Below, one piece after another: positions 1 through 64,000 of a stretch of 64,000 nucleotides of DNA. This DNA is from Adenophora triphylla var. japonica (lineage: Eukaryota > Streptophyta > Magnoliopsida > Asterales > Campanulaceae). The notes below the pieces were generated by a model, which saw only the letters and a program-made list of their open reading frames with translations, was not told the DNA's origin and made no database searches. Numbering within the stretch: position 1 is the stretch's first letter; each line of letters opens with the position of its first letter. The position numbers and the translations under genes are program-made. The stretch lies in contig JAFEMH010007460.1 in assembly GCA_022495995.1 (NCBI GenBank), forward strand, positions 1 through 64,000, written 5' to 3'.

Positions 1-1330
1 ATTCTTTGTGAGATCGAAAAAGAAACGAAGCGATCGACGAACCACAGGTACGGAAGTCAGATTTACCGGTACCTCCAAAACGGGAGAAGCTTCCTTCACG
101 AGTGAAGATGGAAAATACAAAAAGAAGGGATCAAAGCCAAAAACTTGTGATGGCATTAAACGCTGGCATCCCCATTTCGTCATTTGGGGGGTATGTTGTA
201 CAAGAAAGCGCCACGAGGACCACTCCTTAGGTGTGTAAACAAAGAAAAAGCCGGCGAGCTAATGAGCGAAGTTCTACAACGGAACTGCGGTCCGCACATG
301 AGCAGCTTAGAGCATTGACACGAATCATCCTCCGTATGGGATACTATTGGGTATCAATGGAAACAGACTGCGTCCAGTTTGTCAGAAGCTGCGACAAATG
401 TCAGCGGTTCTCCAACCTCAATCACATCCCTCCTCATGAACTCTATTGCATGACTACGCCATGGCCTTTCGCCACATGGGGAATCGATGTCATCGGCAAG
501 ATCACTCCTCCGAGGAGCAATGGTCACGAGTTCATTTTAGTCGCGATCGACTACTTCACCAAATGGGTAGAAGCCGGATCGTACGAGTGCGAGATTCTAA
601 GAAGGTGGCCGAGTTCATCGAGAGAACATCATGTGCCGATACGGAGTGCCCAACGAGATCATCTCCGACAATGGGACCCACTTTGAAGGAGATTGTGACC
701 AACTGCGGCCGAATTGAGTCACACGTCACGGGTCTTCTCGCTTACGGACCACAAACCAATGGTGCGGTAGAGGCGGCCAACAAGACTCTCGCCCATGATA
801 ATCGGAAAGATGACCACCGGAGGTCGGGAGCGGCCCGAAAAGCTACATCTAGCCCTGCGGGATACCGAACATCGGTCGAGAACCGCCACGGGGAGACTCA
901 GTTCGCACTTACCTACGGAATGGAAGCGATGTTACCCGTGGAATTAGAAATTCCATCCCTCAGAGTCCTCTTGGAAAACGGGATCAATGAAGTCGAATGG
1001 CTCTGAGCCGTCACGACGAACTTGCTCTACTCGACGAGCGCGGATTGAAAGCCATGGAACACACTCGAGCCTACCGGAGCGAGAATGGCACGAGCATTCG
1101 ACAAGAAAGTCAAGATCCGAGACATCGAGAGAAGGCGACTTGGTGCTAAAGGAAAAGCCTCCTACGCGAGACCAATCCCCTCGGAAAGTGGGAGCCTACG
1201 GATAGGACCGTTCGTGAGTACAAAGAATCTTCTCAGGAGGAGCCATGAAGCTAGCGAGACTTGGACGGAAACCCTTTCGTTAACCCCGTGAACGGAAGCA
1301 AGCTCCGCGAGATACTTCGTTTGAGGAAGA
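1..1330 (+). pseudogene. Decayed Tat-lineage pol 3' end: linker and integrase (element A)
   Basis: Fragments in shifting frames match the integrase of Ty3/gypsy pol and align in order with the minus-strand copy at 51718-52900. Around 190-300 the linker (GGMLYKKAP type) is visible. At 330-420 lies the second half of the HHCC zinc-binding region (CDKCQR). At about 475-580 is the catalytic core start (WGIDVIG, then YFTKWVEA). At 655-690 the second Asp motif (SDNGTHFEG) reads in another frame, and at 755-790 the Glu motif (NGAVEAANKTL). Around 900-1000 reads FALTYGMEAMLPVE, and 1120-1330 holds the C-terminal EGDLVLK and GPF(V) parts. At least three frame changes and several stops make it non-functional. 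In an intact element it would insert cDNA into the genome. It belongs to the plus-strand element ending in the LTR at 8031-10064; its 5' part lies left of the window. Confidence 0.9.
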
Positions 1331-1829
1331 GCACGAGTCAACTCACCTTCCCCATACACCGTCCCCCTCGGTAAATTAAAGTGCTAAAGAGTAATACCCA
1401 ACCGGATACATTCCCAGCTAATGATCCGAGGTAAAAAACAGTCGCACTTCTTTTGTCTTTGTTTTTCTCAAATTCACCTAAAGTGTCGAACTACGGTGAC
1501 TGAGCCCCTTAGTCCAATTGTAAAAGGGGAACGTGGCGGCCATCTTTGGTTCGGTCTAAAAAACAAAAAAAATACAATAAGCATCAATTGCTTGTGTTTG
1601 AAAAACTCTTTTCATTTAACCTACAAATTCATAACGGTTAAAACATTCTTTGATGAGTTCAAGCACGGTCAACTCTTGACTCGCTACACGCTAGCAAAAC
1701 TACAATAAAACATTAATCAATTAATGTGTACGCAATGACAATGGGTGGATACTACGGGACGGCAAGGTCAACCTAGTTTCCGTACTAGGTCCTTCATCCT
1801 TCTTCCCCTTCCCTTTTCCCCGCGAGTGT
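1331..1829. other. Post-pol spacer with the conserved GAACTACG block
   Basis: This is the non-coding spacer between the end of integrase and the antisense genes. At 1487-1557 lies a block (CGAACTACG, TGAGCCCCTTAGT, AAAAGGGGAACG, GGTTCGGTCT) matching the reverse complement of 51400-51472 at the same place in the family-4 element. The rest is AT-rich with no coding signal. Confidence 0.75.
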
Positions 1830-3480
1830 TCTTCACCTTCGCGGGAAATATTCCGGTAGGCCTTCTACCTGGCTCGGGGACCACTTCCCGACGCCTCCGT
1901 CAAGCTGTGGTGTCAACGCGATCCTTTCTCTAGCTCTGTCTCGAGCCGCCTCGCTTCGAGCCATCATCATAGTGCTTTGATTGGCCTCCCGATCGGCACT
2001 TGCCACATAATCGGCCATGGCATCGCCCGTACGATTCCCGGGGTTAGCCCTCGCCTGTCCTCCTCAAGGTCGAGCGTCCGGTGATCGGCACCCAGGCTCA
2101 CTCCGTCTCCACAAGATAGCCATCTGTGTCTCCCCATACACTCTTCGTACCGGTTCGAATCTTGCGTCGGCGAGAGCGGTGCCCTCTCTCCGGTGAAAGA
2201 GAACCACTGGCGGGAAAGGACGTGTATTGCCACCACGGGTGATCGGCAATAGCGTCGAAGGATCTTCCATCCGCAAAGATCCCACCTCAAAGGTAGCGGC
2301 ATAACTCGGATCGGTCGGTGGCACTGCTCCGGCCCGTCTTGCCGCGGGAACCAATGATGGAATATAGAAAGACGTGCGAGACGGCCCGGCACTCGACAAT
2401 CAACGGACCCTCTGGCGGTCTATGGGTCTGTAACTTCCAATGGGGAACCCACCATCGCAAGTGATGCGTGCAAAGTCGGCCATCCGAGCTCCGGCTCGGC
2501 TGATTGCCTCCTATCACCGAAGGGACGTCGCGAGAAAGACCAAGCGTCACGGGACATTGGCACCTCGGGCATCATCTGCGGCCTCTCCCTCAACCACATG
2601 GTCGGCATAGCGGGACTCCCTCCCAGCATGTATCGGGTGCAGGTCGCCATCCGGCTATGCCCGGGAACGTCTCGCCCAAGACCAATGGCACGATGTCTCC
2701 TCCACTCCGGCCTTTGCCTCACCAGGTCCAGTACATGTGATGGCACACACCCGAAGACGTGAATGTGAACGAGTAGCAATCGCGCACGGAAGCAAACGCG
2801 TCCCACGAAAAGACGCTCCCCTCGGCTCAGGCAAATCTCTCGGGCGGTCCCGAAATGTCAACGTAATCGGTATCTGTACCGGCATCCCGCATGCTTCTCC
2901 AGCCGAGATACCCAACAAAGACACTAGCTTCTCAACGGTGGCCATGCCACCGGCATACGGAAGAACTAGGCTGTTCAGTCTCGAGTCCTCCCAGAATGGC
3001 CGGAAATCTTCAAACGTAGGAGTGACTTCGTTGTACGAAAAGGCTGTACACGTTCCTCCTTACGTCCCGAGAACCGAGACGCGGCTCTCAAAAGATCCCA
3101 ATACTGGCATGAGCTCCTTGAAAGCCCAAACAGATTTAATCCCGTAACGACCTTCGAAAAACCTTTTGTTACGCCTCGTGTGGTTCCGTACCCACGGCGA
3201 AAGTTGTCCAAATATCGCTCTTGCATCCGAGACGATAACTTGGGAAAGGGAGCCATGTCGGAAGGTGAAGAAAACCTTAAGAAAGGGAAAAGAATTCAGC
3301 GAGAATGAGCAAAAACAATGCGCGGTTCTTACAAATTGCAAAGTGAAGCTGCAATTTAAAGAATGCGGAAATTCAATTCTAGTCCGTGGGACTCCTCTGC
3401 CGGTTGACTTGGTCAACTCTGCGGCCAGTTGCCTTAAAGTTGGAAACATTTCCAAACCATGCCACTGTTCACTCTTATGA
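1830..3480 (-). pseudogene. Decayed antisense DUF7745-like gene of element A
   Basis: Minus-strand fragments in several frames follow, in order, the better copy at 49607-51106. Near 3100 reads YWDLLRAASRFSG (compare DWDLLRAAARFWD). At 2945-2890 is the TVEKLVSLLGISAGEACGM block. At 2680-2560 lies GHSRMATCTRYMLGGSPAMPTMWLRERP (here given only as a match to the family-4 block ending LTLWLQERLG). At 2470-2400 is RWWVPHWKLQT, and then FYIPSLV. The domain resembles the plant family annotated DUF7745 (name from memory); its biochemical role is unknown. It lies antisense to the element's gag-pol and downstream of a decayed PMD gene, the same order as in the family-4 element. Many stops and frameshifts make it a pseudogene. 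The start near 3480 is approximate. Confidence 0.75.
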
Positions 3481-3799
3481 AATCTGCGTGCACACACGAT
3501 TTCATTCAACCAATGTCAATATCCCTTAGCCCGGGCTCGTGCAACGGTGCAAATAATTAAAAATTAGTGCATACATGCTTAATTTTTGACCCGTTCAATT
3601 TTTAATGCATTTCTCCTTTTTATTTATTTTTGATTAACCTATTTGCTTATTTGCCGAAAATAAGCGAAGGTGATCACGAGAATAAATATGCGAAATACGG
3701 AGTTCCGCCCACGGGCGCCTTTTTGCAAATACGGTTCAAATCAAAAATTTGTTCTGACAAATACATGCATTTTGTCTAAACAAAATAGTAAAGAAAGAA
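3481..3799. other. AT-rich spacer between the two antisense genes of element A
   Basis: No coding signal. By position it should contain the promoter of the antisense DUF7745-like gene. A degenerate GC-rich inverted repeat (CCGCCCACGGGCG, about 3706-3718) lies where palindromes occur in the other families, but it is too decayed to call. Confidence 0.5.
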
Positions 3800-6460
3800 A
3801 GCGATAAAAAGGGGACTACTGCGAGTCACGCTCGTCATCCGTACACTCGACGTCTTGCTCATGCATTGCCGGATGCATGCATAAACGAGGAACTCGCCGA
3901 ACTCCTCCAGTAGGGAATAGGCAAAGGGCCTCCTCGGAGTACGCGAACTCGAGGACTCCCCCTCTCGCGCCCGAGTGCGCGAGAAGAAGGAGCTCCAAAT
4001 CCAGCCGTTCCGCCGCGAGCGCGCCAAACCCTGTGTGAAGTCCTCCCCACCCGGTGTGGGAGCGGGCGAACCCCTCGGCCTAGACGGCCCCGATCGCGGA
4101 CGTCCACGCTCCTCAGGGAGGCTGCACCGCATGAACTCCACGAGCCTCTGGCGTGGCGGACCACCCGTCCACCGGCCTCGCTGGCCTCATTGTACGTACG
4201 GCCGGATACTGCGAACCCGGGAAAATCATCGAAGCGAACGAAAGTACGGATGCATCATGTGCGAGAATGCTACTATCAAATGCGAGAAAATCAAAAGGTG
4301 CTCACCGAAGCATTGGGGTCGGCCATATCGTGGTCTCGGCTCCGCGGAGCGGGATCACAAGTCGCTGCGCGAACCGTCCGGCCCCTCGTACGCTAGCCTA
4401 GCTCGCGGGACGGGAAAATTTCGAGGACCTCCGGGGACCTCGCCCTCTCTATCTTGCACTGCGGGCTCCTCGGCCTCATCCTCAAGAAAACATCATAGGC
4501 GGCCCCGCTATGATGTACTCGATGAAATACACACCACAGAAGGTACCCCTCCGGCTCGTCAATCGGCATCTCCGGGGATGCTTTGCATGTACAAAGGAGG
4601 ATCCACCGGCACCCGATGGAAGAGACCCTGCCTATCTTTGACGGGTCACCCTCTCCCCCAAATACATGGCGTCACGGTGAAGTCCCACCGGGAGCTTCGC
4701 CGCCGTGTAGTCTCGGCGGCAATCTGCACCGCGACATGATCAAACACTGCTCCACCGGAGTCGAGTGGATCCTCTCGGAGAACTCCGGGTTCGGCGCCGA
4801 GATATCTCCTCGTATGACACTCGAGTGCCAACTCTCGAAGAGACCGCCCTCTTCGCCTTCTTACGCGAAACCGGCATGGCGGGGAACGAGGGGACGGTAC
4901 GGCTCCTTTATGTCCCAAGCTGCGGACTGAATACCTCGTAGCACCGGACACACAAGAGAATGGAAAGTTATGTCGGCTCTGAAAGCGGATACATACGAGT
5001 ACATAAAAGAGGCAAGGAAGAGAAAAAGCACGTAAACTTACATCCAAGACGGGCGTGAAGCGGCTAAATGAGTGCTCCTCTCCCCGCGAGAACTGTCCGA
5101 GAGAGTGGTAGAGCTCGGCCGGTCCGGCCTCCCCACGCAAACCCCCTCACGGCATCCAAGTCTACCGGCGACCCGAGCGGAGGGAAGTGACAAGACGTGT
5201 CGGAAGTCGGGAACAAAGTCGGCGCGGCGCAAACCAAAGGAACCCTCGAGCCGGACGCTCCGCGGTCATCCTCGAGGACCCGGCCCGGATAATCGGCGAC
5301 CCCTTCCCTCAAGTGATTCTCCATCGGCTGTCACCGAATGCCTAAGCCCACGGCATCGGTAATATCAAAACCCAGCGGCCCAGACAAGCTGCTCCGGGGT
5401 GTAACCATCAACCCACACCGGCGTGTTGCCGTAAGTCGGCAACCCGGTGATAGCGGCAAAATCCGTGGGAGTCACCGTCGCCTCCCCCATCTGAAATGGA
5501 AAGTGTGGGTCGTATCCCACCGATACTCGCTCGGCGCGACATACGTGGACTGCCCCTCGGCGTATCGGTGTCGCGGCTACCCGCGATAAACCCGGCCAAC
5601 CGGAGTCAATCACCGGTGTCGTGGACTCCTCTCTCCCTCTCGAGCCACGTCAGGGATAATGCCCCACAATGCACTGCACCGCCTCAAAGGCACCCGACTC
5701 TTACGGTTATGAGTATTAACCGTCCCTGTCCTATGAGACAAACAAGACGAAGCAACGTCAACAAAATGCAACAACGCATGTCAAAAGGATGCAATGCCGA
5801 TACGGTTCTCATTCATTTCCTACGTATATTCAAAATCTTTCGAAAACTCCGTCGAATCCGGAACTTTCAAAATCTTTCGAAAACTCCGTCGAATCCGGAA
5901 CTTTCAAAATCTTTCGAAAACTCCGTCGAATCCGGAACTTTCAAATTCTTTCGAATTTTTCGAAAATTTCGCTCCGTCCCGAATTAAAGCTACTTTAATT
6001 TTGGAAAATGCATTTAGACATGGAATTTTGCAACCAAAATTTTTATGTCATTTACCCATGATGTCAATTGAACTACATCCTAGTCAATTTCGACAAATGT
6101 TCATAGCAAAGTCAAAAGCCCCAATTCGGGCACCAAAATCCCTAAGTAAATTCCTAACAAATTTCTAACATTTAAAGAATGCACATTCTTGAAATTAATG
6201 GAATTTGTAGGGAACTTACGTGTCTTTCGATCCCTCCCTTGGAGTTGTGGCGGTCCCTCGCCGGATAAAACTCCGCCGGATTCAATGGAAGAGTGGTGGT
6301 TCGAATGGTCCGAACCAATCGAGTTCTTTCGTCGTCGGTCCTTAGTGGCGAGCCATTGGTCCTCCTTCACCCTCCATAGCGAATTTCCCTCACAAATTCG
6401 AGCAAACCTTGCAATTTGGGTTGGATTTCTCTCTCTTTTCTCTCCTCTCTCGCCGGCAAT
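3800..6460 (-). pseudogene. Decayed antisense plant mobile domain (PMD) gene of element A
   Basis: The clearest part is minus 5613-5365, with FQMGEATVTPTDFAAITGLP. This is the typical PMD (PF10536, aminotransferase-like mobile domain) block, also seen at 47440-47520 and 34700-34620. At 5140-5080 reads GEAGPAELYHSLGQFSRG (compare WGEAGLAELYFSLDMYSR in family 4). A likely first exon ends at a GTAAG donor at about 6219, with an acceptor near 5725. A second donor (GTAAGTTT) lies near 5043, so the exon plan of the better copies is visible. From 5000 down to 3800 the match is weak and rich in frameshifts. PMD proteins are plant-specific; Arabidopsis MAIN and MAIL1 act in transcription and TE silencing. 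Here the gene is antisense to gag-pol and dead. Exact ends are uncertain. Confidence 0.75.
5831..5950. repeat. 37-bp tandem repeat, about 3 copies
   Basis: A unit of 37 bp beginning AATCTTTCGAAAACTCCG is repeated three times almost perfectly, followed by a decayed fourth copy. It lies in the presumed first intron of the antisense PMD gene of element A. No function is visible. Confidence 0.9.
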
Positions 6461-6498
6461 AATGGAAGAAAATGGCCATTTTCTTCCCCAGCCTCGGC

Positions 6499-6540
6499 AT
6501 TTAAAAGATTCTGGAAAATCAGTAAAAGTCCGACCGGACT
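6499..6540 (-). promoter_or_regulatory. Antisense PMD promoter of element A with family-3 palindrome
   Basis: AGTCCGACCGGACT at 6527-6540 has perfect 6-bp arms around a 2-bp centre. On the minus strand a TATA-like CTTTTAAAT follows at 6507-6499, about 20 bp downstream, ahead of the decayed PMD first exon. The same palindrome type sits about 19 bp upstream of the TATA box in the family-3 LTRs (8523-8536, 34104-34117). Promoter activity is inferred. Confidence 0.6.
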
Positions 6541-6654
6541 CTTGCGCACCGAATAATTTTTGCCCCTTTTGCCCCTCAGCTTTTGGCAATTCCAATTTTA
6601 CCACTTTTGGCCCCCGAAAGTGTAAAATTTCCCCCAGTTAGACATTTCTAACGC

Positions 6655-6822
6655 CCTATCCCCCGAGGATAAATCAAAGTTAGTTCTCACTAACGCTCGT
6701 CTCCTGACGTTAAATTCAGTCCAGTTGACGTTTGACATTCAAACGTTCAACCATGTCTCCGGACATTTCAGTTACTATTCCGTCTCCCGACGTTAAAATT
6801 TAATAATGGTCCTCACCATTAA
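6655..6822. repeat. 3' region block with hairpin CGTTTGA-ATG-TCAAACG type sequence
   Basis: Reading toward the LTR, this holds one degraded round of the roughly 90-bp repeat that is amplified at 16136-16500 in element C (reverse orientation): GACGTTAAATTC, GACGTTTGACATTCAAACG, CCATGTCTCCGGACAT. It is non-coding 3' region of element A. Confidence 0.7.
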
Positions 6823-7140
6823 ATTCTCAATCGCGACCTTTCACGGTCCGATTCCAATCCTCAATCGCGACCTTTCACGGTCCGATTCCAATCCTCAATC
6901 GCGACCTTTCACGGTCCGATTCCAATCCTCAATCGCGACCTTTCACGGTCCGATTCCAATCCTCAATCGCGACCTTTCACGGTCCGATTCCAATCCTCAA
7001 TCGCGACCTTTCACGGTCCGATTCCAATCCTCAATCGCGACCTTTCACGGTCCGATTCCAATCCTCAATCGCGACCTTTCACGGTCCGATTCCAAGCCTC
7101 AATCGCGACCTTTCACGGTCCGATCTCAAACATTCAATCC
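6823..7140. repeat. 34-bp tandem array, about 9 copies (element A 3' region)
   Basis: The unit is TCAATCGCGACCTTTCACGG followed by TCCGATTCCAATCC, 34 bp, nearly perfect. It is the reverse complement of the array at 15215-16115 in element C, so it is a family-3 3'-region feature that differs in copy number between elements. The unit has no stop in some frames, giving a spurious 154-aa reading frame that I do not call a gene. Confidence 0.95.
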
Positions 7141-7189
7141 CGACCTTCGCGGTCCGACCTCCACTCTCTTATCGAGACCTTCGCTAGTC

Positions 7190-7615
7190 ATCTCACCGGC
7201 AACAGCAATAAGCCCGAACCCCAAGGCACGAACGCCTTGCAAGCAGTCATCTCACCGGCAACAGCAATAAGCCCGAACCCCAAGGCACGAACGCCTTGCA
7301 AACAGTCATCTCACCGGCGACAATAATGGCCCGAACCCCAAGGCACGAACGCCTTGCAAGCGCGGTCATCTCCGGCAGCGGCAATAAGCCCGAACCCCGA
7401 GGCACGAACGCCTTGCAAGCGGTCATCTCACGGCGCGGCAATGGCCCGAACCCCGAGGCACGAACGCCTTGCAGCATCTCAGCGGCATAGAGCCGAACCC
7501 CAAGGCACGAACGCCTTGCAACAATCCCTCTTCGGCCATCCGAGGTAAGCCGAACGCTCATCCCGGGGATAAAGCGCAACGACAATAAGCCCGGCACCCG
7601 AGGCACGAACGCCCT
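7190..7615. repeat. About 59-bp degenerate tandem repeat with hairpin AAGGC-ACGAAC-GCCTT
   Basis: Six or seven copies of a unit centred on CCGAACCCCAAGGCACGAAC and GCCTTGCAA. Each copy contains an inverted repeat with 5-bp arms. Related, shorter copies occur in reverse orientation at 14955-15150 in element C. It is non-coding 3' region. Confidence 0.85.
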
Positions 7616-7619
7616 CGTC

Positions 7620-7830
7620 GGCATCGCAACTCCGGTTTGAGGCGCCACGCCCTCGAAGGTTTCGAAGTCTCAGGTTCAGACGCCTCCCAATAGTCTCCAT
7701 TCAGGTTCCGATACCTCGCGAATGGTCTCCTCTCAGGTTCAGATGCCTCCCAACAGTCTCCATTCAGGTACATGTACCGCGAATGGTCTCATCCGAGTTC
7801 GAGACGCCTCCTAATAGTCTCGCTCGAGGT
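7620..7830. repeat. Degenerate repeat (CAGGTTC...GCCTCCCAATAGTCTCC type), about 4 copies
   Basis: Alternating blocks of TCAGGTTCAGATGCCTCCCA and TCCATTCAGGTTC-like sequence, with the reverse complement at 14740-14910 in element C. Non-coding. Confidence 0.8.
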
Positions 7831-7862
7831 CAAGGTCCCCATGCGCGGCCCTTACCCCTCTT

Positions 7863-8030
7863 CGAACTACGATCGGCTTGATTCCAGCTCGGGATACGTA
7901 GGAATCCTTTTCGCTAAGGGTCCAGCCAGCAGACCGCCCAGGTCTCTTTCAAAGTAAGGCATCCCGATTTGGATCCTTATCTTTTTTCAACGACCCCACC
8001 TCCTTCGGAGGAGACGTCGGCGAGGGCTAG
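7863..8030 (+). promoter_or_regulatory. 3' end block of element A: GAACTACG motif, pre-PPT hairpin, polypurine tract
   Basis: CGAACTACG...GGCTTGATTCC...GGATACGTAGGAATCC lies at 7863-7904. It is followed by a hairpin with stem CCTCC/GGAGG and loop TTC (7999-8011) inside an outer CGAC/GTCG pair, then the presumed plus-strand primer tract GGCGAGGGCT at 8019-8028, directly before the LTR. The same order occurs before the 3' LTRs at 14538, 43525 and 45350. Confidence 0.75.
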
Positions 8031-8522
8031 CGTAAGTACCCAAATCCGGATCGTCCAAATCCGTCGGAAAGTTAACCGAAATCCGTTAGCGCCCGCTCCG
8101 AGGTTAACCGGAACTCGTTAAACTCCCCGTTGCCGTGCCAGCCAGACGTCCGGGGCTGCCCAGTGCATCCCGACGTGGAACCGTACTTAACACGTGACAT
8201 CTCACGTAAAAGTATGGCTTTCCCTGAAAAAACGCATTTTCCGGCACTTTCAGGGCGTTTCGGACATTTCCGGTGTTATTTTAAAAACGGACAAAACCGG
8301 GACCGGGGAACAATCTTCCACCTCAGCTGGTGACTCAGAGGGCACGTGGCAGCCATGCCACCTCCCTCTAGTCACCCTTCAATCAATTTCAAAGGTAAAA
8401 GACCAAAATGCCCCTGGTTTGCAAGCCAAGTCAGTAGGACTCACTTTGTGCACATTTTTTGAAATTGCCAAACAAGTCCTTCAAATTCCCAAAATACCAC
8501 AAAACCCCCTGGATTCAGGCCA

Positions 8523-8562
8523 AGTCCGTCCGGACTCCTACTGCAAATTTCACCTATAAATA
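8523..8562 (+). promoter_or_regulatory. LTR promoter of element A: palindrome plus TATA box
   Basis: AGTCCGTCCGGACT at 8523-8536 (6-bp arms) is followed 19 bp later by TATAAATA at 8555-8562. A second, decayed palindrome (AAGTCAGTAGGACTC) is at 8428-8442. This marks the U3/R region. Confidence 0.75.
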
Positions 8563-8999
8563 GAAATGGCTGTCAAAGCCAAAAAAGAGGATTTTTACAC
8601 CAAAAATCACCACCCCCCACGGTCCAAACTGGTTTTCACCCCTCCCGAGCTCCCGTTCTGTCTCGATTCGCGTGAAACCTTCGTATTTCGATCAAATACG
8701 CACCCTACAACTTCGAAACAACCTTTCGAATCACTTTCCGTGTCCCGTACACACCTCCCGAGCCAAAGGAGTCGACCCTAGCCATAGGTATAACTCCCTC
8801 TCTCTAAATCTCCCGTTCCGTCTCGGTTTACGCGCCAGTCGCTATAACTGTTTCGAACGTCGTTATCAAAATGTAGACGCCTCCGTCTAACGGGGTCCGA
8901 TACGTTTTAGCCCCTCGATCCTCTTCTCTTTCCGTAAGAGAAGTAATCACGGGTTAAAACGGCGTTCCGACCCCGTTCCGTTTACTTTTATGTCATTTA

Positions 9000-9115
9000 C
9001 AATTCCGAGCCGTTTGGCCTCGTTGATCGTCATTTACAATTCCGAGCCGTTTGGCCTCGTTGATCGTCATTTACAATTCCGAGCCGTTTGGCCTCGTCGA
9101 TCGTCATTTACGAAT
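9000..9115. repeat. 37-bp LTR minisatellite, 3 copies
   Basis: The unit contains GTCATTTACAATTCCGAGCC followed by GTTTGGCCTCGTTGATC. Sister LTRs have five copies (13383-13570) and three copies (33535-33650), so copy number varies. Confidence 0.93.
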
Positions 9116-9429
9116 CCGGATCGTTTGATTCCGTTGACACCGCTTTAAATACTGTCATTTACAAGTCCGATCCGTTTGGATTGTGATAGTATTTACTTTT
9201 CAAAGTCCGAGTCGCAACCCGATTCGTTGATCGCATATCATTTAATACGCATTTTTCCCGTAAAAATCGTTAACAATGTAATGCCCGGTTCAAAACCGGA
9301 GTTCGTCCGTCGAACTCTCTTTCAAAATGCGCGAAATGACGTTCGGCCTCCGAACGCTCATCTTCAAACTCAAAGCCGCCATTTGACACTTAAAATCATT
9401 TAATACGCATTTTTCCCGTAAAAATCGTT

Positions 9430-9640
9430 AACAATGACTCGTACGGTTCAAAGTCGACGTTTGCCACGCAAATGCTCATTTCAACTCAAAGTCGACGTTT
9501 GCCACGCAGACGCTCATTTCAAACTCAAAGTCGACGTTTGCCACGCAAACACTCTTTTCAAACTCAAACCGACGTTTGTCATTCAAACGCTCGTCTTTTC
9601 AAAAGTCACCTAATCAACGTTTGTCATTCAAACCAAGATT
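9430..9640. repeat. About 39-bp repeat with CGTTTG...CAAACG type hairpins in the LTR
   Basis: Four or five copies of CAAAGTCGACGTTTGCCACG-type units ending with CAAACGCTCATTT. Arms ACGTTTG and CAAACGC are kept while the loop changes. The same stem occurs in the 3' region at 16190-16490. Confidence 0.8.
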
Positions 9641-9727
9641 AAGCTTGTCATTCAAGCCCCCATTTCAAAAGACACACACACACATACACACGATTTCGAG
9701 AAAGGTAGAAAGACTCGTCATGCGAGG

Positions 9728-9780
9728 CGTTTCGGGCGATCTCGTCATACTCTACCCGAAACGTAACCTGACCTCCGAAC
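9728..9780 (+). other. R-U5 conserved hairpin and GTAACCTGACCTCCGAAC box
   Basis: CGTTTCGGG (9728-9736) pairs with CCCGAAACG (9755-9763) as a 9-bp stem, followed by GTAACCTGACCTCCGAAC at 9763-9780. Equivalent stems with different sequence occur in the other LTR families in this window. Confidence 0.75.
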
Positions 9781-10064
9781 CTAACAATCTCTGGTACAAA
9801 AAAGATTTTTACTCATTTTTGCTGCCAATAAAAATGATCCCCTTTTTCAAAAAAGCCTTTTCCTAAGTTTTTGCTACCAATAAAAACGACACCTTTTCAC
9901 AAAAGCCGTTTCTCAACGTTTGGGCTCAAAATACAAAAACCGCGTGGCGACTCCTCATTTTGTTCCTTCCCATGAAGCGAGGTCTCAGACACCAACCCCT
10001 CCGCGAAAGACAACCGCCTTTTCCGCGCCCCCCGCCCGCGCGCGAAAAAGATCGGGTAATTTCA

Positions 10065-10466
10065 AACTCGTAGCAAGTATTAAGGGGGATCCCTAGCAAT
10101 TCATTCAAAGCCTCCGAATGATTCCTATGGTACTTAGGAACAACAATCTCACCAGTCAAAGGCATATCCAAGATAATGGCAAATTCCTCCACAAGTAGGC
10201 ACCATCTCATTCAAAGAAAAATTGAAAAGATGGACAGAGGGATCCCAAAATCTAGCAGCACCCTACAACAGATTCCAATCCGGTTGGAGGTTCTTCAAGG
10301 TAAAAAGGATTCTGAATCCAAATTCTGCTATGAACCTATTGCGAGATCGGTTGCGAAACGAGCTCACAAAATCTCTTGATGCTTGCTTGAAGGCTTCAAT
10401 CACATCAGACGACAAAGAAAAATCATCGACAATTATGGACGTTGGGGCAATCTCCTTGGAAGCCAT
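10065..10466 (-). pseudogene. 5' part of antisense DUF7745-like gene of element 1b, cut by LTR A
   Basis: The start ATG is at 10466 (MASKEIAPTSII). The frame continues through LQPDWNLL, then an in-frame TAG near 10260, then GAARFWDPSVHLFNFSLNEMVPT, and after a frameshift near 10195 EEFAIILDMPLTGEIVVPKY up to the LTR junction at 10065. The (D)WxLLxAAxFWD and NEMVPTxEEF pattern is the same as in the family-4 copy (DWDLLRAAARFWD, NEIVPTNEDF) and resembles plant DUF7745 proteins. The gene lies downstream of the PMD gene of the same element. It is truncated by the insertion of element A and carries at least one stop and one frameshift. Confidence 0.8.
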
Positions 10467-10565
10467 GGATCGCAGGGTTGAAAGAGAAGACAAGAACTTC
10501 ACCCTAACAGAATATCTCTAGAGTTTGAAAGGCTAGGATGTGTTATCTGGCCGGACTACAGGGTG

Positions 10566-10666
10566 TTTTTATAGGGAAAACTGACAAAATCCCGTTCGAA
10601 AAAGGAAAAGGATTCTACCTGGATAGCGTGTCTCGTGCGAGACACCTCGTCCCGCGCGAGATATCG
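10566..10666 (-). promoter_or_regulatory. Promoter of antisense DUF7745-like gene of 1b: two family-1 palindromes and TATA box
   Basis: GTGTCTCGTGCGAGACAC at 10628-10645 has perfect 8-bp arms; CGTCCCGCGCGAGATAT at 10649-10665 is a second, partly decayed copy. On the minus strand TATAAAAA follows at 10573-10566, about 55 bp downstream of the nearer palindrome, and the ATG is 100 bp further at 10466. The palindromes match those in the family-1 LTRs (20667-20684, 36640-36656). Confidence 0.75.
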
Positions 10667-11008
10667 CCTCGGCAAAACAGCAATAGCTCTGCACAAACAG
10701 CAATCTAGCCCCGACTTGAAGAAGCAAGTCTCGAAAAAACCTGCGCATACAGTTCATAATATGTAGTGCAACACCAAGATCAAGCTCAAAATTGTGGCCT
10801 TGATGGCCATTCCATTCCATTTCCAAAAACATGGAAAGTTGAGAAAATTAATTAACTAATTAGACCTAGGTTTAGGGGTTAAGAAAACCATTGTTTTTGT
10901 GCTACCTACTTCTTTCTAACAGGTACCAAAGAAAAAGAAAAATTGTCTGGGCCCACACGGCCAATATGTAAAAATCATCAGAAATCAAATAGAGAGAAAA
11001 GGAGGGGA
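10667..11008. other. Spacer between the antisense PMD and DUF7745-like genes of 1b
   Basis: AT-rich, with no reading frame of note and no clear repeat. By position it holds the 3' UTR of the PMD gene. Confidence 0.6.
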
Positions 11009-12522
11009 TCACGCCATCAAGTCGCCCGAGCTGCCGTCATCTGCGCCATCATCTCCACGGGGGCTACCATCCCACCTCGACCTCTTGGCTCCACAATTAG
11101 GGGTCACCGCCGAGGCCACTGTCGAGGCCACCAAAGAAGCCTTATGGAACAGCCTCTCGGACAAGTCCGACACCAGGGCCATCAGTCCCGCCATCCTGGT
11201 CGCTCCACGGTTGTAATCGGCCGCGGACAGAGTGATCTGACAACAAAAGAAAAGAAATGCTCAGATGAAGTCGGACATATATACTTATATGGACGAGTAC
11301 GAGAGATGATATGAACAGAAACATACCGAGGAGACATCCGGCGGAAGGCGGTAACCCTCGGGAATATGATCCAGAGTCGGGATGTGGCCCATCATTGGCA
11401 TGCTCCCCATCATGTACGTGTAGCTCAAAGGACCGAAGTTTGGGGCGAAAGGCAGAGAACCACCAGACTGGGAGGAGGTACTGGGGGCTGATGAACCTGA
11501 GGCAGAGGCAGAGGCGGAACCACGAGCGTGCGATCGTCTATCACCCACCAGGAGGGGACCCATCAGCTGTGGCAAAAACTCCTCATAGGAGGCCCCGTGG
11601 ACAACACAAGCTGTTGCCGCATCACCCACCAGAAGACTAGCATAATCGTCATCTAGAATGGAGTGGGTGGGTTACATCGCCCTAGGCGGATCCGCTGGCA
11701 CCATATATGGTAGTCTACCCCGGCCATGCTGTGGGAAGACCCGCTCACTAAGGTACATAGTATCCCCCTCCAAAGATGCCAGCATCCTCTGCATCCCAGT
11801 GGCATCCCAAGCACGATGCACCTCCTGCTCCAACAGGGTCCATGGATAAAGGCCCAGCCTCTCATATTCGAAAGTGTCCAGCATGGCCCGCGCCTCTACC
11901 ACCGTTAGGGTCCACTCCTGATCCTCATCCTCATCAATGCTCCGATTGGGGTGGCTCCACCTCCTGATATCCGAGAACAAAGGGGTCCGGCTCTCCAACT
12001 CAAACTTGTACAGCCCAAGGACAGTATAGCCCCATATCTGCACAAGAAAATAATAGCAGTTCAGCACGAAATATAGACAAAGGCTACAAATAAAGGACAG
12101 AAACAGAACCAAGAGCATACCTCCCAAGCATAAGAATACCCCGATAGGGTATCCTTGGTGTGCCTACACGCCTCATCCATGGCGTGATAGCAGAAGGCCA
12201 GCCCCGCTGAGCCCCAATCATATCCACTCACCTCATCCAGATTCACCAACAAACCTAACAGAGAAAGATGAGCCGTAGAAGAGTGGTTCGCAAAGATGGT
12301 CTCAGAATGAATATACCAGAGGGCACCCCTCACCAACCGATCAGTAACTGCATTCGGCTTGAGCGCATAATTCTCAATCTGATGCCGGAGGGGTGTTAGC
12401 TCAGCAGCAAATCCCTTAACCTTGTTAGGGACAAAACCGATCAGCTGTCTCCACACAGCTGGACCCGCAGGCTTATAACCCGAGGTCTTCGGCAGGGGAT
12501 CGCCAATGAACTCTAGCCCCGT
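11009..12522 (-). pseudogene. 3' part of antisense PMD gene of element 1b (exons 2 end to 4)
   Basis: This continues in frame from 34614 on the other side of element C. The rest of exon 2 (12522-12121) holds VWRQLIGFVPNKVKGFAAEL, then the NLDEVSGYDWGSAGLAFCYH block typical of PMD. Intron 2 runs 12120-12038 (GTATGC...TGCAG). Exon 3 (12037-11327) holds WTLTVVEARAMLDTFEYERL and later a Ser/Ala-rich stretch (RGSASASASGSSAPSTSSQS). Intron 3 runs 11326-11237 (GTATGT...GTCAG). Exon 4 ends with a stop at 11009. One in-frame TAA at 11674-11672 and the 22-kb insertion are the main defects; otherwise the frame is well kept. PMD proteins are nuclear in the studied Arabidopsis cases; here the role is unknown. 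Confidence 0.82.
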
Positions 12523-14538
12523 TGAAATTACCCGGATTTTGCGCGCGGCAAAAGCGGTTGTCTTTCGCGGAGGGTTGGTGTCTGAGACCTCGCTTCATGG
12601 GAAGGAACAAAATGAGGAGTCGCCACGCAGTTTTTGTATTTTGAGCCCAAACGTTGAGAAACGGCTATTGTGAAAAGGTGTCGTTTTTATTGGTAGCAAA
12701 AACTTAGGAAAAGGCTTTGAAAACGGGGATCATTTTTATTGGCAGCAAAAACGAGTAAAAAGCTTTTTTGTACCAGAGATTGTTAGGTTCGACGGTCACG
12801 TTACATTTCGGGTAGAGTATTACGAGATCGCCCGAAACGCCTCGCATGACGAGTCTTTCTGCCTTTCTCGAAAACGTGTGTGTGTGTGTGTGTGTGTGTT
12901 TTGAAATGGGGGCTTGAATGACAAGCTTAATCTTGGTTTGAATGTCAAACGTTGATTAGGTGACTTTTGAAAAGACGAGCGTTTGAATGACAAACGTCGA
13001 TTTGAGACAGAAATGAGCGTTTGCGTGGCAAACGTCGATTTTGAACCGTGCGAGTCATTGTTAACGATTTTTACGGGAAAAAACGTATTAAATGATTTTG
13101 AGTGTCAAATGGCGGCTTTTAAGTTTGAAGATGAGCGTTTGGATGCCAAACGTCATTTCGCGCATTTTGAAAGAGAGTTCGAAGGTCGAACTCTAGTTTT
13201 GAACCGGGCATTACATTGTTAACGATTTTACGGGAAAAACGTATTAAATGATATGCAATCAACGAATCGGGTTGCGACTCGGACTTTGAAAAGTAAATAC
13301 TATCACAATCCAAACGGATCGGACTTGTAAATGACAGTATTTAAAGCGGTGTCAACGGAATCAAACGATCCGGATTCGTAAATGACGATCGACGAGGCCA
13401 AACGGCTCGGAATTGTAAATGACGATCAACGAGGCCAAACGGCTCGGAATTGTAAATGACGATCAACGAGGCCAAACGGCTCGGAATTGTAAATGACGAT
13501 CAACGAGGCCAAACGGCTCGGAATTGTAAATGACGATCAACGAGGCCAAACGGCTCGGAATTGTAAATGACATAAAAGTAAACGGAACGGGAGTCGGAAC
13601 GCCGTTTTAACCCGTGATTACTTCTCTTACGGAAAGAGAAGAGGATCGAGGGCTAAAACGTATCGACTAGATTAAGTTAGGCGGAGGCGTCTACATTTTG
13701 ATAACGACGTTGAAAGCAGCTTATAGCGACCGGCGCGTAAACCAAGACGGAACGGGAGATTTAGAGAGAGGGAGTTATACACATGGCTAGGGTCGACTCC
13801 TTTGGCTCGGGAGGTGTGTACGGGACATGGAAAGTGATTCAAAGGTTGTTTCGAAGTTGTAGAGGTGCGTATTTGATCGAAATACGAAGGTTTCACGCGA
13901 ATCGAGACGTAACGGGAGCTCGGGAGGGGTGAAAACCAGTTTGGACCGTGGGGGTGGTGATTTTTGGTGTAAAATCCTCTCTATTTGGCTTTCGTTTGAC
14001 CATTTCTATTTATAGGTGAAATTTGCAAAGAGGAGTCCCTGACGGACTTGGCCTCGAATCCAGGGGGTTTTGTGGTATTTTGGGAATTTGAAGGACTTGG
14101 CCGGCAATTTCGAAAATGTGCACAAAGGAGTCCTGAGCCGACTTGGCTTCTGCAAACCAGGGGCATTTTGGTCTTTTCCCTTTGAAATTGATTGAAGTGT
14201 GACTAGAGGGAGGTGGCATGGCCGCCACGTGCCCTCTGAGTCACCACCGAGGTGGAAGATTGTTCCCGGTCCCGGTTTTGTCCGTTTTTTAAAATAATAA
14301 AACGGAAATGTCCGAAACGCCCGGAAAGTGCCAGGAAAATGCGTTTTTAAATCCATACTTTTACGTGAGATGTCACGTGTTATACGTGATTCGACGTCGG
14401 GATGCACGGCGGCGTCCCGGGAGCGTCTCGTTGGCACGGCAATGGGAGTTTAACGAGTTCGGTTAACCCGGGAGCGGGCAGTTAACGGATTTCTGCTAAC
14501 TCCGACGGATTTGGACGATCCGGATTTGGGTACTTACA
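12523..14538 (-). mobile_element. 3' LTR of element C
   Basis: A 2016-bp LTR in minus orientation. It is 82 bp longer than its partner at 32680-34613, mostly because of two extra 37-bp units. The palindromes upstream of its TATA box (about 14033-14049 and 14128-14144) are decayed relative to the partner LTR. A (TG)n run lies at 12870-12899. Confidence 0.95.
13383..13570. repeat. 37-bp LTR minisatellite, 5 copies
   Basis: Five near-perfect copies of the unit beginning GACGATCAACGAGGCCAAAC. Sister LTRs have three. Confidence 0.95.
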
Positions 14539-14711
14539 AGTTAGCCCTCAGCGACGTCTCCTCCGAAGGAGGTGGGTCGCTGAGTTAAGATAAGGATCCA
14601 AATCGGGATGCCTTACTTTGAAAGAGACTGGGCGGTCACTGGCCTGACCCTTAGCGAAAAGGATTCCTACGTATCCCGAGCCGGAATCAAGCCGATCGTA
14701 GTTCAAAGAGA
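14539..14711 (-). promoter_or_regulatory. 3' end block of element C: PPT, pre-PPT hairpin, GAACTACG motif
   Basis: Minus-strand reading gives TGAACTACGATCGGCTTGAT and GGATACGTAGG (14704-14661), then the hairpin CCTCC-TTC-GGAGG (14572-14560) and GCTGAGGGCTAAC next to the LTR. Same order as at 7863-8030. Confidence 0.75.
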
Positions 14712-14739
14712 GGCAAGGGCCGCGCATGGGGACCTTGAC

Positions 14740-15190
14740 CTGGCGAGCGAGACTATTAGGAGGCGTCTCAACCTGGATGAGACCATTCGCGGGGTACATG
14801 TACCTGAATGGAGACTGTTAGGAGGCGTCTGAACCTGAGAGGAGACCATTCGCGAGGTATCGGAACCTGAATGGAGACTATTGGGAGGCGTCTGAACCTG
14901 AGACTTCTGAAACCTTCGAGGGCGTGTGGCGCCTCAAACCCGGAGTTACGATGCGACGAGGGCGTTCGTGCCTTGGGTGCCGGGCTTATTGCTGCTGCCG
15001 CTTTTATCCTGCCGGGGATGAGCGTTCGGGCTTACCTGATGGCCGAAGAGGATTGTTGCAAAGGCGTTCGTGCCTTCGGGGGTTCGGGCTTATTCTTTGC
15101 AGTGTTTGCGAGATGACTGCAAGGCGTTCGTGCCTTCGGGTTCGAGCTTATTGCCGTCGTGCCGAGACGATCGCGAAGGTCTCGATAAGA
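14740..15190. repeat. Degenerate 3'-region repeats of element C
   Basis: 14740-14910 holds the GGAGGCGTCTGAACCTGAGA / GGAGACCATTCGCG repeat. 14955-15150 holds three copies of the AAGGCGTTCGTGCCTT hairpin repeat. Both are reverse complements of 7190-7830 in element A. Confidence 0.8.
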
Positions 15191-15214
15191 GAGTGGAGGT
15201 CGGACCGCGAAGGT

Positions 15215-16115
15215 CGGGATTGAATGTTTGAGATTGGACCGTGAAAGGTCGCGATTGAGGCTTGGAATCGAACCGTGAAAGGTCGCGATTGAGAATTGGA
15301 ATCGGACCGTGAAAGGTCGCGATTGAGGATTGGAATCGGACAGTTAAAGGTCGCGATTGAGGTGGGAATCGGACCGTGAAAGGTCGCGATTGAGAATTGG
15401 AATCGGACCGTGAAAGGTCGCGATTGAGGCTTGGAATCGGACCGTGAAAGGTCGCGATTGAGGCTTGGAATCGGACCGTGAAAGGTCGCGGTTGAGGATT
15501 GGAATCGGACCGTGAAAGGTCGCGATTGAGAATTGGAATCGGACCGTGAAAGGTCACGATTGAGGATTGGAATCGGACCGTGAAAGGTCGCGATTGAGTG
15601 TTTGAGATCGGACCGTGAAAGGTCGCGATTGAGGATTGGAATCGGGCCGCGTGAAAGGTCGCGATTGAGGCTTGGAATCGGACCGTGAAAGGTCGCGATT
15701 GAGGATTGGAATCGGACCGTGAAAGGTCGCGATTGAGGATTGGAATCGGACCGTGAAAGGTCGCGATTGAGGATTGGAATCGGACCGTGAAAGGTCGCGA
15801 TTGAGAATTGGAATCGGACCGTGAAAGGTCGCGATTGAGGATTGGAATCGGACCGTGAAAGGTCGCGATTGAGGATTGGAATCGGACCGTGAAAGGTCGC
15901 GATTGAGTGTTTGAGATCGGACCGTGAAAGGTCGCGATTGAGAATCGGAATCGGACCGTGAAAGGTCGCGATTGAGGATTGGAATCGGACCGTGAAAGGT
16001 CGCGATTGAGGATTGGAATCGGACCGTGAAAGGTCGCGATTGAGTGTTTAAGATCGAACCGTGAAAGGTCGCGATTGAGGATTGGAATCGGACCGTGAAA
16101 GGTCGCGATTGAGAA
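15215..16115. repeat. 34-bp tandem array, about 26 copies
   Basis: The unit is GGATTGGAATCGGACCGTGA followed by AAGGTCGCGATTGA, with scattered variants such as GTGTTTGAGATC. Because 34 is not a multiple of 3 and the unit lacks stops on one strand, it produces a spurious 347-aa frame. It is a family-3 3'-region array (9 copies in element A). Confidence 0.95.
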
Positions 16116-16135
16116 TTTAATGGTGAGGACCATTA

Positions 16136-16680
16136 TTAAATTTTAACGTCGGGAGACGGAATTGTGATTGGGATGTCCGGGGACATGATTGAGCGTTTGA
16201 ATGTCAAACGTCAACAGGGAATTTAACGTCTGGAGACGGAATTGTGATTTGATGTGCGAAGACAGGAGTGAGCGTTTGAATGTCAAACGTCAACTGGGAA
16301 TATAATGTCTGGAGACGGAATTGTAACTGGAATGTCCGGAGACATGATTGAGCGTTTGAATGTCAAACGTCAACTGGGAATTTAACGTCTGGAGACGGAA
16401 TTGTAACTGGAATGTCCGGGGACATGATTGAGCGTTTGAATGTCAAACGTCGACTTGAGAAGGAAGTGAGCGTTTGAATGTCAAACGTCGACTGGGGATT
16501 GAGAATTTAACGTCTGGAGACGAGCGTTAGTGAGGACTAACTGAGAATTTAACGTCTGGAGACGAACGTTAGTGAGGACTAACTGAGAATTTAACATCTG
16601 GAGACGAGCGTTAGTGAAAACTAACTGCGAATTTAACGTCTGGAGACGAGCGTTAGTGAAAACTAACTGGGACTTGACCT
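16136..16680. repeat. About 90-bp and 43-bp repeats with a CGTTTGA-ATG-TCAAACG hairpin
   Basis: 16136-16500 holds four rounds of AACGTCTGGAGACGGAATTG, ATGTCCGGGGACATGATTGA and CGTTTGAATGTCAAACG. 16497-16670 holds four rounds of a 43-bp unit with GAGACGAGCGTTAGTGA and GGACTAACTGAGAATTTAAC. Both contain short inverted repeats. Confidence 0.85.
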
Positions 16681-16739
16681 CGGGAGAGGGGGTCGGTTGA
16701 CGTGTCCACTACCAAGAGTAGGGGAGATGACGAGAGGTG

Positions 16740-17515
16740 AAATCTCGGGGAAGGATCTCGCAGGGAGATAGCGAGATGCTGAATCTCGGAAGGAATCTCA
16801 CGGGGAGATGGCGAGATGCAGAATCTCGGAAAGGAATCTCACGGGGAGATAGCGAGATGCAGAATCTCGGAAGGAATCTCACAGGGAGATGGCGAGATGC
16901 GGAATCTCGAAAAGGAATCTCACGAGGAGATGGCGAGATGCGGAATCTCGGAAAGGAATCTCACGGGGAGATGGCGAGATGCGGAATCTCGGAAAGAAAT
17001 CTCACGGGGAGATGGCGAGATGCGAAATCTCAGAAAGGAATCTCACGAGGAGATGGCGAGATGCGGAATCTCGGGAAGGAATCTCACGGGGAGATAGCGA
17101 GATGCAGAATCTCGGAAAGGAATCTCACGAGGAGATGGCGAGATGCGGAATCTCGGGAAGGAATCTCACGGGGAGATAGCGAGATGCAGAATCTCGGAAA
17201 GGAATCTCACGGGGAGATAGCGAGATGCAGAATCTCGAAAGGAATCTCACGGGGAGATGGCGAGATGCGGAATCTCAGGAAAGGAATCTCACGAGGAGAT
17301 GGCGAGATGCGGAATCTCGGAAAAGAATCTCACGAGGAGATGGCAAGATGCGGAATCTCAGGAAAGGAATCTCACGAGGAGATGGCGAGATGCGGAATCT
17401 CGGAAAGGAATCTCACGAGGAGATGGCGAGATGCAGAATCTCGAAAAGGAATCTCACGAGGAGATGGCGAGATGTAGAATCTCGAAAAGGAATCTCACGG
17501 GGAGATAGCGAGAAA
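16740..17515. repeat. 41-bp tandem array, about 19 copies
   Basis: The unit is GAATCTCGGAAAGGAATCTC then ACGGGGAGATGGCGAGATGCG. The variants A/G at GGGGAGAT or GAGGAGAT and GGAATCTC or AGAATCTC alternate, suggesting higher-order amplification. It gives spurious reading frames on the plus strand. It has no counterpart in element A. Confidence 0.95.
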
Positions 17516-17545
17516 GGATCTCACGAGGAGATAACGGGAGAGGAT

Positions 17546-17775
17546 CTTATGAAAAGATGGGTAATCTCTCTAAGAGATGGGTAATCTCACGAAAAGATGG
17601 GTAATCTCACGAAAAGATGGGTAATCTCTCTAAGAGATGGGTAATCTCACGAAAAGATGGGTAATCTCACGAAAAGATGGGTAATCTTACGAAAAGATGG
17701 GTAATCTCTCTAAGAGATGGGTAATCTCACGAAAAGATGGGTAATCTCACGAAAATATGGGTAATCTTACGAAAA
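17546..17775. repeat. 20-bp tandem array, about 11 copies
   Basis: The unit is ATGGGTAATCTCACGAAAAG, with a CTCTCTAAGAG variant every third or fourth copy. It abuts, and may supply the end of, the PR/G-patch reading frame on the minus strand. Confidence 0.93.
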
Positions 17776-18574
17776 GATCGATAATCTCTTTCTCGTCTTC
17801 ATCAGCTCCTCTGTCAGTTCCCTCAATTCTGTTCTCAGTTCCTTTGACGAAGTAGTGGGTGAGGTCGAAACTGTAAGGTCGGAGGTTGGGTATGCCTTTG
17901 TAGGTTCCCCTTTTGCGGGCTGCTGCCTTGGTGCGGGCGAGCCTGTTGTTTTTCCTGATGTCAGCTGTTGTTGGCACATAACCGAGCCCCTGGATCGTGG
18001 TGTGGTCCTTGACTTCAATGACTTGGTGTTGGCCTTGTAACCTTTTGCCGAGCCCCAGTCCTGGGATGAAGTTCATGAGTTTCATCATCTTCATGGCGGG
18101 AGGGATTTTGTCCCGAAATAGTGGAAGGTCCACATTGCATATTTGGATCTTGGAGGTCTCCAGTGTGAATCCAGTTAATGCCATGTCGTCATCGTGCTTG
18201 ATTGGAATGCCGTTGGTGCTGGTCGCTTCGGTGGTGACGCTGTCGCCGTAGACTGTGGTTAGCTCATTGCCTTGCATGAACTTGATACATTGGTGAAGGG
18301 TGGATGCCACACCATTCATTTGATGCAGCCAGGGTCGCCCCAAGATGGCTGTGAAAGTGATTGGAATGTCCAACACTCGGAATTCGGTGGGGATCATCCG
18401 CTTGCCGAACCAGATGTTTAGAGTAGCGATCCCGAGAACTGTGCGGGAAGTAGAATCGTAGGCCTTGACAGTGTGGACTGAAGGCTTCAAATCTGTGAGG
18501 GTGACGATGATGTTGTCGATCATCTGGATTACTTCTTCTGGAGTTGCGTCCATGGGGACCATGGTGCGGGCCAA
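17747..18574 (-). pseudogene. Truncated protease C-terminus plus G-patch frame of element C
   Basis: The 275-aa open frame reads VHTVKAYDSTSRTVLG (about residues 36-51) and AILGRPWLHQMNGVASTLHQ (about 77-96). This is the C-terminal half of a retropepsin-type protease in Tat elements. It is followed by MMKLMNFIPGLGLGKRLQGQ and later TTIQGLGYVP (about 163-200), a G-patch-like segment often found between PR and RT in this lineage. The catalytic Asp motif (LIDNGS type, present in element B near 43300) is missing upstream, so the protease cannot work. The C-terminus runs into the 20-bp array. The frame is open but lacks RT, RNase H and integrase downstream. Its upstream neighbour on the sense strand is non-coding. 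Confidence 0.8.
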
Positions 18575-20461
18575 ACTTTCCTTTAGTTTGAGCTTGTGAG
18601 GGTATGAAGAGGTGAGCAGAGACTAAAGGGAAATGTTCGCCTGAGTCTGCTTGAGCTGAGTGAGGATTGGGTCCTCCAACATTTGAGAGGTAGAGGTTTT
18701 GGTGGTGCCTCCAGATTGCTTTGAGGTTTGATGAGTTGAACTTTGGTTTATCCTTCTGGGGATTATGCTTCTTGTTGGCAGTAAGGTTGCCAAGATTGGA
18801 GACTTTCTTGTGTCCTGATGCCTGAACTGTGGTGTCAGCAGGATATTTTCGCTTTCCCACCCCTGTAGGTTCTGAAAAGCCGTGTCTTTGTTTGAAGGAA
18901 GGGAAGACTTCTTGGAGAAAACCGCCCTTCAATGCTACCGTTGCCCGTGAGGTGTCATGAGGATTCAGATTCTGATCTGTCGAAGCTGTATCTGAGAAGC
19001 CCCAATTCTGATTAAGACCATAATGGCGAAGGATGCTTCTGACAAGCCCCAGTAATCGAAACTCAAGGTAGTCCCTTGGGATGAAAGAAAAAACTCTCTT
19101 TGCATGGCAAAGCCCCAGTCTGAAGAAATGACTTGGTGAAGCCCCAGTTTGAAGGAATTGCTGGTCATCTGTGGGGATTCTAGAGTGAATCTGATGCAGC
19201 CCCAATCTGAGTTGAACTCCATGTGGCCTCGACGAGGCAACCGTCCTTAATTTTTCGATTGGTCAACCAAAGTGTATAAGAGGAATGTCTTGTAAATGTA
19301 TACGCGCAAGGACATACTTTAGAGAAGTGGGAATGAATCCCGATTTTATGTGGATGCCTAGTTTAATGACGGCACCAAAACTCGCTTTGGGTTTGACTCT
19401 TTGGGAGAGTATGAGCGTAGAGAGGTTTGGAGCAGTGTATGGAAGCTCTTCTTGGCCGACGTAAAGACAGTGTTTAACTCTAATTTTCCTATTATCGCAG
19501 AAAAAGAAGACTTGTCGAGACATCTGAAAACATGTTTTATCCATAATGATCACAAGATTGCTTTAAACCCTTTGTTAATGTTCAGGTTGTTCAACCATTA
19601 ATCCCGATATGAACAAATGTCTTGATTAACTTTGTGAGAAGAAAGTCAACTGATGTCGCAGATCAAAGTTGGCTGTGTGTGAAAGAAAGGTCTGTGTATG
19701 GGGAAGGTCATTGATGAGACCGGGTTCATGGGATTTGTATGTGTTTAGCTATAGACCGTTTCTGTTTGCCTAGGTTCTCCTCAGTGTAAGGAGCTCAGGT
19801 CGCCGTAGTTCTGGCGGAATGGTGCTTGGCTCTGGGAAAAGGGTATGAACATTTGTGGTCCCTTTGGTGAAAAGGCTCGGATGGGATGTTTGGATGATGA
19901 GGTACGGGCCTCGAGGTGATTCCTTGACAAGTCGTTGTTGACGGCTTCTTCCGTGATTCCATTGCTTCTTGATCAGCGTCTTTCACCGGGGGAGAAAGAA
20001 TTCGAATGTAGCATAAGGTCTTATGATGTATTTTTGCCTTTGCTTTGACCGCTCCATTGTTATCGACAACCTCCATTCTTCGAGCTTTAATTTTGTTTGC
20101 CCATCTGCCAAGCTTGTGATTGGCGGTGCTGGGTCCTTAGGCTCACTTTTTTTTGAAGTTCTTGCTTGAACTTTTCTCTCCTTTTTTTTCTTTTATTTTT
20201 TTTTGAAGTTCTTGCTTGAACTTTTTTTTTTTTGAAGTTCTTGAGGACGAAGGCAAGCTCCTGCTTGAACTTTCTCGATGTGCACGAGGGCGAAGGCGAG
20301 CTCCGAGGTTTTTGTCGACATGGGGTCAATCTTTCGATGTTGAGTGACCTTTTGTTGTTCCTTGATGTTGTCGCCGTCGTTGACTTGGTCAAGGTGATGG
20401 TGGGGACATGTCTTGGGAAGTGTATGGCTTGATGGAGGCCTTAGTGAGGTAAGGAAAGTGT
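18575..20461. other. Non-coding interior of element C between PR and the nested insertion
   Basis: No frame with a recognisable domain is seen. 19753-19813 holds a decayed GAACTACG...CTGAG...CCTAGGCA block in minus orientation. 20130-20270 holds T-rich repeats of TTTGAAGTTCTTGCTTGAAC. Since the block normally follows pol, the order here (block upstream of PR) suggests rearrangement. Confidence 0.6.
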
Positions 20462-20466
20462 ATGGG

Positions 20467-21529
20467 TGTAGACACCCCATTCTGAACACATAATTACATG
20501 ATTACACTACTCTTCATCTCTCTTTTATGTTTTGATGAAAGCATATCAGTTTCGTCATGTTTCGTTAAGTTTCTAACTAACCTCGTTAGTTTTGGACCTA
20601 ACTGACTAACGAAACAACTGAAGAGGACAAAATAGTCAACAGACTAGTTATCTAGCACGAGATATCATATCTCGCGCGAGATATCCCCTCGACAGGATGT
20701 GCAGAAATCACTCTCCTTCTCCGTTTCAAACTCTCTTTTTGGATAAAACCTTATCAATTCGGGTATCCAATCGGGCTGAGTTCGAACCTTCCTAGGAGAT
20801 TTTACCTCTCCACCTTCACCTCTCCAACCTCCTATAAATACAGGATAACTTCCAGTGTTTCAGAGGTCGACAATTCTGATCCTTGATCAAGAATTCCACA
20901 CAACACACACAATTTGTTGGTTTCTTTCCATGAAAGACTCCTTCAAATCACTCACAAACAACTCCTAAAGTTTGTTCGTCAACCTTGTTGATTAACAAAC
21001 ATCGAAGCCCGAATCAAGGGAACAAGGCGAAGCTCCGTCCGCATCAAGATCCAAATCAAGGATCGAGGCGAAGCTCTGTCCGTATCAAGTTTCAACTCTA
21101 AACTCGAGTCGAAACTCTGTCCGAATCTCTCCTTAAAAGGTAATCATCCTTTAAACTTTCGTTTCTCTTCTCAACCTCTCTATTGATTTTAGAGTAGTGT
21201 GATCCCATCAAAAGGATTAGCCTAGAGTCCCTTCAGTCAATGAAGGCGATCTCGAAGCATACAATCCAACATTCCTAATCAAGAAATTGATTAGGGTTTA
21301 CTTGTTCTTCTTTAATTATTTTATTAAAAAGATTGAAAACCTCTCTTTTCTTTAGCAAGACCGATCTCCGGATTGGGTGAAATGGATGCCTTCTAAACCT
21401 ACCCATTTCATAACCTAAGCCCCGAACTCAAATCTCTTTCAAATGGTTTTTCTATGTTTCCAATCAAATAATATAGGTGGCGACTCATAAAAACAAAAAG
21501 AATCAGAATTTCTTTCTCACAACGCTACA
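20467..21529 (+). mobile_element. 5' LTR of the TR-GAG element
   Basis: It starts TGTAGACACCCCATTCTGAAC in reduced form TGTAGACACC and ends CACAACGCTACA, 1 nt before the PBS. It contains palindromes (20649-20684), TATAAATA (20833-20840), the R-U5 hairpin TGAAATGG/CCATTTCA (21378-21410) and an internal PBS-like TGGCGACTC (21478-21486). Confidence 0.96.
20649..20840 (+). promoter_or_regulatory. LTR promoter of TR-GAG: paired palindromes and TATA box
   Basis: A perfect 18-bp palindrome ATATCTCGCGCGAGATAT lies at 20667-20684, preceded by a decayed copy TATCTAGCACGAGATA at 20649-20664. TATAAATA is at 20833-20840, about 150 bp downstream, a wider gap than in the other families. The 3' LTR keeps the perfect copy at 27130-27147. 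Confidence 0.75.
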
Positions 21530-21530
21530 G

Positions 21531-21548
21531 TGGCGACTCCGCTGGGGA
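21531..21548 (+). other. Primer binding site of the TR-GAG element
   Basis: TGGCGACTCCGCTGGGGA, one base after the LTR. The same 18-mer is found at 32677-32660 and 57891-57874 (minus), and a variant at 39786-39803. Tat/Ogre elements are reported to use a tRNA-Arg primer (from memory). Confidence 0.85.
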
Positions 21549-22964
21549 CTTAAATTTAAGAGGCTTAAACTTGCGTCAAAATTAAAAGAGAGGTTTTCAA
21601 AAATTTAGTAAATTCAAATTTTATGCTCTCAGATGAAGCATATCTCGCGGCGAGATATCATATCTCGCGCGAGATATGGCTTCGGCAATCTGGTTGTTTT
21701 CTGGTTTCTCCTGTTCATCCCGTGGTTCAAGACGAGGGTCGAACACGCAAGGGGGATCCCAGAATTCATTATCTGCAGAGTTCTCGCACCTTAAGGCCTC
21801 CCTTAAGATGTAGAACTCGAACCTTCGTTTCCTCTAAATAATTGATTATTATTTATAAACTGCGTGCGATTGGGTTTTATTTAATTAAAGTCCGGTCCAT
21901 TGGGGATTCGGGAGTTGTAATTTAAATTATTTATTCCTCCCTCTCTCCTTTATGTGGAACTACGACGGCCTGAGTCTTCCTAATTTGGGAGAAACGTAGG
22001 CAACCACTTGGTGCGGCCACTATCTGTTTTCCTTTTGTTTTTTCAAAAAAAAAAACTTTCTATTTTTCTCTATCACCTAGATTGACTATCACACACGCGC
22101 ACTCATGATATAACTGTCATTGCACTACATACCCCGATTAACCCGGGACCCACACTAAGGACGGATGACGGTAACCACCTAGTTGCCGGTCTCTCCGAAG
22201 TTGGATCATCCCACTCCGCGTATTCAATCCACCTAGATTGTCATATCGCGGGGAGCCTAGCCTTCCAGCCCTGCATCGCCACATTTTCATGTAGATTGTC
22301 TTTCTAGGAACACTCCGTGACCGGTCGGTTTTGACTCGATAATTTTTCTTGTCTTTGACCAAAATAAAGTTAATGTAAAATTGACTATCGAGAAAGGATT
22401 CGGAAAAGTCCCTTCGGAAAAGAAAAAGTCCCTTCGGAAATGTCCCTTCGGAATGACCCTTTCAGAAGTCCCTTTAAAGAAAAAAAATCCTTCCGGTCAA
22501 TTTTACGTGGCTTTACTTTACAAAGAATGGTTAATTACCGAGTCCCTAGGTTTGGTTTGAATTACGCATGCCTGCAAGATTTACCTAGGATGCTAGATAG
22601 AAAACGGATCTTTGTCCGTCCGACCATGAATTTAGGAAATAAAGAGAGGAAAATCCATCTCTCCGAATGGTTATCTCGTGCGAGGTTACCTAGTCTCGCG
22701 CGAGATATTATTTGCACATTTTGTGTTTGTGATTGATAATCGATGTGCGCTCCCTCCTTGAGTCAAAACTCCGTCTCTAATAAAAATAAAACTTCAAAAA
22801 AATCACTCGTGAGGTAATTTTAACCATCATCCTTTTCTCCATCTAGGATCGTTTGGGGCTAATATTCGAAAAAGACGTTTCGTTAGGATATCTCGAGTTC
22901 ATCTCTAAGGTCGTCAAGCTCCCTTACCTCTCCAACGGTAGCATCTCAATTTCTTTCCGACACG
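21549..22964 (+). other. Leader of the TR-GAG element with two further palindrome pairs
   Basis: No coding frame. ATATCTCGCGGCGAGATAT (21640-21658) and ATATCTCGCGCGAGATAT (21660-21677) form a back-to-back pair; TTATCTCGTGCGAGGTTA (22671-22688) and TAGTCTCGCGCGAGATATTA (22691-22710) form a second pair. The conserved GAACTACG...CTGAG...ACGTAGGCAACC block is at 21957-22015. Confidence 0.7.
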
Positions 22965-24197
22965 ATGAATTCCGAAGCACTCAAGAAGGAAATTGAGGAT
23001 CAAAGGATTCGATATGAAGAAATGTTACAAGCCCAAGCCGATGAAATGGAGGCCCGATTAGAACTTGAAAGGAGAATCCAAGCCGGGGAAATGAAAGCCA
23101 TGGTTGACGAACTCCAAGCCATGAAACTACAATTGGCCGAATTAAGCTCAAAGAAGAAAGAAAGTAGGACCTCTTCCGATGATGAAGCATCATACCCTAA
23201 GAAAGCTAAAAGGCACCGCAAGCACAAGAAAAAGGTGTATGAGTCTAGCTCATCATCTTCCTCCTCCGACAATGAGAGTTATGCTTCCAAGAAAGAAAGA
23301 AAGAGGAAAAGCAAGGACGAACCCCTTACCATGGCAATGCTAGAAAAGAAACTTGCATCCCTCGTTGTGAGTAAGGGAGCCTCGCTCTCTATCGACTATG
23401 ACACCCTTCGTCAATCCATGTCAAAGCTTCCTAGAAAGTACAAGACACCCGACATTGCAAAATTCAATGGTTCTACTTGCCCTAAAGCTCATTTGGAAAC
23501 CTACTCTTGGGCCATGCTACCTATGAGTGTTGATGACAACCTGCTAGTTCAATGCTTCCCTCAAACCCTTGATGGTGCCGCTAGAGATTGGTACATGACT
23601 CTTCCACTCTCCACAAGGCTTGATTGGCCACTCGCCAGTCGTGCCTTCCAAGAACAATTTGAGGACAACACTACCTACCGCACCACTAGGAGAGACCTGG
23701 AGCAAACCAAGCAACTTCCGAATGAGTCATTCGCAGACTTTGTCAAAAGATGGAGGACCAAACTGATTGAAATCGTTGATAGGCCAAGCCTAGACGAACA
23801 AATTCATATCCTACTTCAATGCCTCCGCGAAGAATACCAAGAGAAGCTTGCCGGCAATTACTTCCCTAGTTTCCTCGAACTCCATAAATCGGGCCTTAGA
23901 GTTGATGAATTGATCCTTCTTAGAAAGAATTCAGAAAAGGAGAATCGTCCAATAAAGGGGAGCACCGGTCAGACCTATCATGATTTTGGTGGGGCTACTC
24001 TTAAGGAAATGTTCGATGATCTAGTAGGCCAAGGAAAACTGAAGCCAATGGAAGACTATCACCCTAAGAAAATAAGGGAAGATTGGGACCACGACAAATA
24101 TTGCGATTACCATCAGTTTAGTGGTCATGACACCAACAATTGCTACAATTTGAGGGATGCCATCCAAGACTTGTATGAAGCCGGCAAGATCAACTGA
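22965..24197 (+). CDS. gag: Gag polyprotein of the TR-GAG element (intact, 410 aa)
   Basis: Gag packages the retrotransposon RNA into cytoplasmic particles. Residues 1-65 are Glu/Lys/Leu-rich and look like a coiled coil. Residues 70-120 are very basic with a serine run (KKAKRHRKHKKK, then eight Ser), a possible nuclear or RNA-binding signal. Residues 150-310 match the retrotransposon gag domain (PF03732 type; KYKTPDIAKFNGSTCPKAHL, then DGAARDWYM and SFADFVKRWR). Near the C-terminus YCDYHQFSGHDTNNC gives a C-x2-H-x4-H-x4-C zinc-knuckle-like motif (C380, H383, H388, C393), also found in the gags at 42810 and 28430. The frame has no stops, and the ATG follows 1.4 kb of leader. A TGA directly after GKIN ends the protein where an autonomous element would continue into PR. 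Confidence 0.93.
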   Translation: MNSEALKKEIEDQRIRYEEMLQAQADEMEARLELERRIQAGEMKAMVDELQAMKLQLAELSSKKKESRTSSDDEASYPKKAKRHRKHKKKVYESSSSSSSSDNESYASKKERKRKSKDEPLTMAMLEKKLASLVVSKGASLSIDYDTLRQSMSKLPRKYKTPDIAKFNGSTCPKAHLETYSWAMLPMSVDDNLLVQCFPQTLDGAARDWYMTLPLSTRLDWPLASRAFQEQFEDNTTYRTTRRDLEQTKQLPNESFADFVKRWRTKLIEIVDRPSLDEQIHILLQCLREEYQEKLAGNYFPSFLELHKSGLRVDELILLRKNSEKENRPIKGSTGQTYHDFGGATLKEMFDDLVGQGKLKPMEDYHPKKIREDWDHDKYCDYHQFSGHDTNNCYNLRDAIQDLYEAGKIN

Positions 24198-24722
24198 AAC
24201 ATCACCACCTCGGGGCTCCGATTGTTCTCTCCCTTTTTCCTTTGAAAAAAAAAGAAAAAAACATAGATTAGGTAAACTTCCTAGTATGTTCTCGAAGAGT
24301 CGTTCTGTCATTCTAGTCCATCTCTATCCTCTCTAGTTTGTGTCAAGTGAACTATCGAGTCTGTTTCAAATTTTCTTATCAATAAAAGTTATCTCTTTAT
24401 CCTAAACACTTTCCCAAGAGTTGTTTTTCTTTATGAATATCATTTTATTTATGTTGAATAGTGGACCCTCATTCCTTAAATCATCACGAAAAATAGAAAC
24501 TTCTAAACAAGTTTGAAATGAAAACTATCCTTAGAAGGCTTAAGGCTAAACATTACTCATGTTGAAAGTCGAAGATCAACAAACGAAGGAAGCCAAAGGC
24601 GCTGCTATCAACATTCATCCCAAGAAGAGTGGGGCTACGCAATTCAAGGCTTTGAGAGTACAAAAATAAAAAGCTCGCTAGGTCGAAACTCCTCAAATCG
24701 CCCTAGGCAAAAATAGAGCATC

Positions 24723-24753
<31 letters not shown>

Positions 24754-26092
24754 AAGAAAAACTCTCAAGCCTTCATCGCCCCACAACAAGGATGAAATTT
24801 CAACAAAGGCAAGAAGGACTCTCCCACAAAGAAAAAGAGTCAAGCGATACCAGCGAAGAAAAGAGGATTCCTCAACATCCTTTTACCATGAAGCCCGAAT
24901 GGCAACGCAAATGAAGAAGACTTTCAACATCAATCCATAAAGAGAAATGTTTAGCCTTAATTCATACTAATGATTGGCTTTCTTTTCAAATTCGTTAAGA
25001 AATTTCTAGATGATACAAGGTCCATTAAAAGTAGAACAACTTTTCTAGACCTTTGAGCCATATAGCGTTCTTTGTTGAGTCTAGGGGCTTCCTCTTAGCC
25101 ATTCTCATACACACTCTTGAAATCCAAGCATCAAAACTGGGGCTTCCGAACCTTTCCTCCCCCAGTCAATCTATACTCAAACTCTCAAGAGTAATCAAAT
25201 CTGCATTAGGGGCTTTCCTCTTCGTTTCTCACTCTTATCATTAGAGAATACACTCCCTCATAAATGAGTCAATGCTTGGATAACCTTCCAAAAATAGAGC
25301 CCGTCTCTCCCCAACTAAACTTGAGATCTCATCTTTCTCCTTAATGAGATTCTTCCAACTGAGTTCTCTTCGAGTAAACATACTTTTCAAAAAAAATGCT
25401 CGCTAGGTTGAAAACTCGTAAAGAGCGGCCTAGGCAAAAGTTAGAGCACAAAAAACAAAAGGCGCAAAAGAGATGCCCGCTAGATTGAAAACCCGAAAGG
25501 GCGGTCTAGGCAAAAACCAGGGTGCGTCACTAAAGAAAAAAAATTCAAAGGGAAAAAGGAGGGGATCCTTCTTCAATTTACGCAGCCTCACAAGCCTGTT
25601 CACGAAGTCATCTACAACATACAAGAAGTCTTGGGGCTTGGTGTCAAGAGAAGCCTTGGAAAATGTGTGCTTTGGATTGGGCAACATAAAGCCATTGGAG
25701 TGGTTTGAACCTTGTTCAGTCAATGATCATCACACGAAAAACTTAGGGGCTTGACGACGAAAAAGTCCTACGACAACGAAAAATCCTTGAAGTATCCTGA
25801 ACCTTAGTGTTGAACTTCGGTTATCTCAACGGAATCCTATTAGACGATTGTCTCATTCGATCTTTAGATGGACCTCACGAGTTGGTCTTCTAAACCAAAA
25901 TCTAAATCACAAAGGATTTTCAATTCTCACATAATAGAACTCATTCTCCCCGCTGATTCTTGGAGTCGAGTGCACATTGATCGTCTTGAACAAACAAATG
26001 CTTAAGTGAATGTGTGTTGTTAGGCAAATACTTTCACTAACCCTCTTGTAGGAATTAAAGCACGTCAAGTGCTTACTTTTAGATCAAGCATG
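24198..26092 (+). other. Non-coding 3' region of TR-GAG with CTAGG...GAAA hairpin blocks
   Basis: No frame with a recognisable domain. Three related blocks (24672-24717, 25398-25444, 25471-25522) share GCTCGCTAGGTTGAAAAC, CCCGAAAGGGCGG and CTAGGCAAAA, with an internal CCC-GAAA-GGG hairpin. They match the minus-strand pair at 51544-51712. A run of about 28 A lies at 24724-24751. Confidence 0.75.
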
Positions 26093-26660
26093 TTGAGTGT
26101 TTGGATTTCGCCTACCATCTACCTTTCCATAGCGTCAAGCATCCATTGCGTCAAGCAACCATCGCGTAAAGCATCCATTGCGTCAAGCAACCATTGCGTC
26201 AAGCAACCACCACGTCAAGTGCCATGCGTCAAGCATATTCCAACAAAAAGCCCGATTCAACGCCCAGACAGGTGGATCGTCAACAATTAGATGTGTCAAG
26301 CATCTAGGGTAAGTATGTCAAATACTTACCTTATCAAAAAGCCCGATTCAACGCCCAGACAGGTGGATCGTCAACAAGTAGGTGTGTCAAGCATCTACAA
26401 GTACTATGTCGAGTACTACTCAACAAAAGCTCGGTCTTGAATCACCAGGATCGTCACCAAGTAGGTGTGTCAAGCATCTACAAGTAGTATGTCGAGTACT
26501 ACTCAACAAAAGCTCGGTCTTGAATCGCCAGGATCGTCACCAAGTAGGTGTGTCAAGCATCTACAAGTAGTATGTCGAGTACTACTCAACAAAAGCTCGG
26601 TCTTGAATCGCCAGGATCGTCACCTCAACAAAAGCCCGGTCTTGAATCGCCAAGATCGTC
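26093..26660. repeat. Tandem repeats of the TR-GAG 3' region
   Basis: 26130-26230 has short GCGTCAAGCAACCATC units. 26375-26640 has about three copies of an 83-bp unit with AGGTGTGTCAAGCATCTACA, AGTAGTATGTCGAGTACTAC and AAAAGCTCGGTCTTGAATCG. The last part resembles the 39-bp repeat of element 1b (35820-36110). Confidence 0.88.
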
Positions 26661-26805
26661 ACCTCACTTCAAAAAACAGGTATCTTCAGAATTGGGTCAT
26701 GATTTGATTCCTCAGTATGGATTTACCTTTCCAAAAATAAAATCTCCTCGATTTTCAAAAAATGATTTTCAAAATACCTAAAGCAACCTTTTCGTGCTTT
26801 GGAGT

Positions 26806-26929
26806 CGAACTACGTTTTGGTCTGATTCTCCGATAGACAGCCGTACGGCACGACCATCCCAGTGTTCAGAATGATGTCTTTTCTATCGACGACACTTCTT
26901 CTTTCATAAGACCTGTCGCCGAGGGGCTC
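26806..26929 (+). promoter_or_regulatory. 3' end block of TR-GAG: GAACTACG motif and polypurine tract
   Basis: GTCGAACTACGTTTTGGTCT and GATTCTCCGATAGACAGCCG lie at 26805-26844. TTTTCTATCGACGACACTTC follows, then TGTCGCCGAGGGGCTC abutting the LTR. Near-identical sequence precedes the 1b LTR at 36305-36438. Confidence 0.75.
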
Positions 26930-27995
26930 TGTAGACACCCCATTCTGAACCCATAATTACATGATTACACTACTCTTCATCTCTCTTTTATGTTTTGATG
27001 AAAGCATATCAGTTTCGTCATGTTTCGTTAAGTTTCTAACTAACCTCGTTAGTTTTGGACCTAACTGACTAACGAAACAACTGAAGAGGACAAAATAGTC
27101 AACAGACTAGTTATTTCGCACAAGATATCATATCTCGCGCGAGATATCCCCTCGACAGGATGTGCAGAAATCATTCTCCTTCTCCGTTTCAAACTCTCTT
27201 TTTGGATAAAACCTTATCAATTCGGGTATCCAATCGTAACCGAGTTACGGAACCTTCCTAGGGGATTTTACCTCTCCACCTTCACCTCTCCAACCTCCTA
27301 TAAATACTGGATGACTTCCAGTGTTTCAGAGGTCGACAATTCTGATCCTTGATCAAGAATTCCACACAACACACACAATTTGTTGGTTTCTTTCCATGAA
27401 AGACTCCTTCAAATCACTCACAAACAACTCCTAAAGTTTGTTCGTCAACCTTGTTGATTAACAAACATCGAAGCCCGAATCAAGGGAACAAGGCGAAGCT
27501 CCGTCCGCATCAAGATCCAAATCAAGGATCGAGGCGAAGCTCTGTCCGTATCAAGTTTCAACTCTAAACTCGAGTCGAAACTCTGTCCGAATCTCTCCTT
27601 AAAAGGTAATCATCCTTTAAACTTTCGTTTCTCTTCTCAACCTCTCTATTGATTTTAGAGTAGTGTGATCCCATCAAAAGGATTAGCCTAGAGTCCCTTC
27701 AGTCAATGAAGGCGATCTCGAAGCATACAATCCAACATTCCTAATCAAGAAATTGATTAGGGTTTACTTGTTCTTCTTTAATTATTTTATTAAAAAGATT
27801 GAAAACCTCTCTTTTCTTTAGCAAGACCGATCTCCGGATTGGGTGAAATGGATGCCTTCTAAACCTACCCATTTCATAACCTAAGCCCCGAACTCAAATC
27901 TCTTTCAAATGGTTTTTCTATGTTTCCAATCAAATAATATAGGTGGCGACTCATAAAAACAAAAAGAATCAGAATTTCTTTCTCACAACGCTACA
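26930..27995 (+). mobile_element. 3' LTR of the TR-GAG element
   Basis: 1066 bp, about 98-99% like the 5' LTR. Differences cluster near the first palindrome (27112-27127, now TATTTCGCACAAGATA) and at about 27234-27250. It ends CTACA, followed by the TSD ATGGG. Confidence 0.96.
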
Positions 27996-28000
27996 ATGGG

Positions 28001-28270
28001 GAGGGCACCAGTTGACTTTCTCACACCGATTAATCAGAACATTAGTTATTTCCAGAGATTATGTGTTGAGCAATGCAAGTGATCATTTAGGATATAACCA
28101 TTTCATTAGTTGTAATGTAGGTGTGCAAATAATGTCTCAAGTCTAGCAAGAAGAGAAAAAGACACTTATTTATAGAAAATTTAAGATTAACTACAATGTC
28201 CGAGGCGGACTTGATTGAACGAGGAAAGTACTAGAATCTACGAAGGTTGACCAAAAGACAATTGACAGAT
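28001..28270. other. Unassigned segment of element C next to the TR-GAG insertion
   Basis: It has no match to other parts of the window. On the minus strand there is a TATA-like CTATAAATAAGTG near 28170. It may be a decayed promoter or a fragment of another insertion. I do not recognise it. Confidence 0.4.
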
Positions 28271-28274
28271 CTCG

Positions 28275-29608
28275 AGGATAGGTAGCCCCTACTCTAGCTG
28301 CTCTTTTATTGCTGGACTACCAGGACGCTCAAGCTTTCCATCTTCTATCAGATTCTGGATCTCAGATCTCAGGCCGAGGCAATTATCAGTTATGTGCCCA
28401 TGGTACTGGTGGAAGGTGCAGTACTTGCTTTTGTCAGCCTTGGCTCACAGGCTTCTTTGGCTTGTAGTCCGCCACGGGCTTGAGTAGGTCTTCTTTGATC
28501 GCTCCAACATTTTGCTTAGAGGCATGTCTAGTTTGTCGAAGCGACGGGAAGGCTGTCTCTCGGAAGAGTCGTTGCTTTGTAGGGCCGTGTCCCCATTGCT
28601 TGACTGATGTCCCTGCTGGAGGTGGCTGACAGTGGTGTCTTTTCCTTTGCCGGGGGCCGGTGCAGGGTTGAATGCAGTTGCTGCTCTATACTGGTAAGAT
28701 GGCTCTGTGCTCGGGGCATGCTTTTCCTTCGGGTCTTTCTCAGATGGGGGACCCGTATTGACCGTGGATCGGAGATCAAGGCGAAGCGATGGCCGACTAA
28801 TGCTTTTGCGATGGCTCCAAACATGACTCGAAGGCTCTCACTTGCTCATCCTCGGGCGGTGACTTCGTGATTTCGTAAAGCTTCGGCTCGTGCCTTGTAA
28901 AATTCTTCCTTAGTTTCGTCGCCTACATTCTGCAGTATAACCACATGCGGGTCGATAGAAACCTCTGGGCTGCTGGAACCTGTAACCAAAGGTCCACTGT
29001 TGGAGGGAACCATGATATGGGATTGGACAAATGGGTTTTGAGGGAACGGAGTATAATTTAGTGGATATTGTGGAAACTGAGGGAATTGAGGCCATGAAGC
29101 GGCTACGGGTTGTCCGCGAGAATGGGTTGGAAAGGTTATGTGGGGAAACCGGTGGCCCGAGCATATTGCTTTGGAAGGAAGTGAACACAGGAGGATTTTG
29201 AGAGATATTGGGATCATTTGAGAGGATCCAGCACTGCTAGTTGCATTGAGTGAAAGGGGTAGTACTGGCTTGGCCGTATATGACAGGGTTGCTTTGAGAG
29301 GTGGCGGTATGAAGCCCCGCCGATCGTTTCCTTGGATTGAAGGATTTCCAGATTTCAAAGGCGAGGACCCCGGGTGAAGGTTTGGAGAGCTGATCGTAAG
29401 GATCATCGTCCTCGATTAGGACGAAAGTACCATCCGGGCTGGGGATAGCTGCTATACCTCGCTCATTCAGAAGCTGTACCATGAAATTCTGCTGATCCTT
29501 TTTCTGTTTCTTGTGGACCTCACAAGCCCGGATGGCTTCTTCCAGCGTCATATCGTTTACCGGTGGCGGGGTTCCGTTCCCGTCATGATTTCTCAGTGAG
29601 TCTGACAT
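28275..29608 (-). pseudogene. gag: Decayed gag of element C
   Basis: The start ATG at 29608 opens a frame with NGTPPPVNDMTLEEAIRACE and IAAIPSPDGTFVLIEDDDP, matching the N-terminus of element B gag (PDGTFILIEDEE). A frameshift near 29300 leads to a Pro/Gln/Phe-rich stretch (29150-28970). Near 28430-28340 reads KYCTFHQYHGHITDNC, the zinc-knuckle-like motif, then GKLERPGSP. The central PF03732 domain (FDGTxCPKxH block) is not found between 28850 and 28530, so it is deleted or badly decayed. Not functional. It lies downstream of a large leader array, as expected for a minus-strand element. Confidence 0.8.
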
Positions 29609-29789
29609 GTCGGAAAGTCTGGCTGAGGGAATTGAGGAAACTGAGGAACCTGCCGATGCTTCCGTGAAGCGTAATTACGGCGAGGCGCCGGCCGGAATTC
29701 TGAACCACTCTCTGTTCACTGCAGGGAACGAAAGGTATGGCTTAGTTTTCAGAAGGGTATTTGGCTCAAGGCTTTAAGGCTCGAAAATT

Positions 29790-31520
29790 GGACCGTGAAA
29801 GGTCGAGATTTAAAGTTTTGACCGCGAAAGGTCGGGATTGAATATTTGAGATCGGACCGCGGAGGTCTCGATTGGAGATCGGAGATCGGACCGTGAAGGT
29901 CGGGATCGACTATTTGAGATCGGACCGCGAAGGTCTCGATTGGAGATTGGAGATCGGAGATCGGACCGCGAAGGTCGGGATCAACTTTTGAGATCGGACC
30001 GCGAAGGTCTCGATAGGAGAGTGGAGATCGGACCGCGAAGGTCTCGATTGGAGATCAGAGATCGGACCGCGAAGGTCGGGATTGGCTATTTGAGATCGGA
30101 GATCGCAAAGGTCTCGATTGGAGATCGAAGATCGGACCGCGAAGGTCAGGATTGACTACTTGAGATCGGACCGCGAAGGTCGGGATCGAGGATTTGAAAT
30201 CGGACCATGAGGGTTGTGATTGAGGGTTGGACCGCGAAGGTCGAGATTTGCGATTTGAAATCGGACCGTGAGGGTCGCGATTGAGGATTGGACCGCGAAG
30301 GTCACGATTTGAGAATTGAAATCGGACCATGAGGGTCGCGATTGAGGGTTGGACCGCGAGGGGTCGGGATATGAGATATCAGACCGAGAGGGTCACGATT
30401 GAGGATTGGACCGCGAGGGGTCGAGATATGAGATATCGGACCGAGAGGGTCGCGATTGAGAATTGGACCGCGAGGGGTCGAGACTTGAGATATCGGACCA
30501 CGGAAGGTCGCGATTGAGAGTAGGACCGCGAGGGGTCAAGATATGCGATATCGGACCAAGGAAGGTCGCGATTGAGAGTTATACCGCGAGGGGTCGAGAT
30601 ATGAGACATCGGACCACGGAAGGTCGCGATTGAGAGTAGGACCGCGAGGGTCAAGATATGAGATATCGGACCACGGAAGGTCGCGATTGAGAATTGGACC
30701 GCGAGGGGTCGAGACTTGAGATATCGGACCACGGAAGGTCGCGATTGAGGATTGGACCGCGAGGGGTCGAGATATGAGATAACGGACCACTAGGGTCGCG
30801 ATTGAGGATTGGACCGCGAAGGTCACGATTTGAGATTTGAAATCGGACCGTGAGGGTCGCGATTGAGGATTGGACCGCGAAGGTCACGATTTGAGAATTG
30901 GACCGAGAAAGGTCGCGATTGAGAGTAGGACCGCGAGGGGTCGGGATATGAGATATCGGACCACGGAAGGTCGCGATTGAGAGTAGGACCGCGAGGGTCA
31001 AGATATGAGATATCGGACCACGGAAGGTCGCGATTGAGAGTAGGACCACGAGGGTCAAGATATGAGATATCGGACCACGGAAGGTCGCGATTGAGAGTTG
31101 GACCGCGAGGGGTCGAGATATGAGACATCGGACCACGGAAGGTCGCGATTGAAAGTTGGACCGCGAGGGGTCGAGACTTGAGACATCGGACCACGGAAGG
31201 TCGCGATTGAAAGTTGGACCGCGAGGGTCAAGATATGAGATATCGGACCACGGAAGGTCGCGATTGAGAATTGGACCGCGAGGGGTCGAGACTTGAGATA
31301 TCGGACCACGGAAGGTCGCGATTGAGGATTGGACCGCGAGGGGTCGAGATATGAGATATCGGACCGAGAGGGTCGCGATTGAGGATTGGACCACGAGGGG
31401 TCGAGACTCGAGATATCGGACCACGGAAGGTCGCGATTGAGAGTTGGACCGCGAGGGGTCAAGATATGAGATATCGGACCACGGAAGGTCGCGATTGAGA
31501 ATTGGACCGCGAGGGTCAAT
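29790..31520. repeat. 58-bp (two-part) leader tandem array, about 30 units
   Basis: The unit combines GGACCGCGAGGGGTCGAGA and TATGAGATATC with GGACCACGGAAGGTCGCGAT and TGAG. The left part (29790-30330) uses a shorter unit with GGACCGCGAAGGTC. Each half contains GACC...GGTC arms. It lies between leader and gag on the minus strand, and its core resembles the 34-bp unit of the 3' array (15215-16115). Confidence 0.93.
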
Positions 31521-32659
31521 ATTTTAAAGATTCCCGAGATGGGACCATGCAACTGTTGTTTAAGTTTACTGAAAACACATTTTTCTCAGAGTCCTAAATG
31601 GTTGGAAAAGAGCGTGTCTTGTTTTTCGCAACTAACCCTAGAGCTCTAATCAGTAGATCTCGTCACTACGCTTATAAGCCCCTCGTTTCCATTTATAGAT
31701 CATCTTCTCGGGACGGACAATCCCGAGCGAGGTCCTATAAGGCAAGCGAGTTCCACCGACAAATGAAAAAGTGAACTTAAGGCTAGCTGATCACGCAAAC
31801 TTCCAACGTATGTGACGCACGGGCCACGATCGAAGTCAACGTCCTTAAGTTAAGGCGGGGATCGTGCCAAAATTTTGGCATGATCTCCCCTGACTCGCTT
31901 GCGCGAGGGACCTTAGCTTTTAGCGTTGGCCAAGTTGTGGCTGGCACGATGCATACGGCGAGGTTTGGTGACATGGTGTCACATTGAACCTTCGGGTATA
32001 TTTTTCGGCAGAGCTCCGCGTCAAAGTCAAGGCCGAAGAGCTCGAGACTTCGGGTCGGGAACGACCTTCGGTCTCAACCTCTCAAGCTTGACTCGGGCGA
32101 GGCCCGACGTAAAACATACACTTAGGCTTTATGACACGAGCTAAGCCAAAACCAACCGGGTCTTGGACAAAGTGTGACACAAAGAGTGCATGGCTTACAC
32201 GGGCTAGGATGGGATGTTTGGGACGACCCCGTGCGCCCCGAAAGGTGTCCGCGGCACCAATCGGGGTGCAACCGATAAAGGCCATCCCGGGTTAGGGGTT
32301 GTAGTGTGCGGTGTACCGAGGCGGCAAGTGCACGTGAAGTGCGGTGTTCCGAGGCGGCAAGTGCGCGTAGTGTGCGGTCACTAAAATTCTTTTTCTGAGT
32401 AAAACAGAGATTTTTTTTTTCAGAATGTGTCTTAAAGAATTTATGATGCACAGTTCAAAAGACAGCATGAAAATCAAACATGAATGGGGATGCACAAACA
32501 TGGTATGATTTTGAAAAGTTGACAATGTAATGCCTTTGAAAAACAAACCGTTTGAGGTTTAAAGGAACACACACACACGAAAACGAGGAAGGGTAAACGA
32601 AAGTTTGACCGACAGAAGGCTTTTTAGAAAACAACGGTAGTTTTGAAAAAAGTATCATT
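31521..32659 (-). other. Leader of element C with tetraloop hairpin and short repeats
   Basis: Non-coding. Minus reading gives CTCGC-GCAA-GCGAG at 31907-31894, and TGCCAAAATTTTGGCA (31865-31880) is a perfect palindrome. 32300-32390 holds three copies of a repeat with TGCCGCCTCGG(A/T)ACACCGCAC (about 38 bp), the counterpart of 40049-40160 in element B. Confidence 0.7.
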
Positions 32660-32677
32660 TCCCCAGCGGAGTCGCCA
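32660..32677 (-). other. Primer binding site of element C
   Basis: Minus reading TGGCGACTCCGCTGGGGA, 2 nt after the end of the 5' LTR. Confidence 0.88.
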
Positions 32678-32679
32678 AC

Positions 32680-34613
32680 TGAAATTACCCGGATTTTGCG
32701 CGCGGCAAAAGCGGTTGACTTTCGCGGAGGGTTGGTGTCTGAGACCTCGCTTCATGGGAAGGAACAAAATGAGGAGTCGCCACGCGGTTTTTGTATTTTG
32801 AGCCCAAACGTTGAGAAACGGCTATTGTGAAAAGGTGTCGTTTTTATTGGTAGCAAAAACTTAGGAAAAGGCTTTGAAAACGGGAATCATTTTTATTGGC
32901 AGCAAAAACGAGTAAAAAGCTTTTTTGTACCAGAGATTGTTAGGTTCGGAGGTCACGTTACGTTTCGGGTAGAGTATTACGAGATCGCCCGAAACGCCTC
33001 GCATGACGAGTCTTTCTGCCTTTCTCGAAAACGTGTGTGTGTGTGTGTGTTTTGAAATGGGGGCTTGAATGACAAGCTTAATCTTGGTTTGAATGTCAAA
33101 CGTTGATTAGGTGACTTTTGAAAAGACGAGCGTTTGAATGACAAACGTCGGTTTGAGACAGAAATGAACGTTTGCGTGGCAAACGTCGATTTTGAACCGT
33201 GCGAGTCATTGTTAACGATTTTTACGGGAAAAAACGTATTAAATGATTTTGAGTGTCAAATGGCGGCTTTTAAGTTTGAAGATGAGCGTTTGGATGCCAA
33301 ACGTCATTTCGCGCATTTTGAAAGAGAGTTCGAAGGTCGAACTCTGGTTTTGAACCGGGCATTACATTGTTAACGATTTTACGGGAAAAACGTATTAAAT
33401 GATATGCAATCAACGAATCGGGTTGCGACTCGGACTTTGAAAAGTAAATACTATCACAATCCAAACGGATCGGACTTGTAAATGACAGTATTTAAAGCGG
33501 TGTCAACGGAATCAAACGATCCGGATTCGTAAATGACGATCGACGAGGCCAAACGGCTCGGAATTGTAAATGACGATCAACGAGGCCAAACGGCTCGGAA
33601 TTGTAAATGACGATCAACGAGGCCAAACGGCTCGGAATTGTAAATGACATAAAAGTAAACGGAACGGGGTCGGAATGCCGTTTTAACCCGTGATTACTTC
33701 TCTTACGGAAAGAGAAGAGGATCGAGGGGCTAAAACGTATCGGACCCCGTTAGACGGAGGCGTCTACATTTTGATAACGACGTTCGAAACAGTTATAGCG
33801 ACTGGCGCGTAAACCGAGACGGAACGGGAGATTTAGAGAGAGGGAGTTATACCTATGGCTAGGGTCGACTCCTTTGGCTCGGGAGGTGTGTACGGGATAC
33901 GGAAAGTGATTCGAAAGGTTGTTTCGAAGTTGTAGGGTGCGTATTTGATTGAAATACGAAGGTTTCACGCGAATCGAGACAGAACGGGAACTCGGGAGGG
34001 GTGAAACCAGTTTGGACCGTGGGGGGTGGTGATTTTTGGTGTAAAAATCCTCTCTATTTGGCTTTGACAGCCATTTCTATTTATAGGTGAAATTTGCAGT
34101 AGGAGTCCGGACGGACTTGGCCTGAATCCAGGGGGTTTTGTGGTATTTTGGGAATTTGAAGGACTTGCTGGCAATTTCAGAAAATGTGCACAGTGAGTCC
34201 GGCCGGACTTGGCTTGCAAACCAGGGGCATTTTGTCTTTTCCCTTTGAAATTGATTGAAGGGTGACTAGAGGGAGGTGGCATGGCTGCCACGTACCCTCT
34301 GAGTCACCAGCTGAGGTGGAAGATTGTTCCCCGGTCCCGGTTTTGTCCGTTTTTTAAAATAACAGTCCGGGAAATGTCCGAAACGCCCCCGGAAAGTGTC
34401 GGAAAATGCGTTTTTCAGGGAAAGCCATACTTTTACGTGAGATGTCACGTGTTAAGTACGGTTCGACGTCGGGATGCACGGGGCAGTCCCGGGACGTCTC
34501 ATTGGCACGGCAACGGGGAGTTTAACGAGTTCCGGTTAACCTAGAGCGGGCCAGTTAACAGATTTCGGTTAACATTCTGACGGATTTGGACGATCCGGAT
34601 TTGGGTACTTACA
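32680..34613 (-). mobile_element. 5' LTR of element C
   Basis: 1934 bp in minus orientation; pairs with 12523-14538. Three 37-bp units lie at about 33535-33650. A (TG)n run is at 33032-33051. Confidence 0.95.
34078..34209 (-). promoter_or_regulatory. LTR promoter of element C: two family-3 palindromes and TATA box
   Basis: AGTCCGGCCGGACT at 34196-34209 is a perfect 14-bp palindrome; AGTCCGGACGGACT at 34104-34117 has perfect 6-bp arms. On the minus strand TATAAATA follows at 34085-34078, 18 bp after the nearer palindrome. Confidence 0.8.
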
Positions 34614-35367
34614 CCCGTGATAGCAAGGAAGTCCGTCGGAGTCATAGTTGCTTCCCCGAAGCGCAAATGAACGGTGTGGGTAGTATCCCACCACCTCTCC
34701 CTGATCGCCTGAAGAACTTGGGGAGTCCGCCTCATCCCCTGAAGGTTATCAACAAAAGTTAAAAGCCTCATTTGGGCCATTCTATCTCGAACTCCCTCAA
34801 GGTCCTTGATCTTGTCCCACAAAGCTCTCGCCAATTTTGGGCTCCCACGGCAATTCTTCGTTGGCCTATACGACTGCAAAACAGAGGGAAAGCAAAAAGG
34901 GCAACATTAGAAATCATTCCATGTCAGAAAATCAATGAAATAGAAGAAAATTTTTCATTGAGGCATTTCATCGAACGCTTGGCGTGCGTACAAGAAAAGT
35001 TTGCCCAAGGATGCCCTTAATGATCCGAATCAACCTCTCCTACAATTCATGATGTGTAGGAGGCTCATACGCACACAATGCATCAACAATCATCCAACAA
35101 AATGCACAAAATCAGAGCATGCAAGAAGGAACCTAGTTCTAGACAAGAACAAGAAAAGAATGGCCATTGATGGAATTTGAATTCAAGACAAAGTGGGTTC
35201 AAGCTCAATGCAATATAAGAAACAAGAGGTGGGAAAGAAACTCTTACCAAACCTTCCCGAACGGCGGTGGAGATGTGCACGTGCCTATCGAAGGTGAGGT
35301 CATCGCGGGGATAATCCTTCCCTAGTAAATAGCTCCCCAAAGTAGGATTCCTTTGTTCTTGAGCCAT
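34614..35367 (-). pseudogene. 5' part of antisense PMD gene of element 1b (exons 1 and 2)
   Basis: ATG at 35367 (MAQEQRNPTLGSYLLGKDYP). Exon 1 is 35367-35248, 120 nt. Intron 1 runs 35247-34874 (GTAAGAG...TTTTGCAG). Exon 2 runs from 34873 to the element C insertion at 34614, with ERWWDTTHTVHLRFGEATMT followed by PTDFLAITG, the diagnostic PMD block. The frame continues without loss at 12522 once element C is ignored. Clean splice sites and a TATA box upstream suggest it was a working gene before the insertion. It is antisense to the LTR-defined strand of 1b. Function unknown; PMD proteins are linked to transcription and TE silencing in Arabidopsis. Confidence 0.85.
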
Positions 35368-35510
35368 TGATTGTGGAGGGAGAGAGGATTGAGAATTGAT
35401 TGAGAGGAGAATCACCAAGCAATCCACGAAAAATTGCAGAGAAAAACGACCTTGGCTCGAGCTAGGGAGGGAACTTTGAAAAGGATGTTTTCAAATTAAA
35501 AGAGGAGCTG

Positions 35511-35573
35511 CTGTTATATTAGTCCCGACAGTACAAGTCTCGCACGAGATAAGATGTATCGCGCGAGATATAC
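35511..35573 (-). promoter_or_regulatory. Promoter of antisense PMD gene of 1b: two family-1 palindromes and TATA-like box
   Basis: GTATCGCGCGAGATATAC (35556-35573) and GTCTCGCACGAGAT (35537-35550) lie upstream on the minus strand of AATATAACAG (35520-35511), about 17 bp from the nearer palindrome. The ATG is at 35367. The palindromes match the family-1 LTR type. Confidence 0.7.
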
Positions 35574-36304
35574 CTTCTGGAATTTGACAAAATTGTCCCC
35601 GACAATAAGCATCTACGCAATGTCAAAATTCAAAATTTTGACACATTTACCCTTGGAAATGATACACTAGCAAGGAAACGTGGAGAAATCGGCACCGCAA
35701 GTCACGGAACGAGCCAAACGTGACGCCCGCACGATCGCCCGGTACGGCACCAGTCGCCCGAAAACCGAGTGGTCAAAAGATCAACTCGATCCACATGATT
35801 CAGAGCCCAGAAAGGTGAATCATCAAAAGAAAAGCTCGGTCTAACGCCCAGATAGGTGGATCGTCAAATCAAAAAGCCCGGTCCGATGCCCAGACAGGTG
35901 GATCATCAACAGAAAAAGCCCGGTCCAACGCCCAGATAGGTGGATCGTCATCATAAAAGCCCGGTCCAACGCCCAGACAGGTGGATCGTCAAAAGAAAAG
36001 CCCGATTCAACGCCCAAACAGGTGAATCGTCATCCTCAACAACAAAAAGCCCGATTCGGAGCCCAGAAAGGCGAATCGTCACAAAATCGACAGGACTCAA
36101 AGGACCGGACAGGTGAGCCTTTGTTTTCTAACATATTTCCCGCAGGTTCGAAGCCCAGACAGGCGAATCTTCAGACAAACAGGTATATTCAGAATTGGGT
36201 CTTGATTTGATTCCTCAGTATGAATTTATCTTTCAAAACAAAATCTCCTTGATTTTCAAAATAATTTTCAAAATACCTAAAGCAGCCTTTTCGTGTTTTG
36301 GAGT
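35574..36304. repeat. 3' region of 1b with about 39-bp repeat, 8 copies (35820-36110)
   Basis: The unit reads AAAAGCCCGGTCCAACGCCC then AGACAGGTGGATCGTCA, with alternative CGATTCAA. The flanks are non-coding. 36180-36300 matches 26680-26800 of TR-GAG, showing that the two elements are relatives. Confidence 0.85.
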
Positions 36305-36438
36305 CAAACTACGTCATGGTCTGATTCTCCGATAGAGATACGTAGGAAGCCGTGCGGCCCGACCATCCCGATGTTCAGAATGATGTCTTTTCTATCGTCG
36401 ACATGACTTCTTTCATAAGACTTATCGACGAGGGGCTC
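36305..36438 (+). promoter_or_regulatory. 3' end block of 1b: AACTACG motif and polypurine tract
   Basis: CAAACTACGTCATGGTCTGA, then GATACGTAGGAAGCC, then TATCGACGAGGGGCTC directly before the LTR. Confidence 0.75.
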
Positions 36439-37408
36439 TGTAGACACCCCATTCTGAACACATCAGATCATATTTATACAACTCTAAGTCTCGCCTTGAG
36501 TCAAGAAGAGAAATCCACCATTTTGTCATGTTTTGTTAAGTTTTGACTAACCATCGTTAGTTTGGGACTAAACTGCATACGAGATAACGAGGAAATGACA
36601 GAATTGTCCTACAGAAACAATATCTCGCGCGGAATTACGTGTCTCACGCGAGATATCGTCCCTCTGCAGCATGCAGATGACAGTTTCCTCGTCGATTTCA
36701 ACCTCTTTTCGGGATAAAACTTCATCCATCCGGCCAACCAATAGAGTTTGGAGTCTGGAAGCTTCTTGAAGTGTTTGATCTCATCTTCAACACTTCTCCA
36801 ACCCCTATAAATACTTGGTGACTTCCAAGGATCAAAGGACGACAAATTTTCACAACACACACATATTTTGTTGGTTTCTTTCCCTGAAAGGTTCCTACAA
36901 AATCACCCAAAAAATCACCTCAAAGTTTGTTTGTCAACCTTGTTGATAAACAAACATCAAAATCCAAGTCAAGGACTGAGGCGAAGCTCTATCCGTATCA
37001 AGATTCGATTCTAAACTTGAGTCAAAACTCTGCCCAAATCACCTCACGCAAGGTAACCCCCTAAATCCTTTTCTAATTGATTATTAGAGTGGTATAAATC
37101 TATTGAATCTAGGATCGGCCTAGAGCCTCTCCAAATCATGGGGACGGTCTCGAAGCAATCGATCCTACATTCCGTTTAACCCCGTTAAATGGATCTTTAT
37201 TTGTTATATTTGAAATCGTCTTCTCTTCTCTGAAAACCTCTCTTTTCTTTAGCAAGACCGATCTCCGGATTGGGTGGAATGGATGCTCCTTGACCTACCC
37301 ATTCCATAACCTAAGCCCCGAACCCAATCTCTTTCAAAAAAATGGTTTTTTTATGTTTTCCAAACGAATAATATAGGTGGCGACTCGAAATTAATCACAA
37401 CGCTCACA
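36439..37408 (+). mobile_element. 3' LTR of element 1b (family 1)
   Basis: 970 bp, TGTAGACACC...CGCTCACA, clearly related to the TR-GAG LTRs but diverged. Palindromes ATATCTCGCGCGGAATTA (36620-36636) and TGTCTCACGCGAGATAT (36640-36656); TATAAATA at 36806-36813; R-U5 hairpin TGGAATGG/CCATTCCA (37275-37306); internal TGGCGACTC at 37378-37386. It is followed at 37409 by chromovirus gag, so 1b inserted there. Its 5' LTR is left of the window. Confidence 0.9.
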
Positions 37409-38441
37409 GGCTCCACCTAGTTTTAATGGGGATCCAGATCCGTTGAAGGCAGAAAGGTGGCTTGAGGCGATGAATAAAATATTTGCAGCTATGGAGAGTC
37501 TGGATGAAGAAAAGGTGAGATGTGCCATTTTCAAACTTGAAGGACCAGAAGAACATTGGTGGCATATTGTGAAGGATAGTTGGGATTGTGACCACACGCC
37601 TCAGACATGGGAGAATTTCACCCACAAGTTCAGAGATCATTTTATTCCGATGGTTACACGGGACAAGAAGGAGATTGAATTCTTGAGGCTAGAGCAAGGG
37701 ACGATGACAGTGGCCTAGTATTCTGCAAAGTTCACGGAGTTGGCTAGATATTGTCCTCATTTGGTATCGGAGGAGGAGAGAAGAGTCTACCGGTTTGTGA
37801 AAGGGTTGAGATTGGAGTTCAGGAAGCGGCTGTTGACGCACGAATTCACCGACTTTCAGGCGGCAGTGAATAGAGCTTACCGGATTGAAATGATATTGAA
37901 GAGCATCGGGGTAAATCCGAAGGTGATAGTGGAAGTAAACCGAGATTTCAAGGTCAAGGCTCAGGACAGAGTAGAGGACAACCGAGGTCTTCAGCTTCGG
38001 GGTTGGTTAGAGGAGGAAATGTGGCAGCTTCGACAACTCGTCCGGCTTCAAGCCAGTTTGGGATGGTGTGTAGCTTTTGCAAGAAAGTGGAGCATTCTGA
38101 GGATAGGTGTTGGAGCAAGAAAGGAAAGTGCCTTGAGTGTGGAGCAGCGGGTCACTTCAGGAGGAATTATCCTAGGCTACAATGGGGGCAAGCTTTGGGT
38201 AGCGGACAAGGTGGGCAAAGAGGTGGTGTGAAGAGAGACAACGAGAGGACACCGAAGGATAAAGTGCAAGGGTGAGTGTTTGCCTTGGGTCGTGGGGAGG
38301 TAGATCCCAATGCTGTCATTAGAGGTATAGTACCTGTCTCAGGAGTTAAGGCCCGCATTCTTATAGATCCCGGGTCTTCCTCTCATTTTGCATTTACATT
38401 GCATATATTTCCTGAGATTATGCCTTATGTGCTGGAGGTCA
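37409..38441 (+). pseudogene. Chromovirus-like gag and protease start, cut on both sides by insertions
   Basis: The frame opens with PPSFNGDPDPLKAERWLEAM (PF03732 gag), continues to EFLRLEQGTMTVA, then an in-frame TAG (37716-37718), then KFTELARYCPHLVSEEERRV. After a frameshift near 37985 come two zinc knuckles: CSFCKKVEHSEDRC (CX2CX4HX4C) and CLECGAAGHFRRNYP, in which the last Cys is Tyr. A TGA follows at about 38274, then VKARILIDPGSSSHF, the protease active site with DSG changed to DPG. The pattern fits Del/Tekay-type chromoviruses, a different lineage from the Tat elements around it. The 5' end is cut by the 1b LTR and the 3' end by LTR B. The oldest layer here. Confidence 0.85.
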
Positions 38442-39783
38442 TGTAAGTACCCCAATCTGGATCACCCTCTTTTGAGCACACGGGAAACACCGCAGACTCA
38501 CTCAAACGCTGTCTCGAACACTCAAAACCCTCAAAAAACCCTCTAAGGCCCAAAAAACCACCAACCAAATCAAAGGGGGGGGGGCTTTCTGGGACAAAAA
38601 AATATAAAAGGACTTTTTGGGAATTATGCAAAAATTGGAAAAGCATAGAAGGTCCGTACGGACCTCTTTGCATGCTAAAAGGTCCGTACGGACCTCTTTG
38701 CTACCAGACATCATAATTACTTAATCCTCTTAAAGTCCACATTATTCCCTCAAATCTGGGAAAACTAAAACTTTAGTTTTGCACAAAGGTCCGTACGGAC
38801 CTTCTTGCAATTTTTCTTACACTATAAATAGAGGGCTCCCCCTTCCTCATTTCACACTTCTCCCTTTTCTCCTCTAGTCCTAAGCCCTCTGGCTGCCCCT
38901 CTATGTCCTTCCGAGGCAATCCCGGTCCCTTTCGGTTCCTTCCGGGGCCTTCCGAGCTCCCTTGTGGTGCTTCGAAGCCCTTTAGAGCGCTCTCGAGACG
39001 CTCCCGCGTTGCCCCGAGGCACTCTCGAGGTATTCTAAGACCCCTTGTGGTACTCCGAAGCCTTGCCTGGTCTTTCCCAAGGCGTCCCGGCTCTTTCCGA
39101 GTCAAACCGGCAATCCCGACCCACGCCGAACCTCTGCCCGAATCCAGCCAACGATCCCGACGCACGCCGAACCTCTGCCCGAATCCAGCCAACGATCCCT
39201 GCGATCCCAACGCACGCCAAAACTCTGCTCGAGTGCACACCTGACAATCCCGAGGCACGCTGAAGCTCTGTCCGCAGACAACCGGCACATCCCGAAGCAA
39301 TCCCGGTCCGTCCCGAAACACTATTCCATCCTCAAACACTATTCCCCAGCGGAAGACAGACACGAACCAATATTGGTAAGGCTTCCTTCCATTACTATTT
39401 CAATACATTTCAATACGTAGTGTACAATGTAGACATCCGATACAACATGCATTTTTAAAAGCACACACACACACACACAACATTTAAAGAAAGAAGGGGT
39501 ACCGAAAGACTCGTTTTTACGAGGCTACTCGGGTGAGCTCTAATATTCTAATATTCTCTTTCCGAGGAGTAACCTGACCTCCGAACTCAAAATCTCATCA
39601 CACAAAAACAATTTATTTTTAAACTGATGCCTTTTCTCAATGTTTTGGGCTTAATAAAAACGGCATGGCGACTCTACAAAGCAAACACACAGCGAGACAC
39701 CTCCCTGCCAACGCAGCAACGAAAAAGCGAAATGCCAGATGCCGGGGCGCGATTGCGCTGCCTCTCGGATCCGGGTAATTTCA
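38442..39783 (+). mobile_element. 5' LTR of element B (Tat family 2)
   Basis: TGTAAGTACCCCAATCTGG ... CGGGTAATTTCA, 1342 bp, followed after 2 nt by a PBS. Contains three palindromes, TATAAATA, the R-U5 hairpin CTCGG/CCGAG (39528-39566) with GTAACCTGACCTCCGAAC (39569-39586), and TGGCGACTC (39666-39674). The flanking 5 bp on the left are GGTCA; no matching right flank is in the window. Confidence 0.9.
38650..38830 (+). promoter_or_regulatory. LTR promoter of element B: three perfect palindromes and TATA box
   Basis: AGGTCCGTACGGACCT at 38650-38665 and again at 38680-38695, then AAGGTCCGTACGGACCTT at 38786-38803, all perfect. TATAAATA follows at 38823-38830, 19 bp after the last one. Confidence 0.85.
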
Positions 39784-39785
39784 TT

Positions 39786-39803
39786 TGGTGACTCCGCTGG
39801 GAA
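39786..39803 (+). other. Primer binding site of element B
   Basis: TGGTGACTCCGCTGGGAA, two or three changes from the 18-mer of the other elements. Confidence 0.8.
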
Positions 39804-41129
39804 ATATTTTGTTTTTTTTTAAAAAAAAAACTTTTAAACAAAACAAAAGATTTTTTTAAAAAACAATAATGAGGGTCAAACTTTCATTTTACCCCTTTCT
39901 CTAAACTGTTGTGTGTGTGCATGTGCTTTACTTTTTATTTTACAAAAAAAAAATAAAAAAACAAAAAAATGTATCAATATACATCTGTGTACATACATTT
40001 AAAATTCTTCAAAAAACATCTGTTTTACTCAGAAAAAAATTTTAGAGACTGCACACTACTTGCACTGCTGCCTCGGTACACCGCACGCTACTCGTAGTGC
40101 TGCCTCGGTACACCGCACGCAACGTGCATTGCTGCCTCGGATACACTGCACACTACAACCCTCAACCCGGGGTGGTCTCAGTTTCAGTCCGTTTGGTCTT
40201 CCTAGGCCACTTGAATGCACACGGGATCATTCCAAACATCCCATCCTAGCCAAGTGTCAGCCCTGCACGCTTGAGTCACACTCTGTCAAGACTCGGTTGG
40301 TTTTTACCCAGTCCGTGTCATACAGCCTGGATACATATCCCAAGCCAGCCATTTTCTGAGTCGAAGCTCGGAACTTAAGATCCCTCGCGCAAGCAAAGCG
40401 ATGAAAGGTCATGCTAAAATCTTGACCCGATCTTGATTTCCGAAGCTACACCCAGACGATGTTCTGTCCCAGATATACATCCATGCCCATATGACACCAC
40501 GTCATCAAGCCTTTAATACGTCAGCCATGACGATATGACCCAGTCAATGCCTAACGTCACAGATCCCTTGCGCAAGCAAGGTAAAGAGAGGTCATGCCGA
40601 ACTCTCGACCAGATCTTGACTCAGGGGCCGGCTCAGCTCACTATTCATATGGCTAACGCATTAAAACGTACATGACAGGCTTGGTCCTTAGGTTCAATTT
40701 TTCTTTTAGGCCGGTGGAAACCGCTTGCCCTATAGGACTCTCGCCCGGGGCTGTCCACCCGGGATGTCGAAATACAGGTGCAAAACGAGGGACTTATAGC
40801 CGCATAGACGGTCTCCACTGACCCAGGATCTAGCATAGTTGCGAAAAAGAAGAGTGATCTTTTCCAACCTACCTAGGATTCTGAGAAAACACTATTTTAA
40901 GTAAATTAAAACAACAAAAAAAAATAAATAATAAAAGCGGAAACTGCATGTCACGTGAGCTTTCCCCCCTTTTATCCAAAAGTCCTTCCCATGTCTAAAC
41001 CTTACCCGTCACCCCCCTCCAGCGAACCGAGAGTGGTTGAAAATACACGGGAGCCGCCTTTTCATTATCGAGGTTGCAAGGTCCTACAGCCCTTCCAGTT
41101 GAGCGGTCCGCACCGTCCGCTACTCCCCC
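39804..41129 (+). other. Leader of element B with short repeats and GCAA tetraloop hairpin
   Basis: 40049-40160 has three copies of a repeat with TGCCTCGGTACACCGCACGC. CCTTGC-GCAA-GCAAGG is at 40566-40581, and a decayed relative CTCGC-GCAA-GC is at 40384-40394. Both are followed by GGTCATGC and TCTTGAC-type sequence, so the leader holds an internal duplication of about 180 bp. No coding frame. Confidence 0.7.
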
Positions 41130-43373
41130 ATGGAGGGATCAACAGATAACAGTGAGGGAAACGGAACCCCGTCACTAAGAAACCTTCAGTCAATGGAGGA
41201 GGTGCTACGAGCCTTCGAAACTCTCAAGAAGCGCCAAGAGGAGCAGCAAGCCTGGATCGTAGACACCCTGCGCCTTCGAGGAACCGTTGCTGTTCCCCAA
41301 CCTGATGGGACCTTCATTCTCATAGAAGACGAGGAAATACCAGCTCCCCCGGGTCCTCAAAGCTATCAGCAGGTCCCACCTCCGCCAAGCTATGAGATCC
41401 CAGCAACGCAAAGCAGCTCTCGCTCAAAGCTCCACTCGGGCATCAGTCAAGCAGCTCTGACATGCCTGCCTCAGCACAGTCAATTTCCCGGCCCTGCGCC
41501 CCAAGCTCAGTATCAACAACACACATACGGGCCTGCTCCACCAGATCCCAATGCCTCTCGGTATCCCCCAGGATTCAATCCTCTGCCTCTATTCGAGCCT
41601 CACAGCCATAACAAAAAATCCCAATGTTTACCCGGGACGGGCATCCCAAGCGGATATCCCGACATCTCAAACCTGCCACCCGCTGGACAACCACTTGGGG
41701 CTAACGAAACATTTCCCCAGTTCCCAAACACAACCCTTAGCGGTCCGGGCAATCACGCCCTTAATTTCAACACTCCAGGGTACGGGTTGGTATACACTCA
41801 ACTGCCTCCCCAAGACTCCCGAATGGCGATCCCATCGGCCAATCCACCTCCATCTTCGGTATCCATCCCCGAAAACGGCAACCCGCCTCAGCCTGCCGAT
41901 CCCCACATGGCTTGGCTGATTGAGCAAATGAAGGACATGCAAGGCAAACTAGCCAGTTCTCGGAAGGACTCCCTCATGCCCACTGATCCAAACAAGGTGG
42001 TCCCGCTTCCTCCGAAATTCAGGATGCCGAAAATGGAAAAGTTCGACGGGACAGAATGCCCAAAAACCCATATCGACACCTATGTCTTGGGAATGAGAGC
42101 CAAAGGGGCAACCCCTCAACAAATGGCAGATCACTTCCAGCATTCTCTCAAATCCACAGCGTTAAGGTGGTTCTTCAACGTGAAGGAAGAAAATCGCTCC
42201 ACGTGGGACCAAATTAGCGAGATCTTCCTAGAGAAATACTGCACCAACCTTGAGTGGGAAACAAACCACCACGATCTGCAAGCCACCGAACAAAAGGACG
42301 ACGAGCCTGTGGGTGAGTTCTACAAAAGATGGAACTGGAAGCTAAGCGAGATAATGGATCCGCTTTCCAAGGAAGAACAAATGGACATCTTCCATTCCTG
42401 CCTCAAACCATCTCTGAGAACCATGAACAGTCATCACTTCTATCCAGACCTCTGAGCCATGGTCAACGCCGGAACCAAGTTCGAAAAGACCCTGAGCCTT
42501 CAGAAGACAACAACAACCCCTGCTTCGTCTTACCGCTATCGGATAAACCTGTCAAATCCAGCACCTGTCCCGAACAAAGGAAAAGAAGCAGCCAAAACGG
42601 TACACTACATCCAAAATGGAGCTCAAGTAAACCGTGATCCGGCACCCCCGAGGAACAACAATCCCCCTCGCATTCCACAGTTCCAGCATTTCAATAACTT
42701 TGAAATGCCTCTGGGCCAAGTATTCGAGGCATTGGTAAAGCGAAATCTCCTCAAGCCTCTCGAGAATTTCCAACCAAAGACTCTCACGCCCAACATGGAT
42801 ATGAGCAAGCACTGCGCCTTCCACAACTACCCCGGTCACACCACCGACAATTGCTTCGTGCTAAAGCAAGTGGTCCAGGGGCTAATCAAAGAGGGAAAAT
42901 TGGAATGCCCCCGTAGCCTCAACACCATTGGAAATCCATTCCCCCGAAATGATAGGGTGAACACGATATCCTTTGATGAAACTCCAAGCGAGAGTAGGCC
43001 TCCTGCAATCTCCGAAACCGTCAACATGCTATCCCGCTACGACTGGGAACGTGAAACTAGAGTCAAATGGTCCTGTAACCGGGAATCCAGACAAGAACGC
43101 CCAAGGGCGAGTGTCTCCCTACGATCTCTTCCACGATCAAGACACACCAATGGATGGATCGAACGCTCCCCGGAGGAGACTGAATCGAATGGCAGCATCG
43201 GAAGCGGTTTAGCCTTCACAGACGAAGACTTGCCGATATGTGAAAATAGGCACAACGAGGCTCTCCTCATCCTCATAAAGATAGAGATGTTCTACCTCCC
43301 AAACGTTTTGATCGATAACGGCTCCACAGTCAACATCATCGCCTTGAGCACACTGAAACGCCTCCGCGTCGAC
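41130..43373 (+). pseudogene. gag: Gag-protease frame of element B, one in-frame stop
   Basis: The start ATG is at 41130 (MEGSTDNSEGNGTPSLRNLQ). Residues 20-75 are a helical N-terminus ending PDGTFILIEDEE. Residues 75-270 are Pro/Gln/Ser-rich. At 290-440 is the PF03732 gag domain (MEKFDGTECPKTHIDTYVLG, TALRWFFNV). A TGA at 42453-42455 interrupts the frame, which continues in the same phase (AMVNAGTKFE). The codon was probably CGA. Further on is CAFHNYPGHTTDNC, the zinc-knuckle-like motif, and at about 43290-43350 LPNVLIDNGSTVNIIALSTL, the retropepsin active site (DNG). The protein stops making sense at about 43373, where the sequence jumps to a 3' end block; RT and everything after are absent. 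Confidence 0.88.
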
Positions 43374-43524
43374 CGCGGGATACGTAGGAATCCTTTAAAA
43401 GGGTCCAACCATCCGACCGCCTCGGTCACCTCCTCACCCATCTAGGTAAAAGCTTGCTAGATTGGGATCCTCACTTTTGTCGATGACCCCACTTCCCCTG
43501 GAAGTACCGTCGCCGAGGGGCTAC
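43374..43524 (+). promoter_or_regulatory. 3' end block before the family-5 LTR
   Basis: GGGATACGTAGGAATCC (43379-43395) is the second half of the conserved motif. The hairpin ACTTCC-CCT-GGAAGT (43491-43505) and GTCGCCGAGGGGCT before the LTR follow the general plan. The first half of the motif is missing, marking a fusion with element B at about 43373. Confidence 0.75.
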
Positions 43525-44289
43525 TGTAAGTGCCCCAATTTGGGTTGTTATTGTTTCTTCAGCTCAATTTAATGAGTTATAATCATTTAGGGGCATTTCG
43601 GACATTATTTAGACAATTTGAATGAGGAAGAACCTCTTAGTGTGAATGTGTGCCCAAATTTTTGTGTTTGTTGGATTCACGCGAGTTTGAAGACATCCGG
43701 TTTAATTTGAAAAATGGAGTCGCCACGCCATTTTGATTACCTCAAAACTTTGAAAAAAAAGGTTTTATGGGTTCGGAGGTTAAGTTACCCCTTGGGAAGA
43801 ACGGATCGTCGTTCACCCAAGGTGCCTTGCCGGAGCAAGTCTCCCAAGATCCCATTAATCGTGCTTGCTTGCGTGCTTTCTTGTGTGCATGTGTTTGAAA
43901 ATAAGGAGGGAATGTCCCAAGTCGTCTTCCGGACGTACAAACCATTTGTTGGTTGTCGCTCGGGATTTCTTGGATTTTATGTATTCGGGATTATGATCCC
44001 GTCCTCATCTTGGACTTGTGATCATCGCATTTTTGGACCTTGGGACTTGCGTGATCGAGAGAATGACTCTCTTTATAGTCAAAGATGAGGTTCTTTAGAA
44101 AAGGAGGGTCCTTAGCCCATCAATCCTACACTTTAAGATGGTCGAGCTCATATAGATGCTTCATACTCATCTTAAGTGATAATCGGAGATATAGGGTTCA
44201 AAGGTGTCCCTTTCTAAAGAGATTATGAAACCTTTATGGAAGGAACGATGTAAAGATAGGATCTTTTACACCGGTCCGTTCCGAGGTTA

Positions 44290-44730
44290 CTAATGGGGGA
44301 ATGGGGGAATGCATGTAAAAATGACATTTTTAATGAAAAGATGACATTTTTGAGTTGCAAAGGATGCATTTGGTTTAAAGAAATGATCTTTATTGCAAAG
44401 GATGCATAAAGACACAATTTTTATGCAAATGATGCATTTTTATGAAGAAATTGGAATTCAATATGCAAAGGATGCATAAAGATTGCATTTTGAAAAGCAT
44501 AGGATGCTAGTTTATGGTAAAGACATGATCTTTAAAGCAAATGATGCTCGGAAAAGGGATTTTGAATGCAAAGGATGCATTTTGATTGGAAAGATTTGAT
44601 TTTTATATGCAAAGGATGCATAAAGATGAAATTTTTATGGAAAAATGGGGTTTTAGGTGCAAAGGATGCATCTTCATGGATAAAGACTACATTTTTAATG
44701 GCAAATGATGCCTAATGCATGCAAAGGGGA
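44290..44730. repeat. GCAAAGGATGCAT minisatellite in the family-4 LTR
   Basis: Roughly 15 irregular copies of TTTNATGCAAAGGATGCAT-type units, spaced 20-40 bp, alternating with AAAGATGACATTTTT-like sequence. A second copy lies at 58545-58980 in the other LTR. Confidence 0.8.
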
Positions 44731-45036
44731 AGGGGGAATATAAAGATATGATCTTTAATCTACCAAGTCCCAAGCAAGATAAAAGCAATGCAATGAGCAA
44801 TTATAGAGCAATTAAGATGCAAGGTTAGGGCGTGCGAGGTTACCAATGGCTTCCTTTTCTTCTTTGGATGAAGCTAGGAGGAGAGGATTGATCTTGAGCC
44901 TTCAAGGAGGAGGGAGATAACTTCTTGAGCTTCTTCTTCACCTTCTTGAACTTCCAGCTGCTCTTGGGAGGTTTCTTCACGTATTATGAGTATTTGTGGG
45001 TGATTTTGTTCATGATCAAAATGGGTAGAGGAGGGC

Positions 45037-45111
45037 TCTATTTATAGGCAGTCTGGAAATCGCCAATGAAGCCGTGCGGCTAGGGACCTTGAGCTAATGC
45101 AGCCGTGCGGC
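45037..45111 (-). promoter_or_regulatory. LTR promoter of family 4: palindrome pair and TATA box
   Basis: GCCGTGCGGC at 45111-45102 and AGCCGTGCGGCT at 45081-45070 (perfect 5-bp arms), then TATAAATA at 45046-45039, about 23 bp on. The identical arrangement at 59363-59354, 59333-59322 and 59298-59291 is the active 5' copy. Confidence 0.8.
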
Positions 45112-45350
45112 ATTATCCCTTGTGACTCAGCATTTCTAGAACCATGCAAGGTGGCAATATCTAGAAGCTTCCTCCCAATTAAGAAAAACGTGTTTCTTAA
45201 TTGGGAAGGCTCCCTTTCAGCCTTTAATCAATTTGGAACAGTTCCGGAATATTTCCGGAACACTAGGAAGGTCCGGGGAATTACCGGGAAACTTACCGAA
45301 ATTGCCGGGAAATTTAACCGGAAGGCATGAGCCAGATTTGGGTACTTACA

Positions 45351-46305
45351 GAAGCCCCTCGGCAACGTCACTTGCAAGGCGAGTGGGGTTGTCGATAGAA
45401 AAGGATCCGATCTGGCGAATGCCGAGACGGATTGAGAGACCGAAGTGGTCGAGTGGCTGAACCTCTGGAAGGCTACCTACGTATCCCGGAGGAATCAAGC
45501 CAGGCCGTAGTTCGGAATAGATCCGCTGAGGAATGGAGAAGAGAAACTGGTCTCTTGCTGGGGAAGTAAAAGAAAATGACCTAGGAGGTCAAGCAATTGA
45601 TCCTACTGGGGATATGCTAGGAGTGACCAATGTGGTCAGATATCTGAACCTCTATGAGGGGTTACTTCATCACTGATGAGTGACAAAGGAACGGGGTGAC
45701 CAAAGTGGTCGGATGGCTGGACCTTTTATAAAAGGCTACCTACGTATCCCGGAGGAATCAAGCCTTGATCGTAGTTCAAGCATCACTAGATAGTTAGGAA
45801 CGATGTCTAGGATCCTTGAAGGTTTTGACAATTAATGGAGGTTGTCACCTGAGGAAACTAGAGCTTACGTCACTATCGAGGAGATAGAGGTAGCTAAAGT
45901 TGAGAGAAACTTGAGCGTACGTCACTATCTGGGATAGAGGTAGCTTAAGTTTAGAGAACTTAGCATACGTCACTATCCGGGATAGAGGTAGCTTAAGTTT
46001 AGAGGAACTCGAGCATACGTCACTATCCGGGATAGAGGTAGCTTAAGTTTAGAGAACTTAGCATACGTCGCTATCCGGGATAGAGGTAAGCTAAGTTTAG
46101 AGTTTTGACAATTCGGAGGTTGTCACCTAGCATTATCCCGTTATAACGGAATTAACGGAGGCGACTGGGAAGAAAGCTTAATTGCTTAGGAGATAAGGGA
46201 TATCTTCTGAAAAAGATGTTATCTTAGTTAAAAGATAACGGGAATTGCATGCCCAAGTGGAAGGTCCAGGGGCAGGATTGTAATTTTCTGCTCAGAGCGA
46301 ATGAG
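45351..46305 (-). repeat. 3' region of family 4: PPT block, two GAACTACG motifs, 60-bp repeat
   Basis: 45351-45400 holds the PPT and a hairpin (45369-45385). 45475-45514 and 45735-45778 hold two copies of GAACTACGxx...TTGATTCCTCCGGGATACGT and AGG (minus). 45850-46090 has about five copies of a 60-bp unit with CATACGTCACTATCCGGGAT and AGAGGTAGCTTAAGTTTAGA, each with a CTATCCGGGATAG inverted repeat. Confidence 0.85.
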
Positions 46306-46376
46306 GCCGCCCGGCATGAGATGGAGAAAAAGAAGCCGTACGGCTAGAAGCTTGATTTTTCCAGATTATTTAAAAC
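46306..46376 (+). promoter_or_regulatory. Promoter of antisense PMD gene in family 4
   Basis: GCCGCCCGGC (46306-46315) and the perfect palindrome AGCCGTACGGCT (46334-46345), followed by TTATTTAAAA (46366-46375) about 21 bp on and the ATG at 46490. The palindromes match the family-4 LTR type. Confidence 0.75.
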
Positions 46377-46489
46377 AGATTTGAACGGGCATTGGGCATT
46401 ATTGCCGCCCAAGAGCTGCCGAGGAAGAGAGAGAAGAGGGAGAGAATTTCTTCAAAATCCTTCAATTCCCTTTGCTTCTATTGATTGGA

Positions 46490-49066
46490 ATGGATCCGGA
46501 GGGCAATCCTCTACCGAGGCAAGCAAGAAGAAATATCTCCGCGGCTGCGAGAAGGAGGAGGAAAGAGCTCGTTCGGACGGAAAGAAAGTATGACTTTCTT
46601 ACGCCTCCGTCGGAGCTTTACCCGGGGAGAAGAGAGCACAAATCGACGAACCCGCGTCCGGTTGGGGTAAGCGCTCTTATTTGGCTCGATTCCGTCGATT
46701 TTGATTGAATTTTCATTGATTTAGGGCTTGACCCGAATATTAGGAATTTTCTAGGATTTTCCTAGGATTTTTGCATGACTTTGAGACATTGACGATGAAC
46801 CTATGAGGCTAAGAATATGCAATGTGCAATTTGTTTTGACAAAAATAATGGGAATGACCCACTTTTTTCTCGAAAATAAAATAAGAATGATAATTGTCTA
46901 AAGTGAGACGAAGTTCTTGCATGTGCTAGAACTAGGTCAAAATTTTGATTATCAAGATTTTTGGAAGATGAAAAGGATTCATGCATGCCATTTTTGAAAG
47001 AATAATGCTTATGTGCAAAGAATTGTGAAAATTGTGATTTTGTGCTTCAGGAAAGCAATGGGACTTGACATGACGTGTTTCAAGTGATGAAAGACGCTTT
47101 TTTGATGCAAATGATGCTAGAAAACTTTTGTGAATGCTTTTCTTTTGAAAATATATGCACTTTTGAATATATGCATGCTTTTGAAAATGATGAATGATTT
47201 ACACACTTCTTTGTTGTTCTTGTCTACAGGAGAACAAGTCCAGGGGACCATCTGAGATAGCAGTCAGACTTTGGCAGAGGATGCCAGATTTCGAGAAGAA
47301 TGGGGTAAATCCCAAGCAGCTGGTGCGGGCTACCGGCCTAGATTTATTCATCGAGGCTATCGGCGGGGATCCACATCACCTCGAAGAGCAAGGGCTTGGT
47401 CCAGGCCCTATCTAATTTTGGTGGGATAGCACCCATAGCTTCCATCCGAGTGGGAGAGCCGACAGTGACTCCCGCTGATTTCACGGCTATTACTGGTCTA
47501 CAGTTCACTGGGAGGCCCGTGACTTGGAGAGACCACATTACAGCGGAGGAGTTCAGAGATTTGGTCGGGTTTGAGCTGATTCCCAAGGGACTGGGTATGG
47601 AGACGAGGAACGTCGAGGTGGCAGTCCAGAACTGCATACGGGACTTTGCCGTTAGCGACGTGACTGCCCAGCAGCTGGCTAGAGCCTTCGTGTGGTTGAT
47701 GCTATCAGTCACCATTTTTGCTAATTCTGGGACACTGGCCATGACTTGCCTCCTTGACTCTCTGGAGAATGTGGATGGGATAGGGACGGTCTCTTGGGGA
47801 GAGGCCGGATTGGCGGAGCTCTACTTCTCTTTGGACATGTACAGTCGGAACAAGGCTGCTTCCATGGACTGCTTTTCATTTGCCCTCGAGGTAGTCCCTT
47901 TTTCTTTTCTTGTCTTGAGACTTTTATGCAAGAAAAATGACCCTTTTGATGTTTTGAACATGCGGGTGCAGTTACGTGAGGTGATCGGGTTCTTTCCGTG
48001 GAACCAACAGAGCGATATCACCATCTTCCCTGCTATGGTTCGCTGGAGGGGAGATGCTAGGGATAAGTTCACGGGAAAGACCCGGATCACTTTTGATTAT
48101 AAGATGGTGAGGCCGGTCATCAACAGGGATGGGCACGACGGAGTGGACTTCTACCCTTGGGGCAGGTATCCGGAGATTTTGCTGGGAGAGGCCATTGAGG
48201 CGACGAGGCAGAGGAGATGGCTCACTGGGCTGACATGTGATGTCATATATTTGGGGGACCGTTTCTCGAGGCAGCATGGCCATGTCCCTCCATTGGACGC
48301 CATTACTCCTCAGGATCCTCCGGCCACGGATGCTGCAGCCCGAGGATTGGTCGGAGGATGAGATTGCTAGGTACCCGAGGCGTGGCCGCCGAGGAGTACT
48401 GACATGGATACCCCTACGCTGTGTTTGTGGAGCAGCGCCTGAGGACGCCACAGAAGCTAGTGAAGCTGGCGGTCACTCAGGGATATGGGGAGGATGAGCC
48501 TACTGACCCGCCGATCCCTCCTGCGCACCTGTCTTATGTGGTCCACGGAGTACCGAGGAGGATGAGGATTCCTGTCCCCGACACTAGGGAGCCCCAGTAT
48601 ACCCTGCCACTTGACAGCACTGTAAGTATACTTTTAGGGTCTTTCCCTTTTTCAGCTTTCTTTGCTTTTGCAATTCTGAGATTTTCTGAGATTTTTCTCC
48701 TCTTTTTCTCAGGTTCCAGCTCGCACTTATGATAGGCTGGTCAGGCAGAATAGAGGCTGGAAGGACATGTGCCGGTCTCTTCTGAGGAAGCTGGCCTGCG
48801 CTTCAAAGGCGGCGGCGGATGCACAGGAGCCCGGGCGCAAGAGACGGCATGTCGGGGGCACAGCGTCTACCTCATCGGCCTCGGAGTACTCTTCCAGTGC
48901 CATGCCTCGGGGGCGGGGACCCAATGCTGACATTCTGGAGCAGCTGGCTGAGTACGGGCACGATAATGTCCATTTGTCTGATGTGAGCGACCAGGAGGAC
49001 TTGATGAGGGAGGCTAGCGTCTACGAGCTGAGCAGTGATGAGGAAGAGGAAGAATCGGAGGCCTAG
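46490..49066 (+). pseudogene. Antisense PMD gene of the family-4 element, four exons, frameshifted
   Basis: Exon 1 is 46490-46666 (MDPEGNPLPRQARRNISAAA; basic). Intron 1 is 46667-47229 (GTAAGC...CTACAG). Exon 2 is 47230-47890: LWQRMPDFEKNGVNPKQLVR, then after a 1-base frameshift near 47395 IRVGEPTVTPADFTAITGLQ, the PMD signature, and WGEAGLAELYFSLDMYSR. Intron 2 is 47891-47971 (81 nt, so it can be read through). Exon 3 is 47972-48621 (VIGFFPWNQQSDITIFPAMV, then GLTCDVIYLGDRFSRQHGHV), with frameshifts near 48330 and 48405. Intron 3 is 48622-48712. Exon 4 is 48713-49066, Ser-rich and ending in an acidic tail (SSDEEEEESEA). The exon plan equals that of the 1b copy. It lies antisense to gag-pol, upstream of the DUF7745-like gene on the same strand. 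Confidence 0.85.
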
Positions 49067-49426
49067 GAGGTCTCTAGAATGGAATTAGGAACAAAACAAA
49101 CAATGGACACATTTGATGCACACTTTGTTTATTATTTATTTATTTTTTTGCTTTATTTGGGCGCCGATGGGGCGAAGACATTGTATTAATGCTTTATTTA
49201 CTTTCCTAATTTATGCTTTTTAAATTTGCATATTATCTGAGCCTCGGGGCAGCTTTTTGCTTGGAATTGGGGCTGAAACTGGGCCAAAATGATTTATAAT
49301 GGTATATAAATGCTTGAATGGCTTCTGGATATGTTTTTGTACAGGTCTTGGTTGAAAAAGTGGGGTGAAAACTCCCTTGGGCAGCAACTTGGTTGCTGCA
49401 GAATTTTTTCTGCAGATGGCTAATGT
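49067..49426. other. Spacer between antisense PMD and DUF7745-like genes
   Basis: AT-rich, presumably the PMD 3' UTR. No repeat or frame is recognised. A short inverted repeat GCAGAATTTTTTCTGC is at 49398-49413, just before the palindromes. Confidence 0.6.
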
Positions 49427-49508
49427 AGCCGTGCGGTTTTGTCCAGAGGGCAAATGATGCCGTGCGGCTCACAGTTCTGTCTGAACTGGTTATTTTCTGA
49501 ATAAAAGC
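49427..49508 (+). promoter_or_regulatory. Promoter of antisense DUF7745-like gene in family 4
   Basis: AGCCGTGCGG (49427-49436) and GCCGTGCGGC (49459-49468), then a TATA-like GAATAAAAGC at 49499-49508, with the ATG at 49607. Palindromes are of the family-4 type. Confidence 0.7.
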
Positions 49509-49606
49509 AAGGCTTGGCCATTTCATTTCATTTTCAACTTAGACTTGTCCCAATTGTTCCCAGAGCACATTTTGGACTTAAAGACACCATCTTTGGTCAT
49601 TTTGCA

Positions 49607-51106
49607 ATGGAGAAGCCTGTTAGATTGCAAAGGGGGAAGCGAGACCGTTTTCTGTCCGATCTTCAATCTTGGGTGAAGCATAACTTCCAATCTCACAAGG
49701 GGATGCTTGATTCTTCCTTCAAGATCAAGTCATTATGGCATTTGAGGGATCTCCCGCTCGATTGGGACCTTTTGAGAGCAGCAGCAAGGTTTTGGGACGT
49801 CCGGAGACATGTTTACTGCTTTTCTTACAACGAGATTGTCCCAACGAATGAAGACTTCCAAGCCTTGATTGGGGGTCCAGAAATTGAGGCTATATCTATT
49901 CCGCTGGTCGGAGACGTGCCGGTAGCGGTAAAGCTTGCATCTTTTCTGCAGATTTCTTTGGAAGAGGCTGAGGGGATGATGATAGCCCCGGACAGGATTG
50001 ACCTTTCTGGTATCCCGGGCAGGTTTGGGTCTCCGGCTATGGCTGCGACCACGGTGGCTATGGATGCCTTCATTCTCTGCATATTTTCTGCTTTGTTCAC
50101 CGCTGAGTCCGTGGGGATCTGTCATGGTGGTCTCTTGGACATGGTCAGAGACTGCAGGACTGGGAAGGACATTGTCCCCTTGGTTTTGGGAGAGACATTG
50201 CATGGCATCGATAGGATGGCTAGGGGAGACCATTTCATGAGGTCTGGGAGTCCGGCTGTACTGACTTTGTGGCTGCAGGAGAGGCTCGGGGCTTTGCCAG
50301 GGGCTTTGCCGACTCAGTGCCCTTGGGTGATTTCTCGGAGAGGTGCACCGAGGCAACAGGACCAGGGTAGGCCAGGAGGCGACGATGGCTAGGCTATCCA
50401 CTTCGGACATGCGTTGGTGGATACCTCATTGGAGGTTGCAGACCAGGAGGATATTTCGGGAGTCTTATGATGTGAGGGTTCCGGGGTTCTGCTGGTCGTC
50501 CTTCTACATTCCACTGCTTGGTATCCGGGCGGTTTGGGGCTTTACGAGCCATTGAGTGATTGGGAGGACATCCAGACCATGGAGGTGGTGCCATTGGACA
50601 TGAGAGATCCAGCCGGCTTCTCATTTTTCTCGAGGGCTTGGACATATCTTGCTTTCCCACCCGGGGCTATCTTCGGGAGCGGGAAGAGTACCATCTTGAC
50701 CACCGTCTACTTGGGCAGTACGAGAGGGAAATGGGAGCGACTCGAGGTCATTCTGGGGGAGAGACGTCGGGCTTTTATTGGGAGGCGGCGACTCGAGTAG
50801 GACTACGAGGGAGGCGAGGATAAGGCGAGTCGCCATAACCAGTCGGGTGACCTGATCAGGGATATGGAGGCTCGATACAAAAGATTGTCCGAGGTCTCTC
50901 CTTTGACTGAGGCTCAGAGGGAGGAAGTGCGGACTCGTGCTCGTGTAGAGAGGGCACTTATTGACACGGGTTTGATAGAGGCTCCAGTGAGGATACCGGA
51001 GATCGGGATAATGGATACCGACCTTATAGAAAAGAAGATAAAGAAAACTCGACGAGGTCGAGGTAAAGGGATGAAGACCAAAGAAGACTCAGCGAATGAC
51101 GACTGA
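49607..51106 (+). pseudogene. Antisense DUF7745-like gene of family 4, frameshifted near its 3' end
   Basis: MEKPVRLQRGKRDRFLSDLQ opens a frame open to 50392. Visible blocks are LWHLRDLPLDWDLLRAAARF, FSYNEIVPTNEDFQALIGGP, VKLASFLQISLEEAEGMM, VAMDAFILCIFSALFTAESV and VLGETLHGIDRM, then LTLWLQERLG. After a frameshift near 50390 come RWWIPHWRLQTR and FYIPLLGIRAVWG, then further frame changes, YHLDHRLLGQYEREMGA and a basic, Arg/Lys-rich tail ending in a stop at 51106. It resembles plant DUF7745 proteins (name from memory) and shares a general build with mobile-domain proteins; the function is unknown. The start is chosen as the first ATG after the TATA-like box that keeps the conserved N-terminal block. 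Confidence 0.82.
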
Positions 51107-51399
51107 CAGATCTTTTCTTAGGATTCCCTTATTGCCATTTTGCAAGCACATTAGTTTATTTAGGCATTTTTTTTTATTTTAGATCTTTGTAGCAGGTTAG
51201 CAGAGTCAAGCGTAGACCGTGCTTGAACTCATCAAGAAGTTTTTAACTTGTAATGAACAAGAAATATTATCTTAGAAATTAATCAAGACACATTTCATTC
51301 AAATGTCTTATTGATTGGGACCCGTTTTATGAAAATTGAAATACCCTTTATTATTTAGGACGCACTTCATGGAAGCTTGATTGTCCTTTTTATTGTTTA
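51107..51399. other. Spacer after the antisense genes of family 4
   Basis: AT-rich, with no coding signal. It would be the 3' UTR of the DUF7745-like gene. Confidence 0.6.
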
Positions 51400-51715
51400 G
51401 ACCGAACCATATATGGCTGCCTACGTTCCCCTTTTACAAGAAAGACTAAGGGGCTCAGGTCTTCGTAGTTCATTTTGGTGAACTATATATATTTTTTCTT
51501 TTTCTTTTTTTCTCTATTCTTTTATGTCCAGCCCTGTTTTTTGCCTAGACCGCCCTTTTTGGGGTTTTCAGCCTAGCTGGGCATTACTCTTTTTGCACTA
51601 AGATTTTTTTTCTCTTTTTTTTTTTTATGTGCAACCCTGTCTTTTGCCTAGACCGCCCTTTTTGGGGTTTTCAGTCTAGCTGGGTATTACTCTTTTTGCA
51701 CCCTTTTTTTTATTT
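51400..51715 (-). other. Conserved post-pol block and duplicated CTAGG hairpin block
   Basis: 51544-51605 and 51647-51712 (minus) are two copies of the GCCTAGACCGCCC...GCCTAGCTGGGC block (plus reading), related to 24672-25522. 51400-51472 is the GAACTACGAAGACCTGAGCC block (minus), matching 1487-1557. Several T-rich runs lie between. Confidence 0.75.
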
Positions 51716-54700
51716 TAGACATAGTATCTTTTGAGCTTATCACCGTTGACTGGGTGGACAAAGGGATTGCCGTCCAGGTCTGCAAGCTTCATGGCTCCTC
51801 CCGATAGTATCTTCTGCACCACATAAGGGCCGATCCAAACGGGTTCCCATTTTCCCAGGGGGTTGTCTGCGGTAGGGGGCTTCACTTTCAACACTAAGTC
51901 ACCCTCTTTGATGTCTCTGGCCTTAACCTTTTGTCAAACGCTCGGCCATCCGCCTCTGGTAGGCTCGGGTGTGTTCCATGGCTTTTAGCCTTCTTTCATC
52001 AAGGAGGGCCAACTCATCATGCCATGCGCAACCATTCTACTTCATTGACACTATTTTCCAGGAGGACCCTTAATGACGGGATTTCCAACTCCACCGGTAA
52101 CACCGGCTTCCATCCCGTAGGTTAAGGCAAAAGGAGTTTCTCCTGTAGGCTGTTCGACAGACGTTACGTAGCCCCGAGTGCCAAGTGCGGCTTTTCGGGC
52201 CAATCGCGACCACGGGTGGCCATTTTCTGGATGATCCGTTCGAGCGTCTTATTAGCAGCTTCCACGGCTCCATTAGTCTCGAGGTCTGCGGAGACGACTT
52301 GTGGCGAGTGATTCTGAATTCGACGGCAACCTATCGCAGTCCCCTTCAAAGTGCGACCCATTATCGGAAATGATCTCGTTGGGCACCCCATATCTGCACA
52401 TTATGTTTTCTTTGATGAATTGGGCCACTTTTCTGGAAGTGAGGACCTTGTAGGACTTGGCCTCTACCCACTTGGTAAAGTAGTCGATGGCTACTAGCAC
52501 AAATTCATGTCCATTGCTTCCTGCCGGGGCTATTTTCCCTATCACGTCAATACCCCAAGTTGCAAACGGCCAAGGAGTCGTCATGCAGTACAGGTCATGA
52601 GGCGGGAGATGGTTGAGGTTGGCAAATCGCTGGCACTTGTCGCATGCTCGGACGTGCTGGACACAGTCTGTTTCCATGGAAATCCAGTAGTAACCCATTC
52701 TGAGGATCACTTGCATCAGGGCTCTGGCATTCATATGAGGACCGCAGGGACCATTGTGGACTTCAGTCATCAACTCTTTGGCCTTTTCTCGAGTGACGCA
52801 CAAGAGGAGTGGTCCTTGGTACCGCTTCTTGTATAGGTTGCCTCCTAGAATGACATAATGGGAGGCCAACCTTTTCAGGGCTTGTAAGCTCTTAGCTCTG
52901 ACACCTTCTTTTGGTCTACCTTCTTCGTCTCTGAAAGCTGACTCTCCATCTTTGAGGAACTGGTAAATTTGATTGTACCAGGGTTCCTTTATAGGCTCGG
53001 GTCCCAGGTCTACTTCACAACAGAAGGCTGGGGCTTCTCTTCTACCCACTCTGAAGGGTTTTATGGCTTTTCCCTCGGGAATCTCTACCAATGAGGCTAG
53101 AGTAGCTAGGGCATCTGCGAATCTGTTCTTTTCCCTTGGCAAGTAGTGGAAGGTCACTTCTACGAGCTGTCCGATCCAACTCCTCCATATGGGCATGATA
53201 CCGCTGCAGATTAGGGTCCACAGTCTTCCATTTGTTGGAGACCTGGTTGATGATCGGGTGAGTCTCAGTAAACTTCTAGCTCCTTGACATTCCTTTCTAA
53301 GGCGGCTTCCAAACCGGCAATGCGAGGCTTCGTACTCGGCAACATTGTTCGTGGCGGGAAGTTCAACTTGAGGGCTATGGGTGTATGCTCATCTTTCGGA
53401 TTGACCGGTAGCATCCCGATGCCATTTCCTCTTTTGTTAGCGGCTCAGTCAAAGAATAATTGCCATCGGTTTTCGGGCTCGACCGCAAAGATCCCTTCAT
53501 CTTGGAATTGGGGTTCGGGCCCTCTGTCTTCATTGCTTGGGGAAGTTTGCCGGGTGGTCGACAATGCTTGACCCTTGATGGCCTTTACGGTCACATAGTT
53601 GATGTCGTACTCTGCTAAGAAGAAGGACCACTTTGCTAGACGCATCGAGAGGGAAGGCTTATCAAAGATGTACTTGATGGGGTCCATTTTTGAGACAAAA
53701 TTCACGGGGTGGGCTTGCATATAATGCTTCAACTTGCCGACTACCCGAGACCGATCCTACGGGTCTTTTCACACGCCGAGTAATTGAGCTCACTTCCACT
53801 GCAGGCTTCCGGTGACAAAGTAAATGGCATTCTCTACCCGAGAGTCTTTCTTTTCTGAGCAAGCATAGCCCCAGCTGCCGTATCGGTGACGGTGAGATAG
53901 AGCGTAAGAGGTTTCGTCTATGTGGGGGCATAAGTACCGGAGGATGTACCAAGTATGCCTTGATGCAGTCAAAGGCATCCTGGCATTCTTCGGTCCATTA
54001 CGTGTCTACGTTCTTCTTCATGAGCTTGAAGATGGGCTCGCACATAGTGGTCAATCGATTGACGAAACGGCTAATGTCTTTGCGGTTTTCCCATAAAGCT
54101 CTTGACTTTATGCATCGGGTCCGAGGTGGCCTCATATCCATAATGGCTTTGATCTTTTGGGGGTCAACTTCGATACCTCGCTCCGTGACCATATACCCAA
54201 GCACTTTCCCCTTGTCACTCCGAAGGTGCATTTAGCAGGGTTTAGTCTCATGGAATGTTGTCTCAGCCTCTCAAAGAACTTCCGCAGGTCAACAAAGTGC
54301 TGCCCGTCCTAGCCTTTGGAGTGGATTATCATGTCGTCTACGTAGACCTCAATCTCCTTGTGGATCATGTCATGAAAAATCGCGGTCGCTGCCCTTTGGT
54401 AAGTAGCCCCGGCGTTCTTAAGCCCAAATGGCATCACTGTATAACAGTAAGTTCCCCACGGTGTGGTGAAGGCTGTCTTTTCTTGGTCTTCCTCGGCCAT
54501 CTTGATCTGGTTGTAGCCTGCAAAGCCATCGACGAAGGATTTGACTTCGTAGTTCGCAGTGGAGTCCACGAGGATGTCTATGTTTGGCAAAGGGTAATCG
54601 TCCTTGGGGCTGGCCTTGTTCAGATCTCGAAAATCCACACAGCAGCGCACCTTCCCATTGGCCTTGGTGACGGTCACAATATTGGATAACCATGTCGGAT

Positions 54701-55075
54701 ATTCGATGACTCTGATGAATCCTACCCGCAGTATCTTCTCAATCTCTTCTTTGACCTGTAGAGACCACTACGGCTTGATCTTCCTTAGTTTACATTTCTT
54801 GGCTTAGCATACTGGTGCTAGAGGGATTATGTGCTCTACTATCGAACTGTCTAGCCCGGCATATCCCATGTATGACCATGCAAACACGTCGACGTATTCC
54901 TGAGCGGATCGATCGGTCTGTCCCGTTCAACCCCACGGAAGAAGTTTCCGATCTGTGTCTCTTTAGGTTCCTCGACGGTACCCAAGTTCACACTTGTCAA
55001 AACCTCCTCGGCGGCTTGGGCCCGGTTTTCCTCTTTTACGAAACACCTTAAAGATTTCTTTAATGTATTGTTCAT
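51716..55075 (-). pseudogene. pol: Pol of the family-4 element: RT, RNase H, second (archaeal-type) RNase H, integrase
   Basis: Minus order: pre-RT linker (55075-54790, VNLGTVEEPKETQIG). RT has VRCCVDFRDLNKASPKDDYP, MPFGLKNAGATYQR and the catalytic YVDD at 54344-54333. RNase H (53960-53560) ends MRLAKWSFFLAEYDINYVTV. The second RNase H (53460-53080) has WQLFFDG, ATNNVAEYEA and LPREKNRFADALATLASL. The integrase HHCC region lies near 52780-52640; its core has WGIDVIGKIAP, IISDNGSHFEG and NGAVEAANKTLE. The GPY-type end is WIGPYVVQKILSGGAMKLAD, finishing near 51718. Two RNase H domains mark the Tat lineage. At least eight frameshifts or stops disable it. In a working element it would reverse-transcribe and integrate the element. 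Confidence 0.92.
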
Positions 55076-56223
55076 TTAGTGTGTTTGCATCTTGTTCAAA
55101 TGATTCATTATTAAGCTTGTTGTTAAGTTTTGAGTTAATTTATCATTTGTTAAGTTGGCAATAAGAGGATACTCGAAAGATCTGTCATTTCATTCAAAAT
55201 AAGGGGAAAGATGACATCGATTACATTTTGATAGTCCTCGGGCGTGAGGCCTTCGGATGACTCGGAAGGGTGGAATTCAAAGGTTCTGACTCGGCGTATA
55301 GACACTCGACTCTGGACCCTACACTACTTATTGACTCGAGGGTGGCTTGACAAAGGTTGGACCGGGATCTCACTCCTTCTTCTTTGTTGCCACAGGGAGT
55401 AGTAGTCTTGTCGGCGTTCTTGAGAAAGTTGGAGACTTCAAATTGATCAAAAACTTGCCGGAAATCATTGACGGGCCGGTACCGTGGAAAGATAGTGAGG
55501 GAGCTAGAGTAGCTTGATGCAATCTCTCGGCGAGCTCGTCCGTTACAAGCTGGGCTCATTGGCGAAGAGTCGGCTCATCTTATCAATGCACTGGCGATAA
55601 CTCATTTTCTCTTTGCTGATCTTGGACACCACGACCTTGTCATATAGCCAACATGAGGTTTGGCACGGATAATCTTGATGAAGTCTTCTTCGGAGGGGAT
55701 CTGAATTCTTCCTTGAGCGCTACGTATTCAATAGGCTTTACGTATTACTGCTTCTAGATCTGCTAGCTTCTCATTGAACTTCACGATGGCCACAAATTCA
55801 GCACTTTCTGCTTCAAGAGGATCACTGTTCATGGGGGTATCAGGCTGGATTGTGCTTTGAATGATGGGTTTCTTGGCGGGCTGTTTAGCATAGGCGACAT
55901 AGTAATCGAACTTGCCGAAGGCTCCCCTAGAGTTCCGACGCTCTTGTCTTGGCTTCATACCTTTCCTTTAACTTCATTGTGTGGACTTTCTCTTCTTCTT
56001 CTTTCTCGAAGGAGCGTCTTCATTAATCCATTCTTGATACTCATACTCCAGGGCAGTCCTCACGATCGCATACATCATACCATATGTGAGGCTTGGGCTG
56101 AACTGGGATGGCCTCTCCGACTACTTGGTCATTACCATTGTTGACTACCATGTTGGCCGTTTTGACACCGAAAAGCCGGCAAAACCGAGGATTCGCGAGC
56201 CGTTCAGAATTCTGCGCTAACAA
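55076..56223 (-). pseudogene. Remnant between gag and RT of the family-4 element
   Basis: Broken frames read MVVNNGNDQVVGEAIPVQPK, then WINEDAP, then FGKFDYYVAYAKQPAKKP, LADLEAVIRKAY and QIPSEEDFIKIIRAKPHVGY. I do not recognise a defined domain; by position it lies where PR, G-patch and linker would be. No LIDxGS protease site and no PF03732 gag were found, so gag appears deleted. Confidence 0.6.
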
Positions 56224-57873
56224 GTCGGCGACCCGGTGTTCTCACCCACTTCTTTCTCGCTGCGGGAAAGGGATAGGAAAGGTTTAGACTCGGGGTAGGT
56301 GTTTAGGAGTGAAGGCTCGGGCAATATGCAAATTAGAATCTTCCGGTTTACTTAAAACAATGTCTTTTCCTAATATCTATTTGGTTGGAAAAGGGGATTT
56401 GCCCTTCTTTTTCGTAACTACTCTAGATCCTGGATCGGTGGGTTACGTCACTACGTCTATAAGCCCTCGTATTCCACCTGTATTTCGACCTCCCGGGGTG
56501 GACGGCCCGGGCGAGGGTCCTATAGGGCACGCGGATCCCACCGACCAGGAGTAAGAAACGCTCCTAACGGGTCTAGCGGGTCATAGGAACTTTCAACGCA
56601 CGAGCGATGCGGATTATAGTCAAGGCAATACGGGAAAGTCTCGTCTTTACGCCTTGATAGAATTTTGGCGAGAATTTCGCTTGAGCGAATGACGTTTGAC
56701 TTTCGGTAATGTCCGAGAAGATAATAGGCATGGGTCGGGCGGCAAAAGCCGGATGACACGGTGTCACATTGAACTTCGTTGCATACGCGGGCGTGAGTTA
56801 GAATCGAAGTCAATCTTAGGGTCAAGATCTTGCCAATTTTTCCTTGTCGGAATTTTAGCAGAGCTTCGCTTGAGCGAAAGATCTTTTGATTTGTTGGCAA
56901 AGACTCGGTCTTGACTTTTACGCATTCCGTGCAGGTCAAGGTCAATAGTCAATGTCGGAGTCGAGATCTCGCCAATTTTTCCTTGTCGGAATTTTGGCAG
57001 AGTTCCTCTTCCGTTATGAACTAAGGCTTGACCTTTACGAGGGTATGCAAGCTGGGCTATATGACACGGACTAGACCAAAAACCAACCAAAAGTCACGGT
57101 TTTTTGAAACGTGTGACACGGACTATGCATTGGTCGACACTGGCGGCCTTGGGGAGGTTGGGATGATTCCGTGCGCGCCCGGGAGCATCGTAAGGCTGTC
57201 TGTGACTGCAGCTGGAACCACCCTCGGGTTTGAAGGACGTGCGTGCAAAGTGTACAGGATATATCAGGTGCGCGTAGTGTGCGGTCTCATAAAAATGTTC
57301 ATTTTTGAGTTAAAACAGAGATTTTCATAATGTGTTTTAAAGGAATGATTTTCGAGACGGGGAAAATGCAGCACATAAGCATGTAAATTTTCTGGGAGCC
57401 CCAGTCAGTCATGGAGCTGAGTAGCCCCAAGCTGCTAGGACTGCCAGATTAGCCTCAATTTTTCCTGGTGGAATTGCCACTGAGGTCGCCCGGTCAGAAT
57501 CCAAGGAGGATTGAGCCGTACGACTGCATGGATCAATTTTCCAGGTTCCACTCCTTTTGCTATTTTTCGGGTTGTTTCCCGTTCAAAGTATGCACAGATT
57601 CCAAGATGCAAATGATGCAATGCAAGGTAAAAAAAGCAAGCACGATTAATGAAATCAGCGACGGGAGTCTAACCCGCTCAAAGGGAAAAGCTTTCTTTTA
57701 TATTTTTTTTCAAATTTTTTTTTCGAAAAGGGATACTGGTACGTGGGATTGTTAAACCACCGGTTATCCCAACTCCCACATCAGGGAGTGTACAGGAAGG
57801 GCAAGTGGTTTCCACCTATATACCGAGTATCGATTTTTTGTTTTGAAAATAAAAGCTTTTCTCCTTTGAGATT
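56224..57873 (-). other. Leader of the family-4 element
   Basis: Non-coding. Two rounds of a roughly 130-bp repeat (56800-57010) contain GCCAATTTTTCCTTGTCGGA. Hairpins TTCGC-TCAA-GCGAA (minus) lie at 56689-56676 and 56878-56865. 57512-57525 has AGCCGTACGACT, a decayed family-4 palindrome, and 57483-57495 a second (TCGCCCGGT). 57720-57870 is T-rich. Confidence 0.65.
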
Positions 57874-57891
57874 TCCCCAGCGGAGTCGCCA
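57874..57891 (-). other. Primer binding site of the family-4 element
   Basis: TGGCGACTCCGCTGGGGA in minus reading, 3 nt after the 5' LTR end. Confidence 0.88.
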
Positions 57892-57894
57892 AGC

Positions 57895-59602
57895 TGTGAA
57901 TGTGTGCCCAAATTTTTATGTTTGTTGGATTCACGCGAGTTTGAAGACATCCGGTTTAATTTGAAAAACGGAGTCGCCACGCCATTTTGATTACCTCAAA
58001 ACTTTGAAAAAAGGTTTTATGGGTTCGGAGGTTAAGTTACCCCTTGGGAAGAACGGATCATCGTTCACCCAAGGTGCCTTGCCGGAGCAAGTCTCCCAAG
58101 ATCCCATTAATCGTGCTTGCTTGCGTGCTTTCTTGTGTGCATGTGTTTGAAAATAAGGAGGGAATGTCCCAAGTCGTCTTCCGGACGTACAAACCATTTG
58201 TTGGTTGTCGCTCGGGATTTCTTGGATTTTATGTATTCGGGATTATGATCCCGTCCTCATCTTGGACTTGTGATCATCGCATTTTTGGACCTTGGGACTT
58301 GCGTGATCGAGAGAATGACTCTCTTTATAGTCAAAGATGAGGTTCTTTAGAAAAGGAGGGTCCTTAGCCCATCAATCCTACACTTTAAGATGGTCGAGCT
58401 CATATAGATGCTTCATACTCATCTTAAGTGATAATCGGAGATATAGGGTTCAAAGGTGTCCCTTTCTAAAGAGATTATGAAACCTTTATGGAAGGAACGA
58501 TGTAAAGATAGGATCTTTTACACCGGTCCGTTCCGAGGTTACTAATGGGGGAATGGGGGAATGCATGTAAAAATGACATTTTTAATGAAAAGATGACATT
58601 TTTGAGTTGCAAAGGATGCATTTGGTTTAAAGAAATGATCTTTATTGCAAAGGATGCATAAAGACACAATTTTTATGCAAATGATGCATTTTTATGAAGA
58701 AATTGGAATTTAATATGAAAAGGATGCATAAAGATTGCATTTTGAAAAGCATAGGATGCTAGTTTATGGTAAAGACATGATCTTTAAAGCAAATGATGCT
58801 CGGAAAAGGGATTTTGAATGCAAAGGATGCATTTTGATTGGAAAGATTTGATTTTTATATGCAAAGGATGCATAAAGATGAAATTTTTATGGAAAAATGG
58901 GGTTTTAGGTGCAAAGGATGCATCTTCATGGATAAAAACTACATTTTTAATGGCAAATGATGCCTAATGCATGCAAAGGGGAAGGGGGAATATAAAGATA
59001 TGATCTTTAATCTACCAAGTCCCAAGCAAGATAAAAGCAATGCAATGAGCAATTATAGAGCAATTAAGAAGCAAGGTTAGGGCGTGCGAGGTTACCAATG
59101 GCTTCCTTTTCTTCTTTGGATGAAGCTAGGAGGAGAGGATTGATCTTGAACCTTCAAGGAGGAGGGAGATAACTTCTTGAGCTTCTTCTTCACCTTCTTG
59201 AACTTCCAGCTGCTCTTGGGAGGTTTCTTCACGTATTATGAGTATTTGTGGGTGATTTTGTTCATGATCAAAATGGGTAGAGGAGGGCTCTATTTATAGG
59301 CAGTCTGGAAATTGCCAATGAAGCCGTGCGGCTAGGGACCTCGAGCTAATGCAGCCGTGCGGCATTATCCCTTGTGACTCAACATTTCTAGAACCATGCA
59401 AGGTGGCAATATCTAGAAGCCTCCTCCCAATTAAGAAAAACGTGTTTCTTAATTGGGAAGGCTCCCTTTCAGCCTTTAATCAATTTGGAACAGTTCCGGA
59501 ATATTTCCGGAACACTAGGAAGGTCCGGGGAATTACCGGGAAACTTACCGAAATTGCCGGGAAATTTAACCGGAAGGCATGAGCCAGATTTGGGTACTTA
59601 CA
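57895..59602 (-). mobile_element. 5' LTR of the family-4 element
   Basis: 1708 bp, about 99% identical to 43641-45350. Palindromes are AGCCGTGCGGCT (59322-59333) and GCCGTGCGGC (59354-59363), with the TATA box at 59298-59291 (minus). Confidence 0.96.
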
Positions 59603-59726
59603 CTTAGGAATAACAAAAAAGCCTAGGACCTCGCTGGAATGTGTCATTTCCAAGAAAGAAGGGAATATTGACCAAGGGAGAATAGCCAAAACAACTTTCT
59701 ACAAAAAACAGGCACGCTGCTGATCC

Positions 59727-59800
59727 CATCCGCGCGGATGAGATTGTAGCCACAAACTCATCCACGAGGATGAGATTGTACCCTGGCCAACCTATAAATA
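59727..59800 (+). promoter_or_regulatory. Family-5 LTR promoter: palindrome pair and TATA box
   Basis: CATCCGCGCGGATG (59727-59740) is a perfect 14-bp palindrome; TCATCCACGAGGATGA (59758-59773) has perfect 6-bp arms. TATAAATA follows at 59793-59800, 19 bp on. A further decayed pair lies downstream at 60757-60773 and 60787-60804. Confidence 0.8.
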
Positions 59801-60986
59801 CAGCCCTTCCCCCTCAGTTTCATGAGGCCAAAAAATCCCATTTCCTACTATTAATCTGCCAAAATTTATGCTCCAAACAACCTTAAACACTCTCACCACT
59901 CAAATCCAACACCAAGTTCAACACCAAATCCTTCCTAAATCTTGAAATCACTCAAACCCTAAACACCAACCCAAGAAACATTGGTAAAAACCTCATTCCC
60001 TTACTTAAACCTCCTTTATTCATACATACATTTCATATATAAATGATGTAGTATTGTTGGTTTACTTGTTGATCACCTCCCTTCCCCTTTTGTCCCAAGG
60101 ATCCAAGAGGATCTCCGTAGAGTTCATCTCCATAGATGATTCTCTAGAAGTGGTCCATATTTTTACCTCCCATGTCTCTTTACATTACTAATTGTTACTT
60201 GCTCTTTTGACCTAAAATGTGGTCATCTTGGCGTTCATCTCCATATATGATCACTTCAAATGGTCCATAGTCATTACTTCCTTGCAAATGTCCCCCCTTA
60301 GTCTAAGATATTCACCTTGGAACCATTTCCATGAATGAACATCCTTAAGACTTACATATTTAGGTCACACAAGATGTAGGAGATACACTTGAGTATAGAT
60401 CTCAAGGATGGTCCTTCTTGTGACCACCTTAGAGATCTTCCTCTAAAATTGATACATCTTGACCTAATTTTATTGTTAATTTACTTTTCATGTCAAAATC
60501 TCCCTTTCCCTTGCAAATGACATGTTTTAAAGTCCTAATGTACCCCCGGGATGGCTTGATTAAGTGGATTCATCACTAATGACCACTAATCAAAGTCTAG
60601 GGAAATAGAGGACAAACATGGATGCCAAAAAAGTCAAATGTCCTTTGTTTTCTATTTTTCCAATTACAATTTCCAGTTAAGTCCTGTAAATCCAGTTAAG
60701 TTTCTGGAAATTACAGTGACTGATTAGGAAACTGTAAAATATTGAGACTGCAGCCCTATCCACGCAGATGATATTGCACTGCAAACTCATCAACGCGGAT
60801 GACATTGTTATCTGCAAACAATTTCAAGTTTCTGTTGTTTTCCAGTTTAGTCACTATTTTTAAATTGTTTTCCAGTCCAGTCCCTCAGATCCCATTTATT
60901 TCCAGTAAATCCTTTTAAGTCAAATCCTTTTTTTAAACACACACACAAAAGTTTCGAGTAAGGAAGACTCATCATACAAGGCATTC

Positions 60987-61034
60987 CGGGTGAACGTCAA
61001 ACGTTCTTCCCGCAGTGTAACGTGACCTCCGGAC
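60987..61034 (+). other. R-U5 hairpin of the family-5 LTR
   Basis: CGGG-T-GAACGT-CAA-ACGTTC-TT-CCCG (60987-61012), followed by GTAACGTGACCTCCGGAC (61017-61034). Equivalent to 9728-9780. Confidence 0.75.
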
Positions 61035-61200
61035 TTATTTCTCTAATTTTGGGCATTTTTCAAAGTTTTGGCCTCTAAACTAAAAACGGCTTGGCGAATC
61101 CGTTGATTTTTCAAAGTCCGATAAAGATTAATCGAATCCAAAAAATCTTTTCAAACTTTTCCCAAAGGTTTTGTTGGGCGCCAAGAAATCGGGTACATCA

Positions 61201-63470
61201 CACCAACCTTTTAGCAGTTATCAGAAGATCAAACACCAGTTAAAACACACACATTTTTATTATCAAATACTTCACATCTGGACTTGTCAAATTTAACAAA
61301 TAAGTCATCATCACAAAGTTGACTTATTCTTATCAGATTTGTCTTGAGTCCATCAACATGCATGACATTATGTAACTTAGGCAAACCTGATACATTCAAC
61401 GTAACTTTGCCAATGATTTTACCTTGAGCTCCTCCACCAAAAGTTGACTTTCCCACCTTTGAATGGTGTGTAGTCGTTGAAGTTTTCACGTGCCCCAGTC
61501 ATATGGCGAGAGCAGCCACTGTCAAAATATCAGGACCCTTCAACACAACTCTTAAGAGAGGTGAATACCACCTGACAATTCATGGTTTCCTTTCTTACCC
61601 AAACAGTTCTTGTTCCTGCCTTGGGCTGTTTGTAGTTGTGTGTTCTGTTGTCCACACAAATGTCTGCCCAAGTGTCGATTCATATTTTCAAAACCAAGTT
61701 CATGTTTCAATCTGTTACAATAAGGTTGAATATAACCTGTAGCAAAACAATGATGACATATATACCTCTTTTTCCTATATTTTCTGCTTACAACAACAGT
61801 TTCAGGCTTAACAGAGGAGATATTTTTCATTTTTGAACTTTTGAAGTGTTTTCTCCTTCTTTCACAAAGACGGTATCTCCATAGCCAATTCCTAATTTTC
61901 ATTGGTTTCCCATTCTCAAAACCTCTTCCAACTTAGCTTTACCTTTGTTCAGCTTTGTTAGAGTTTTTGTTTCTTTATCAAGATTTGTTTTATATTTTTC
62001 ACATTTCATATCTTTCATTGTGAGTAATACTTCTAACTTGGCTATGGAGTCCTTCTGAGAATCACTTTCTTTTGACAGACTTTCAACTTTAGATTTTAGT
62101 TTGATATTTTCTGCAGTTAGTTTCTTATTTACCTGTTTGAATACATTGAGTTGCTCCATGCGCTTGGTCCATTCAGTGTGGAGTTCAATATAGGTATTGT
62201 GCAAGTCCTTATAGGTAGCATACTCTTCTTCTGCTGGATCATTGCCAGTTTCACCTGCAGTTGAAGAATTCAAGCAGGTATATACACTATTCTCAGTTGT
62301 GTAGTCAGTTGTGTGATAAGTTGTGCGATCAGAGTATTGCACATTTTCCACATCTGAATCACTATCAGACAATGTGATCTGAAATGGATGCCATATAGAC
62401 ATATTTGCATTCTGTTCATCATCATCAGAATAACTAAAAGTCATTGAGAAACTCATTACTCGCTTTTTAAGAGTGTTGGCACACTCATTAGCATAATGTC
62501 CATAACCTTTACAAGCCTTGCATTGAATTGAATCAATAGATATTTTTCCTTCAGATGTATGTTTCTTTGCGACATTGTCCTTCTTGGATGATTCAATCAT
62601 GGAAGGAGTAGAGGGTGCCGAATTAGGAAACTTAGTAAACCGTTTCTTTTTCAACATACTGTTGAATTTTTGAGTAATCATGGCACACTCATCATCTTCC
62701 AGGTTTGACTCATCAATATCCTTGAACAGTTGAACTAGATCCTAAGATACTTTGAGAGCACTTGCAAGATCAATTGAATTTGCTTTGATTGACTCTTGTA
62801 ACCCAAGGTTTAATTCAGAGCTAGTTAAAATTCCTAAGACTTCATCAAGTCCGACAGTTTGGACGTCTTGGGTTTCTTCAATAATAGAAATCTATATGTT
62901 AAACTTTTCAGGGAGAGTTCTTTGTACTTTACTCACAAGTCTTGCGTTGATATAGATTCACACAAGGCAAATGACTCATTTGAGATATCCTAGATTTTGG
63001 TAGAGTATTCTTTTATAGTTTCACTTTCTCCCATCCTTAAAGTTTCAAATTTAGTTATTAAAGTCCTTAGCTTAGTTTGCTTTACACTTGTCGGACCTTC
63101 ACAATAAAGTTGGAGAATATCCCAAGCAACTTTGGCAACAGTTTGATATGGAAATAATCTAAAAATATGATGATCACATGGTCAGAGATTCCTCCCATGG
63201 CCTTGGCATTAAAGTTTGCTAACATAATTTCCTCAGTGTTCCAAGTTTCTATGGGCTTAGGACCATAAATTTTCTCCTTCTTTTCATCACCTCCAGAAGT
63301 AGATGGGGAAATTTCAATCATGGGAGCAGTGTAGCCACACATAAGACTAATCCAAGCACGATAATCAAGATACTTAATATGGATAATCATTTTGGTCTTC
63401 CAAATGATATAGTCTGAACCATTTAGGTAGACGGTTTGTTATGATATGATGACAGCCCATAATGTCTACT
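61201..63470 (-). pseudogene. Copia gag, protease and gag-pre-integrase remnant
   Basis: Minus order: gag N-terminus (63420-63080) with LDYRAWISLMCGYTAPMIE and WNTEEIMLANFNAKAMGGIS, the UBN2-type Copia gag. A frameshift lies near 63190. Then CKACKGYGHYANEC (zinc knuckle, about 62510) and a Lys/Glu/Leu-rich coiled coil (62180-61920). A second knuckle-like CHHCFATGYIQPYC has His changed to Tyr. After an in-frame stop before YFDSGCSRHMTG, this protease site has the Copia DSG signature (about 61520-61490). Then LPKLHNVMHVDGLKTNLIRI and SQLCDDD, the gag-pre-integrase domain, ending at the family-5 LTR at 61200. The lineage may be SIRE-like, judging by the long coiled-coil gag. Integrase and RT lie beyond the interruption and are not in the window. 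Confidence 0.85.
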
Positions 63471-63502
63471 TTCAAGGATCGATATCAGTTGAGTCAAGAG
63501 AA

Positions 63503-64000
63503 GGCACTGATACGAATTGAAAAAATTGTAGCTAGGACTGTGAACACTTATGGGGTGACTTGTGCATACAGTTGTTCAAACAATTGTCAGCACAACTGTC
63601 TAAACAACTTTGACAATAAAATAAATCACACAAACCGAATGAAATTCCACGAAATAATAAACACTTCTGCAATAACTTCTTGATGTAAACCTATTCATAA
63701 AACTACAACCTTGTTTGAGAACAAGTTGCAAAGTAAACGCATACAATGAAAAGAAAACTATCTTACGAATAGATCAAAAGATGTTATAATCTAAGAACAA
63801 TCAAACACGGAAAACAATCTTGATTTATCAAGGTATGAACTTCAAGATACAAAGAAACCAATCAAGGAATTCTCTATGCTCTGTATCTCTCTGAAAATCC
63901 GTAGTCAATAATGAGAGGGGCGCCCTCTTTATATAGGGAGAATAATCATTATTCAACAAGTACTCGTTCAATCTCTTACTTATTTAAAATGATTTTTCTT
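63503..64000 (-). mobile_element. Probable 5' LTR end and PBS of the Copia element
   Basis: Plus AGGCACTGATACGA (63502-63515) is close to the reverse complement of the initiator tRNA-Met PBS (TGGTATCAGAGCC type). The LTR would then start at TGAAAAAATTG (63519) in plus reading and run off the right edge. A TATATAAA box (minus) is at 63935-63928. Moderate support, as the partner LTR is not in the window. Confidence 0.55.

Follow-up and report, generated by a model that had tools for sequence, protein, structure and literature searches.

What reads the CG-centred palindromes that stand near the TATA boxes in a nest of Tat-type Ty3/gypsy elements, and do they belong to the long terminal repeats (LTRs) alone? 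The question is raised by a stretch of 64,000 nucleotides from Adenophora triphylla var. japonica (contig JAFEMH010007460.1, positions 1 to 64,000), called the window below, which is such a nest (Table 1). The primer binding site (PBS) TGGCGACTCCGCTGGGGA, which we take to be of the Tat/Ogre type, is exact in the elements E1, C and B and carries two mismatches in G. Element B has RT before INT, the order of Ty3/gypsy. Tat elements carry a second RNase H after the first one and ahead of integrase; as candidates for the two, RT of B is followed by PF17917/PF17919 pieces and then by PF13456, which opens the INT frame (E 3.5e-5 to 4.8e-4, all below the curated cut-offs). A domain search of E1 detected gag and found no pol domain. 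Antisense open reading frames are located between pol and the 3' LTR in B and D, and in F to the extent that it is present, the window being without F pol. They encode a plant mobile domain (PMD) and a DUF7745 domain; the B copies reach 54.2 bits against PF10536 (above the curated cut-off of 34.9) and 24.2 bits against PF24924 (slightly below the cut-off of 26), respectively.

Table 1 Elements, genes and palindrome modules of the window (spacing, distance between paired sites; TSD, target site duplication)
Feature	Position	Strand	Remarks
D 3' LTR	8031..10041, end approximate	+	92% to C 5' LTR; TATA 8554
D INT pieces	55-747	+	tblastn
D antisense DUF7745	3206-2525		tblastn
D antisense PMD	5517-4946		only by tblastn with B as query
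C, non-autonomous	12523..34613	-	TSD ACGGG; insertion site is the F PMD gene
C LTRs	32680-34613 and 12523-14538	-	
E1	20467..27995	+	TSD ATGGG; LTRs 98% alike; nested in C
F antisense DUF7745, remains	10194..10391	-	tblastn E 6.8e-9
F antisense PMD, interrupted by C	12064..12522	-	PF10536 5.2e-8, 32.9 bits (cut-off 34.9, just missed)
F 3' LTR	36439..37409, end approximate	+	TATA 36805
G 5' LTR	38442..39784, end approximate	+	PBS 39786
B	43641..59602	-	TSD CTAAG (own strand); LTRs 99% alike
B pol parts	RT 54767-54312; INT 53388-52276	-	also RNase H pieces
B antisense PMD	47342..48358	+	339-residue open frame (stop to stop); PF10536 1.7e-14
B antisense DUF7745	49505..50389	+	295-residue open frame (stop to stop); PF24924 2e-5
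D LTR palindrome	8523..8536		AGTCCGTCCGGACT; 18 bp before TATA
D LTR second copy	8429		decayed
D DUF7745 promoter palindrome	3381..3393		AGTCCGTGGGACT; 20 bp before TTTAAA (read on -)
D PMD promoter palindrome	6527..6540		AGTCCGACCGGACT; 21 bp before TTTAAA (read on -)
C 5' LTR pair	34104..34209		copies at 34104 and 34196; spacing 92
C 3' LTR palindrome	14034..14048		decayed
E1 5' LTR module	20649..20683		spacing 19; second LTR's module 27112-27146
E1 leader module 1	21641..21676		spacing 20; PBS start 110 bp earlier; comparable position in other copies (retrieved loci)
E1 leader module 2	22672..22707		spacing 20; before gag
F DUF7745 promoter module	10629..10663		spacing 19; TATAAA 55 bp on (read on -)
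F PMD promoter module	35536..35570		spacing 19; TAATATAA 14 bp on (read on -)
F LTR module	36621..36655		degenerate; spacing 19
G LTR palindromes	38650..38802		38650, 38680, ~38787 (AGGTCCGTACGGACCT); spacings 30 and 107
B 3' LTR module	45070..45112		AGCCGTGCGGCT/AGCCGTGCGGCA; spacing 31; TATA 23 bp on
B second-LTR module	59322-59364		
B PMD promoter module	46305..46345		spacing 29; TATTTAAA 21 bp on
B DUF7745 promoter module	49427..49469		spacing 31; AATAAAAG 30 bp on
H LTR module	59727..59772		CATCCGCGCGGATG/CATCCACGAGGATG; spacing 32; TATA 20 bp on
H second module	60756-60802		spacing 31

The five palindromes quoted in an earlier, sequence-only reading of this DNA, one for each of five families, are all present and perfect (20667, 21660 and 27130 for family 1, ~38786 for family 2, 34196 for family 3, 46334 for family 4 and 59727 for family 5), and the palindrome and TATA coordinates that it listed agree with the re-scan. 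The window contains 10 perfect palindromes of at least 12 bp with a CGNNCG centre, compared with a mean of 0.56 and a maximum of 2 in 100 dinucleotide shuffles. When all 256 half-sites CGNNNN were scanned blindly (spacer 2, one mismatch, expectation from 15 shuffles), the six biggest excesses were CGAGAT, CGGACT, CGAGAC, CGGCTA, CGGACC and CGGCTT, which belong to families 1, 3, 1, 4, 2 and 4, i.e. to four of the five. Family 5 (H) differs in form and stands out little when single sites are counted (9 versus 3.45 in shuffles, shuffle maximum 8); its second copy CATCCACGAGGATG possesses a single central CG, contrary to the generalisation that all copies centre on CG-N-CG.

One to three copies, mostly paired, are found per promoter. 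The distance from the palindrome end to a TATA-like box is 14-30 bp in 12 of 18 modules, 55 bp in one (F DUF7745) and 149-152 bp in three E1/F LTRs, while one E1 leader module is followed by a TATAAA at 177 bp and the other by none within 220 bp. Eight of ten canonical CTATAAATA[GC] boxes have a CGNNCG palindrome of at least five pairs within 200 bp upstream and none has one within 200 bp downstream; the background rate among 638 stretches of 200 bp is 5.6%. A palindrome at every Tat LTR was nevertheless too much to say, as the C 3' LTR and the F LTR hold only decayed sites. The palindromes comprise 65 CpG in 438 bp and their CpG-poor flanks 70 in 3,492 bp, a contrast to which the partly CpG-based selection of sites contributes; CpG observed/expected of the modules is 0.30-1.21 (window mean 0.92), and there is no CpG island.

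The pairing is stricter than had been claimed, because the spacing is a property of the family: 19-20 bp in F/E1, 29-31 bp in B and 31-32 bp in H. The 2.48-Gb genome contains the family-1 18-mer 3,609 times and the reversed control not once, and in loci retrieved from this genome (L012-L035) the F/E1 spacing is 19 or 20 bp in all 36 pairs less than 130 bp apart, 34 of them distinct, as L012 and L013 are contained in L016 and L017. In the same loci the U3 site lies 157-175 bp before the TATA at 22 of 24 CTATAAATAC boxes. Two LTRs that the retrieval had not targeted, read by eye, have a spacing of 31 (B-type, L025) and of 91 with a decayed distal site (C/D-type, L030).

The palindrome is a property of the whole element, beyond the LTR alone. 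In each of B, D and F, the element's half-site recurs in the LTR ahead of the TATA box and at the antisense promoters of both DUF7745 and PMD. In promoter regions drawn after the palindrome matches were already known, the own half-site is significant in six of six antisense promoters (P from shuffling between 0.0005 and 0.023) and foreign half-sites in none of 12 tests (smallest P 0.114). The four paired B modules that score best in the window belong to both LTRs and both antisense promoters and have 1-2 mismatches in 20 positions, where the best of 100 shuffles has 4. Likewise, the two LTRs and one leader module of E1, together with the LTR and the two antisense promoters of F, make up the best six F/E1 places, which have 1-5 mismatches in 28 positions (shuffles: best 5, mean 9.5). 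The D DUF7745 promoter palindrome had been absent from the list of the sequence-only reading.

Further copies of the F-type PMD promoter module exist in L020 and L026, and one of the F-type DUF7745 module in L019. Both arms are changed together relative to the LTR form in the L020 site TGTATCGTGCGATACA, and both are changed in GTGTCTCG..CGAGACAC, found in L019 and in the F DUF7745 promoter of the window. With the retrieving 18-mer removed and relatedness uncontrolled, 126 of 184 cells show pairing at outer positions, versus 115.0 when permuted (sd 4.8, P=0.0165); partnerless core sites, the intended control, likewise pair somewhat above the independence expectation.

A single dimeric reader per family predicts that sites are dyad-symmetric, that arms vary while placement stays alike, and that the LTR and antisense promoters of an element agree; these predictions are supported. 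The modules are probably paired dimer operators, each family having one factor that is itself probably element-encoded; the private sequence before the promoters suggests that each family may be switched on by its own factor. Each Tat family would possess a private operator of usually two dyad-symmetric sites, with half-sites mostly of the form CG[G/A]N2-4 and a family-fixed spacing that in most families corresponds to roughly two or three turns of the helix, preceding the LTR sense promoter and the antisense promoters of both accessory genes. Two dimers of one trans-acting factor would bind cooperatively near the TATA box and turn on the whole element at once. The factor would most likely be an antisense-gene product, and the circuit would therefore be self-regulating. 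Non-autonomous relatives (C with D, E1 with F) could borrow it through the common operator, and a family whose half-site changed would escape its relatives' factor or silencing. A Pfam search found no known DNA-binding domain in DUF7745 or PMD, and structure prediction gave a pLDDT of 33 and no usable model.

A coevolving dimeric reader had already been proposed from the first reading. Dyad symmetry and the match within each element speak for it; however, the conservation above flanking U3 that the first reading had set as its test failed for the E1/F LTR pair, because the four palindrome windows (56-72% identity) fall inside the range of the others (24-98%). The arms differ between families at similar placement, as had been stated, but those of families 2 and 3 are related (CGGACC, CGGACT).

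Host transcription factors of stress or developmental type, different ones or variants per family, are an unlikely alternative as readers. Such a role is proposed for the repeated motifs (RM boxes) of Sireviruses, whose matches in PLACE are mainly stress-factor sites (PMC2829016), and four of the five half-sites here retain CG[G/A] beside the centre, as a single protein family would require. However, five half-sites occur within one 64-kb nest of one lineage, those of B, D and F each recur at the promoters of their own element and are absent from the antisense promoters of the others, and host readers would leave the within-element match unexplained except by common descent. That the match reflects common descent only, a module having been copied between LTR and internal region by template switching or gene conversion and having no present function, is improbable. 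In its favour, the bases beside the B palindromes match as well, in the element-sense and not the promoter direction: 3' flank identity is 0.57 against a null of 0.28 (0 of 5000 shuffles as high), and LTR and antisense flanks agree at 0.58 in sense polarity and at 0.21 in that of the promoters. Within H and within G, the LTR sites likewise resemble one another in their 3' flanks. Sense polarity is absent in D (0.27 versus 0.32) and F (0.38 versus 0.46), although their flanks still agree more than shuffled ones do (in D the 5' flank at 0.46, P 0.0002; in F both sides, partly since each site flanks the other). Copying alone leaves unexplained the fixed spacing across many copies, the TATA placement and the two-sided dyad changes, and it is compatible with paired operators as their mutational route.

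Least probable are elements acting at the RNA level, i.e. hairpins, dimer-initiation palindromes or siRNA sources in genomic RNA. In 15 of 20 retrieved loci a PBS-type TGGCGACTC precedes the leader module by 113-137 bp, every module but the 5' U3 copy would also sit in sense genomic RNA, and Sirevirus palindromes are small-RNA hotspots (PMC5311732). On the other hand, 13 of 18 modules are located at most 75 bp upstream of a TATA-like box and hence outside the transcript of that promoter, and a loop would find scant space in perfect palindromes of 12-18 bp whose centre is 2 nt long.

Palindromic promoter boxes of this kind are already known from Sireviruses (Bousios et al. 2010, PMC2829016), but literature searches made for Tat elements found no earlier description, in agreement with the first reading. 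In the cited part of that paper the RM boxes are family-specific palindromes upstream of the LTR TATA box with arms varying between elements, and further copies precede an additional gene, there the ENV-like gene of the same element, as here. They are built on CGG/CCG in all but one element, with the core CGG..CCG, whereas CCG..CGG or CTCG..CGAG is found here. Sireviruses have 8-32 copies per element in clusters that are CpG islands, in contrast to the one to three per promoter here, where pairs are mostly of fixed spacing and extra copies precede two antisense genes. Sireviruses are also another superfamily than B with its domain order; membership was rejected on copy number and CpG islands as well as on the Ty1/copia host.

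Antisense accessory genes of Tat/Retand elements include Grande gene23 and Retand TRP28; gene23 is served by a promoter of its own, its product is nuclear, and a regulatory role in transcription has been proposed (PMC11963269, PMC7264820). The domains in the present elements are PMD and DUF7745 instead of TRP28 (PF04195), and palindromes appear only in the reference list in the cited portion of PMC11963269 and nowhere in that of PMC7264820. VANC of the VANDAL elements is an element-encoded sequence-specific factor whose family-specific, fast-changing motif lies in non-coding DNA of the same element (PMC5735166, PMC10398659), a combination shared with the one predicted here. However, VANDALs are DNA transposons with short motifs in dense same-orientation arrays, no palindromes being mentioned in the cited part of PMC5735166, and VANC binding and methylation loss were demonstrated experimentally, whereas the present sites are known from sequence. 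Host PMD proteins MAIN/MAIL1 are required for transcription of genes with a common DOWN motif (CATGCAGTTT, MORC1 promoter), which, unlike the palindromes here, is non-palindromic, direct binding not being shown in the cited parts (PMC7156037, PMC9899485). Among the non-canonical domains of plant gypsy elements, PMD is reported to be the most frequent (PMC9289625), and a counter-silencing role of TE-encoded PMD has been proposed (PMC8616336).

More tentatively, and at somewhat less than even chances, TE-encoded PMD (perhaps with a distantly similar DUF7745) might be the sequence-specific dimeric reader of private palindromes, LTR and antisense genes forming a closed regulon per family, the password being rewritten at family splits and host MAIN/MAIL1 being tamed descendants. 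If true, this would give a function to the plant mobile domain and to Tat antisense genes, explain the coupling of non-autonomous to autonomous copies and provide a retrotransposon counterpart of VANC anti-silencing; the matched private operator makes such a function directly testable with the own versus a relative's palindrome.

Twenty PMD pieces of this genome, picked from a Pfam listing and not by Tat membership and representing 10 or 11 groups, suggest that the link between palindromes and PMD extends past these elements. By a definition fixed after the first eight pieces had been inspected, at least two CpG-bearing palindromes occur in the 1.5 kb upstream of 10 of the 20 (one in 3/20, none in 7/20), as compared with none of the 8 arbitrary stretches and with 5 among 83 other slices. 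Four of the 12 later pieces are positive, two of these being related to earlier ones. Related pieces mostly have the same palindromes, unrelated ones different palindromes. Several antisense promoters of the window carry non-canonical boxes, namely TTTAAA, TATTTAAA, AATAAAAG and TAATATAA.

Within one element, sense and antisense promoters have in common a private set of sites that are dyad-symmetric and mostly paired; judged from the sequence, the palindrome is a property of the element and not of the LTR alone. The borders of the nested elements (Table) come from comparison of the window with itself, from LTR starts and PBS, and from target-site duplications (TSD). RT, RNase H pieces and INT of element B are arranged in Ty3/gypsy order, and its PBS is of the Tat/Ogre type. 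D, F and B carry an antisense pair, a DUF7745 gene (PF24924) and a plant mobile domain (PMD) gene (PF10536), located in B and D in the region from INT to the 3' LTR. In C and E1, which contain gag-type pieces, queries with the integrase, RT, DUF7745 and PMD of B found nothing at E 1e-3. INT and PBS searches of IMG/VR returned no relatives, and 11 PBS matches in prokaryote contigs were judged from their surroundings to be chance.

Elements of the nest and half-sites common to the three promoters of one element
Feature	Position	Strand	Remarks
Element D, 3' LTR	about 8031-10041	+	
Element C	12523-34613	-	TSD ACGGG
Element E1	20467-27995	+	TSD ATGGG; inside C
Element F, 3' LTR	from 36439	+	element split by D and C
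Element G, 5' LTR	from 38442	+	
Element B	43641-59602	-	TSD CTAAG
Element H, LTR	from 43525	+	element split by B
D half-site AGTCCG..CGGACT	8523 LTR, 6527 PMD, 3381 DUF7745		one mismatch at DUF7745
F half-site (T)ATCTCG..CGAGAT(A)	36621/36640 LTR, 35536/35555 PMD, 10629/10648 DUF7745 (2-3 of 14 positions mismatched)		
B half-site AGCCG..CGGCT	45070/45101 and 59322/59353 LTRs, 46305/46334 PMD, 49427/49458 DUF7745		

Some features of the nest stand apart. Between 38442 and 43645, one gag-bearing internal region lies between the G 5' LTR and the H 3' LTR, which are unlike in sequence; this is a possible recombinant element. A G-patch domain (PF01585) is found at 17747-18622 in the non-autonomous element C. 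Large tandem arrays with units of 20-80 bp occupy internal parts of C and D (5829-5955, 6822-7157, 15200-17788, 29820-31524), and a 34-bp unit is common to the arrays of both.

The palindrome system is real and ordered. All palindromes quoted in the sequence-only reading were found in place, and there are 10 CGNNCG-centred palindromes of at least 12 bp in the window vs 0.56 in 100 dinucleotide shuffles. That reading had also described five families, all centred on CG-N(0-2)-CG. When all 256 CGNNNN half-sites were ranked, independently of the reader, by their excess over the expectation from 15 shuffles, the top six were CGAGAT, CGGACT, CGAGAC, CGGCTA, CGGACC and CGGCTT, which belong to families 1 (F/E1), 3 (C/D), 1, 4 (B), 2 (G) and 4. 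Family 5 (H) has another form, CATCC-N4-GGATG. Its single sites are weak (9 vs 3.45 in shuffles), but the paired form accounts for the two best places in the window, with 1 and 2 of 20 positions mismatched (4 in the best shuffle). A TATA-like box lies 14-30 bp past the end of the nearest site in 12 of 18 modules, a module being the palindromic site or site pair at one promoter or leader. Away from promoters, B-type single sites occur at 26839 and 36348 (ahead of the E1 and F 3' LTRs) and at 57514 (B leader); at looser limits, C/D-type sites appear at 28197, 28466 and 34630, and F/E1-type matches inside a tandem array near 16.8-17.5 kb.

The sequence-only reading had placed palindromes at LTRs as well as antisense promoters. 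In a half-site scan, D, F and B each proved to have a single half-site common to their three promoters (Table), including a D DUF7745 site at 3381 that had been absent from the earlier list. Half-sites defined from the LTRs were then scored in the antisense promoter regions against shuffles. The own half-site was better than shuffles in six of six regions (P 0.0005, 0.0005, 0.004, 0.0045, 0.023 and 0.004; combined P 2e-10), values weakened because these regions were delimited after the results of the scan; foreign half-sites were significant in none of 12 tests (smallest P 0.114). The sharing extends to non-autonomous elements, the sites of C being those of D and the sites of E1 those of F. 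The D PMD promoter also contains a perfect 24-bp palindrome, GGAAGAAAATGGCCATTTTCTTCC, at 6464-6487, just downstream of the TATA-like box.

Paired sites were scanned over the whole window and in 100 shuffles. Four places, namely both LTRs and both antisense promoters of B, carry the B module with 1-2 of 20 positions mismatched; the best shuffle has 4 mismatches and the next best place in the window 5. The F/E1 module occurs at seven places, namely the E1 LTRs, twice in the E1 leader, and at the F LTR, F PMD and F DUF7745; the best shuffle reaches 5 of 28, which F LTR and F DUF7745, also with 5, do not surpass, and module 1 of the E1 leader, with a 3-nt centre in its first site, scores 7. Measured from start to start, paired sites lie 19-20 bp apart in F/E1; the four B pairs have spacings of 31, 31, 31 and 29 bp, the two H pairs 32 and 31, the G sites 30 and 107, and the C pair 92.

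The F/E1 sites recur in the genome at fixed spacing. The family-1 18-mer is found at 3,609 places genome-wide and its reversed control at none. Twenty stretches of 10 kb were fetched, 18 round lone places among the matches listed and two round clusters. Site pairs less than 130 bp apart in the fetched stretches L012-L035 are spaced by 19 bp in 33 of 36 and by 20 bp in the other three, the 36 pairs being 34 distinct ones since L012 and L013 are contained in L016 and L017. The U3 site lies 157-175 bp upstream of TATA at 22 of 24 CTATAAATAC boxes, and the leader site 113-137 bp downstream of the PBS-type TGGCGACTC in 15 of 20 loci. Further copies of the F PMD gene are found in L020 (77% identity) and L026 (74%) and a DUF7745 copy in L019, all with palindromes ahead of the gene. 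L026 was retrieved via its PMD-promoter palindrome itself; the promoter sites of L019 and L020 are free of this bias because these stretches were retrieved via another palindrome. Both arms are altered together in one L020 site, TGTATCGTGCGATACA, and both are unlike the LTR form in GTGTCTCG..CGAGACAC, present in L019 and in the window (10628). With sites holding the retrieving 18-mer left out, pairing at outer positions is seen in 126 of the 184 cells vs 115.0 expected (sd 4.8, P=0.0165; 46 distinct module sites, relatedness not controlled), and in the intended control of 88 partnerless core sites outer pairs 1-4 also pair beyond the independence prediction.

Among bystander LTRs in these loci, one in L025 is of B type, with spacing 31 and the same CATTAGC flank, and one in L030 is of C/D type, with spacing 91 and a decayed distal copy. 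Bystander TATA boxes have a CpG palindrome at 5 of 17 vs 15% of random windows, a weak excess; LTR promoters probably do not account for all 17. These loci contain other palindromes as well. A cluster at 2608-2770 of L028, e.g. CTTGGGCGACCGCCCAAG, is somewhat like the Sirevirus boxes, and this 18-mer lies also upstream of the PMD gene in L043. In L032, a different palindrome at 6430-6450, TCCGCGCGGA, which resembles that of H, lies upstream of another DUF7745 gene (6494, +).

The palindromes had been expected to be conserved above the flanking U3. This failed between the E1 and F LTRs, where the sites are no better conserved than the whole U3 and their arrangement is kept; in three C/D LTRs, three of six sites have decayed. 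The flanks of the B modules match in element-sense polarity, which suggests that modules were copied between the LTR and internal positions, perhaps in the course of reverse transcription. Polar copying was supported in B and among the LTR sites of H and G, but not in D and F. Two candidates were set aside. A TTGC-like companion box 3' of the palindromes in all families is weak (family-wise P 0.019 for 3-mers and 0.015 for 4-mers, both inflated by relatedness). Likeness of the palindrome-to-TATA DNA, with palindromes masked, gave z=2.9 for D PMD vs B PMD and, as the highest of 55 pairs, z=6.0 for D PMD vs B LTR, in DNA too short for a claim.

The best hint that the reader of the palindrome may be the PMD product comes from the DNA upstream of PMD genes elsewhere. 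A genome search with PF10536 gave at least 149 matches (from 36,013 candidates, 115 of them scored); the copies in the window are not among the matches listed. Upstream DNA of 20 listed genes (8, then 12), chosen before the sequence was seen, was compared with 8 arbitrary stretches and with 83 slices of L016-L035 lacking the family-1 core. At least two CpG-bearing palindromes in the last 1.5 kb were found in 10/20 PMD pieces vs 0/8 and 5/83, under a palindrome definition fixed after inspection of the first eight pieces; the count is 4/12 in those fetched later. Three of the 20 have one such palindrome and seven none. The pieces form 10 or 11 similarity groups, and such repeats occur in a member of five. 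Palindromes are mostly common to related pieces, with others in unrelated ones: CGGCATT..AATGCCG is common to L038, L040, L052 and L054, TCCGGAATT..AATTCCGGA with GGAGCGATCGCTCC to L036, L037 and L039, and the CGAGCTCG type is present in L047 and L050 and absent from their relative L049. Many lie 0.8-1.1 kb ahead of the domain, a distance comparable to that of the palindromes at 46334 in B, where the frame is open from 47342, and at 6527 in D (vs 5517). The PMD genes of L042 (oriented -2101 to -1937) and L053 (-1401) are preceded by repeated palindromes of 23 bp, ACTCGCTACACCGTGTAGCGAGT, which belong perhaps to a different transposon class.

These observations lead to a proposal, open to test, of what PMD and the Tat antisense genes do. 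Near the TATA box, two dimers would bind in a cooperative manner. A single factor would serve the promoters of a family; it would be encoded by the antisense genes, and it would activate or protect from silencing. Antisense genes of Tat/Retand elements are already known; the one in Grande has its own promoter, and such genes have been proposed to act in regulation (PMC11963269, PMC7264820). No account of a shared cis-element was found in the open-access PMC literature searched. In Sireviruses, element-specific palindromic boxes lie upstream of TATA and of an extra ENV-like gene (PMC2829016); the present case works alike, but two defining features, the copia host element and the many copies in CpG islands, are missing here, and no CpG islands of that kind were seen at palindromes in the window. 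VANC/VANDAL (PMC5735166) is the case in which an element-encoded reader and its family-specific motif have been tested.

Regarding the antisense products, Pfam assigns no known DNA-binding domain to DUF7745 or PMD, and structure prediction of PMD gave no usable fold (pLDDT 33). The protein search for relatives returned one PMD relative and no DUF7745. A relationship of DUF7745 to PMD was considered and not retained: one comparison, against P0001, gave E=0.008, and B PMD showed none. Identity between B and D is 49-78% in pieces of INT, 29-34% in DUF7745 and 38-44% in PMD. By this measure the antisense genes seem to evolve faster than pol, in keeping with a changing specificity but also with weak constraint. 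Downstream of B PMD one frame encodes an acidic tail, and a frame just after the B PMD promoter encodes a basic stretch; both are only suggestive.

Lastly, a short inverted repeat lies about 80-120 bp ahead of the 3' LTR, after a GATACGTAGG string in B, C, D, F and H. It reads AGCCGTACGGCA in E1 (26839-26850) and AGCCGTGCGGCC in F (36348-36359), and GACCGCCTCGGTC in H and GACCACTTCGGTC in B (43400-43440, 45340-45500), and it looks like a separate 3'-end feature.
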